64,000 nt of DNA, taken from the NCBI GenBank assembly GCA_009746045.1, contig RPFO01002073.1:1-64000 (forward strand). Reading direction: 5' to 3'. Positions 1 through 64,000 of the stretch are shown here, piece by piece (the first letter of the stretch is position 1; each line of letters starts with the position of its first letter). Origin of the DNA: Mesostigma viride (lineage: Eukaryota > Streptophyta > Mesostigmatophyceae > Mesostigmatales > Mesostigmataceae). The position numbers were made by a program, and so were the translations under genes. A model generated the notes under the pieces. The model was given only the letters and a program-made list of their open reading frames with translations. It searched no databases and was not told the DNA's origin.

Positions 1-3000
1 CCTGGCCCGGCATTGTGGTCCGTGGCTAGAAGCTCGGGCAGCACAGCACCTGGGCAAGAACAAAGGACTGCTTGTAGATCATCATACGGAAGCACGTCCT
101 TCTCACCGTCATCCCACAGCACGGCGGCCAAGCGAGAGCCCGCGTCTATTGCTGTTACCCTACCGTGAAATCTTTTTTTGCCAGCTCCCACAGCATACCA
201 TCTACAGATGGGAGTGGACACCATGATACCATCCGCTACCCGCTTCTCCCAAGCCTCGCTGTTCCTAGCCCTAGCAGCTGCTGCATTCTTGTACTCTGCA
301 AAACAAAGTCTGTCATCCTTCACTACTTGTTGCAGGGCATCTACAGTGGCTGCAGCCAGGCACCCCCCCTTTGTAAGCTTTACGGTGTTTGGCTTCGCCT
401 TGGTGGGCCCTGGCCACGACGAAAGGAGCACGTCCCCCTTGGGCACCGCATACACATGGACGGGCAATGATGATGACACCGGTACGCCGGCAGATGATGG
501 ATGCCACCTGAGCCACTTGGCAGCGTAGTGATCAGCATGAAAACATTCTACCAAGACGGTCGTGTCCCTGGCGCAGGCGTCTTGTGGACTACACCGTACA
601 GAGCAGGTGTCCACGTAAACTTGGTGTTGCCTTCAGCCAAACAAGGATGGGCTACAATAACTGGGTGCCCCTCTTCAAGGCCTACAGACGCTTGGGCTGC
701 AGCTATGTCGAAGGCTATGGCCCTATTCGCCTCATCCCACTGCGCCTGCGTAAAGCCCGCATGTCGTACAGAAGGCACCAACGGCTCTACAGCAGCCGCG
801 ATGGCCAAAGCCAGTTCCTCCTCCTCGTATGTTGCTGCTGGCAGAGGCGTCGGCGCACTGCGCGGGGAAGGGCGGGGCCATTCAGGAGGCCTCCACTCCG
901 CGGGGACAGTGTCAATGCCCTTGGGGACCTTTGGCCAAAATTCTGCCCACCGGATCAACCGGTTCACCTTTGTCTTCGCGTCGACGAAATACTGAGCCCA
1001 CACGGTACCATGCAGCCCGCCCACGAATAGCTTGATTCTTGGGATGTTCTCCTGCATGCATGGGCAGAGCAGTGCGACATGGACAAGGAGTACTTAAGTC
1101 GAGCATATCCGAGGCCAAATTTAGATAAGGTTGCACCAATGGACAAAGAATACATCAAATAACCAAGAGGTATGACGAGTAATGAAAGCAAACTTGGTAG
1201 CAAATGCTTACAGCTTCACCATGATTCAAATTACTCACCTCCAGGTATCGCAGGTTGAGACCAGCCAGCAGGGGCCCTGCGGTCGCGCAAGGAATGTCCG
1301 GATCAAACACGCGAATGCCATACAGGGGACGCCCCTGCTGATCATAGGCGAGAACACGCCCTGAGAGTACACCATCTGGCCGCGGCTGCGTGACGATGTA
1401 GCACTGGTAGCTCATCCACACCTCTGGGTTGCCTTGCACTTTCCGAAATGAGGTGTGGTGGCAGCGAGCAGCCTTGCCAGTCCGCGTAGGGAGACCATCT
1501 TCAGAGTCAGCGCTTGGAGGCATGTAGTCTAGTGCCATGCTCCAGCCAGCTAAGTTTGGTTCCTTCCGGTGCAGCAGCCAGGCCGCGACATCATACACGC
1601 AGCCTAAAACCTTCACCCGGGTCCCAGCTGGAGTCTTGGCGCTCATGTCTTCAGCTGCCACCACGTCCGCATGCTCAAAAGCGCTCAAGATGGCATCAAA
1701 GAAGTCGTCAGGCGCACCGTAGACAACCACGTCCTTGCCACGTCCACTCTTGGCCACCGTTGCCCACAAGTGGCCGAAGCGCTGGTCAGGATCAACGTGA
1801 GAATGCCCACGCATCAACCTGTGGATGTGAACCTTGTCGAAGCGGCCATCCTCCACCAACTTGGCTGCCCAGAGCAATACGGTGTCATTCCTGTTCTCGC
1901 TCCCTCCGTCCAGCTGAAAATGGGCTTCCGTTGGACGAGGCTGGCTGGCAGCCTCCCACGACTTGGCCGCCTCCCAGTCAGCCAACATGCACTCTAGCAT
2001 CGTGCACGTCACGCTGCCAGACTGCCCATGTACCTCCACCCATGGCCACACGGGAAAAAACGTCGAGGTGCCACCCAATATGATGCCGCAATACAAACTG
2101 AATTCAAGGCATTTAGCCCGATTCTGCTCCCAGCCCTTAGGTGCATTAGCTACCAGGGGTGACAAGGTCTTGGTGCTGTCAATCTTGTCTAAGCAGAAAA
2201 GCAAGATTAGCCCCTTGATCGCCAGGCGGCACAGCCTCGCGTACTCACGTCTTTCGCGGCGGACCAAAGCCATGTGCTTCCGGCGCTCCAGGTCATAGCG
2301 TTTTCGCCGCTCTCCAGAACCGGCACCTCGGCGCAGCGTCCGCAAAAGAACGCACGTCTGGCAGACACCCACATTCCTCGTGTACTCCAGCATGCGAATC
2401 TTAGGACTACCTGGCCAATAGTTTCCAAGGGCTACTTGCTTCCAGCATTTCATAAAGGGACTGTAGCTGAGACATAGAGACTTGAACAGGGCCTCATCTT
2501 CCCCGCATTCTAACCTGAGGTCCTCCTTGTACTCGTGTTCCCAGCATTGCTTCATATTCAAGTCACCCAAGAGAATCTCGTTGGCCGCTCTCGCAGGGTC
2601 GTAGTCCCCACATTCCTTTGCGAAGTCCATCTGCCACGCTGCACACCACTCCTTCGCCGAAGAGCCGCCCGGATGCTTGGCGACATCGGCCAGGTCCTCC
2701 TCAGTGAGCCCATGATAATCCAAGACATCCCCATCCACCGGCATGGAGAAACTGGCCGCCGCCTGTGCAAGGTAAGTGCGCCAAACCGAATGCTGAATGC
2801 CCAACAGCTGCCGCATGGCCCGATGACAGCATTTGACCTCGATGATGTCGTTCCCCACAGGCACGTCCAGAATAAGTGGCACGTTGACGTCATAGGATTT
2901 TTGGCTCCCCCCGGGAGCTGCAAAAGTCCAACCAACAAGCACCCCCAAAGCAAAGCGGAAAACATGTTATTCAACATAACACGTACCGACATGATAGCTT

Positions 3001-3682
3001 GGCCCCTAGTTAGCTGGCACCCTTACTAGCCATAACAGCATGTGTACTAGTTATTTAGGTCTCTTTTACTTACTACTCAGCCGTAACAACGAAACGTCCC
3101 AGCAAACAGAAAATTTCGCCATTACGACGCCTAGAAAAACGTGTAAGGGCTGAAAAAGCCGGATGGCGTTCGTGCTCGGAGTAGTGGCCTTTCACAGATT
3201 GGAAGCATTGCAAAGAAAATCAATGCAAGAACATGCTTGACATACGCAGAAAATGGCGTTCTAATTTACTGGACACCTGGAACAATGCAAGATTCAAAGC
3301 CATAGGATCAGGGTCTTCCATGGCCCAGCTACTAGGGGCGCGGATGTCTATAACTAGGGTACCAGTTTACAACATAACGAAAAAAGAACGAACCTGGTTC
3401 CTTTATTACGATATGCTGAACCCCTGCCCTTTGAAGCAGCGACGTCACGAAGTCTTGACGCAAGCTCTGGTTGTGTGCTAGCCAGAATAGTTGCCTAGCC
3501 GCAGGCGGAACCGACACTAGTCTAATGGCATGCCGGGGATCTCGCAAGCACCTTGCACTACACTTGCAATCTATGGATAGATCTTCATTGATAGATCTTG
3601 GGTCAATACGAGATGCGTATGTGACCAATGCTGAGCGCCTTCCGGGCTTTGCAGCACGAAGATTCTGGGCTGATTCATCCAT
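1..3682 (-). CDS. DUF7869-type protein, probably transposon-derived; 3' end beyond window
   Basis: Hand-built model: exon 1 3682-3394, exon 2 2917-1239, exon 3 from 1051 leftwards. Junctions are GT-AG and phases close. Exon 1 has a Cys-rich start (CKCSARCL). Exon 2 carries the features I associate with the DUF7869 family of algal and animal genomes: a CCHRAMRQLLGI segment, a CQTC motif followed by a basic RRERREYARL helix, LDKIDSTKTLSP, LDGGSENRN, and GHSHVDPDQRFGHLW. The acidic and His residues suggest an RNase-H-like nuclease fold, but that is inference. Exon 3 continues as ENIPRIKLFVGG and its frame stops at 548. An overlapping frame (about 620 to 1) continues with an SH3/Tudor-like stretch, RLAAVLWDDGEKDVLPYDDL. 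A frameshift or an unrecognised intron must lie near 560-620. The exon 1 donor (GTTCGT) is the weakest junction. Product function is unknown; a transposase-related origin is likely from family habit. Confidence 0.72.
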
Positions 3683-3918
3683 GATAGTTGCTTATGATGC
3701 CTGATGAGGATGCCATTCATTATCGAAATAAATACTGAGCACGCCGCGGTTGCAAGGCGGCAACCGCGGCGTGCCCTTGCTCATGGTGGCGACGAATCCT
3801 TTCTGGCCTGCGCTGGCTGTCTCCTTGATCTGGATCGGCTGTGCCGCATGCAGGCTGCTGAGGCCGGGTTCCCCGGCTATGAAGGTCGTAGCCAGCCGCC
3901 AGGTCGCAGGCTCGTAGC

Positions 3919-4471
3919 CCATTCTGTAGCCGGGCTATAGCCAGGCTACCGACCAGGCTATAGCCTGCTCTTGCCCAAGCCATTTTCCCTGGTTATTGTA
4001 CGGTGCTGAGCTATGATTGGGCTACGAACGGTTACACTAGAGACCTGAACTTTGTAACCGTTCGTAGCCCAATCGTAGCTAAGCACCCTTTTTTGTAACC
4101 GTTCGTAGCCCAATCATAGCTCAGCACCTCTTTTGTAACCGTTCGTAGCCGGGCTATAGCCAGGCTACCGACCAGGCTATAGCCTGCTCTTGCCCAAGCC
4201 ATTTTCTCTGGTTATTGTACGGTGCTGAGCTATGATTGGGCTACGAACGGTTACAAAAAAGGGTGCTGAGCTATGATTGGGCTACGAACGGTTACACTAG
4301 AGACCTGAACTTTGTAACCGTTCGTAGCCCAATCGTAGCTAAGCACCCTTTTTTGTAACCGTTCGTAGCCCAATCATAGCTCAGCACCGTACAATAACCA
4401 GGGAAAATGGCTTGGGCAAGAGCAGGCTATAGCCTGGTCGGTAGCCTGGCTATAGCCCGGCTACAGAATGG
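3919..4471. repeat. Large nested inverted (foldback) repeat
   Basis: The sequence from 3919 (CCATTCTGTAGCCGGGC) reads as the reverse complement of the segment ending at 4471, with arms of at least 120 bp. Inside are further inverted copies of a segment containing GTAACCGTTCGTAGCCCAAT and of its partner ATTGGGCTACGAACGGTTAC. The flanks (3925-3970, 4140-4180, 4430-4500) also carry GGCTATAGCC-type palindromes. No coding capacity. It could be a foldback or MITE-type element, or the terminal part of a larger DNA transposon. It lies between two divergent ORF sets. Confidence 0.8.
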
Positions 4472-4682
4472 CCTGGTCGGTAGCCTGGCTATAGCGCATA
4501 CCGGTAGCCTCTCTGTAGCATAGATGATCGACCTGGACTTGGACATTTTGGCGCTAAACAGAAAATGGCTGGGCTACGACCTGGCTATAGACACGTGCCT
4601 GCCAGCCCTACCGGCCGGCTACCAGGCGCACACAGCCAGAGACGCGCGCGTCATTTAAATTTCGACACGGCTATAGACAGCA

Positions 4683-5291
4683 ATGGGCTCTGCACAGGCG
4701 CACACACGACAGACATCGCGGACGCACACACGACAGACATCGCGGACGCTAGTTTCCATGGAGGACATTCCCCTGCAATTATGTGGGGGTTGTCCTGAGT
4801 TGACAGGAGCTGCCCATAAGTGCACATGCGGTGTGTGGATGCACGGGATTTGTGGCATCGGCCAGGGAGAAGAGGGGTATGGCCAAGTGAGGATCTGCAC
4901 GAAATGCCAGCAGGGGGGCGAGACTAAAAAACAGGACAAGCCACAGCCGGCGGGCCCCACTAAAGCCGCCTGTGATGAGGATAAAGACGATGACAAAGAG
5001 GAAGCTGAGGACATGGCCCTCCTAGCCGGCGAGCAGGCCATACTAGAAGGGGATGGCCTGGACGATGTAGACGCCTACTTGTTAGGCAAGACGGGCAGAA
5101 CCGGCAAGCACGTGATGGATGCCACGGGCAAAAAGCAGGTCGGTAAGCGGACGGAATACTGTATGACATGCTCTTGTTCTTCCCTTCCTCCTTGGGGATG
5201 CAAATCATCTTATCGCTGCCCTGTTTTGAGAAATCTGTATGAGCATTGCTACAGCGCCTTTGGGATGCAAATCATCTTATTGCTGCCCTGA
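4683..5291 (+). CDS. Small protein with a PHD/RING-like zinc finger
   Basis: An ORF of 202 aa; a better start may be the ATG at 4758 (MEDIPLQLCGGC), since the residues before it come from a short direct repeat (GACAGACATCGCGGACGCAC, twice). It contains a compact cysteine/histidine cluster: CGGC, then KCTCGVWMHGIC, then CTKC, with spacing like a PHD or other treble-clef finger. A basic/acidic linker follows, with an acidic patch (DEDKDDDKEEAEDMA). The last ~45 codons run into a tandem repeat, so the true 3' end, possibly spliced, is uncertain. Such fingers occur in chromatin readers and in transposon proteins. The neighbouring foldback favours the latter, as inference only. Confidence 0.45.
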   Translation: MGSAQAHTRQTSRTHTRQTSRTLVSMEDIPLQLCGGCPELTGAAHKCTCGVWMHGICGIGQGEEGYGQVRICTKCQQGGETKKQDKPQPAGPTKAACDEDKDDDKEEAEDMALLAGEQAILEGDGLDDVDAYLLGKTGRTGKHVMDATGKKQVGKRTEYCMTCSCSSLPPWGCKSSYRCPVLRNLYEHCYSAFGMQIILLLP

Positions 5292-5325
5292 TTTGAGAAA
5301 TCTGTATGAGAAACGCTACAGCGCC
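5190..5325. repeat. Two-copy direct repeat, about 69 bp period
   Basis: GGGATGCAAATCATCTTAT recurs at about 5196 and 5265. Each copy is followed by a CTGCCCTG..TTTGAGAAATCTGTATGAG segment and CTACAGCGCC. The second copy abuts the palindromic element at 5324. Confidence 0.75.
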
Positions 5326-5459
5326 TGGCAAGCCAAAAAAAAAAAATTCCCCTCGCGGGGGGCTCCGCTACGCCCGCCCAAAGGCGGCGGGCTCCGCTTT
5401 GCCTTTGCCGTTTTCCAGCGCCCCCCGCGAGGGTAAATTTTTTTTTTTGGCTTGCCAGG
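5324..5459. mobile_element. Short palindromic (MITE-like) element
   Basis: Terminal inverted repeats start CCTGGCAAGCC and end GGCTTGCCAGG. Each is followed inwards by an A or T run and then a CCCTCGCGGGGGGC-type segment. Total length is about 136 bp with no coding capacity. Size and hairpin structure fit a non-autonomous DNA element. A target-site duplication could not be fixed. Confidence 0.65.
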
Positions 5460-5574
5460 CACAGTTCTTGTCGTTGCATTACTAAAAGGAGTTAGGGTGT
5501 CATGGGTTGTCCGGCGTTTGTATAAACCCCCTCAAAATTAGGGTTGGTGGTTTAACAACACGTCATGGTATATT

Positions 5575-8240
5575 TTGCTGCTGCTTCGCGACATGTTTAC
5601 GCAGGAGGGCGCTGGGGGGGCGCCAGTTGATCGCCATCGCCATGGTTATAGCGACGGCGACGGCGATGGCGATGGCGATGGCGATGGCGATGGCGATGGC
5701 GATGGCCATGGCGATGGCGATAGCGACACCGACGGCGGGGGCGACGGCGATGGCGATGGTGGGGGCGGCGGTGGGCGCGGCAGCGGGGGCAACGGCGTGG
5801 GTGACGGCGGGGGAGAGGGCGGGGGCGACGGCGGGGGCGACGGCGGGGGCGACAGCCGGGGGGGGGCCGCGGCGATGGCGGGGGCGACAGCGGGGGGGGT
5901 GCCGCGGCGACGGCGGGGGGACGGCCGGGGCGACGGCGGGGGTGACGGCGGGGGTGACGGCGGGGGCGAGGGGGGGGCGACGGCGAGGGCGACAGCGGGG
6001 GCGATGGCGGGGGGGCGACGGCGGGGGGCCAGCGGGGGCGACGGTGGCACGGAAGGCAAGGATGGTAGCCACAGCAGTCACGGCAGTGGGATGGGGAATG
6101 CACGGCGTCCGGCTAATATCAACCAGCCGCCGCTTCCATCCGGGTCAACGCCGACCTTGCAGCCGGGCTGCATCTTTTCAACGAGCAAGCCCCACGCAAC
6201 CTTCGTGGCAATCTCGGTGATTCCAAGCAAGGGCGCCTTTATGGCAAAAACTGTCCTTGCCCTTGCCAAGAACATCAGAGTCCGCAGGAGCGATAAGCCT
6301 ATCATCGATGGCTCTGCTCAGGTAGTGTTTTCCAAATTGCCAATCGGCAAACCATTCAACCAACTCATGGAGCCTAATGGTTCCCCGTACACCTTGCGGG
6401 GGCCATCCTGGCAGGCCACGATGGCGGTGGCAACGCCACTTTTGGCACCACTGCAGGTGGATGCCTTCGCCGCGTACCCAGCGACCTACTGCCGGGTGGG
6501 ATCCGACTTTCTTCCATTTCCTTACGACGAGGAGGAGGACAAGCAACCCAGGCGCGGGTCGGCGCGTTTCGGGAAGGCCTCGCCCACGGCGAGCTTGTTG
6601 CCTGAAAAGATGGCACCGCCCACGCCCACGTCGACCCGGAAGACTGCACAGCTGGCGGGGCCCTCGCCCACGTCTAGCGGGAAGACTCCCTCCAAGAGAT
6701 CAACCAGGGCAGCCTTAGCAGACCTCACAAATGTGCCAAAGGATGTGCCAGAAGTCAAGCCCGCGCCAAAGAAACCCAAACTGGAAGTTCACCCAGTTCA
6801 GAGAAATCATGCCGGGCCATGTGAGGACATGGTTACCGGCAAGGTTCTGGACGCGCTTGAGAATCTATCTGTAGCTTTTAAAGACCAAGCCCAGCAAGTC
6901 GCCCAGCAAGTTGTGGCGGCACTAGCCTTGAAGAGTGCAAGTGCCTCCAAGGTCGAGCACAGGAACGACAAGGACATGGGCACGGCAGACATGGTTGCCG
7001 ATGGGATGGGCACCAGCAGTGACACAGACGGCACTGGCAAGGGATGCACCACAGGCATGGGCGGTGGCATGGGTGGCGCTAGCATGGGTGGCGCTGGCAT
7101 GGGTGGTGCTGGCATGGGCGGCGCTGGCATGGGTGGCGCGGGCATGGGCGGCGGTGGCATGGGTGGCGCTGGCATGGGTGGTGCTGGCATGGGCGGCGCT
7201 GGCATGGGTGGCGCTGGCATGGGTGGCGCTGGCATGGGCGGCGCTTGCATGGGTGGCGCTGGCATGGGTGGCGCTGGCATGGGCGGCGGTGCCATGGGTG
7301 GCGCTGGCATGGGTGGCGCTGGCATGGGCGGCGCTGCCATGGGTGGCGCTGGCATGGGTGGCGCTGGCATGGGCGGCGCTGCCATGGGTGGCGCTGGCAT
7401 GGGTGGCGCTGGCATGGGCGGCGCTGCCATGGGTGGCGCGGGCACGGGCGGCGTTGGCATGGGCATGGACGGTGGTATGGGCATGGGCATGGGCGGTGGC
7501 ATGGGCATGGGCGGTGGCATGGGCATGGGCATGGGCGGTGCCATGGGCGGTGCCATGGGCATGGGCGGTGCCATGGGCATGGGTGGTGGCATGGGCATGG
7601 GCGGTGGCATGGGCATGGCATGGGCGGTGCCATGGGCATGGGCATGGGCATGGGTGGTGGCATGGGCATGGGTGGTGCCATGGGCATGGGCATGGGCGGT
7701 GGCATGGGCATGGGCATGGGCGGTGGCATGGGCATGGGCATGGGCGGTGCCATGGGCATGGGTGGTGGCATGGGCATGGCTGGCATGGGTGGCGCTGGCA
7801 TGGGTGGCGCTGGCATGGGCATGGCTGGCATGGGCGGCGGTGGGATGGGCATGGGCATGGCTGGCATGGGTGGTGGCATGGGCATGGGCGGTGGTGGCAT
7901 GGGCATGGGCGGTGGTGGCATGGGCATGGGCGGTGGTGGCATGGGCATGGGCGGTGGTGGCATGGGCATGGGCGGTGGTGGCATGGGCATGGGCGGTGGT
8001 GGCATGGGCATGGGCGGTGGTGGCATGGGCATGGGCGGTGGTGGCATGGGCATGGGCGGTGGTGGCATGGGCATGGGCGGTGGTGGCATGGGCATGGGCG
8101 GCGGCATGGGCATGGCTGGCATGGGTGGTGGCATGGGCATGGGCATGGGCATGGGCATAGGCGGAATGGGAGGCACAGCCGAGCCTAGCTTGAACCTTAA
8201 TCGCCTTGTTGGGCTTCATCTCATGGGCGTTCTTCGTTAG
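5575..8240 (+). CDS. Low-complexity Asp-Gly / Gly-Met repeat protein with a unique middle domain
   Basis: Reading frame from 5575 (or the ATG at 5593). It opens with a (DG)n tract encoded by a GGCGAT hexamer array (about 5653-5710) and a Gly/Asp-rich stretch to about 6020. A non-repetitive central region of some 300 residues follows (about 6050-6980), with [11 protein letters not shown] as a possible nuclear localisation signal and helix-prone segments ([20 protein letters not shown]). From about 7062 a [11 protein letters not shown] minisatellite begins. The frame slips by one base at about 7615-7625. The frame that keeps GMGG continues to a stop at 8240 (ending [15 protein letters not shown]); the original frame runs Ala/Trp-rich to 8160. 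I recognise no family. Whether this is a true gene, and whether the slip is real or a sequencing error, is open. Confidence 0.45.
7062..8160 (+). repeat. GGCATGGGY minisatellite coding for Gly-Met repeats
   Basis: About 1.1 kb of a nearly pure purine/GC repeat based on GGCATGGGC and GGTGGC blocks. Sub-families are visible: 15-bp GMGGA units at 7062-7450, GMGMGG units to about 7880, then a regular GMGMGGG block repeated about ten times (7880-8100). It reads through as coding in the plus frame described for the Gly-Met protein. Confidence 0.85.
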
Positions 8241-8451
8241 ATTGTGACATTGGTATTGTAACGACAAAAAAGTAACGTGGTGGAGCTGCCGTCTTATTGA
8301 ACTTTCATGATTTTTAGTGGAACTGCCGTCTTAACGATTTATAATTATTATGGTGCATGTCATGACTACAATTTGCATCGTTTTTCTGTGGAAACTAAAC
8401 ATGTCAAAGCTTCGTGCACAAGTGGCTACAAACCATACCTGGCTAGGGGGG

Positions 8452-8502
<51 letters not shown>

Positions 8503-8600
8503 CGCGCTTTGGGGAACACTTGAGGGGAGGTAGGTGGTATTATTCTATTGATTTCACACAAAGTTGGAATACTGGCCGTCAAGTGAGCAAACTCTTGGCC
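8241..8600. other. Non-coding gap with a 48-base G homopolymer
   Basis: Nothing gene-like. The notable content is a G run at 8446-8453, one A, then 48 uninterrupted G (8455-8502). The ORFs through it are only poly-Gly or poly-Pro shadows. Confidence 0.8.
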
Positions 8601-8635
8601 AACTGAGCAAACTCATGGCCACCAGCTCATTCTAG

Positions 8636-10443
8636 GCTACTTCATGCAAGGGTGGGAAGTGTAAGCTACCCTTGCTCTAGGTGCACCAGGGCACCTGCAC
8701 CCTCATGATCTATCACGCTATGCCCAGCTAAGGGTGAGCATGTCATGTGGGGGAAGATCATCATGGCTATACAAGAGCTAGGGCATGGCTTCTCAGCAGA
8801 GAGTGACTCCCTGCATGGGCACTGCGTGATAAAATAAAAACTAGGCATCATCTGGAGGGTGGCTCATCATAGGCACACATGTACATGACTAAAATGCTAG
8901 GCCTCAGCTGGTATAGTGCCTGTAGTAGGCGGGCATATGTACAAGGCCACTGTCTAACTATTCTACACTACTGCTGCTGTATTCCCCTAGGCTGGGGCTT
9001 CTGGAGTCGCTGGGGCCGCTGTGGTCGAGGGGGTCCCGTGCCAGGGCTTGTGGCCGACGTAGATGGCCGCCCCGCCTTCCAGTACACCGGCTGGCCCGCC
9101 TTGGTCTGCCGGAGCTGGAGGTAGGTCGGCCCGAGCTCCCGTCGCCGTTGTTGCTGCGCCAGGGTCAAGTCGTCGTCCACGGTGAAGTGAGTCTTCTCGA
9201 GCCGCTTGCGGCGTCTGAGAAACGAAATCTTGTCCGCTGGGCTCTCAAAGATGAGAAGAAGCGGCTCCAGGCGCCCCTGCCTTACTACCCCGCGCGCGGG
9301 GGAGGCGGTGTGGGCGGTCAGCTTAATCTCACCAAGAAGGCCCATGCGTGCAAGGATTTTGCTCTCAAACGCACGTGCAAGCTTCTCGGAATTCACACCT
9401 TCCTCCATGTCGAAGTTCTTGAGGATGGCGTTGAGGCTGCGCTTGGCGAGCTCGGCCTCCTCGCGGAGGTCAAGTGTCTGCCGCTGGAGCTGGGCTGCGA
9501 CGGCGGAGGTGGTGGAGGTGGTGTGCGCCCAGGTCGTGATGGGAGGAGCATCGCCGGCCAGGCCAGCAGGGGCTGGCTTGGCGGCAATGTCCTTCACCAC
9601 CTGGGCGGTGAGGCCTGCGGTGTTCTGCAGGACCTCGATAGCCGGCGATGGCATTGTCCCTAAGACGCTGGTCGATGTCGCGAAGCTGGGCGGTGAGGGA
9701 GTCGGAGGAGGGGGCGGTGGAGGAGGCGAGGAGGGTGGAGGTGGCGGTGGAGATGGTGGGGAGCTCAGCAGCCAGCTTGCCGCCCATTGTCGCCACATCT
9801 GTGGCAAGGGGGGTCACGTGCTGCTCGAAAGCTTCCTTAAGGAGGGCGCGGACGATGCATTCTGTCGCAACGGTGGGGGGCGGTGGTGGGGGAGCCCAGA
9901 TCTCGGTGTCGGAGCGCCCGAGGAGGGAGCAGAGGGCGAAGCGTTGGAGCTTGGGGCGATTCATGCGGCCAATTCGCGGGAGATCCTCGACCGGGTCGGC
10001 AGGCTGACCACCGGGCCAGCGGCCGCGGTTGTGGGAGCACAGGTATGAGCACAGGTCCATAAGCGAGGCGTACGTGCCGAAAAACACATCTTCCATGAAG
10101 GTTCCGGGACCGCGGTTCCAGAAGCCATATGCGTTGATGTCGAAGGAGATCTCGTCCCAGTGCGGCTCGGCCGGGCGGCTGCGCTTGGGCTCTGGCGATG
10201 CAGATGGCGAGGAAAGCCCTGGGGGCTGGGCGAGCACCAGTGCGCGACTAGTGTCATCGTTGCCTGCCGGACCTGATTGCGAAGCTGCAGCCGGAGCTGC
10301 AGACGTATTTTCATTGCCGAGCGCAGCCGCCAGGCTGCGTTGCGTTGAGGGGCGTTTGCTCATCGTATATTGCGTAATAGCGTCGGAAAATTATATCAGC
10401 ATGTGCGTCGTAGAAAGACGCGTCGATTGTGATATTCACGGCT
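8636..10443 (-). mobile_element. LINE ORF1-like retroelement, copy A
   Basis: The minus-strand ORF begins at 10363 (MSKRPSTQRSLAAALG). It holds a Ser/Pro-rich N-terminus, a WDEISFDINAYGFW segment and a helical middle. An overlapping frame (open 9807-8968) then carries a C-terminal domain: PADKISFLRRRKRLEKTHF, VDDDLTLAQQQRRREL, PTYLQLRQTKAGQPVYWK. The 'shared residues - basic helix - DDDLTL - RRREL' pattern resembles the RNA-binding end of non-LTR retrotransposon ORF1 proteins. The two frames overlap by about 340 bp, and the join needs a shift near 9640. A 3' untranslated part down to about 8636 is shared with copies B and C (GGCATCATCTGG, TCATCATAGGCACACATGTA). No reverse transcriptase lies in this copy. 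Its 5' leader (10370-10500) matches copy C. Confidence 0.7.
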
Positions 10444-11369
10444 AAATTCGGTGCTCAAACGTGAAAGTTATGAGCGCCGCCGTCAGCCATGGCTACCTCA
10501 AGGCTCGTGGCTCGTCCATTAAGCGTAATAGCTCTGGGCTATGTGCTACAGATACTCCCAACGGAGTTATGTTCCTAATTATTAATTAATTAATTAATGT
10601 CATGATTCCAGTCACGTGTCTATTAATAATTAATTAATTAATGCCATGATTCCAAACGTCCAAGAACTGCACACGGTGCAAAGGCAAAAATCCGGAGGAC
10701 AGCACTTTCAAATGTGCGGCGGGAACCAAAAGCCCGCGTATGCCAGAAAACATCGAGTTGCTGCAGCGACGCGATGGTCGACGTGGACAACGAATCCAGT
10801 GCCAAGCTCGGAACGGCCGCAAAGGAGATCTGGCATCACTGGGTTCAGATGTGCGGAGATAATACGCGATCCAGAGAAACTATATTCAGAGAAACTCCTT
10901 GATATTCAGAGAAAACCGATAATTTTTAATTTAATTGGATACTGATACAACCAGCACAGGCTTGACTTCACGAGAATCCGTACAAAAGGTTTTCCGTCAA
11001 GAAATTAAAAAATATTTCAATTAAATTTAAGTTTCGTCAAGAAATTGCCTCTGTATTATTTGCGTTGTTATTGACTCGTTCAGGTGGATGGAAAGGAGAT
11101 CTAGTGATCATGGGAGATCATACATAACCTTGTTTGTTTTTGAGGAGAATACCATTATTTGGTTGCGTCTGTAATAAATTAAAAAGTCGTTTGCTCTATC
11201 TGGGCTATTTGGGCGGGAAATCCATACCTTAGCTAAATACCCCATATCCATTTCCCTCATGGCCATGGCCGAAATTCCATGGAAAGCGAGGAATCTCCTG
11301 CTGTCGCCCCCTGCCATGCCCTGCTCACTAAGCTATCATAACAGGACAACCATGCAGACATGCTCGCAT
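10444..11369. other. Intergenic, AT-rich, with a LINE-type 3' tail
   Basis: At 10530-10575 the motif GCTATGTGCTACAGATACTC, then CCAACGGAGTTATG, runs into TAAT repeats. Related tails lie at about 24265-24335 (plus) and 25421-25490 (minus). TAATTAATTAATG(T/C)CATGATTCCA occurs twice (10577-10655). I see no gene in the remainder, which ends at the phosphoglucomutase stop codon. Confidence 0.6.
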
Positions 11370-18857
<7,488 letters not shown>

Positions 18858-19768
18858 GGTTGTGGCGGAGCACGGACCTGCTGGTTGCAGATGGGGGATG
18901 GTGTATATCATGCTTATCCGTACCCAGCTAAGCTGTACCAGGGCACGTACACCGCGCCGCGCCATGCCAGGTGGCCTCACTCCATGCCAGCCTCAAGTTT
19001 TGCGAACCTTGGGTAGCACGTGGCTGCACGATATTACCCGTCTTGTCGAATGTCGACGCATCGGCGTTGAAAAAATCCGCACAAACCAGCGCGGAAATAT
19101 CGGTGCTTGCTGGCCACAAGTCACGACTTGCAAGGCGTAGGTCGATCCTTCGGCAGAGTTGGCAAGTTCGTGCACGAGCGCGGCGTTCAATACGAAAACC
19201 CACAAGTACACGAAACGGCTGCCTACCCAAGTCGTTTTTATAATAATAATTTCTCGAAGGATGCCGCGGTTCTGCGTCGTGCGAGTGTCGATGCGGCCGT
19301 GAAGCGCGGAAGAATACAGTACGCTTATTTATAGTTTTAATAGATTTTATGCATATAGTTTTAATATATTTTATGCACTGGCGGCATGCGCATGCAATAT
19401 CGCGTAGGTGACTGGTTCGCTTTCTGTCATAAAGCCAGTATAGGGGTTCCGGTTAGCAAGCCTCATTTTAACCACTAGCGAGACCTCATGCGATAACAGC
19501 CGACCCTCGCCGTGCTATATTGCATATTATATTATATTATATGCTGTATTGCTATATTGCATGGGCATTTAGCAGGCGTTTCATTACTGTGACGCCGTTA
19601 TTTTCTGGAGACCTCTTTTATCAAATTTATTTAACAGATCAGCCGCAGCAACAACAGCACAGCCGCCGCCACCGCGGCAGCTCACGGACGTGTTGGCGGC
19701 AAAGCCCGACGTGTTTCGTTGGACCCCACAATTGCTATGCAACCCAAGCCTGTTCCAGTGGATTAAAC
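18858..19768. other. Divergent intergenic region between PGM and the SYLF gene
   Basis: The two start codons face away from each other with 911 bp between them, so the promoters of both genes should lie here. A TTATAGTTTTAATA..TTTTATGCA direct repeat is at 19328-19378, and a TATATTGC/TATTATAT-rich patch at 19515-19560. No canonical TATA box position can be assigned with confidence, and no gene was recognised. Confidence 0.6.
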
Positions 19769-22700
19769 ATGGGGCCATTCCCGACCACTGTCGATGTCGA
19801 CAAACTCACTTCTGGCAAGGAGCCCCGTGTGGGAATGCGACTGCAAGTGTCGCCTCCCCCGGCAGAGGAAGGGCTCGCGGCATCGCTCACGGAGGCGTTT
19901 GACGCCATTTCGGCCAACCTGCCCGACTTTACGGAGCATGCTCCCATCCTGAAGGGCTGCCGTGGGATAGCCCTCATGGAGTTCGACAAGGTTTCGGCTC
20001 TGGTTGGTGTCGAAAAGGGACGCGGTTTCGTAATGTCCCGAGTAGACCCGATCCACATGGGCCCAGACACGTCCCATCTCCGTTGGTCGCTGCCCGTTGC
20101 CCTCGAGAGCAAGTCGCTCGGCATCGGAATCCAAGCGGGCGTCACGAGGCGGCACTGCTTCCTGTTCATCCTGACGGAAGCGGCTCTGGTGGGATTCATA
20201 AGTGGGCGTGTAAGTCTGTTCTGGTGTTGCGGTCGGCTGCTTGTCCCCACCTGCAGGTAGCCATGAATCATCACCCTGACAGATGTGAGCCTGTGTCTGT
20301 GTCTGTGTCTGCATGCTGTGTCGTATGCATGGTGGCACTAAGCGCTTGGATGCACACTTGGCGGCTGCCATGGTTCCTGCGGGTGGGGGGACGTTGCAGC
20401 TTGGGGGGGGGGCACGTTGTGGCTGTGGGTGGGGGTAGGTTGTGGCTGCGGGTGGGGGCAGGCTGTGGCTGCGGGTGGGGGCAGGTTGTCGCTGCGGGTG
20501 GGGGCACGTTGTGGCTGCTTGTTGGGGCACGTTGTGGCTGCTTGTTGGGGCACGTTGTGGCTGCGGGTGGGGGCAGGCTGTGGCTGCGGGTGGAGGCACA
20601 TTGTGGCTGCGGGTGGAGGCACGTTGTTGCTGCGGGTGGAGGCACGAACGTGTGGCTGCGGGTGGAGGCACGTTGTTGCTGCGGGTGGAGGCACGATGTG
20701 GCTGCGGGTGGGGGCAGGCTGTGGCTGCAGGTGGAGGCACGTTGTGGCTGTGGGTGGAGGCACGTTGTGGCTGCGGGTGGGGGCACGTTGTGGCTGCGGG
20801 TGGGGGCACCTTGTGGCTGCGGGTGGAGGCAGGTTGTGGCTGCGGGTGGGGGCAGGCTGTGGCTGCGGATGGGGGCACGTTGTGGCTGCGGGTGGAGGCA
20901 CGTTGTGGCTGCGGGTGGGGGCACGTTGTGGCTGCTTGTTGCGGCACGTTGTGGCTGCGGGTGGGGGCAGGTTGTGGCTGCGGGTGGGGGCACGTTGTGG
21001 CTGCGGGTGGAGGCACGAACGTGTGGCTGCGGGTGGAGGCACGTTGTGGCTGCGGGTGGGGGCACGTTGTGGCTGCGGGTGGGGGCACGTTGTGGCTGCA
21101 GGTGGGGGCAGGCTGTGGCTGCGGGTGGAGGCACGTTGTGGCTGCGGGTGGAGGCACGTTGTGGCTGCGGGTGGGGGCACGTTGTGGCTGCAGGTGGGGG
21201 CAGGCTGTGGCTGCGGGTGGGGGCACGTTGTGGCTGCTTGTTGCGGCACGTTGTGGCTGCGGGTGGGGGCAGGTTGTGGCTGCGGGTGGGGGCACGTTGT
21301 GGCTGCGGGTGGAGGCATGAACGTGTGGCTGCGGGTGGAGGCACGTTGTGGCTGCGGGTGGAGGCACGTTGTGGCTGCGGGTGGGGGCACGTTGTGGCTG
21401 CAGGTGGGGGCAGGCTGTGGCTGCGGGTGGGGGCACGTTGTGGCTGCGGGTGGGGGCACGTTGTGGCTGCGGGTGGGGGCACGTTGTGGCTGCTTGTTGC
21501 GGCACGTTGTGGCTGCGGGTGGGGGCAGGTTGTGGCTGCGGGTGGGGGCACGTTGTGGCTGCGGGTGGAGGCACGAACGTGTGGCTGCGGGTGGAGGCAC
21601 GTTGTGGCTGCGGGTGGAGGCACGTTGTGGCTGCGGGTGGGGGCACGTTGTGGCTGCAGGTGGGGGCAGGCTGTGGCTGCGGGTGGAGGCACGTTGTGGC
21701 TGCGGGTGGAGGCACGTTGTGGCTGCATGCGGGTGGGGGCACGTTGTGGCTGCAGGTGGGGGCAGGCTGTGGCTGCGGGTGGGGGCACGTTGTGGCTGCT
21801 TGTTGCGGCACGTTGTGGCTGCGGGTGGGGGCAGGTTGTGGCTGCGGGTGGGGGCACGTTGTGGCTGCGGGTGGAGGCACGAACGTGTGGCTGCGGGTGG
21901 AGGCACGTTGTGGCTGCGGGTGGAGGCACGTTGTGGCTGCGGGTGGGGGCACGTTGTGGCTGCAGGTGGGGGCAGGCTGTGGCTGCGGGTGGAGGCACGA
22001 ACGTGTGGCTGCGGGTGGAGGCACGTTGTGGCTGCGGGTGGGGGCACGTTGTGGCTGCGGGTGGAGGCACGATGTGGCTGCACCGCTGGGGGTGGGGGCA
22101 CGTTGTGGCTGCGGGTGGGGGCACGTTGTGGCTGCAGGTGGGGGCACTGAGGCTGTGGCTGCGGGTGGAGGCACGTTGTGGCTGCACCGCTGGGGGTGGG
22201 GGCACGTTCCGGCTGCTGGTGGGGGCTGAAGCTCAGTACGAACAAGTGTTTGTGAACTAGTACCTCTGGACGAGTGGTGAACAAGTCGCGAGCACTGAAG
22301 TTGTGAACAAGTAAATGTGGAATAATAATTTTTAAAACAACAGGACAGACAAAGCCCCCCCGTGCAGGCATGCCGTGCTTCAGGCAGCACAGTTGTGCTA
22401 GCGCATGTAACCACATGCCCATGCTCGCATGCCTCGTGCCTATGGTGCCTGTGCAGACGCAATTGGGCACCAACCTTGACTTTGCGCTCGGCGGGGGCCA
22501 CGGGATGGGACTCGAATCGCTACCCGCGTCGGCGGGCGTGTACATCTTCACGCTGGAGAAGGCAGGTGTGGAGATGGGGCTGTCCCTCAAGGGGATGCAC
22601 CTGGGGCCTGACCTGGCAGCAACGGCCGCGTTCTATGGGCTGGGTGCCCAAGCGTCAAGCGGGTGAGCGGTAGAGGAACGTCAGAGCGGTAGTAGAGTAC

Positions 22701-23497
22701 TGTCAGCCATTGCGGCGGAGTTAGCGTCCGAGTGAGCAGTGGAGTAGAGCCAGAGCTTCAGAATCGGCATGTGCTGCCGTGCGACCGAAAGTAGTTGTAC
22801 TTGTTGCGCGCCCACAACGATGCAAGCTAGGCATCGAAGGAGGGCCAGGGTGTCCAAGCTATGTACCCTGTTGTGAGCATGGGTGGTGCGCATGCGTGAT
22901 GCGTGGCATATAAGGAGTAAGGACACGGACTGTTGATCCGTTGAGATATGGCGGGCCAGTGGTGTGTGCGCGGGTCCGGGCATGAGCCAAGGGGGTGATG
23001 CGTGCCACTAGTGGCTGCACGTCTACGTGCCTGGGTTTCATTGTAGTATACATGTGGCCTCAACTGGGTTCTCTGGCCATCTGCGTAGTGGGCTTGGTCA
23101 ACCTAAGCATTCTTTATCATCGTACCTAGTGGCTATAAACTAGCTGATTGTCAAGACATATATGGCATGAGCTGCATATTTCCCCCCTGGTTCTGCAAGC
23201 CAGTCGCCTACTATATGACATGTTTAAGTATACATGCGCGGTGCCTGCCTGCCTAGCTGCAGGGTGGTGCTGGAGCTGCCGGAGCGCATCTTGGTGCGGA
23301 GGGAAGCCTACCTCGGGGACGAGGGGTCGCTGGAGCACCGCTGTCCCCCGCTGCTCCACCTGTATGCCATCCTGGCCAAGCTGGAGGCCTCCTCCCACGA
23401 CATGGGCACCATGCTGCACCTGGCCATGGACGCGCTGGAGATGCAGGCGGGGCACGCGCACCATGCGCCACTTAGCCATCATTGTGAGCATGAATGA
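19769..23497 (+). CDS. SYLF-domain protein (Ysc84-like lipid-binding fold)
   Basis: Exons 19769-20209, 22457-22662, 23263-23497; GT-AG junctions, phases 0 and 2, total 293 aa. The SYLF pattern is recognisable: LKGCRGIALMEFDKVSALVG followed by GRGFVMSR, then LGIGIQAG, FLFILTEAALVGFISGR, TQLGTNLDFALGGG, and the diagnostic end GVYIFTLEKAGVEMGLSLKG with AATAAFYG. Family members bind phosphoinositide membranes and, in fungi and animals, actin regulators; the plant and algal role is less clear. It lacks the N-terminal FYVE or C-terminal SH3 seen in some relatives. The start MGPFPTTVDV is the first in-frame Met with plausible spacing; further upstream the frame is open but unlike protein. The last exon ends at a TGA (23495-23497); its final 20 residues look less conserved, so another 3' exon is possible. 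Intron 1 holds the 23-bp array. Confidence 0.8.
20400..22215. repeat. 23-bp minisatellite in SYLF intron 1 (about 78 units)
   Basis: The unit is GTGGCTGCGGGTGG(G/A)GGCA + CGTT. Variants include ATG-containing, CGAACGTG-extended and TTGTTGCGG forms that themselves recur in order, giving a higher-order pattern of about 300 bp. It accounts for nearly all of the 2.2-kb intron. 23 is not a multiple of three, so all frames cycle and long spurious ORFs appear on both strands. Confidence 0.9.
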
Positions 23498-24259
23498 ATT
23501 GGAGAAACGAGCGAGAGCCAAGCTGTCATCATGGCCGGCATATGCGAGCAAGCCTGTATTGACCAACAAACGTGGTCGGAAATGCTACTAGGTCATGCAG
23601 CGACCGTGCATATTCACTAATTTTGTGTTTAGCTGCAGCCTGCATGGCAGGCCCATTTATGGGAGATGGTTGGTGGCCCATGTGGGCACAGTCGCTGGGT
23701 AGTAAGGATCGGGAGAACCCTAATGCAATATGAATAGACAACTATAGCAAATATTATATGCGCATGCATTCCCAGTGAAATTTAGACCATTAAATTAGAC
23801 TCAGTGCGTGTGTTGCGAACTGTGGCAATTTGATATTTGCCAAGTGATATGTTGCATGCATGCTCGCGATGCCCATAGTGGCCATTACGTAGTTACATGA
23901 CTGCCAACCAATGTATCAATCAACCAGACAGCCAAGGCAGATTGTCATACAGATACATATTCTGCAGGCCGTCTACACTATAACTACACTATAACTACAC
24001 TATAACTACACTAAAACGAATAAGTTCATGTATGTTTTGAACAGTACGTCAGGTGTCTGTGTATACGTCATGCACCATGTTTGTTGGCGAGGGCAATTGC
24101 ATGCGCCGTACATGTCGACCGGTTCAATTCAAATCAGAATTGTACGTACGTAGTAGTGTCCAATGCCTCGGATCGAAGTATCAAAGAGCTAGATAATGGA
24201 TTAGCTTAGAGTTACCTTAGTTCGGTTTCGCGGCTTCGCCCACCTCCATCCATCCAGCA
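23498..24259. other. Intergenic, no gene recognised
   Basis: Mostly unique sequence with no supported ORF. A short (ACTATAACTAC)n run lies at about 23985-24015. Confidence 0.6.
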
Positions 24260-24264
24260 AGGGA

Positions 24265-24335
24265 ACTACGTGCTATGTACATGATTTCCCAACGGAGTCA
24301 TTTAATTTAATTTAATTTAATTTAATTTTACACTA
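24265..24335 (+). repeat. Retroelement 3' tail with TTTAA repeats
   Basis: CTATGTACATGATTTCCCAA, then CGGAGTCA, followed by TTTAA repeats. It matches the tail at 10530-10600 and, inverted, the one at 25421-25490. Confidence 0.6.
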
Positions 24336-24369
24336 AGAGCGGCGGGGCGGCGGCGGTGGTGCCCTTGAG

Positions 24370-24845
24370 TTACCGCCTGTCTGGACAGATTTATGCGGAT
24401 GATACCACCCTCATCGGGCGCCCCGAGCACATTCCGACCCGACCTGGCCGGACTGTCTGGGCTTAGAGGCGCGGGCGGTGAGGTTGGAGATTATTGTCAA
24501 AACTGAGGCGATGGTGATTGGGGCCACCAGTCGGCCGCCGCTGCCGCGGCTGCTAAACGGGACGGAGGTCCCATTCCGTGATCGCTTCAAACTAGCTGGG
24601 GAGCATGCTCCCTGACACCGCCGACAATGTGGATACCCGGCTGCATCGGCCTGGCCTGCATGGGCCAGGCTCCGTTCGCTCAACACCGGCCTATACTGGC
24701 ACTCGAAGGACCGCAAACACGTGCTCTTCAAGGTCCTGGTCCTCACGGTGCTCACCTAGTATGACGCCGAGGCATCAGTGGACGCTCACGGACAACCTGG
24801 TCACCCGGCTGAACGGCACGGCTGTGTGCTCGCCACACGGTTGTG
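24370..24845 (+). pseudogene. Degenerate non-LTR (LINE) reverse-transcriptase fragment
   Basis: Conceptual translation shows the RT catalytic box QIYADDTTLIGRPEH, then after frame changes KTEAMVIGAT, LNGTEVPFRDRFKLAG, SMLPDTADN and RKHVLFKVLVLTVLT. These are the familiar post-YADD segments of LINE reverse transcriptases. At least three frameshifts and in-frame stops break it, and the fingers and the endonuclease are missing. It cannot encode an active enzyme. Confidence 0.8.
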
Positions 24846-25229
24846 TTGTGGCCATACAGTAATTTCCTGCCGCCCCGGCATATTTTCTTGATACAACAAT
24901 ATTATGTCGTGTGCATATATAAGCGCGCACGGAGCATTCATTCAGTATATCTCCGGGTGGGGAGCATATGTATAACACATAGCCCTGAGAAGGGGCATAT
25001 GATACATTAGAGCTAGAGAACTGGGCTAGAACCTGCACTGGTGGGGCCGGATGCCGCCCATACCATCCGACACTGCCGGCCGCCTCCTCTTTGCCGGCCA
25101 TCTTGCCCACACAGACCAGTTGAATGCTGATGTGGGCCCTGCGGGCGGGAGTTAGGACTGGCCAACCATGCAGGTGAGACATGTCCTCGATCCTATGGCA
25201 GGGTCCTGTAGCCGGCACTGACCCACTAG

Positions 25230-25445
25230 TACTAGCTGGCAAACTTGCGTGAGCCCCGCTGCCCGCCCGCACCGACGCGGCGCGATCGACCCGGACCTAT
25301 GTGACGCAACTGCTTGAGGATGCAGGGCTTGTGGGACTATCTGTACTCCGCGCCCGCATGATAGTGTCCAAGGAGAATTTGGTTGCTGTCTGCGATAAGC
25401 ACCTAAACCCTGATGGGCAATTGAATTGAATTGAATTGAATTGTA
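25230..25445 (+). pseudogene. Probable LINE C-terminal remnant and tail
   Basis: A short plus-strand frame reads TYVTQLLEDAGLVGL, VLRARMIVSKENLVAVCDKH and ends at a TGA inside an ATTGA repeat (25421-25443). Position after the RT fragment and composition fit the end of a LINE ORF2. The similarity is weak. Confidence 0.4.
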
Positions 25446-26200
25446 ACATAACTCCGTTGGGAGTATATGTAGCACATAGCCCTTGAGAGGGGGCATATGG
25501 CCTATCATACATCCTAAGCTACTTCCTGCAAGGGTGGGGATGTAAAGGACCCCTGCTCTAGGTGCACCAGGGCACCTGCACCCTCATGGTCTATCACGCT
25601 ATGCCCGGGTAAGGGGGGGAGCATGCCTGTGAGGGGGAAGATCATCATGGCTATACAAAACTAGAGCGTGGCATCTCAGCAGAGAGCAACTCTCTGCATG
25701 GGCACAGCATAACTAAATAAAGCTAGTAGGCATCATCTGGAGTGTGGCTCATCATAGGCACACATGTACATGATTAAGTAAAGCACGTGGCTTAGCTGGG
25801 ATAGTGCCTCTAGGAGGCGTACATGTACATGGCCACGGTCTATCTATTTTACACTACTACTGCTGTATTCCCCTAAGCTGGGGCGTCTGGAGTCGCTGGA
25901 ATCGCGGGGATCGCCTGCCAGGGCTTGTGGCCGACGTAGATGGCCGCCCCCTTCCAGTACACCGGCTGGCCCGCCTTGGTCTGCCGGAGCTGGAGGTAGG
26001 TCGGCCATAGCTCCCGTCGCCGTTGTTGCTGCGCCAGGGTCAAGTCGTCATCAAGGGTGAAGAGAGTCTTCTCGAGCCGCTTGCGGCGTCTGAGAAAAGA
26101 AATCTTGTCCGCTGGGGTCTTAAAGGTGAGAAGGAGCGGGGGCGGCCCTGCCTTACCCCGCGCGCGGGGAAGGCGGTGGGCGACCAGCTCGGGCAATTGC
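25446..26200 (-). mobile_element. LINE ORF1-like retroelement, copy B, 5'-truncated
   Basis: On the minus strand only the C-terminal ORF1 part remains: PADKISFLRRRKRLEKTLF, DDDLTLAQQQRRREL, PTYLQLRQTKAGQPVYWKG, stop at 25873. Homology to copies A and C ends abruptly near 26200. The 3' part (25500-25800) parallels 8636-8900, and the minus-strand end (25446-25490, CTCCCAACGGAGTTATGTTA) runs into CAATT repeats. Abrupt 5' truncation with a short-repeat 3' tail is the signature of target-primed reverse transcription. Confidence 0.7.
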
Positions 26201-26504
26201 ACCTGTTTTATCCCCACGGGCCCCGCGGCCCATATAGAATGCAGGATTGAAGTCCGCATGTGGAGGTTATTGCCCCTGAGGATAGCCGCTAGTACGCTAC
26301 CGCGTCGTCTGCCATCACAGTACTGTAGAGGACAGCTCAGATGAGGATTATATCCCCCTCTTGTGACTATATACGGTTGACTACTATAAATTTCCTTAGG
26401 GTTCTTCTTCTTTTCGGGGTTTTTCTTATGCTGCATGCCAATCTCACCTCCGTAATTTATCATTCTCAATGAATATATGGTTGGTGCATGATGCGGACGA
26501 TATT

Positions 26505-26605
26505 TGTAACTTTCGTGTAATTATTTTCTAATGAGATGAGCATATTACTCCGCACTGGCATGCCCATGCGCATCGAGACACGCAAGTACTTACTTAATTT
26601 TAAAT
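26505..26605 (+). repeat. Dispersed ~100-bp repeat, copy 1
   Basis: TTTCGTGTAATTATTTTCTA, TGAGAT, AGCATA, TACTCCG, CCATGCGCAT, then CACGCAAGTACTTACTT. The same order occurs at 29295-29385 in an intron of the histidinol-phosphate aminotransferase gene. Confidence 0.75.
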
Positions 26606-26624
26606 TGCCACCTACTCTGGGTGC

Positions 26625-28450
26625 ACTAAGGTGCACCTAGCTGCACCATGCACGCATCATGATGTCTCATATGCAGGCCTACTAGGTCTCGCATGGGGTG
26701 GAAGATGACTATGGCTAGCTAGACAATAGCTAGAGCATGGCATATCAGCAGAGAGTAACTCTCTGCATGGCATAGCAGGGCTAACTACTTAAACGCTAAC
26801 TGATGCATCATCTGGTGTGGGTCCCATCATAGGCATACATGGACATGGACATGTCCGCTAAGACTTACTATTCTACACTACTGCTATGGTTACCTATAGG
26901 CTGGGTTTGCTACTTGCTACTTGCTAATGGGGTGCTGGGGCGGAGGGGGTCACCTGCCACTAGGGCTTGTGGTTGACGTAGATGAGCGCCCCCCTCCAGC
27001 ACACCGGCTTCTTCCCTGCTCAGCCTGCCGGAGTGGAGGTAGGTCGGCCATAGCTCCCGTCGCCGTTGTTGCTGCGTCAGGGTCAAGTCCTCGTCCAGCG
27101 TGTAGGAGGTCCCTATGAGCCTCTTGCGACGCTTGAGAAACAGCAGCTTGCCCGCCACGTGCTCAAAGGTTCAAGCAGCAGCGGGGGCGGTCCAGCCTTC
27201 AGCCCGCGAGCAGGGAAGGCGGAAAGCCTCCAGCTTGACCGATCTCGCCTTTGAGGGCCATGGGGGCCGGCAAGGATTTTGCTCTCAAACGCCTTGGCAA
27301 GGGACTCGGAGTTCTCATCCTGCAGCAGGTCGAAGTGCTTCACGATGATGTTACGGCTGCGCTTGTCGAGCTCGGCCTCCTCGCGGAGGTCAAGCATCTG
27401 TTGCTTGAGCTGGGCGGCGATGGTGGAGGTGGTGGTGGAGGTGTGTTTCATCAGCATGGCTGCCCATGCAGGTCTGGGTGGGAGGTGCCTCTCCGGCTGG
27501 GCCAGCATGCAGGGGCTGGCCGGGCGGCATGCAAGGTCCTTCACCGCCCAGTGGGCAGTGAGGCCTGCTGCCGGTGTTAATTTGCAGGCACTCAATGCAT
27601 GGCAATGGTCTTGTCCTTGAGGCGCTTGTCGATGTCAAGGAGCTGGGCAGTGATGGCGTCGGTGGTGGCGCGCGCGGTGGTGGCGGTGGAGGCGAGGAGC
27701 TTGAAGGTGGCGGAGGTGGTAGAGGAGAGGAGGGGAAGCTCGGCAGCCAGCGTGCCTCCCATCAATGGCTGCCACATCTGCAGCGAGGGGGGTCACGTGC
27801 TGCTCGAAGGTCTCCTTGAGGATGGAGCGAATGGAGGTGTCAGTCAAGGTGGTGGGGGTGGGGGGGTGGGGTGCGGGGGGGGGTGGGGGGGGGGGGGGGG
27901 GTGGGGTGGGGGTGGGGTGGGTGGGGTGGGGGCAGATCTTCTCAGCGGTGCGCCCGAATAATCGCTCGGTCATCGCGGAGGCGGTTCCGTTGGAGGAGGT
28001 GCTTGCACAGCTCAAGAAGCGAGGCGTGCGACCCCCAGAACATGTATAGGACTGGAGTCTGTCGGGGTTGAGCTTGTCAAAAAAGCCGGGCTGGTTGGCG
28101 GAAGTGGGACTCATCCCAGCTCGGTGCATGCGTCAGGGCGACTGCGCTTGGGCTCAGGCGATGCCGAGGGCGAAACGAGCCCAGGGAGAGCTGAGGCGGC
28201 CACAAGAAATTGACTAGTGGCACAGCTGCTTTCCGGGCCAGAGGGCAAAGCTGCAGCAGGAGCTGCAGACGTATTCTCAGGGCTCAGCGCAGCCGTGAGA
28301 CTGCGTTGCGTCGAGGAGCGTTTGCTCGTCATAAAATTGTGTAATAGCTTCAGGAAAATATATCAGCGTGTGCGTCTTAGAAAGACGAAGCGATTGTGAT
28401 AGTCGCGGCAAGTTTGGAGCCCAAATGTGAAAGTTATGGGCGCCGCCGTC
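26625..28450 (-). mobile_element. LINE ORF1-like retroelement, copy C
   Basis: The minus-strand ORF starts at 28332 (MTSKRSSTQRSLTAALSPEN) and matches copy A, including TSAAPAA and SPSASPEPKRSRP. It breaks at a poly-C/G tract (27860-27935) and again near 27600. The C-terminal part (AAQLKQQMLDLREEAELDKR, LAKAFESKIL, LFLKRRKRLIG, LDEDLTLTQQQRRRELWP) lies in other frames down to about 26910. The 3' part (26640-26900) is more diverged than in A and B. Several frameshifts make it a relic. Confidence 0.7.
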
Positions 28451-28460
28451 AGCCATGGCT

Positions 28461-28954
28461 ATCTCGTGGCGCGAAATTCTTTCTTCGTGGCGCGAAGTTG
28501 TCAGGCACGGAGCATGCATGCAATAAACAGCCATGCAGCATACACCAACTTATTGGCAAACTTCGATGAGGATGGAAATGAACAACATAGGGTTGTCTGG
28601 TGTTGAGATGGAAGACCATAAATATTAGAATAACAGGACTGGTGCTGCATACTATCTCCTACCTTCCTCGTCTCCCGGGCGCGATGGTGCCTGTTAAAAG
28701 CCTGTACCCACCGTACTCGTTATTGACGTGAGGACAGTCCTAGCCAGGACAGGTGGCTATTGTATAATCCTGGGATGGTCCCTTGGAAAAAGGCCGATTG
28801 TTGGCACTGACACTAGGCACCGAATGCAACACTTGCTAGTTGTACTTTCCCATTCTTCAGTGACCAAGTAATCACATGTTCTGGCTGCATAGCGCACGCA
28901 TGGGACCAAACAGCCATTGACACCTTCCCACTTGACATACAGCAGCCTTTGAGG
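28461..28954. other. Intergenic between copy C and the HisC stop
   Basis: No ORF or repeat of note. It should contain the 3' UTR and poly(A) site of the aminotransferase gene, but no obvious signal was found. Confidence 0.55.
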
Positions 28955-31900
28955 CTAGCATGAATGTTGTTGACTCAGTTTCCGCAGCGCCTCCATTAGC
29001 AGGTCTGTCTGCTGCGGCATGCCGACTGAGACGCGGATGTACCCTCGGAGCTCCGGTTTGTCGTAGTGGCGGACCATGACGCCTTCCTTGGCCAGGTCAC
29101 GCTGCGGTCCATGTATAAGGCAGCATAGTCAAGAAACCAAGCCAGTGGAGCAGCCTGTCGTTAAATTCCAAAATGAAGATTCTAAAGCCATGCAGCCTAC
29201 CAGCACTGTGACAAAAGATGAAGCAGCACATGAGCCCCCACCCCCCAAAGAGATAAAATGGCATTGAAGCAAGCTTGAATGCACACCATGCACTTCCTTT
29301 CGTGTAATTATTTTTCTACTGAGATTAGCATAGTACTCCGTGGCATGTCCATGCGCATGACACGCAAGTACTTACTTACTCATGCACTTCCTGAGTAGCC
29401 TTGCCTAACAAAAACTCAACTCACGCACCACAAGGACGATTCAGGTTCATACAGCTAAATTGACTTCTTAGAATTCTTTCCCGGTACCCATGGATGACGG
29501 ACCACACATTGCAACGTGCTAATAAAAAGAAGCACCACACGCAGCGTCATCATGAGCGATGGTCAACACCACTTGAGGCTCTGCCAAGAGTTGATTGCGC
29601 CGCAACGCACCTTGAGCTGCCCTGCATCACGACCATCCACGCGGCACAGCACAAAGTTGGCGCTGCTCGGGTAGGGGTGCAGGAACGGGATCTCGGCCAG
29701 CAGGCGGCTCAGCCGGCCGCGCTCCGCTACCAGCTTGTCGCGCACCTCCTGCGCCACACGCGCGGGGGCCACCGGTGACCGGCGTCAGGCCAACCAGAGC
29801 ATGCAGGGAACATGAGTACACAAGTATCGTTAAGGAACCAGCGTGCAGCCCTGCACATGATGCTGGGGGCACCTTCCAGGGAAAGGGGGCGCAGGACCCG
29901 CATGCATGGTCGCAGGTCCACGTACATGGCCCGCATGGCCCACATGGCCAGATTGGCGCTGGTGAGTTCAACTAGTCCCACGTGATGTCATCATGCCTGC
30001 CTGCCCCCATCTCTGCCCATCGGCCTGCCCCGTCATGCATCTGTCACATGCACACCCGCGTGTCTGGCATTGGCAAGATTAAACGGGTTAGCTTTGGCAT
30101 TGGGCTAAACAACCGAGGACGGACGACGTGTGCATCAGCCCCTGTAAGTGAGATCTTCTGCCTGGAAGCCAGCAGCATGCACACCACAAGAGCAGCGATG
30201 AGATTGCTCCGCGCCCCAACCGCTAGCACGCACACGTACAGCAGCGGCGGACCCCTCCCATCCCCCCCCCTTTTACGCTGGGTCCCTGGCCTCACATCGA
30301 GGTACTTGCGATTGGAGAGCGCCGCGCAGGCCGCCACCTCGGCGCACACCGAGACGTTGTAGGGCTGCTTGGCGCGCCAGATATAGTTGATGATGGACAG
30401 GGGGAAGCTGCCGTAGCCTACGCGGATACCCGCAAGACCTGCCACATGGCACGCACACAGGCAACGGTGGCATGTGGCCACAGGGCAGTGCACGTGTGTG
30501 GTGTCAGGTGTCAGGTTGGCGCCGGCTAAGGGTGGTTCCAGCCCACATTGCCACCACTGGCCGAGGCCTTTGTGGGGAGTTGCCGCACCCGCCGTCCCCA
30601 CGCCCGCTGCCAGGAACTGCCCACCACCGCAACACGTGTGTGGTGGCCTAGCGAGGAAGCGTGTGCCTGCAGCGAGGGAACGCGACAGGGCAGCGCGGCC
30701 GTGTATGCAGTGACGTTTCCCAGCTGTTGAACGAGATTTATAGGGCAATGTCCAGCAAGAGACATCCAAGGTCCTTGTGTTCGACGAGAATATCATTGTA
30801 GTTGTATCATGGAAGTCGTATGGGCGTGCAGCGACGTATCATGAGGCCGGTGCTCACACCCGGCAACGGTGTGAGTAAAGCAAGGCAGGCAGTTGCAGGC
30901 GGCATCTTCCAAACACCCAGCTTAAGGCCAAAACTTAATGCATCGAGAAAAGAACACGTCATTGGATGTGTCTGTCACTTGGCAACGCAATCTCGCATAC
31001 CAAGTGGCTGGACTCCACCCCTGCAGGCGTAGCCTATACTCGTGCAAAAAAAGTGTAGACATAGACACACATCCCTCACCCCACGCTTGCTTAGCGTGCG
31101 CGGCACAATCATGTTCTCATCACCACGTTGTCTGTGCAGAGCAGGCATGTATTGTGGTGGCATGCATTGTGGTGGCATGCATTGTGGTGGCCCTCACCCG
31201 CACGCTTGCTGAACGTGCGCAGCACGATCAGGTTCTCGTACTTCTGAACCCACGACAGGCGCGACTCCTCCCCCGAGAACTCGATGTACGCCTCGTCCAG
31301 CACCACCAGCACGGGCAGCGCGAGAATGGCCTTCAGCTCGTCCTCAAAGATCATGCTGGCGCACAACGGCGACGGTGGTCGGATGATGAGGCATCGGTTT
31401 CGAAGGAAACGTTGTGCGTTGGGGGGTTCGGGAGAGATGGGAACGACAGCGTGGGCGCATGGGGCGGACATACGTCAGGGGTGGGGGTAGAGCAGGTCAG
31501 CTGGCCTGTGGGCCATGTCACGGTGCTGCCACCTCATAAAGTGCAACAACACCACCCACAATAACCCCCACAGCCGCCACCCGCCCCTGCCCATTCATAT
31601 GCAAGTGATGCATCGCCACATATTCCAAGTGGTTCAGCGCCGCCTAATCCAAGTCCTTCAGCGCTGCCTCCTGCTCGAGTCTCACCTGCCGTCCGGGTAG
31701 TTTGAGGGACATGCTCACCGGCCGTCCGGGTAGTTTGAGGGACATGCTCACCTGCCGTCCGGGTTGTTGGGGGACGTGAGGAAGACGATCTTTGGCTTGT
31801 GATTCTTCACGGCTTCGATGATGCGCGGCACGTCGAGGCTGAAGTCCGGGTAGCGGGGGACTGGCATGCGAGAAGGGGAGGAGAAGGGGGGGAGAAGGGG

Positions 31901-34900
31901 GGGAGAAGGGGGGGGAAGGGGGGGGAAGGGGGGAAGGGGGGCAAGGGGGCAGGCAAGGAGCAGCTCATAATCAACCACAATCAGGCAGACAGGCTTCCCA
32001 TGGTGGCAAAAGACCGCGTATGGCGCACACAGCGGAAGAGGGAGGACCGCGTATGGCGCACACAGCGTAAGAGGGAGGACCGCGTATGGCGCACACAGCG
32101 TAAGAGGGAGGACCGCGGTTGGTGCACACAGCGTAAGAGGGAGGACCGCGGTTGGCGCACACAGCGTAAGAGGGAGGACCGCGTATGGCGCACACAGCGT
32201 AAGAGGGAGGACCGCGTATGGCCCCACCGGCTCTCTCGACCCCCGCATGCAACCACCCCCCGCAGCCCATCCCACGCTGGGTGGCCTGGGGGTGCAAGCC
32301 AAAGATCTTTGCGCCACCCAGCACCCCACACGCGCACACACACACACACAGTCACACACAAGCAAACAGGGCATCCCAAGCATGGCACACGTCCCAGCAC
32401 ACAGCTGCCCCCCTTGAACAAAGTGAGAGGTGGAAAAATCGCCTCCCAAGTGGGAAACGAAAAATCGCGAAAGGAAACCGAGGGACACCGACAAGCTGCT
32501 GAGGGTGTGGGCGGGATGCGACGGATGCTGGGCAATTGTGGCAACGGCGGCGCGTGCATGGGGGGGCGGATGCTCCGGGGATCCAGGGGCCACCAGGTCC
32601 GTGCCAAGCATTATGCATCGCAAACACAGCAGACCGGCCCGTGCCCATTGTGGACCCCACATGTGCACACACAACCCAGGACTGCACCCCCTCCCCAGTG
32701 CCACCCCTCAACCCCCCCTCCAAGCATGTGTGCCCTCACCGGTGATCACACGCGCGTCGTTGACGTTGGCGTCGAACGCGTACATAGTGAACGTGGGTGG
32801 GCAGTCGAGGATGGCGTCGCCGGGGTCCAGCACGCAGCTGGTGTGGCGGTCCCGCCAAGAGACCATAAGAGGAGGAAGCGGCGATCGTCACCACATCACA
32901 TGAGGGGGAAGGACAGAACAGGAGAGCAGGAAACAGGGGGGGCAAGCGGTCCAATGCGTGCGCTCCACCCATCCGCATGTGAGGCGAGAACGAGCCGCAA
33001 GCACGAGAATGGCTTGCTGTGCAAGAACCGACAGCGAGAGCACAAGCGGGCATGCGACGGGATGCCGACGACAACATGCCACATCATCTGAAGGGTCATC
33101 TTGCCATATGCCGCGGGCTACACATGGGGGTGAGCACACCCAGAGTGGCTGTAGGCACCAAGGGCATGTTGGCATTCTGGGCATGTGGGCATTCTGGGCA
33201 TGTGGGCATTCTGGGCATGTGGGCATTCTGGGCATTCTGGGCATGCACTTTGCCTCCCCTATACAGCCTGCACATCCCTATGGAGCTGTCTACAAACCGC
33301 TCACCCCTGTTGCTTCCCATGTACCTGACATCCTTACCGCCGCACTGCCTCCCATTCATGTCAGCCACACGAGCGCCCCGTGATGTAGCAAAACACCGCG
33401 ACATCGGCCCCAAGTCGTGCATCGCCTGCAACATCTATCGCCGGGCGTCGCTCCTCTACCCCATTCCACGTGTGCCATTGTGACGCAGTCAAGTAGTTTA
33501 ACTAGTTTATGGGTGCCTTCGGCGGGCACGCATATGCCTGTGACCCCTGCCCCCCCCCCCCCCCCCCCCACTCCCCCCTCAACGCGCCGGTGTCAACCTT
33601 GTCAACAGCGTCATCGCATCATAAAGGCCTGCACCCCCTTCATTACCGCAAGATGACACCTATTTCCCCCTCAATGCATGCTGAGGTCGATGAACTCATC
33701 AGCACATGACGTGCCATCACCGCTGGTCCCCACCCCCCTTCTACACGCACCGCATGATAAGGTCGATCAGCTCATCGGCGCCGCACCCCACCAGCAGGTG
33801 TTTTGCCGGCACGCCCGTGTCCTCCTCCAGTGCGGCGCGCAGGCGGCGGCTCTCCGGGTCCGGGTAGATGTTTGGCCAGGACATGGAGCCCAGTGCGGCA
33901 AGCACCTGCACAAATGGGGGGGGGAAGGAGGGGACGTGAAGGGTAGAGGGAGGAGGTGAGGGGTAGAGGGAGGAGGTGAGGGGGAGATGTTGGGCCACGA
34001 CATGGAGCCCAGCGCGGCAAGCACCTGCACGAATAAAGGGGGGGATGAGGAGGGGAGGTGAGGGGTAGAGGGAAGAGGTGAGGGGTAGAGGGAGGAGGAC
34101 GGGTAGAGAGAGGAGGTGAGGGGGAGATGTTTGGCCATGACATGGCGCCCAGCGTGGCAAGCACCAGCACGCGCAGGGGAGGGGCGGTGAGGAGGGGAGG
34201 GAAAAGGAAGACAGGAGGAAAACAAGATGCTAAGGGTGAGGGAAGAAGCAAGTGGGAGATGGGGGGAGAACGAGATGAGGAAAGGGGGAGAACGAGACAT
34301 GAAGGGGAAGCCGCGGAAGAGAGAAAAGGGAGGATAGGGGTGGGGTGGGGCCTTGCCCAAGGGAAGAGACATGGACGGGTGTGGTGTTCAGAAACAGGTT
34401 GCACGGGGCTAAAACAAAGGGTGCAGGACTACACCATGGGCGCCTCCAAGCCACCAATAGCCGGGTGGCAAAAGCACCAAGCACCAAGCAGCAGCACAGC
34501 CAGCCTAAGCATCCCGCGGTGGTGTGCTGGAGGAAGCAATTGCGGTGCTGGTGGAGGAAGCAGAAAACCTCAGGGGGTGGCCTGTACCTTTAGCGTTAAT
34601 AGTCCCTGTAGTGGTAACAGTAGAAGTAAGATACCTTGAATGGTGGCCCGTACCTACAACGTCGGAGTCACTATAAACACAATAGCATTTCTTCTGGTGA
34701 TGGCCCGTACCCATCTCAAGTGGCCGCCTGTAGCCCTACCAGCACAACCATGCCTCGGGCGGTGGCCCGTACCCTACCAGCACAACCATGCCTCGGGCGG
34801 TGGCCCGTACCCTACCAGCACAACCATGCCTCGGGCGGTGGCCCGTACCCTACCAGCACAACCATGCCTCGGGCGGTGGCCCGTACCCTACCAGCACAAC

Positions 34901-36775
34901 CATGCCTCGGGCGGTGGCCCGTACCCTACCAGCACAACCATGCCTCGGGCGGTGGCCCGTACCCTACCAGCACAACCATGCCTCGGGCGGTGGCCCGTAC
35001 CTACCAGCACAACCATGCCTCGGGCGGTGGCCCCTACCCTACCAGCACAACCATGCCTCGGGCGGTGGCCCGTACCCTACCAGCACAACCATGCCTCGGG
35101 CGGTGGCCCGTACCCTACCAGCACAACCATGCCTCGGGCGGTGGCCCGTACCCTACCAGCACAACCATGCCTCGGGCGGTGGCCCGTACCCTACCAGCAC
35201 AACCATGCCTCGGGCGGTGGCCCGTACCCTACCAGCACAACCATGCCTCGGGCGGTGGCCCGTACCCTACCAGCACAACCATGCCTCGGGCGGTGGCCCG
35301 TACCCTACCAGCACAACCATGCCTCGGGCGGTGGCCCGTACCCTACCAGCACAACCATGCCTCGGGCGGTGGCCCGTACCCTACCAGCACAACCATGCCT
35401 CGGGCGGTGGCCCGTACCCTACCAGCACAACCATGCCTCGGGCGGTGGCCCGTACCCTACCAGCACAACCATGCCTCGGGCGGTGGCCCGTACCCTACCA
35501 GCACAACCATGCCTCGGGCGGTGGCCCGTACCCTACCAGCACAACCATGCCTCGGGCGGTGGCCCGTACCCTACCAGCACAACCATGCCTCGGGCGGTGG
35601 CCCCTATGTACCTCGGGTGGTGGCCCGTACGGGTTCTCGTTCGCGTCCAGCTTGACGATGTCCTTGGGTGCACGGCCCATGCGCTCGGACAGGACCTGGT
35701 GATGCCGCGGTGGGGTTGTGTGGGGAGTAGGGGTTGTTGTTGCGATGGTGGGGTTGTGTAGGGAGTAGGGGGGGGTGTTGCGATGGTGGGGTTGTGTGGG
35801 GAGTAGGGGGTGATGTTGCGATGGTGGGGTTGTGTGGGGAGTAGGGGGTGAGGGGCACGCATGCACCCGATGGCATCAACCCCAGTTCGAAATAGCCATG
35901 AATACTGCACACGGTCATCATGATTGGGCGCCATGTCTTCCTGACAACCACCACGCTCACATCCCATTTGCTGCTGCACCTCACCTATATTACACCGAGG
36001 GAGACGGCGGTTGTCCAAGCCAAACAATAGACAACAGGTGGGTGTAGTTGGGGAGCAAGCCAAGACCTTCGTTGGTGCTCTGGCGCGAGGGATAGAAGCC
36101 AGGTAGGTAGGTTATCGCAGCATGCACACTGCGCCTGAACCAGAGCCGTCCCGCATCCAGACAAACGGATGGGCAAGTTGGAACGCAGGACGGGTTACTT
36201 AGGCAGGTGACTAGGGCTGCAAGGAGGGAGATGGAGCCATACATGCTGGATAGGCCACCTTGGCGTCGACCTTTACTGGCCGCGTAGCATTGCTATACAA
36301 CGAGGACTGTGCATCACCACAGGCCTCGGCCCTGATGCGACAAGCAGTCTCCGACGTCGCCTACATTTGCCGCGGCTTAACTTTACTTGCCGGAGTCCGT
36401 GTGATTTGCTGCTGTGCGCCATTACCGGAGTATAGCACTCTTGTTAAGGTTTACATGCATCCGCATACCATCCCCGGAAAGGATAAAGCGCATACAACTA
36501 ACCTCGAACGGCTCGATTGGAGTGTAGGGCGCCAGAGTCAACATGTGTGGTCGCAGGTAGCTCTCGCCAGACACTTGAGCCTTTGTCTTATTACTCATTT
36601 CCGCGGATGCCATGCAAACAGCGTTCAACCGGTTAAGCGACGAGGACTGCCTATAACCCTGCGAGGTTTTCAATTGCTGAGGTGCAATAGCTCTACCTTG
36701 TGACAGGATTGCCGTCCTGGGACACAAGCCAGAGGTGATGCCGCCTACAGGCAGCGGCAAGAAAGCGGTTGACAT
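28955..36775 (-). CDS. HisC: Histidinol-phosphate aminotransferase, plastid-targeted (EC 2.6.1.9)
   Basis: PLP enzyme of histidine biosynthesis converting imidazole acetol-phosphate to histidinol-phosphate with glutamate. Exons (minus): 36775-36503, 35695-35612, 33905-33751, 32837-32740, 31860-31752, 31355-31198, 30438-30296, 29748-29611, 29101-28955; all GT-AG, phases close, 434 aa. Residues 1 to about 65 are a transit-peptide-like leader ([12 protein letters not shown], many S/Q/R). Then come [62 protein letters not shown], the cofactor Asp/Tyr in [10 protein letters not shown] (D260, Y263), the Schiff-base lysine K290 in [16 protein letters not shown], and the small-domain end [15 protein letters not shown] ... 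[20 protein letters not shown]. Nothing essential is missing. Introns carry several minisatellites, many derived from exon edges. Confidence 0.95.
29295..29385 (+). repeat. Dispersed ~100-bp repeat, copy 2
   Basis: Same block order as 26505-26605 (TTTCGTGTAATTATTTTTCT ... TACTCCGTGGCATGTCCATG ... CACGCAAGTACTTACTT). It lies inside the last HisC intron. Confidence 0.75.
31075..31197 (-). repeat. Diverged copy of HisC exon 6 end and a 15-bp repeat
   Basis: CCTCACCCCACGCTTGCTTA then GCGTGCGCGGCACAATCA (31075-31115) is a diverged copy of the real exon 6 end at 31193-31240. Between them ATTGTGGTGGCATGC occurs three times. Confidence 0.7.
31681..31752 (-). repeat. Three copies of HisC exon 5 end plus donor (33-bp period)
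   Basis: CTCACC(T/G)GCCGTCCGGGT starts at 31681, 31714 and 31747. The last is the real exon end (NNPDG) with its donor. The two intronic copies keep the sense-strand GTGAGCATG donor. Confidence 0.88.
31990..32228. repeat. 33-bp tandem repeat in HisC intron 4
   Basis: About seven units of ACCGCG(TA/GT)TGG(C/T)GCACACAGCGTAAGAGGGAGG. 33 is a multiple of three, so a spurious periodic ORF results. Confidence 0.9.
33165..33246. repeat. 17-bp tandem repeat in HisC intron 3
   Basis: GCATTCTGGGCATGTGG repeated four times plus partial units. Confidence 0.85.
33866..34175 (-). repeat. Three copies of HisC exon 3 start plus acceptor
   Basis: The segment CATGGAGCCCAG(T/C)GCGGCAAGCACCTGCAC (written here as two overlapping halves: CATGGAGCCCAG and GCGGCAAGCACCTGCAC) occurs at the true acceptor (33902) and, increasingly diverged, at about 34021 and 34161. 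The middle copy keeps the acceptor GTGCAG on the sense strand. Confidence 0.82.
34733..35605 (-). repeat. 38-bp minisatellite from HisC exon 2 end (about 23 units)
   Basis: The sense-strand unit begins GTACGGGCCACCGCCCGAG, against the real exon 2 end GTACGGGCCACCACCCGAG (one mismatch), and continues GCATGGTTGTGCTGGTAGG. The array abuts the true donor at 35611. The unit has lost the donor GT (GC instead). Older degenerate copies (GGTGGCCCGTAC spacing) extend left to about 34510. Confidence 0.9.
35709..35852. repeat. About 38-bp tandem repeat upstream of HisC exon 2
   Basis: GTTGTGTGGGGAGTAGGGGG with GTTGCGATGGTGGG repeated about four times, directly upstream (sense) of exon 2. Confidence 0.8.
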
Positions 36776-38168
36776 GGCCAGCTAACTTGTCTGCCTATCG
36801 CCGAGCACAGCTCAGCGTGGCGTGACAAAAGCTACCTTTAAATGCTCGTGGTGATCCCCTTCAAGCCGAGTCGTCAATATATTATGGCCGAATGCAAGCA
36901 AGGAACATATTTTCCCTTGCCCGCGGCGGCAGGTGCCCTCCTACGGCTGACACGTGGACGCATAATATTGACAGCCAGGCCCTGCCTACGGTCAGTAAGC
37001 CAGTACAAGCCACTGAAGCCAGTATAGTGAGCATTGAACTGTACGGAAATCCTTCTGCCACTTAGCTTCCCGAACCTGTCCCGAAGGCATTGTCGGGAAT
37101 GCCCTGCGCGATGAAGAAATCAGGTATGGGCGTCGTGGCTTCCCTAATTTAGTTATTAGGAAAATGCGCTCCGCCGGATTAATGGCAAGCTAACTCTTTG
37201 ATGGCCATATTGCTTGACAGACGTGTGTTCTCGACGGTCATATCGCGGCTTCTTGCGCCTGCGGGCCATAGCTAGCACGCCAAAGAAAGGAGATTTGGAG
37301 AGGAATTGGGACGAAAACGCCATGGTTACTAGTAAAGAACTAGTTCATTCTCCAGGAGCCTGCTCGGGCAATGCGTGGCGTATTGTGTGTTTACATGCCT
37401 TCAAAAGGTTTTTGTAACTGGTTGCGTTAGTTTAGTTTTTATCATCCGGCGATTGCACAGCTGTAAGAATTGCCGCGTTGGGGGGTCGATAGAGCAATAT
37501 TGCCGTGCTCTTCCGACAGTTGATGTCACAGCGGCCTACAACGTTACACAAAAGTTGTGGGAAAACTTGAAGAGCGACTTGAGTCGATGTTATTTGTCTT
37601 CAAGGCCTAAATTATAATGTGAATCAATATGAAGAGCATGCTATTATAATGCAGCCACTTTCCACGAGTTCAACAAAAAGTTCGCACTAGATGCCAAACG
37701 TAGGTCTTGGCATCGCATAGCGTGTCGTATATGCTAGCAGAATGCCAGTTTAAGGGATGAGGGAGCCAGGGTTACATGCTGTGTCAGGACATTCGTTATT
37801 AGTACCCGCTTGCACGGATGGTGAGATTGGCAGCAGCAATTATAGTTGCGTCACTGACGCGTCGGCTGTTGCAGCACCACCGGCTGGTGGTTCTGTTGTC
37901 TGACACGTGGTGGCCAGCTGGAGCTGGTTTTCTCAACCAGCACTGGAGCGAACAACAAGGTGCTTTCTAGCGATATTGGCAAAACGTGATATACCATACA
38001 GGCACAGTAAGTACGTCTCAGCAAGCACGCTGGCTCAAAATACACATGACCAGCTTATTTATTCAAAGCAAGTTTATTAATTCACAACTGCTTACTTTAC
38101 TTATTCTACCTACTGTGGAATCCTGCCGTTCCATGAAAGACTAGATCGAGGACTTCGTTTATTCCTAT
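36776..38168. other. Intergenic between HisC start and the GT29 gene stop
   Basis: About 1.4 kb, less GC-rich than the genes. Several short ORFs, none with recognisable features or sensible composition. The HisC promoter (near 36776) and the GT29 3' UTR (near 38168) should both lie here. Confidence 0.6.
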
Positions 38169-41100
38169 CTAATCCTCTGGCTCGTAGTCACTGTCATCCT
38201 CACTTGCTTCCGAGGGCTTTGCCTTTTCCGTCCACTCATACTCTCCCTGCTCCTCCCCCTCCTCGCCCTCGTCCCCTTCCTCCCCTTCCTCCGATGCCTC
38301 GCTCAGAAAGCCGTCCTTAACTGACCCGCCCCCAAACAAGGGTAGTGATTGGCCGCGTATCAACCCTTGGGATGCGTCCGCACGGACACCGCTGCCGGCC
38401 GGCTGTGACCATCTCGTCGCGGGCACGCTGGTCGCGCCCGCTGCGTTGCCACCTCCGCTAGACCCACCCCCGTGGCTATGTTTACGGCCATGCCCCTTGC
38501 GGCGACCACCCCCATGCACGCTCGCCTTGCTGCCGGCACCGCTCTTCTCCACAAAGCCAGCCCTGGCCCATTCGGGTGGATTGGCAATCAGCTCTGACGG
38601 CACATCATCCATGCTGGCACACGGCTGGCCCTCGGTCTTCCACGTCTTGGGACAGCGACTAGCATACGGGCCCCCTGGGCAAGACACCTCGCGCGGGCAC
38701 TTGTGGAAACACGTGTAGTTGAGATGGGCGTGGCAAAAGCCCGGCAGTGCCATGGGCGTGGGCAAATTGTCGCCGCACGCGCACATGCTGCCAGCGGCGC
38801 AACTGTGGCAGGGCACGCCGCTCTCTGCCTGGCACCCTGGCACGCATGGATGCGCGAGCGTGATGAGCCCCGCGCGCGCCAGCACAAGGATGTTGTGGTA
38901 CTCGGCGTTGTAGTCGTGGATGCTCTCGCGACCAGACAGGGGCACCTCGGCGTTGAAGTAGTGGTGGGGGATGGAGTGGCCCTCGCGGAAGTGGAAGCCA
39001 TAGATGTCCAGGTGTGCGCACAGCTGGCAACCGGCACATGAGGCGAGCGGCAACACCATGGCACACGTGGATTGGTTATCGCGTGTTGGTTATCATGGGA
39101 GGGTTCACTATGGGAGGGTCACTATGGGAGGGGTAGCAGAGGGCAGCATGCACCAAGCAACCACGATGAGGACGGGGGAGGGGAAAGGGCAGTGGCGAGA
39201 GGCTTTGTGCAGCCAAAGGTCCCCTTTCACAATACCTCTACCCAACGCCACAGCGGTAGTGCGGAACACGCCCTTCCTGTGTCCAGTACAAGCTACACAT
39301 CCTTTCTGCGGCCTGTCCATTCTGCCCATATTGTCCAACACCCGCATCAACAGGGGCACCCCCAGGCTAGAATCTTCCTTGCCAGCTTGCCTCATTCATA
39401 CCACAGCCACCAAGAAGGAAGCGCGACCGCTGGCGCTATGAAACCAGCGCCCACATCGTCGCGCCCAACAGCGCGGCGCGTGGGCAGGCTGTCTCACTTA
39501 AGGCAGGGAGTCAACAGCTTTGCATGGCAACCAAAGTGCAACGCAAACGGGTTGAATTCCAAACTCTTGAGCTGACATCAACGTGCACCAACCCACAGCT
39601 GTAGACCAGGGCGTGTGCACGCAACCCCCTTACCTGCAGGCCGAAGAAGATGGCGAAGTACCCCCCCGTGGGCAGCACCGGTATGTTGGAGGAGACATAG
39701 CCCGTGAAGTCGGTGTCAAACACAAACAGCTTGTCGTGCCTCCGCGCGTTGCGCTCCTGCAGGTAGCGGAACAGCCCGTTCTTGCTCTGCATCTGCTGCA
39801 CGCGCACCTCGCCCCCCTCCACGAACCCGATGTGCTGCGTGTTTACAAAGCGGAAGGTGGTCCGCGTGCCCACGTGGTCGCCGTAGTGCGCCGCCACATC
39901 GCGCGCTGCCTCCACGCCGTTCTTGGCGCGCGGGCGGGTAGGCGCGCTGGACACCAACCGGGAGAGCATGAACCGGGTGATCAACACAGAACATTTGGGA
40001 GAAGATCAACCAGGTGATGGCGAGGTGGCCATGGGGAGCACGTACGGCAAGACGGCGACGTGGTCACAATGTCAGCACTTGGTGACGTGGAGATCTTGTG
40101 ACGAGAAGATGGGGGGGATGACGTGGTGGGTTGGGCGGCTCATGCCAGCATGTCAGCTACGGTAGCCATAGAAGGCACACCATGCCATGGACACAACCCA
40201 GTGGGCGCACCTGTGGAAGCCGATCAAGCCACTGGCCACTGTCACCCACATGTGGAAGCGAAGGATGATGCCACCCATCTGTTTACCGTATGATCATGCC
40301 ACAAACCTGCCACATCAAACCACGGTCCCTAGCGCACGTTGTTGAAGGGAATGGCCACGCATCCCACCCGTGGAAGCCTATCACAACACGGCTAGCTGCC
40401 ACCTACCTGTTGAAGCGAATGACCATGCCTCCTGGCTTTACCTGTTGAAGCGTATGACCATGTCGTGCGCGTCAATGGCAGGCCCGTCCGCATAAATCAT
40501 GGAGAGGCCCGAACTGCCCACGATCGCGCAGGTGTTGAACACGGCACCCGCGAGCGGGTCCTGTTCCGGCATCAGCGCCAGCATCATGGGCGTGATCACT
40601 GTCTTCAACTCGTCGGCCGCGGCGCGCGACTTGTTGAGTGCGCGCAGCATCTTCTTTTCTGCGTCCACGGCCTCCAGCAGTGGCGCAAACAGCGTGTGCG
40701 TCTTACCGTGCGACTGGCGGGGAGAGGCGGTGGAGAGGGGGTGGAGAAGAGGCAGCCGGGGAAAAGCCCCACAAACACAGCGCCAGGATCATGCCGCCAG
40801 GGGGTGGAACAGGGTGGCAGCACAGGTAGTGGGGAAGAAGCACGAGTCACGATCCACGCTGCACCGGTGGGGGGAGCAAACAGCGGCTACAATTTCTGCT
40901 TATATCCTAGACCCGAGTTGCATCAACATCCATCCCACATGTGTGCCACCGCCATGTCACGCCGATTGCTTTGTCACGCGTGCATCACCATGACCCCCTG
41001 ACGTCGTTGTGGGACCATCCAGCAAGCTTCCCCCCCTTCCTCTCCCTTCTCTCCCCTGCGTGCCGCCCCACCCCCCACGCACACACGTGCCGCACCTGCT

Positions 41101-44100
41101 TGCCCGCCTTTGGGTTTGTGGTGAACGCTATCCCCTTGTTCTGCCGCACGTGGCGCTGGCTGAGCAGAAGCTGCCCCTCAAACGCCATGCGCAGAACGCC
41201 GCCGCCGTCCGTGGGCAGGTCGGCCCGCGGCTGCTTGCAGTCAGGGCCAGTGTAGCTGCCAGCACACGTGGGGCATGGGGCAACAAGCGGGGCAGGTGTC
41301 AGTTGCGGGAAACAGGACTGGATGAGAGAAGGATTGGGAGAGAAGGATGAGAGAAGGGCTCGGGACGCCATCCAGGGCTCCGCATGTCGCCTGCCTGCCC
41401 GTGGTGGCGAGGCCGACGGAAAAGTATGCTGGCGGTGGCCACGAGGGGTGGAACTAGATATACAGTCATCACTGCGTCAAGTTGCGTTCTTAAAGGTTGC
41501 GCTATCGCGTTAAGTTGCGATGCCAAAGTTTGGGCAGCGACCGCAACTTAAGAATTGGTGCCATCGCAACTTAACGCGGTAATGACTCAATTTGTAGGTG
41601 TCAGGCTATTTTTGGCCCACAGGAGGCCACTTTTTGCCAAGTCCAGACCTGCAATGTGGCTTTAGGCAGCAAAATACGCAAGGTCCACTGGCGCGCAGAC
41701 TTCCCCGCCTCCTGGCAATTCAGTTAGTGACAAGCGCGAATGCAACCTTACAATTCCAATTAATTTGCAGCCTGCGGACTGCGGTACATACGAATCCAAG
41801 AGCTTGCGGCAGGCCACCCGTACTTGAGACAACTTGCCGGAAATTACCACCATCATGCCCAAAGCACACATGACGGCTCATTCATATGTGGTATAAAACG
41901 CAGGCACTGACGCACTGTGTGGCTGGCTGGCTGCGCCCGGCGGGCGGCGTGTATTGCAGCCCACCTTTCCCACAAAATACCTGGTCTGGAAAATGGACTT
42001 TGGGCGGCTTTGATGCTGCAGCTGGATCGGGCATGACAAGAGCTGTCGAATGCCGTATAGAAGTCTGTCAGAGGAGGGAGTGGGATGCTAGCCTCATTCT
42101 ACCGTTGAGTTGCATAGCCGCGTTAAGTTGCGTAACCGCGTTAAGTTGCGATGCCGAATTTTTCAGGCGTCGATCTCAACTCAACGCGGTAATGACTGTA
42201 GGTTTACCGTAGAACACCCTGGGTGTACCCCAGGGTGTGTGCGAACCCCACAAGCCCCGTTGCAGGTACAGCCCCGGCCAGCCACCAAACCTCTTTCGCC
42301 CCTCGTGCCACTCAAAAGGACTTGCATGCTAAATCCATTTGTTGACATGAAAGCACAGCCCGGTTCCAACAGCTTTTCCTGTTGAACAACAACAACACCG
42401 ACTTTCCATGTAAGTGCCAGTTGCTGCAGGCTGACCAAACCATGGGCAACCACCCTTCCTTCTGCCCCTTCCTTCTGCCCCTTCCTTCTGCCCCTTCCTT
42501 CTGCCCCTTCCAGCTCCCCAGGCATCACCCCCTTAACCCCTCCCAACCGAGCAACACCCTGTCCTTCCCCCCACCTCCCCCAACTTACGCCAGCACACAG
42601 ACGCATCGGCCCCCCCGGCCGCAGTACCCGTGCGGCCCGCACTGCAGCACGCGCACGCTCCTGCTGCCGTCCACCGTCACCTCCTGAAAGCACACAGGCT
42701 CCGACTTGGCGACACGGCCCACACGGCCACCCTCCAGGAGCTCTTCCAACGGCAGCACGCTGGGGCCCCCGCTGGACCCCCACCCTGTGCCCGCTGGGCC
42801 AGCCCCAACACCTGGCCCCCCTACCCTAGCGAGTTGACTGCTGACCAAGCTCTGCACTGCACCACTACTGCTGGTCAGTGCACCCCCACCGGCAGCCACC
42901 CCGACATCGCCCCCCCCCGCCCCCCCCATGCTGGCTTGCTGCCCCACGCCCGTGATTGCGTTGACGAATGCCATAGCGTCGGTGCCCGCGCCCCCCTCGG
43001 TGCCCGCCACCCCTTGCGCGAGCAGGAAATCCACCAAGTCCAGCCCCTGCGCTGCCATGATCTGTTCCATGCTCGCGTTCTTGGGCAGCGGCGTGTGCAC
43101 GTAGCCTGGGCGCGCCCACGCGGGCAAACCTTCTTCGCTGAGGAACATGGGGGGGATGTCGGCCAGCGTTGCGCACGCAAGGCCGAGCGCGTGGGGGTTG
43201 AAGCTCTTCGGGCAGCGGCTAGCAAAAGGGCCGCCCACGCACAGCACGCCGCGCGGGCAGCGGAAGAAGCAGGTGTAGTTGTGGCGCGCGTGGCAGAAGC
43301 CCGGCAGCGCCATGGGCGTGGGCAAATTGTCGCCGCACGCGCACATGCTGCCCGCGGCGCAGTTATGGCAGCGGACGCCGCTCTCGGCCTCGCAGCCGGG
43401 CACGCATGGGTGCACAAGTGTGACGAGGCCTTCCAACGCCAGCGCCTGGGGGCAGGGGAGCGGGAATGATCCATGCGTGCAGAAGGTGGGGGATGATTCA
43501 TGCGTGCAGAAGGTGGGGGATGATCAATGCGTGCAGAAGGTGGGGGATGATTCATGCGTGCAGAAGGTGGGGGATGATTCATGCGTGCAGAAGGTGGGGA
43601 ATGATCCATGCGTGCAGAAGGTGGGGGATGATCCATGCGTGCAGAAGGTGGGGGATGATCCATGCGTGCAGAAGGTGGGGGATGATTCATGCGTGCAGAA
43701 GGTGGGGGATGATTCATGCGTGCAGAAGGTGGGGGATGATCCATGCGTGCAGAAGGTGGGGGATGATTCATGCGTGCAGAAGGTGGGGGATGATCCATGC
43801 GTGCAGAAGGTGGGGGATGATTCATGCGTGCAGAAGGTGGGGGATGATCCATGCGTGCAGAAGGTGGGGGATGATTCGTGCGTGCAGAAGGTGGGGAATG
43901 ATCCATGCGTGCAGAAGGTGGGGGATGATTCATGCGTGCAGAAGGTGGGGGATGATCCATGCGTGCAGAAGGTGGGGGATGATTCGTGCGTGCAGAAGGT
44001 GGGGGATGATTCATGCGTGCAGAAGGTGGGGGATGATCCATGCGTGCAGAAGGTGGGGGATGATCCATGCGTGCAGAAGGTGGGGGATGATCCATGCGTG

Positions 44101-47100
44101 CAGAAGGTGGGGGATGATTCATGCGTGCAGAAGGTGGGGGATGATTCATGCGTGCAGAAGGTGGGGGATGATCCATGCGTGCAGAAGGTGGGGGATGATT
44201 CATGCGTGCAGAAGGTGGGGGATGATCCATGCGTGCAGAAGGTGGGGGATGATTCATGCGTGCAGAAGGTGGGGGATGATCCATGCGTGCAGAAGGTGGG
44301 GGATGATTCATGCGTGCAGAAGGTGGGGGATGATTCGTGCGTGCAGAAGGTGGGGGATGATTCATGCGTGCAGAAGGTGGGGGATGATCCATGCGTGCAG
44401 AAGGTGGGGGATGATTCATGCGTGCAGAAGGTGGGGGATGATTCATGCGTGCAGAAGGTGGGGGATGATCCATGCGTGCAGAAGGTGGGGGATGATTCGT
44501 GCGTGCAGAAGGTGGGGGATGATTCATGCGTGCAGAAGGTGGGGGATGATTCATGCGTGCAGAAGGTGGGGGATGATCCATGCGTGCAGAAGGTGGGGAT
44601 GATTCATGCGTGCAGAAGGTGGGGGATGATTCATGCGTGCAGAAGGTGGGGGATGATCCATGCGTGCAGAAGGTGGGGGATGATTCATGCGTGCAGAAGG
44701 TGGGGGATGATTCGTGCGTGCAGAAGGTGGGGGATGATTCGTGCGTGCAGAAGGTGGGGGATGATCCATGCGTGCAGAAGGTGGGGGATGATCCATGCGT
44801 GCAGAAGGTGGGGGATGATTCGTGCGTGCAGAAGGTGGGGGATGATTCATGCGTGCAGAAGGTGGGGGATGATTCATGCGTGCAGAAGGTGGGGGATGAT
44901 TCATGCGTGCAGAAGGTGGGGGATGATTCGTGCGTGCAGAAGGTGGGGGATGATCCATGCGTGCAGAAGGTGGGGGATGATCCATGCGTGCAGAAGGTGG
45001 GGGATGATTCGTGCGTGCAGAAGGTGGGGGATGATTCATGCGTGCAGAAGGTGGGGGATGATTCATGCGTGCAGAAGGTGGGGGATGATTCATGCGTGCA
45101 GAAGGTGGGGGATGATTCGTGCGTGCAGAAGGTGGGGGATGATTCGTGCGTGCAGAAGGTGGGGGATGATTCATGCGTGCAGAAGGTGGGGGATGATTCA
45201 TGCGTGCAGAAGGTGGGGGATGAGAAGGTGGGGGATGATCCATGCGTGCAGAAGGTGGGGGATGATTCATGCGTGCAGAAGGTGGGGGATGATTCGTGCG
45301 TGCAGAAGGTGGGGGATGATTCATGCGTGCAGAAGGTGGGGGATGATTCATGCGTGCAGAAGGTGGGGGATGATTCGTGCGTGCAGAAGGTGGGGGATGA
45401 TTCGTGCGTGCAGAAGGTGGGGGATGATCCATGCGTGCAGAAGGTGGGGGATGATTCGTGCGTGCAGAAGGTGGGGGATGATCCATGCGTGCAGAAGGTG
45501 GGGGATGATTCATGCGTGCAGAAGGTGGGGGATGATTCATGCGTGCAGAAGGTGGGGGATGATTCGTGCGTGCAGAAGGTGGGGGATGATCCATGCGTGC
45601 AGAAGGTGGGGGATGATTCGTGCGTGCAGAAGGTGGGGGATGATTCATGCGTGCAGAAGGTGGGGGATGATTCATGCGTGCAGAAGGTGGGGGATGAGAA
45701 GGTGGGGGATGATTCATGCGTGCAGAAGGTGGGGGATGATTCGTGCGTGCAGAAGGTGGGGGATGATTCATGCGTGCAGAAGGTGGGGGATGATTCATGC
45801 GTGCAGAAGGTGGGGGATGATTCATGCGTGCAGAAGGTGGGGGATGATCCATGCGTGCAGAAGGTGGGGGATGATCCATGCGTGCAGAAGGTGGGGGATG
45901 ATCCATGCGTGCAGAAGGTGGGGGATGATTCATGCGTGCAGAAGGTGGGGGATGATCCATGCGTGCAGAAGGTGGGGGATGATTCATGCGTGCAGAAGGT
46001 GGGGGATGATTCATGCGTGCAGAAGGTGGGGGATGATTCATGCGTGCAGAAGGTGGGGGATGATCCATGCGTGCAGAAGGTGGGGGATGATTCATGCGTG
46101 CAGAAGGTGGGGGATGATTCATGCGTGCAGAAGGTGGGGGATGATTCATGCGTGCAGAAGGTGGGGGATGATCCATGCGTGCAGAAGGTGGGGGATGATC
46201 CATGCGTGCAGAAGGTGGGGGATGATCCATGCGTGCAGAAGGTGGGGGATGATTCATGCGTGCAGAAGGTGGGGGATGATCCATGCGTGCAGAAGGTGGG
46301 GGATGATCATGCGTGCAGAAGGTGGGGGATGATTCATGCGTGCAGAAGGTGGGGGATGATTCATGCGTGCAGAAGGTGGGGGATGATTCATGCGTGCAGA
46401 AGGTGGGGGATGATTCATGCGTGCAGAAGGTGGGGGATGATTCATGCGTGCAGAAGGTGGGGGATGATTCATGCGTGCAGAAGGTGGGGGATGATTCATG
46501 CGTGCAGAAGGTGGGGGATGATCCATGCGTGCAGAAGGTGGGGGATGATTCATGCGTGCAGAAGGTGGGGGATGATTCATGCGTGCAGAAGGTGGGGGAT
46601 GATTCATGCGTGCAGAAGGTGGGGGATGATTCATGCGTGCAGAAGGTGGGGGATGATTCATGCGTGCAGAAGGTGGGGGATGATTCATGCGTGCAGAAGG
46701 TGGGGGATGATTCATGCGTGCAGAAGGTGGGGGATGATTCATGCGTGCAGAAGGTGGGGGATGATGATTCATGCGTGCAGAAGGTGGGGGATGATTCATG
46801 CGTGCAGAAGGTGGGGGATGATTCATGCGTGCAGAAGGTGGGGGATGATTCATGCGTGCAGAAGGTGGGGGATGATCCATGCGTGCAGAAGGTGGGGGAT
46901 GATTCATGCGTGCAGAAGGTGGGGGATGATTCATGCGTGCAGAAGGTGGGGGATGATCCATGCGTGCAGAAGGTGGGGGATGATCCATGCGTGCAGAAGG
47001 TGGGGGATGATTCATGCGTGCAGAAGGTGGGGGATGATTCATGCGTGCAGAAGGTGGGGGATGATTCATGCGTGCAGAAGGTGGGGGATGATTCATGCGT

Positions 47101-50100
47101 GCAGAAGGTGGGGGATGATTCATGCGTGCAGAAGGTGGGGGATGATCCATGCGTGCAGAAGGTGGGGGATGATCCATGCGTGCAGAAGGTGGGGGATGAT
47201 CCATGCGTGCAGAAGGTGGGGGATGATTCATGCGTGCAGAAGGTGGGGGATGATTCATGCGTGCAGAAGGTGGGGGATGATCCATGCGTGCAGAAGGTGG
47301 GGGATGATTCATGCGTGCAGAAGGTGGGGGATGATTCATGCGTGCAGAAGGTGGGGGATGATTCATGCGTGCAGAAGGTGGGGGATGATTCATGCGTGCA
47401 GAAGGTGGGGGATGATTCATGCGTGCAGAAGGTGGGGGATGATCCATGCGTGCAGAAGGTGGGGGATGATTCATGCGTGCAGAAGGTGGGGGATGATTCA
47501 TGCGTGCAGAAGGTGGGGGATGATTCATGCGTGCAGAAGGTGGGGGATGATTCATGCGTGCAGAAGGTGGGGGATGAGAAGGTGGGGGATGATTCATGCG
47601 TGCAGAAGGTGGGGGATGATTCATGCGTGCAGAAGGTGGGGGATGATTCATGCGTGCAGAAGGTGGGGGATGATTCATGCGTGCAGAAGGTGGGGGATGA
47701 TTCATGCGTGCAGAAGGTGGGGGATGATTCATGCGTGCAGAAGGTGGGGGATGATCCATGCGTGCAGAAGGTGGGGGATGATCCATGCGTGCAGAAGGTG
47801 GGGGATGATTCATGCGTGCAGAAGGTGGGGGATGATCCATGCGTGCAGAAGGTGGGGGATGATCATGCGTGCAGAAGGTGGGGGATGATTCATGCGTGCA
47901 GAAGGTGGGGGATGATCCATGCGTGCAGAAGGTGGGGGATGATTCATGCGTGCAGAAGGTGGGGGATGATTCATGCGTGCAGAAGGTGGGGGATGATTCA
48001 TGCGTGCAGAAGGTGGGGGATGATTCATGCGTGCAGAAGGTGGGGGATGATTCATGCGTGCAGAAGGTGGGGGATGATTCATGCGTGCAGAAGGTGGGGG
48101 ATGATTCATGCGTGCAGAAGGTGGGGGATGATTCATGCGTGCAGAAGGTGGGGGATGATTCATGCGTGCAGAAGGTGGGGGATGATTCATGCGTGCAGAA
48201 GGTGGGGGATGATCCATGCGTGCAGAAGGTGGGGGATGATTCATGCGTGCAGAAGGTGGGGGATGATTCATGCGTGCAGAAGGTGGGGGATGATCCATGC
48301 GTGCAGAAGGTGGGGGATGATTCATGCGTGCAGAAGGTGGGGGATGATTCATGCGTGCAGAAGGTGGGGGATGATTCATGCGTGCAGAAGGTGGGGGATG
48401 ATTCATGCGTGCAGAAGGTGGGGGATGATCCATGCGTGCAGAAGGTGGGGGATGATTCATGCGTGCAGAAGGTGGGGGATGATCCATGCGTGCAGAAGGT
48501 GGGGGATGATTCATGCGTGCAGAAGGTGGGGGATGATTCATGCGTGCAGAAGGTGGGGGATGATCCATGCGTGCAGAAGGTGGGGGATGATTCATGCGTG
48601 CAGAAGGTGGGGGATGATTCATGCGTGCAGAAGGTGGGGGATGATTCATGCGTGCAGAAGGTGGGGGATGATTCATGCGTGCAGAAGGTGGGGGATGATT
48701 CATGCGTGCAGAAGGTGGGGGATGATTCATGCGTGCAGAAGGTGGGGGATGATTCATGCGTGCAGAAGGTGGGGGATGATTCATGCGTGCAGAAGGTGGG
48801 GGATGATTCATGCGTGCAGAAGGTGGGGGATGATTCATGCGTGCAGAAGGTGGGGGATGATTCATGCGTGCAGAAGGTGGGGGATGATTCATGCGTGCAG
48901 AAGGTGGGGGATGATCCATGCGTGCAGAAGGTGGGGGATGATTCATGCGTGCAGAAGGTGGGGGATGATTCATGCGTGCAGAAGGTGGGGGATGATTCAT
49001 GCGTGCAGAAGGTGGGGGATGATTCATGCGTGCAGAAGGTGGGGGATGATTCATGCGTGCAGAAGGTGGGGGATGATTCATGCGTGCAGAAGGTGGGGGA
49101 TGAGAGAAGGTGGGGGATGATTCATGCGTGCAGAAGGTGGGGGATGATCCATGCGTGCAGAAGGTGGGGGATGATTCATGCGTGCAGAAGGTGGGGGATG
49201 ATCCATGCGTGCAGAAGGTGGGGGATGATCCATGCGTGCAGAAGGTGGGGGATGATTCATGCGTGCAGAAGGTGGGGGATGATTCATGCGTGCAGAAGGT
49301 GGGGGATGATTCATGCGTGCAGAAGGTGGGGGATGATTCATGCGTGCAGAAGGTGGGGGATGATTCATGCGTGCAGAAGGTGGGGGATGATTCATGCGTG
49401 CAGAAGGTGGGGGATGATTCATGCGTGCAGAAGGTGGGGGATGATTCATGCGTGCAGAAGGTGGGGGATGATTCATGCGTGCAGAAGGTGGGGGATGATT
49501 CATGCGTGCAGAAGGTGGGGGATGATTCATGCGTGCAGAAGGTGGGGGATGATCCATGCGTGCAGAAGGTGGGGGATGATTCATGCGTGCAGAAGGTGGG
49601 GGATGATTCATGCGTGCAGAAGGTGGGGGATGATTCATGCGTGCAGAAGGTGGGGGATGATTCATGCGTGCAGAAGGTGGGGGATGATCCATGCGTGCAG
49701 AAGGTGGGGGATGATTCATGCGTGCAGAAGGTGGGGGATGATTCATGCGTGCAGAAGGTGGGGGATGATTCATGCGTGCAGAAGGTGGGGGATGATTCAT
49801 GCGTGCAGAAGGTGGGGGATGATTCATGCGTGCAGAAGGTGGGGGATGAGAAGGTGGGGGATGATTCATGCGTGCAGAAGGTGGGGGATGATCCATGCGT
49901 GCAGAAGGTGGGGGATGATTCATGCGTGCAGAAGGTGGGGGATGATTCATGCGTGCAGAAGGTGGGGGATGATTCATGCGTGCAGAAGGTGGGGGATGAT
50001 CATGCGTGCAGAAGGTGGGGGATGATTCATGCGTGCAGAAGGTGGGGGATGATTCATGCGTGCAGAAGGTGGGGGATGATTCATGCGTGCAGAAGGTGGG

Positions 50101-53100
50101 GGATGATTCATGCGTGCAGAAGGTGGGGGATGATCATGCGTGCAGAAGGTGGGGGATGATTCATGCGTGCAGAAGGTGGGGGATGATTCATGCGTGCAGA
50201 AGGTGGGGGATGATTCATGCGTGCAGAAGGTGGGGGATGATTCATGCGTGCAGAAGGTGGGGGATGATCATGCGTGCAGAAGGTGGGGGATGATTCATGC
50301 GTGCAGAAGGTGGGGGATGATTCATGCGTGCAGAAGGTGGGGGATGATTCATGCGTGCAGAAGGTGGGGGATGATTCATGCGTGCAGAAGGTGGGGGATG
50401 ATTCATGCGTGCAGAAGGTGGGGGATGATTCATGCGTGCAGAAGGTGGGGGATGATTCATGCGTGCAGAAGGTGGGGGATGATTCATGCGTGCAGAAGGT
50501 GGGGGATGATTCATGCGTGCAGAAGGTGGGGGATGAGAAGGTGGGGGATGATTCATGCGTGCAGAAGGTGGGGGATGATTCATGCGTGCAGAAGGTGGGG
50601 GATGATTCATGCGTGCAGAAGGTGGGGGATGATTCATGCGTGCAGAAGGTGGGGGATGATTCATGCGTGCAGAAGGTGGGGGATGATCATGCGTGCAGAA
50701 GGTGGGGGATGATTCATGCGTGCAGAAGGTGGGGGATGATTCATGCGTGCAGAAGGTGGGGGATGATTCATGCGTGCAGAAGGTGGGGGATGATTCATGC
50801 GTGCAGAAGGTGGGGGATGATCATGCGTGCAGAAGGTGGGGGATGATTCATGCGTGCAGAAGGTGGGGGATGATTCATGCGTGCAGAAGGTGGGGGATGA
50901 TTCATGCGTGCAGAAGGTGGGGGATGATTCATGCGTGCAGAAGGTGGGGGATGATCCATGCGTGCAGAAGGTGGGGGATGATTCATGCGTGCAGAAGGTG
51001 GGGGATGATTCATGCGTGCAGAAGGTGGGGGATGATTCATGCGTGCAGAAGGTGGGGGATGATTCATGCGTGCAGAAGGTGGGGGATGATTCATGCGTGC
51101 AGAAGGTGGGGGATGATTCATGCGTGCAGAAGGTGGGGGATGATCCATGCGTGCAGAAGGTGGGGGATGATTCATGCGTGCAGAAGGTGGGGGATGATTC
51201 ATGCGTGCAGAAGGTGGGGGATGAGAAGGTGGGGGATGATTCATGCGTGCAGAAGGTGGGGGATGATTCATGCGTGCAGAAGGTGGGGGATGATTCATGC
51301 GTGCAGAAGGTGGGGGATGATTCATGCGTGCAGAAGGTGGGGGATGATTCATGCGTGCAGAAGGTGGGGGATGATCATGCGTGCAGAAGGTGGGGGATGA
51401 TTCATGCGTGCAGAAGGTGGGGGATGATTCATGCGTGCAGAAGGTGGGGGATGATTCATGCGTGCAGAAGGTGGGGGATGATCATGCGTGCAGAAGGTGG
51501 GGGATGATTCATGCGTGCAGAAGGTGGGGGATGATTCATGCGTGCAGAAGGTGGGGGATGATTCATGCGTGCAGAAGGTGGGGGATGATTCATGCGTGCA
51601 GAAGGTGGGGGATGATTCATGCGTGCAGAAGGTGGGGGATGATTCATGCGTGCAGAAGGTGGGGGATGATTCATGCGTGCAGAAGGTGGGGGATGATTCA
51701 TGCGTGCAGAAGGTGGGGGATGATTCATGCGTGCAGAAGGTGGGGGATGATTCATGCGTGCAGAAGGTGGGGGATGATTCATGCGTGCAGAAGGTGGGGG
51801 ATGATTCATGCGTGCAGAAGGTGGGGGATGATTCATGCGTGCAGAAGGTGGGGGATGATTCATGCGTGCAGAAGGTGGGGGATGATTCATGCGTGCAGAA
51901 GGTGGGGGATGATTCATGCGTGCAGAAGGTGGGGGATGATTCATGCGTGCAGAAGGTGGGGGATGATTCATGCGTGCAGAAGGTGGGGGATGATTCATGC
52001 GTGCAGAAGGTGGGGGATGATTCATGCGTGCAGAAGGTGGGGGATGATTCATGCGTGCAGAAGGTGGGGGATGATTCATGCGTGCAGAAGGTGGGGGATG
52101 ATTCATGCGTGCAGAAGGTGGGGGATGATTCATGCGTGCAGAAGGTGGGGGATGATTCATGCGTGCAGAAGGTGGGGGATGATTCATGCGTGCAGAAGGT
52201 GGGGGATGATTCATGCGTGCAGAAGGTGGGGGATGATTCATGCGTGCAGAAGGTGGGGGATGATTCATGCGTGCAGAAGGTGGGGGATGATTCATGCGTG
52301 CAGAAGGTGGGGGATGATTCATGCGTGCAGAAGGTGGGGGATGATTCATGCGTGCAGAAGGTGGGGGATGATTCATGCGTGCAGAAGGTGGGGGATGATT
52401 CATGCGTGCAGAAGGTGGGGGATGATTCATGCGTGCAGAAGGTGGGGGATGATCATGCGTGCAGAAGGTGGGGGATGATTCATGCGTGCAGAAGGTGGGG
52501 GATGATTCATGCGTGCAGAAGGTGGGGGATGATTCATGCGTGCAGAAGGTGGGGGATGATTCATGCGTGCAGAAGGTGGGGGATGATTCATGCGTGCAGA
52601 AGGTGGGGGATGATTCATGCGTGCAGAAGGTGGGGGATGATTCATGCGTGCAGAAGGTGGGGGATGATTCATGCGTGCAGAAGGTGGGGGATGATTCATG
52701 CGTGCAGAAGGTGGGGGATGATTCATGCGTGCAGAAGGTGGGGGATGATTCATGCGTGCAGAAGGTGGGGGATGATTCATGCGTGCAGAAGGTGGGGGAT
52801 GATTCATGCGTGCAGAAGGTGGGGGATGATTCATGCGTGCAGAAGGTGGGGGATGATTCATGCGTGCAGAAGGTGGGGGATGATTCATGCGTGCAGAAGG
52901 TGGGGGATGATTCATGCGTGCAGAAGGTGGGGGATGATTCATGCGTGCAGAAGGTGGGGGATGATCCATGCGTGCAGAAGGTGGGGGATGATTCATGCGT
53001 GCAGAAGGTGGGGGATGATTCATGCGTGCAGAAGGTGGGGGATGATTCATGCGTGCAGAAGGTGGGGGATGATTCATGCGTGCAGAAGGTGGGGGATGAT

Positions 53101-56100
53101 TCATGCGTGCAGAAGGTGGGGGATGATTCATGCGTGCAGAAGGTGGGGGATGATCATGCGTGCAGAAGGTGGGGGATGATTCATGCGTGCAGAAGGTGGG
53201 GGATGATTCATGCGTGCAGAAGGTGGGGGATGATTCATGCGTGCAGAAGGTGGGGGATGATTCATGCGTGCAGAAGGTGGGGGATGATTCATGCGTGCAG
53301 AAGGTGGGGGATGATTCATGCGTGCAGAAGGTGGGGGATGATTCATGCGTGCAGAAGGTGGGGGATGATTCATGCGTGCAGAAGGTGGGGGATGATTCAT
53401 GCGTGCAGAAGGTGGGGGATGATTCATGCGTGCAGAAGGTGGGGGATGATTCATGCGTGCAGAAGGTGGGGGATGATTCATGCGTGCAGAAGGTGGGGGA
53501 TGATTCATGCGTGCAGAAGGTGGGGGATGATTCATGCGTGCAGAAGGTGGGGGATGATTCATGCGTGCAGAAGGTGGGGGATGATTCATGCGTGCAGAAG
53601 GTGGGGGATGATTCATGCGTGCAGAAGGTGGGGGATGATTCATGCGTGCAGAAGGTGGGGGATGATTCATGCGTGCAGAAGGTGGGGGATGATTCATGCG
53701 TGCAGAAGGTGGGGGATGATTCATGCGTGCAGAAGGTGGGGGATGATTCATGCGTGCAGAAGGTGGGGGATGATTCATGCGTGCAGAAGGTGGGGGATGA
53801 TTCATGCGTGCAGAAGGTGGGGGATGATTCATGCGTGCAGAAGGTGGGGGATGATTCATGCGTGCAGAAGGTGGGGGATGATTCATGCGTGCAGAAGGTG
53901 GGGGATGATTCATGCGTGCAGAAGGTGGGGGATGATTCATGCGTGCAGAAGGTGGGGGATGATTCATGCGTGCAGAAGGTGGGGGATGATCATGCGTGCA
54001 GAAGGTGGGGGATGATTCATGCGTGCAGAAGGTGGGGGATGATTCATGCGTGCAGAAGGTGGGGGATGAGAAGGTGGGGGATGATTCATGCGTGCAGAAG
54101 GTGGGGGATGATTCATGCGTGCAGAAGGTGGGGGATGATTCATGCGTGCAGAAGGTGGGGGATGATTCATGCGTGCAGAAGGTGGGGGATGATTCATGCG
54201 TGCAGAAGGTGGGGGATGATTCATGCGTGCAGAAGGTGGGGGATGATCATGCGTGCAGAAGGTGGGGGATGATTCATGCGTGCAGAAGGTGGGGGATGAT
54301 TCATGCGTGCAGAAGGTGGGGGATGATTCATGCGTGCAGAAGGTGGGGGATGATTCATGCGTGCAGAAGGTGGGGGATGATTCATGCGTGCAGAAGGTGG
54401 GGGATGATTCATGCGTGCAGAAGGTGGGGGATGATTCATGCGTGCAGAAGGTGGGGGATGATTCATGCGTGCAGAAGGTGGGGGATGATTCATGCGTGCA
54501 GAAGGTGGGGGATGATTCATGCGTGCAGAAGGTGGGGGATGATTCATGCGTGCAGAAGGTGGGGGATGATCATGCGTGCAGAAGGTGGGGGATGATTCAT
54601 GCGTGCAGAAGGTGGGGGATGATTCATGCGTGCAGAAGGTGGGGGATGATTCATGCGTGCAGAAGGTGGGGGATGATTCATGCGTGCAGAAGGTGGGGGA
54701 TGATTCATGCGTGCAGAAGGTGGGGGATGATTCATGCGTGCAGAAGGTGGGGGATGATCATGCGTGCAGAAGGTGGGGGATGATTCATGCGTGCAGAAGG
54801 TGGGGGATGATTCATGCGTGCAGAAGGTGGGGGATGATTCATGCGTGCAGAAGGTGGGGGATGATTCATGCGTGCAGAAGGTGGGGGATGATTCATGCGT
54901 GCAGAAGGTGGGGGATGATTCATGCGTGCAGAAGGTGGGGGATGATTCATGCGTGCAGAAGGTGGGGGATGATTCATGCGTGCAGAAGGTGGGGGATGAT
55001 TCATGCGTGCAGAAGGTGGGGGATGATTCATGCGTGCAGAAGGTGGGGGATGATTCATGCGTGCAGAAGGTGGGGGATGATTCATGCGTGCAGAAGGTGG
55101 GGGATGATTCATGCGTGCAGAAGGTGGGGGATGATTCATGCGTGCAGAAGGTGGGGGATGATTCATGCGTGCAGAAGGTGGGGGATGATTCATGCGTGCA
55201 GAAGGTGGGGGATGATTCATGCGTGCAGAAGGTGGGGGATGATTCATGCGTGCAGAAGGTGGGGGATGATTCATGCGTGCAGAAGGTGGGGGATGATTCA
55301 TGCGTGCAGAAGGTGGGGGATGATTCATGCGTGCAGAAGGTGGGGGATGATTCATGCGTGCAGAAGGTGGGGGATGATTCATGCGTGCAGAAGGTGGGGG
55401 ATGATTCATGCGTGCAGAAGGTGGGGGATGATTCATGCGTGCAGAAGGTGGGGGATGATTCATGCGTGCAGAAGGTGGGGGATGATTCATGCGTGCAGAA
55501 GGTGGGGGATGATTCATGCGTGCAGAAGGTGGGGGATGATTCATGCGTGCAGAAGGTGGGGGATGATGATCATGCGTGCAGAAGGTGGGGGATGATTCAT
55601 GCGTGCAGAAGGTGGGGGATGATCATGCGTGCAGAAGGTGGGGGATGATTCATGCGTGCAGAAGGTGGGGGATGATTCATGCGTGCAGAAGGTGGGGGAT
55701 GATTCATGCGTGCAGAAGGTGGGGGATGATTCATGCGTGCAGAAGGTGGGGGATGATTCATGCGTGCAGAAGGTGGGGGATGATTCATGCGTGCAGAAGG
55801 TGGGGGATGATTCATGCGTGCAGAAGGTGGGGGATGATTCATGCGTGCAGAAGGTGGGGGATGATCCATGCGTGCAGAAGGTGGGGGATGATTCATGCGT
55901 GCAGAAGGTGGGGGATGATTCATGCGTGCAGAAGGTGGGGGATGATTCATGCGTGCAGAAGGTGGGGGATGATTCATGCGTGCAGAAGGTGGGGGATGAT
56001 TCATGCGTGCAGAAGGTGGGGGATGATTCATGCGTGCAGAAGGTGGGGGATGATTCATGCGTGCAGAAGGTGGGGGATGATTCATGCGTGCAGAAGGTGG

Positions 56101-59100
56101 GGGATGATTCATGCGTGCAGAAGGTGGGGGATGATTCATGCGTGCAGAAGGTGGGGGATGATCATGCGTGCAGAAGGTGGGGGATGATTCATGCGTGCAG
56201 AAGGTGGGGGATGATCATGCGTGCAGAAGGTGGGGGATGATTCATGCGTGCAGAAGGTGGGGGATGATTCATGCGTGCAGAAGGTGGGGGATGATTCATG
56301 CGTGCAGAAGGTGGGGGATGATTCATGCGTGCAGAAGGTGGGGGATGATTCATGCGTGCAGAAGGTGGGGGATGATTCATGCGTGCAGAAGGTGGGGGAT
56401 GATTCATGCGTGCAGAAGGTGGGGGATGATTCATGCGTGCAGAAGGTGGGGGATGATTCATGCGTGCAGAAGGTGGGGGATGATTCATGCGTGCAGAAGG
56501 TGGGGGATGATTCATGCGTGCAGAAGGTGGGGGATGATTCATGCGTGCAGAAGGTGGGGGATGATTCATGCGTGCAGAAGGTGGGGGATGATTCATGCGT
56601 GCAGAAGGTGGGGGATGATTCATGCGTGCAGAAGGTGGGGGATGATTCATGCGTGCAGAAGGTGGGGGATGATTCATGCGTGCAGAAGGTGGGGGATGAT
56701 TCATGCGTGCAGAAGGTGGGGGATGATTCATGCGTGCAGAAGGTGGGGGATGATTCATGCGTGCAGAAGGTGGGGGATGATTCATGCGTGCAGAAGGTGG
56801 GGGATGATTCATGCGTGCAGAAGGTGGGGGATGATTCATGCGTGCAGAAGGTGGGGGATGATCCATGCGTGCAGAAGGTGGGGGATGATTCATGCGTGCA
56901 GAAGGTGGGGGATGATTCATGCGTGCAGAAGGTGGGGGATGATTCATGCGTGCAGAAGGTGGGGGATGATTCATGCGTGCAGAAGGTGGGGGATGATTCA
57001 TGCGTGCAGAAGGTGGGGGATGATTCATGCGTGCAGAAGGTGGGGGATGATCATGCGTGCAGAAGGTGGGGGATGATTCATGCGTGCAGAAGGTGGGGGA
57101 TGATTGCGTGCAGAAGGTGGGGGATGATTCATGCGTGCAGAAGGTGGGGGATGATTCATGCGTGCAGAAGGTGGGGGATGATTCATGCGTGCAGAAGGTG
57201 GGGGATGATTCATGCGTGCAGAAGGTGGGGGATGATTCATGCGTGCAGAAGGTGGGGGATGATTCATGCGTGCAGAAGGTGGGGGATGATTCATGCGTGC
57301 AGAAGGTGGGGGATGATTCATGCGTGCAGAAGGTGGGGGATGATTCATGCGTGCAGAAGGTGGGGGATGATTCATGCGTGCAGAAGGTGGGGGATGATTC
57401 ATGCGTGCAGAAGGTGGGGGATGATTCATGCGTGCAGAAGGTGGGGGATGATCCATGCGTGCAGAAGGTGGGGGATGATTCATGCGTGCAGAAGGTGGGG
57501 GATGATTCATGCGTGCAGAAGGTGGGGGATGATTCATGCGTGCAGAAGGTGGGGGATGATTCATGCGTGCAGAAGGTGGGGGATGATTCATGCGTGCAGA
57601 AGGTGGGGGATGATTCATGCGTGCAGAAGGTGGGGGATGATTCATGCGTGCAGAAGGTGGGGGATGATCCATGCGTGCAGAAGGTGGGGGATGATTCATG
57701 CGTGCAGAAGGTGGGGGATGATTCATGCGTGCAGAAGGTGGGGGATGATTCATGCGTGCAGAAGGTGGGGGATGATTCATGCGTGCAGAAGGTGGGGGAT
57801 GATTCATGCGTGCAGAAGGTGGGGGATGATTCATGCGTGCAGAAGGTGGGGGATGATTCATGCGTGCAGAAGGTGGGGGATGATTCATGCGTGCAGAAGG
57901 TGGGGGATGATTCATGCGTGCAGAAGGTGGGGGATGATTCATGCGTGCAGAAGGTGGGGGATGATCCATGCGTGCAGAAGGTGGGGGATGATTCATGCGT
58001 GCAGAAGGTGGGGGATGATTCATGCGTGCAGAAGGTGGGGGATGATTCATGCGTGCAGAAGGTGGGGGATGATTCATGCGTGCAGAAGGTGGGGGATGAT
58101 CCATGCGTGCAGAAGGTGGGGGATGATCCATGCGTGCAGAAGGTGGGGGATGATTCATGCGTGCAGAAGGTGGGGGATGATTCATGCGTGCAGAAGGTGG
58201 GGGATGATTCATGCGTGCAGAAGGTGGGGGATGATTCATGCGTGCAGAAGGTGGGGGATGATCATGCGTGCAGAAGGTGGGGGATGATCCATGCGTGCAG
58301 AAGGTGGGGGATGATTCATGCGTGCAGAAGGTGGGGGATGAGAAGGTGGGGGATGATCCATGCGTGCAGAAGGTGGGGGATGATTCATGCGTGCAGAAGG
58401 TGGGGAATGATCCATGCGTGCAGAAGGTGGGGGATGATTCATGCGTGCAGAAGGTGGGGGATGATTCATGCGTGCAGAAGGTGGGGGATGATTCGTGCGT
58501 GCAGAAGGTGGGGGATGATTCATGCGTGCAGAAGGTGGGGGATGATCCATGCGTGTAAATGGGGGGAGGCTCTGTGTCAGGGACGGCTTGATCCTGTTGT
58601 GCTCCATCATCTGGCACTCGGTGGCATTAAATGAGCACAAGACACGGGTGTACCTCGATGCTGCGGTGCTGGGCATCATGGTCGTGGATGGGAGCCCCCG
58701 CTACACATTGACGTATAGAGCAGGTGTTCCTAACAACAGGCATTCGATCTCACCATCTTGCTGCGGTACTGGGCATCATGGTCGTGGATGGGAGCCCCCA
58801 CTACACATTGAAGTATAGAGCAGGTGTTCCTCACAACAGGCGTTCCATCTCACCATCTTGCTGCGGTACTCGGCGTCGTAATCGTGGATGGGAGCCCTTC
58901 AAGTCTATGTTCATAATAGCAGGCGTTCACTCCTCACCTTGATGCTGCGGTACTCGGCGTCGTAGTCATGGATGGACGCCCCCCCCTCGAGCGGCACCTC
59001 CTCGTTGAAGTAGTGGTGTGGGATCGCATGACCCGCCCGCCAGTGGAAGCCGTACACGTCCAGGTGCGCGCAGCGGTGCAGCGCCAGCATGATGGCAAAG

Positions 59101-62100
59101 TAGCCCCCCGTGGGCAGCACATGCAGGTTGGACGACACATACCCGGTGAAGTCGGTGTCGAACGCATAGAAGCGGGCGTCCGAGGGTGACTCGAGCCGAT
59201 GCTGGCAAACGCAAGCACGTGCAAGGCGGCACGAGGCATATGGGGCGGCAAACACAAGCACGTGCAAGGCGGCACGAGGCATATGGGGCGGCAAACGCAA
59301 GCACGTGCAAGGCGGCACGAGGCATATGGGGCGGCAAACACAAGCACGTGCAAGGCGGCACGAGGCATATGGGGCGGCAAACACAAGCACGTGCAAGGCG
59401 GCACGAGGCATATGGGGCGGCAAACACAAGCACGTGCAAGGCAGCACGAGGCATATGGGGCGGCAAACACAAGCACATGCAAGGCGGCACGAGGCATATG
59501 GGGCGGCAAACACAAGCACGTGCAAGGCGGCACGAGGCATATGGGGCGGCAAACACAAGCACGTGCACGGCCGCAAGAGGCATTGGCAGCGGGGCAGCGC
59601 GGCGGGGCAATGAGGAGCGGAGACATGGTGGACAAAAGGGGGAAGAACAGGTTTTCCCGTCCGTTGTAGGGTACTGGGTGTACCGGCAGGGAGAATGAAC
59701 GGTGGGGTAAGAAACAATGCACACACAAGAACAACTAAAAAAAAGTTAAGCACACACAAGAACAAGATAAGAGACAATGAGCACACACGAAAACCAAATG
59801 TTGCCCTAGCACACACGAAAACCAAATGTTGCCCCCAGGAGACATTGGCATGATATGACCCCTGGAAAGGGCAGGGACTGGGAAAAAATTTCGGGCAGAT
59901 GCCACCCAATGACCATTTCCACCACCACCACGGCGGTTCGCTAATGACACCACGCATGACAATAGCCCAAGGGACGTCCAGCCATGGCGCTGCCACCTCA
60001 CCTGCCCATCGGCGCATGAGATGTGCGGTACGACCGGAGGTCTGCCACATGCCGCCATCATGCCGGCGCCGCCACCACATGCCCTGTGCATACCTCAGTG
60101 GTCGAGTGCAATACGGGGCAGTCCCTATTGTGGCAGCGATGAACTAAGGCCGACCTTTGCGGCCCAGTGTACCACTCCCATAAATGCTGAGGGGTCACCC
60201 AGGCATCAGGCATGTATTGGCAGTACTGGTAGCTGCTTGGAGCCGCAAGGCCATCCAACGCCGCGCGACCTGAGGGCGGCCCGCATGCAGGGTGGTGGCC
60301 AAACCGTGCCAACATGGCATGGGGCGGCCCTTGCCCTATCTATTGGGCCCCCTATCCTTCCCCCATCGCTGCGCACCTGGAAGTAGCTGTACAGCCCGTT
60401 GCATCCCTCTTGCCCCCTACCCTTCCCCCATCGCTGCGCACCTGGAAGTAGCTGTACAGCCCGTTGCATCCCTCTTGCCCCCTACCTTTCCCCCATCGCT
60501 GCGCATCTGGAAGTAGCTGTACAGCCCGTTGCATCCCTCTTGCCCCCTACCCTTCTCCCATCGCTGCGCACCTGGAAGTAGCTGTACAGCCCGTTGCGCG
60601 ACTGCAGCTGCTGGATGCGGATCTCCTTGCCCTCCAGAAAGTTAACGTTCTGTGTGTTGACCAGCCGGAAGGTGGTGCGGCGGCCCACGTGTGCGCCAAA
60701 GTCAATGGTGACAGGTGGCGAGCCGTCGCTGCTCTTCACCACGCCCACGCGGGTGGGCGCGCTGCCCAGGGGGTGGCACAGGAGAGTACCGCCATGCAAG
60801 TAGAAAGGGCAGGTGCGTTGAGGCGAGCGGGGCAGGGTAGGCGCAACTTGCGACGCAGATTGCTCATTCGCCACAACCCGTGCCATGGATACCCAAAATG
60901 GAAGAGTAAGAACATAAGACAGGGATGTGGAACACAAGCGCCTGCCTTAAAAAAAAAACTGCTGTCCTCACCCGCGCCTGTTTACCCGCCCCTGTTTACG
61001 CATTTTCAGGACACCGGGGCAGCTGTCACCCACCTTTTGAACACGAGACATGGTGTCATGCGTACCGGTTGAAGCGGCCCCCAACAAACCAGCTGTCACC
61101 CACCTTTTGAACACGAGACATGGTGTCATGCCTACCGGTTGAAGCGGCCCCCAACAAACCAGCTGTCACCCACCTTTTGAACATGAGACATGGTGTCATG
61201 CCTACCGGTTGAAGCGGCCCCCAACAAACCAGCTGCCACCCACCTTTTGAACACGAGACATGGTGTCATGCCTACCGGTTGAAGCGGCCCCAACAAACCA
61301 GCTGTCACCCACCTTTTGAACACGAGACATGGTGTCATGCCTACCGGTTGAAGCGGCCCCCAACAAACCAGAAGACGGCGCGTGCACATGTCGGACCAGA
61401 AGACGGCGCGTGCACATGTCGGACCAGAAGACGGCGCGTGCACATGTTGGACCAGAAGACGGCGCGTGCACATGGACCAGAAGACGGCGCGTGCACATGT
61501 CGGACCAGAAGACGGCGCGTGCACATGTCGGACCAGACGACGGCGCGTGCACATGTCGGACCAGAAGACGGCGCGTGCACATGTTGGACCAGAAGACGGC
61601 GCGTGCACATGGACCAGAAGACGGCGCGTGCACATGTCGGACCAGAAGACGGCGCGTGCACATGTCGGACCAGACGACGGCGCGTGCACATGTCGGACCA
61701 GAAGACGGCGCGTGCACATGTTGGACCAGAAGACGGCGCGTGCACATGGACCAGAAGACGGCGCGTGCACATGTCGGACCAGAAGACGGCGCGTGCACAT
61801 GGACCAGAAGACGGCGCGTGCACATGTCGGACCAGAAGACGGCGCGTGCACATGTCGGACCAGAAGACGGCGCGTGCACATGTCGGACCAGACGACGGCG
61901 CGTGCACATGTCGGACCAGAAGACGGCGCGTGCACATGTTGGACCAGAAGACGGCGCGTGCACATGGACCAGAAGACGGCGCGTGCACATGTCGGACCAG
62001 AAGACGGCGCGTGCACATGTCGGACCAGACGACGGCGCGTGCACATGTCGGACCAGAAGACGGCGCGTGCACATGTCGGACCAGAAGACGGCGCGTGCAC

Positions 62101-63501
62101 ACGTCGGACCAGAAGACGGCGTGCACCTGTTGGATCCAGAGACGGCATCCCCTGCCCACACCACCATCCGCGGCCCCTGCCTGTTGAACCGGAACAGCGC
62201 GTCGTGGCCCCTACCTGTTGAACCGGAACAGCGCGTCGTGGCCCCTACCTGTTGAACCGGAACACCGCGTCGTGTGCGTCGATGGCCTCCCCCTCACGGT
62301 AGACGAGGGAAATCCCGCTGCTGCCCACGATGGCGCACGAGTTGTACACGCGGCCGCGCAGGAGGTCCTCTTCGGGCAGCATGGCCCACAGGGAGGCGGT
62401 GATGACCGCCTTCATCTCGTGCGCGCGCATGGTGCCAAAGTGGGCAGTCACGCTGCGGTCCACCGAGAGGGACAGCGAGAGGGGCGCAAACACGGTGTGC
62501 GTCTTGCGGCGGCGGGCGGACGCGGCCACCGCGGATGCCTTTGGGTTGGTGGTGAAGTGGATGCCACCGCGCGCTAGCACGTGCTTCTTGTTGAGCACAA
62601 AGCTGCCATCAAACGCTGAGTGCAGACCGCTGGGTAGCGTGCGCGGCATCTTGCAATCAGGGCCCGAGTAGCTACCAAAGGGGAGAATGGGGAAGGTTGA
62701 AGGGGGAAGGGGGAAGGGGAAAGGGGGGAGTGAGGCAAGGGCAGGGCCGGGCATATAAGTGCAGGCGTGGTGGTGGGGACAGGTGTGCATGAACAGATGG
62801 TGGGTCCATCAATCTGGTGCGAAGAAAGGAAGGAGAAGTGCTGATATGGCACACGTTGAATTGAAGGTCACCCTTGTGCTACCCAGTGAACATGGTTCAA
62901 ACAAGGCAACGCTATGCACTCGAGACATGGGTGGGCCTGTTATGGCAATATATATAGCAGCATTAATTCATTACGGAGCACGGATGACCAAGTTTAGGTT
63001 TACTGTATAACCGGTATATGCGCGCGTAGTAAGAAGCACAAGGCGGGACAGAGCATTTACAGTTACGTACGCGAGGACGCAATGGCATCTTCCTTGATGG
63101 CAGAAACCGTTGGGAAGGCAATCCGTAGGCCTCGCAAGCACTCTGCCGTCGATCTTCCTGGCAAGATAGCAAGTGCCGTCACTCTTCCATGGGCGCCCAT
63201 CCTCGCAGACGCCGTCAGGGCTGCACGTTAGGGGGGGACGAGCTGGATTACCACTCGGCACACGGCTTTCCAAGGCTGGGGACCCGGTAAAATCATCCTC
63301 TTCAGTGTCTCTCAAGTCGTCTACTGCAGGGGTGACAGCTCCTTCGTCACCAGAAGAATGGTAAAAATGGCCCCAAAGACTTTGAACATCAGCTCTCGAG
63401 TGCTTTTGCAGATGAATCCCGACCTTGGCCGTGCCTGTGAAGATGGAGTACGCCGTGAAACATATGGCCGCAAGCAGGATTGTCCAAGCTACTTTGTTCA
63501 T
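38169..63501 (-). CDS. Two-domain GT29 (sialyltransferase-like) type II membrane protein, 1254 aa
   Basis: Exons (minus): 63501-63071, 62671-62249, 60761-60572, 59201-58938, 43445-42589, 41255-41096, 40713-40442, 39946-39634, 39023-38169; all GT-AG, phases close. A signal-anchor at residues ~5-21 (WTILLAAICFTAYSIF) suggests Golgi type II topology. The layout repeats twice: EGF-like (C128-C150; C705-C728), GT29 domain, then a Cys-rich module (HPCVPGC..., from 448 and 1028). Both GT29 domains have sialylmotif L (CAIVGSSG...RFNSAPTR, C256 and C837), VG(R/T)RTTFR(L/F)VNTQ, motif S (LPTGGYFAI...LD(V/I)YGF, PTGG 378 and 958), motif III HHYFN (410, 990) and motif VS H-x4-E (426-431, 1006-1011). So both look catalytically complete. 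An acidic tail ends the protein. Exon 5 alone joins Cys-rich module 1 to EGF 2, directly supporting one polypeptide. Donor and acceptor substrates are unknown; plant and algal GT29 proteins need not use sialic acid. Confidence 0.9.
40205..40450 (-). repeat. Duplicated exon 7 end plus donor, with older degenerate copies
   Basis: CCTGTTGAAGCG(A/T)ATGACC starts at 40406 and 40441, the latter being the true exon end. Both have an intact sense-strand AACAG|GTA donor. Looser copies (GTTGAAGGGAATGGCCA, GTGGAAGCGAAGGATG) extend left to about 40205. Confidence 0.78.
41461..42200. mobile_element. Non-autonomous Tc1/mariner-like element in a GT29 intron
   Basis: The left end reads TA-CAGTCATCACTGCGTCAAG. 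The right end, reverse-complemented, reads TA-CAGTCATTACCGCGTTGAG. The TA dinucleotide flanks both sides, as expected for the Tc1/mariner target duplication. Subterminal GTTAAGTTGCGATGCC repeats occur at both ends, and the left end itself folds (41463-41588). About 740 bp, with no transposase ORF. Confidence 0.75.
42465..42515. repeat. 13-bp tandem repeat
   Basis: CCCCTTCCTTCTG repeated about four times in the polypyrimidine-rich start of the intron downstream of exon 5. Confidence 0.8.
43463..58557. repeat. Giant 27-bp tandem array (about 15.1 kb, ~550 units) in one intron
   Basis: Consensus unit on plus: GATGATTCATGCGTGCAG + AAGGTGGGG; read in frame it would be DDSCVQKVG. It fills almost the whole intron between exons 4 and 5 of the GT29 gene (donor 58937, acceptor 43446). 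Variants: C for T in GATGATCCATGCG, common at both ends and rare at 51.4-56.8 kb; GATGATTCGTGCG, almost confined to 43.8-45.7 kb plus one unit at 58.49 kb; short GATGAGAAGGTGGGG units at about 45223, 45694, 47574, 49848, 50534, 51224, 54067 and 58339; and 26-bp units lacking one T or C. There are no spacers and no unique sequence inside. Two frames on each strand stay open across most units, so the long ORFs are artefacts of period 27. Confidence 0.97.
58651..58938 (-). repeat. Four copies of GT29 exon 4 end
   Basis: CTGCGGT(A/G)CT(C/G)GGC(G/A)TC starts at 58661, 58761, 58861 and 58945. The last is the true exon 4 end (DYDAEYRSIK). The three intronic copies have lost the donor. They sit between the donor and the 27-bp array. 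Confidence 0.88.
59205..59575. repeat. 43-bp tandem repeat abutting exon 4 acceptor (about 8.6 units)
   Basis: Units contain GCAAGGCGGCACGAGGCATA, TGGGGCGGCAAACACAAGCA and CGT. The last unit merges with the acceptor (sense TGCTTGCGTTTGCCAG). Confidence 0.9.
60374..60572 (-). repeat. Four copies of GT29 exon 3 end plus donor (65-bp period)
   Basis: CA(C/T)CTGGAAGTAGCTGTAC starts at 60374, 60439, 60504 and 60569. The last is the real exon 3 end (LYSYFQ). Copies at 60374 and 60439 keep a perfect TTCCAG|GTGCGC donor. The copy at 60504 has ATGCGC instead. Confidence 0.9.
61022..61371 (-). repeat. 70-bp tandem repeat carrying donor-like sites
   Basis: TACCGGTTGAAGCGGCCCC recurs at 61063, 61133, 61203, 61273 and 61342. 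On the sense strand each reads CGCTTCAACCG|GTAGGCATG, which resembles the exon 2 end CGGTTCAACAG|GTAGGGGC. Confidence 0.85.
61372..62140 (-). repeat. 28-bp minisatellite in GT29 intron 2 (about 28 units)
   Basis: Units GACCAGAAGACGGCGCGTGC + ACATGTCG or the shorter ACATG. The sense strand reads ACGCGCCGTCTTCTGGTCCA + ACATG, alignable to the exon 2 end ACGCGGTGTTCCGGTTCA + ACAG. 28-bp units make cycling spurious ORFs on both strands. Confidence 0.85.
62175..62282 (-). repeat. Three copies of GT29 exon 2 end plus donor (34-bp period)
   Basis: CTGTTGAACCGGAACA(G/C)CGC starts at 62181, 62215 and 62249. The last is the true exon 2 end. The copy at 62215 keeps AACAG|GTAGGGG; the one at 62181 has a GC donor. 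Confidence 0.9.
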
Positions 63502-64000
63502 GCCCGTCTGTCCTGCAGGGGAATCCCTTATACTTAAGTCAGGTAGTCATCATGGCTGTAGTGCAGACAAAATATCTGCTGTTCACAGCAGAAAAACCAG
63601 AGGCATCAACAAAACATTCCTGGAGAATGTAAACGTTTGCCTGCAAGAAAAGTGACATCAGGCCCGCCGGCGCGTGCACTTGTTTTTTCACGATCTTTCC
63701 CAAATTTGCAGTTTTTCGGTCGCATATAGACGGCCATAGCCAGGTTGGATCATTTATTAGCCACGGTCAGCTGATTGGACTAAGACATATTTATTTACTG
63801 TTATGCCTGTGTTAAGGCGTACTCTGAACTTGGAATGCCAAAATCCTATGCGACCCAAGTCACCAAACTTAAGGCGTGAACTACAGGCGTGAATGAGATG
63901 CTGGCAAGCTCGACGCTCGTCCCCCCCAATGCTTAGAATCAAGTAACGTGCGTGTTTGCAACTTGCCCGTTGAAACTCTACGGCGGAGCCAATTTTCGGA
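63502..64000. other. Upstream region of the GT29 gene
   Basis: No gene seen. The promoter of the GT29 gene should lie here. TATACTTAAG (63529-63538), 28-37 bp upstream of the ATG, is TATA-like but unproven. Confidence 0.5.

Follow-up and report, generated by a model that had tools for sequence, protein, structure and literature searches.

We describe here a gene of Mesostigma viride whose predicted product carries two complete GT29 catalytic domains in tandem. It lies in what we call the window, the whole stretch of 64,000 nucleotides (contig RPFO01002073.1) that was analysed. The reading that we prefer, with a probability of roughly 0.5, is that of one chain with two active units, for which a 2-keto sugar acid is the leading guess as donor; it is built on comparison of sequences, and its parts differ in strength, as detailed below. 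One gene would then encode one membrane protein of type II topology, belonging to the secretory pathway and carrying both GT29 catalytic units on the same chain. If both units indeed act, we are aware of no earlier example of a GT29 chain with two active sites, and this one would be the first known to us. Throughout, the term sialyltransferase-like is a statement of GT29 family membership only.

Gene model and domain order

Joining nine exons on the minus strand between 63501 and 38169 (Table 1) yields 3765 nt, corresponding to 1254 amino acids plus a TAG stop codon; the introns are of the GT...AG type and their phases are consistent. The joined product matches the EukProt protein jgi/Mesvir1/11214/Mv03063-RA.1 (1254 aa; P0001 in our set) with 100% identity at 100% coverage. 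We take the label Mesvir1 to stand for Mesostigma viride, a streptophyte green alga, unicellular and covered by scales, that stands close to the base of the land-plant lineage. Given the identity with Mv03063-RA.1, the gene model had already been annotated in public data, and the nine-exon product of 1254 residues given in the preliminary description proves exact in its coordinates as well as its length. The order of domains is confirmed for the predicted protein: a membrane anchor, followed twice by an EGF-like module, a GT29 domain and a Cys-rich domain, all in one reading frame after splicing.

Table 1. Features of the double GT29 gene, in order of transcription (aa, residues of the predicted protein)
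Feature	Position	Strand	Content
Exon 1	63071..63501	-	aa 1-143: start codon, signal-anchor segment (aa 4-22), stem, most of EGF-like domain 1
Exon 2	62249..62671	-	aa 144-284: end of EGF 1, pre-catalytic region, sialylmotif L of half 1
Exon 3	60572..60761	-	aa 285-348: middle portion of the half 1 GT29 domain
Exon 4	58938..59201	-	aa 349-436: sialylmotifs S, III and VS of half 1
Intron 4	43446..58937	-	15,492 bp
Exon 5, first part	43032..43445	-	aa 437-574: Cys-rich C-terminal domain and end of half 1
Exon 5, middle	42699..43031	-	aa 575-685: Gly-rich linker between the halves; without stop and without strongly hydrophobic segment
Exon 5, last part	42589..42698	-	to aa 721: most of the half 2 EGF-like domain
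Exon 6	41096..41255	-	aa 722-775: end of EGF 2, pre-catalytic region of half 2
Exon 7	40442..40713	-	aa 776-865: sialylmotif L of half 2
Exon 8	39634..39946	-	aa 866-970: half 2 GT29 domain, sialylmotif S as far as its cysteine
Exon 9	38169..39023	-	motif S cysteine, sialylmotifs III and VS of half 2, Cys-rich domain 2, acidic C-terminal tail, TAG
AATAAA	38158..38163	-	directly after the stop codon; possible poly(A) signal; sole AATAAA of the strand within 38100-63600

Several introns contain repeated sequence. Most of intron 4 is taken up by a 15.1-kb minisatellite (43462-58555) with a unit of 27 bp, present in about 564 copies with 95% matches. The sequence at the 3' splice junction of exon 2, donor site included, recurs in two copies in the following intron (62194-62228), and that of exon 3 recurs likewise in three copies in the intron behind it (60390-60520), in each case with at most one mismatch. 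A 43-bp repeat (59204-59583) ends at the acceptor of exon 4, and a 100-bp repeat (58659-58897) is found after this exon. The junction copies and the repeats flanking exons 2-4 possibly reflect growth of introns from the exon edge.

Two GT29 units in one protein

The preliminary description had claimed two complete GT29 domains and had proposed to compare both halves with a GT29 profile. With hmmscan each half is well recognised by PF00777 (90.5 bits for half 1, 83.7 bits for half 2 and 160.2 bits for the whole protein, at a curated cut-off of 23), and sialylmotifs L, S, III and VS are intact in both, so that this claim holds. The halves themselves align with 253 of 455 residues identical (56%; BLASTP, 503 bits).

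In an alignment with pig ST3Gal-I (PDB 2wnb/2wml) the four sialylmotifs correspond residue by residue to those of either Mesostigma half, including the histidines of motifs III and VS. Out of 15 motif positions two differ from the pig enzyme, and these are the same two in both halves: N is replaced by S in VGNSG (VGSSG in Mesostigma), as it is in 8 of the 16 relatives used for comparison, and T by G in motif S (PSTG in pig, PTGG in Mesostigma), as in all 16. Unlike the Mesostigma protein, pig ST3Gal-I has one domain, and its donor is sialic acid. The alignment also places a cysteine in motif L and another in motif S of both halves, the pair that is described as disulphide-bonded in opisthokont GT29 enzymes (PMC5811610). 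The modules in front of the catalytic domains are named EGF-like with some reserve, as they score 19.2 and 23.0 bits against PF23106 (23.8 bits for the whole protein), all under the cut-off of 24.3; the family profile also matches reelin (E 3.1e-11).

Proteins of Pseudoscourfieldia marina (P0002), Chloropicon primus (P0009) and Tetraselmis (P0004) share the domain order, the motifs and the Cys-rich C-terminus of each half, and that of Pseudoscourfieldia shares the anchor sequence as well; all three have one GT29 unit per chain, whereas the Mesostigma protein has two. The same pattern is seen in the complete set of homologues, which comprises 34 proteins including P0001 (about 8000 candidates were scored per search) and was surveyed with a profile of 24 aligned rows (both halves, 21 relatives and a piece of the pig enzyme). 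Two full GT29 domains are found in P0001 only. Each of the 33 other proteins has at most one, in line with the earlier statement that a single catalytic domain per chain is the norm, and second profile matches in these proteins are fragments of the same single domain. The search for the double architecture among relatives, also proposed earlier, thus returned P0001 alone; since it covered 34 proteins and some 8000 candidates per search, double GT29 proteins elsewhere could be missed. A second GT29 protein with the label Mesvir1 (P0026, Mv19169-RA) is of the single-unit type.

Within the window, tblastn with both halves (E 1e-3) gave matches only where they overlap the nine exons, that is, no further copy of the gene. 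Among the open-licence PMC papers listed in our searches, none dealt with a double GT29 protein; one paper mentions neither GT29 nor sialyltransferase in its text (PMC3797821), and in another the passage on GT29 concerns gene loss in Zygnema (PMC11096116). Among viral contigs, 2 out of 25 pattern matches are distant GT29 relatives. The IMG/VR viral contig L001 (63,908 bases) contains a GT29 relative at 2001-2558, with 28% identity over the best segment.

One polypeptide or two genes

That the two halves form a single polypeptide is, in our estimate, very probable. We weighed this against the possibility that two neighbouring single-domain genes have been merged by mistake, the first ending in or after exon 5 and the second beginning before EGF 2. 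Exon 5 was reported as one uninterrupted frame of 857 nt that joins the end of half 1, via the Gly-rich linker, to most of the half 2 EGF-like domain, and it is exactly that; its openness is weak evidence when taken alone, because the stretch is GC-rich and one antisense frame is open too, even though the other two frames of the same strand contain 3 and 4 stops. Nonetheless, a single open frame that closes half 1 and leads into EGF 2 argues against a boundary between two genes at this place.

The position of the membrane anchor bears on the same question. The most hydrophobic segment of the protein is aa 4-22 (hydropathy 1.87, with a runner-up of 1.48), which predicts an N-terminal anchor with type II topology on the side of half 1 only, and this N-terminus resembles that of the single-unit Pseudoscourfieldia protein (59% over 34 aa, E 4e-8). 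Exon 5 contains 7 in-frame Met codons, and no membrane anchor for half 2 was found after any of them (best following segment 1.33). A half 2 starting in this exon would thus have no way into the secretory pathway, even though disulphides are normally required in EGF and Cys-rich parts. In addition, a version of the Mesostigma protein with one half is absent among the matches listed in our homologue searches.

Other features would suit two merged genes. Neither unit lacks a domain, and a very long intron separates exon 4 from exon 5. The link across these 15,492 bp is supported, however, by half 2 and the single-unit relatives, in which the sequence is contiguous at the point where exon 4 meets exon 5 in half 1. 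The linker does not have the third-position GC typical of the domains (0.74, against 0.84-0.88 for most domain segments; the C-terminal tail has 0.66 and the N-terminal stem 0.49). The word TGTAA, an algal poly(A) signal, occurs once in intron 5 (at 41752), where about 1.05 occurrences are expected by chance. Finally, the public annotation and our manual join could share a single error. Taken together we regard two merged genes as improbable.

That no AATAAA lies between the halves was initially listed in support of one gene; this point was dropped, as it says little when just 0.10 occurrences are expected by chance. According to the Mesostigma genome paper, 9,198 out of 9,300 predicted coding sequences have transcript support (PMC7027972), and Mv03063-RA may belong to that set. 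For Mesostigma, 10.5 million PacBio cDNA reads have been reported as well (PMC6947507).

Conservation of each half

Returning to the single chain, we measured the conservation of its halves over 90 alignment columns whose residue is shared by 90% or more of 16 relatives (drawn from 21 aligned; P0016, P0017, P0019, P0020 and P0022 were omitted). Half 1 keeps 87 of these 90 columns (0.967) and half 2 keeps 88, while the leave-one-out range of the 16 relatives extends from 0.865 to 1.0. The measure is able to reveal decay, because the Closterium rows P0019 and P0020, which are without the motif III and VS histidines, score 53 and 54 out of 90. The columns missed by half 1 are a change of H to N in the EGF-like domain, another of H to N in NTQH (giving NTQN), and a change of V to L; half 2 shares the latter and has one of N to S ahead of the catalytic domain. 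The change from NTQH to NTQN, which is specific to half 1, could alter specificity. Compared over 450 codons (NG86), the halves show a dN of 0.39 against a dS of 0.89, which suggests constraint (the dS value is uncertain because third positions are GC-rich).

We consider it rather likely that both units are active, as far as can be judged from these patterns. Bifunctionality is plausible, and processivity is unsupported. It might be argued instead that one polypeptide contains one catalytic half and that the other half, being degenerate, binds or positions the acceptor. Half 1 would be the candidate for this: it has asparagine in place of a histidine that the family conserves, its branch is longer (0.65 against 0.46), and loss of catalytic residues is known in GT29, as the Closterium rows without both motif histidines illustrate. 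Nonetheless, with its 0.967 half 1 falls within the range of the relatives, and it retains every tested motif residue that the family retains. An arrangement with one working half thus appears doubtful.

The Closterium proteins P0019 and P0020 (scored) and P0022 (seen in the alignment) all lack the histidines of motifs III and VS and may be non-catalytic GT29 proteins. By eye, motif VS of P0026 is also without histidine, and this protein likewise reads NTQN.

Origin of the double unit

In a tree of 17 rows the two halves are sisters (93/91). They are also sisters when the Cys-rich part is removed (79/72) and when this part is used alone (15 rows; 84/83). In the tree of 23 rows the sister grouping is unresolved, and no tree attains the program's mark for firm support. 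The rows taken out between the larger and the smaller tree were P0017, P0019, P0020, P0022, P0023 and P0024; no row named Chlorokybus or land plant is contained in the trees. A grouping of half 2 with P0008, P0002 and P0014, which was named after the first tree had been seen, was rejected (p-AU 0.013).

Intron positions add to this picture. Each half has four introns, two of which coincide in place as well as phase (alignment columns 55 and 233, phase 2), while the remaining ones lie at columns 323 and 420 in half 1 and at columns 119 and 369 in half 2. Such a mixture of shared and differing positions agrees with an old tandem duplication and later turnover of introns, and the double unit probably originated in this way, the copies being fused afterwards. 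A recent duplication or an artefact of assembly is rejected, because 44% of the aligned residues and two out of four intron positions per half differ. The ancestor would have been a single gene encoding anchor, EGF-like, GT29 and Cys-rich domains. After its tandem duplication, fusion would have involved loss of the stop codon of copy 1 and of the anchor exon of copy 2, with the stem of copy 2 turned into the present linker.

A run of 44 nt is identical between the halves in the Cys-rich domain (aa 468 and 1048; exons 5 and 9), and the proportion of same-codon use in the Cys-rich part reaches 0.77 and 0.81 in two local windows. We do not claim gene conversion between the halves, since over its full length the Cys-rich part is no different from the remaining sequence (10,000 permutations, 0.52).

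Probable function

We know of no enzyme that has been identified as building the 2-keto-sugar-acid glycans of algal scales. A tandem GT29 gene in a scale-bearing streptophyte alga provides a concrete test gene, and it could link the chemistry of scales to the Kdo chemistry of pectin. Judging from its family and from the chemistry of scales, the protein is likely a Golgi transferase of 2-keto sugar acids (Kdo or Dha) serving scale formation; that the donor is a 2-keto sugar acid we consider an even bet.

The argument starts from Arabidopsis RCKT1/MGP2, likewise a GT29 protein with an N-terminal membrane anchor, for which CMP-Kdo is the proposed donor; its description, the basis of this comparison, mentions no second catalytic domain (PMC11288761). 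According to this source RCKT1 is required for Kdo in RG-II, with mutant evidence for a role as RG-II Kdo transferase; the assignment of RG-II Kdo addition to a GT29 protein dates only from 2024. Pointing away from such a donor, another Arabidopsis member is named GALT29A, a galactosyltransferase by its name (PMC11288761). Genes for the synthesis and transport of Kdo are reported in M. viride (PMC6947507), and the basket scales of Mesostigma are said to contain 2-keto sugar acids (PMC10762512, which cites Domozych 1991). The theca of Tetraselmis is described as having the same acids as Mesostigma scales (PMC10762512), and a single-unit relative is present in Tetraselmis (label Tetstr1).

A true sialyltransferase with two units and CMP-sialic acid as donor would be the literal expectation, as GT29 is named for that activity and the authors of the Chloropicon primus study raise the possibility of sialylated scales (PMC6731263). 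Against this, plant GT29 proteins are reported to have no discernible sialyltransferase activity (PMC11288761), a survey of GT29 describes the sialylation pathway as partly retained or entirely lost, the latter as in Streptophyta (PMC5811610), and descriptions of Mesostigma scales refer to 2-keto sugar acids, Kdo among them (PMC6947507, PMC10762512). A sialic acid donor therefore seems highly improbable.

If the donor is a 2-keto sugar acid, each unit would move it in CMP-activated form (Kdo, Dha or a relative) to scale glycans in the Golgi. GT29 enzymes use an inverting mechanism in which the motif VS histidine acts as base, and each of the two units would be expected to do the same. The tethered pair may couple two additions on one acceptor. 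More specifically, the units might add two different ulosonic acids, or one ulosonic acid in two linkages, successively on the same scale glycan, which is an unlikely refinement at present. Were it true, a two-step GT29 enzyme with dual specificity would be the eukaryotic counterpart, separately evolved, of the bacterial KpsC.

KpsC carries two Kdo transferase modules per chain that produce alternating Kdo linkages and serves as a model for the Mesostigma protein, in that a design with two sites in a single chain can evidently work (PMC10148158). The parallel is one of analogy only and implies no kinship: KpsC is a retaining enzyme, and a Pfam scan (E up to 1) found no KpsC-type transferase domain in the Mesostigma protein, PF00777 being the sole transferase domain.

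Two active units could also have the same specificity, in which case the fusion would merely raise the dose or fix the stoichiometry. This possibility overlaps with our preferred reading of two active units in one chain. In its favour are the 56% identity of the halves and their sister position in the reduced trees. Increase in copy number also occurs in relatives, since 59 sialyltransferase genes are reported from Chloropicon primus (PMC6731263). That 44% of the aligned residues differ, among them one at a conserved column where the change is specific to one half, points the other way, and we consider equal specificity rather unlikely.

Other features of the window

Rfam at gathering thresholds gave 0 matches. 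Among 10 of 85 filtered open frames that were scanned, one at 1158-2966 (minus strand) contains DUF7869 and one at 4677-5288 (plus strand) a zinc finger of the SCAND3 type; both are possibly remains of mobile elements. A tandem repeat with a unit of 38 bp is located at 34726-35603 (23 copies, 99% matches).
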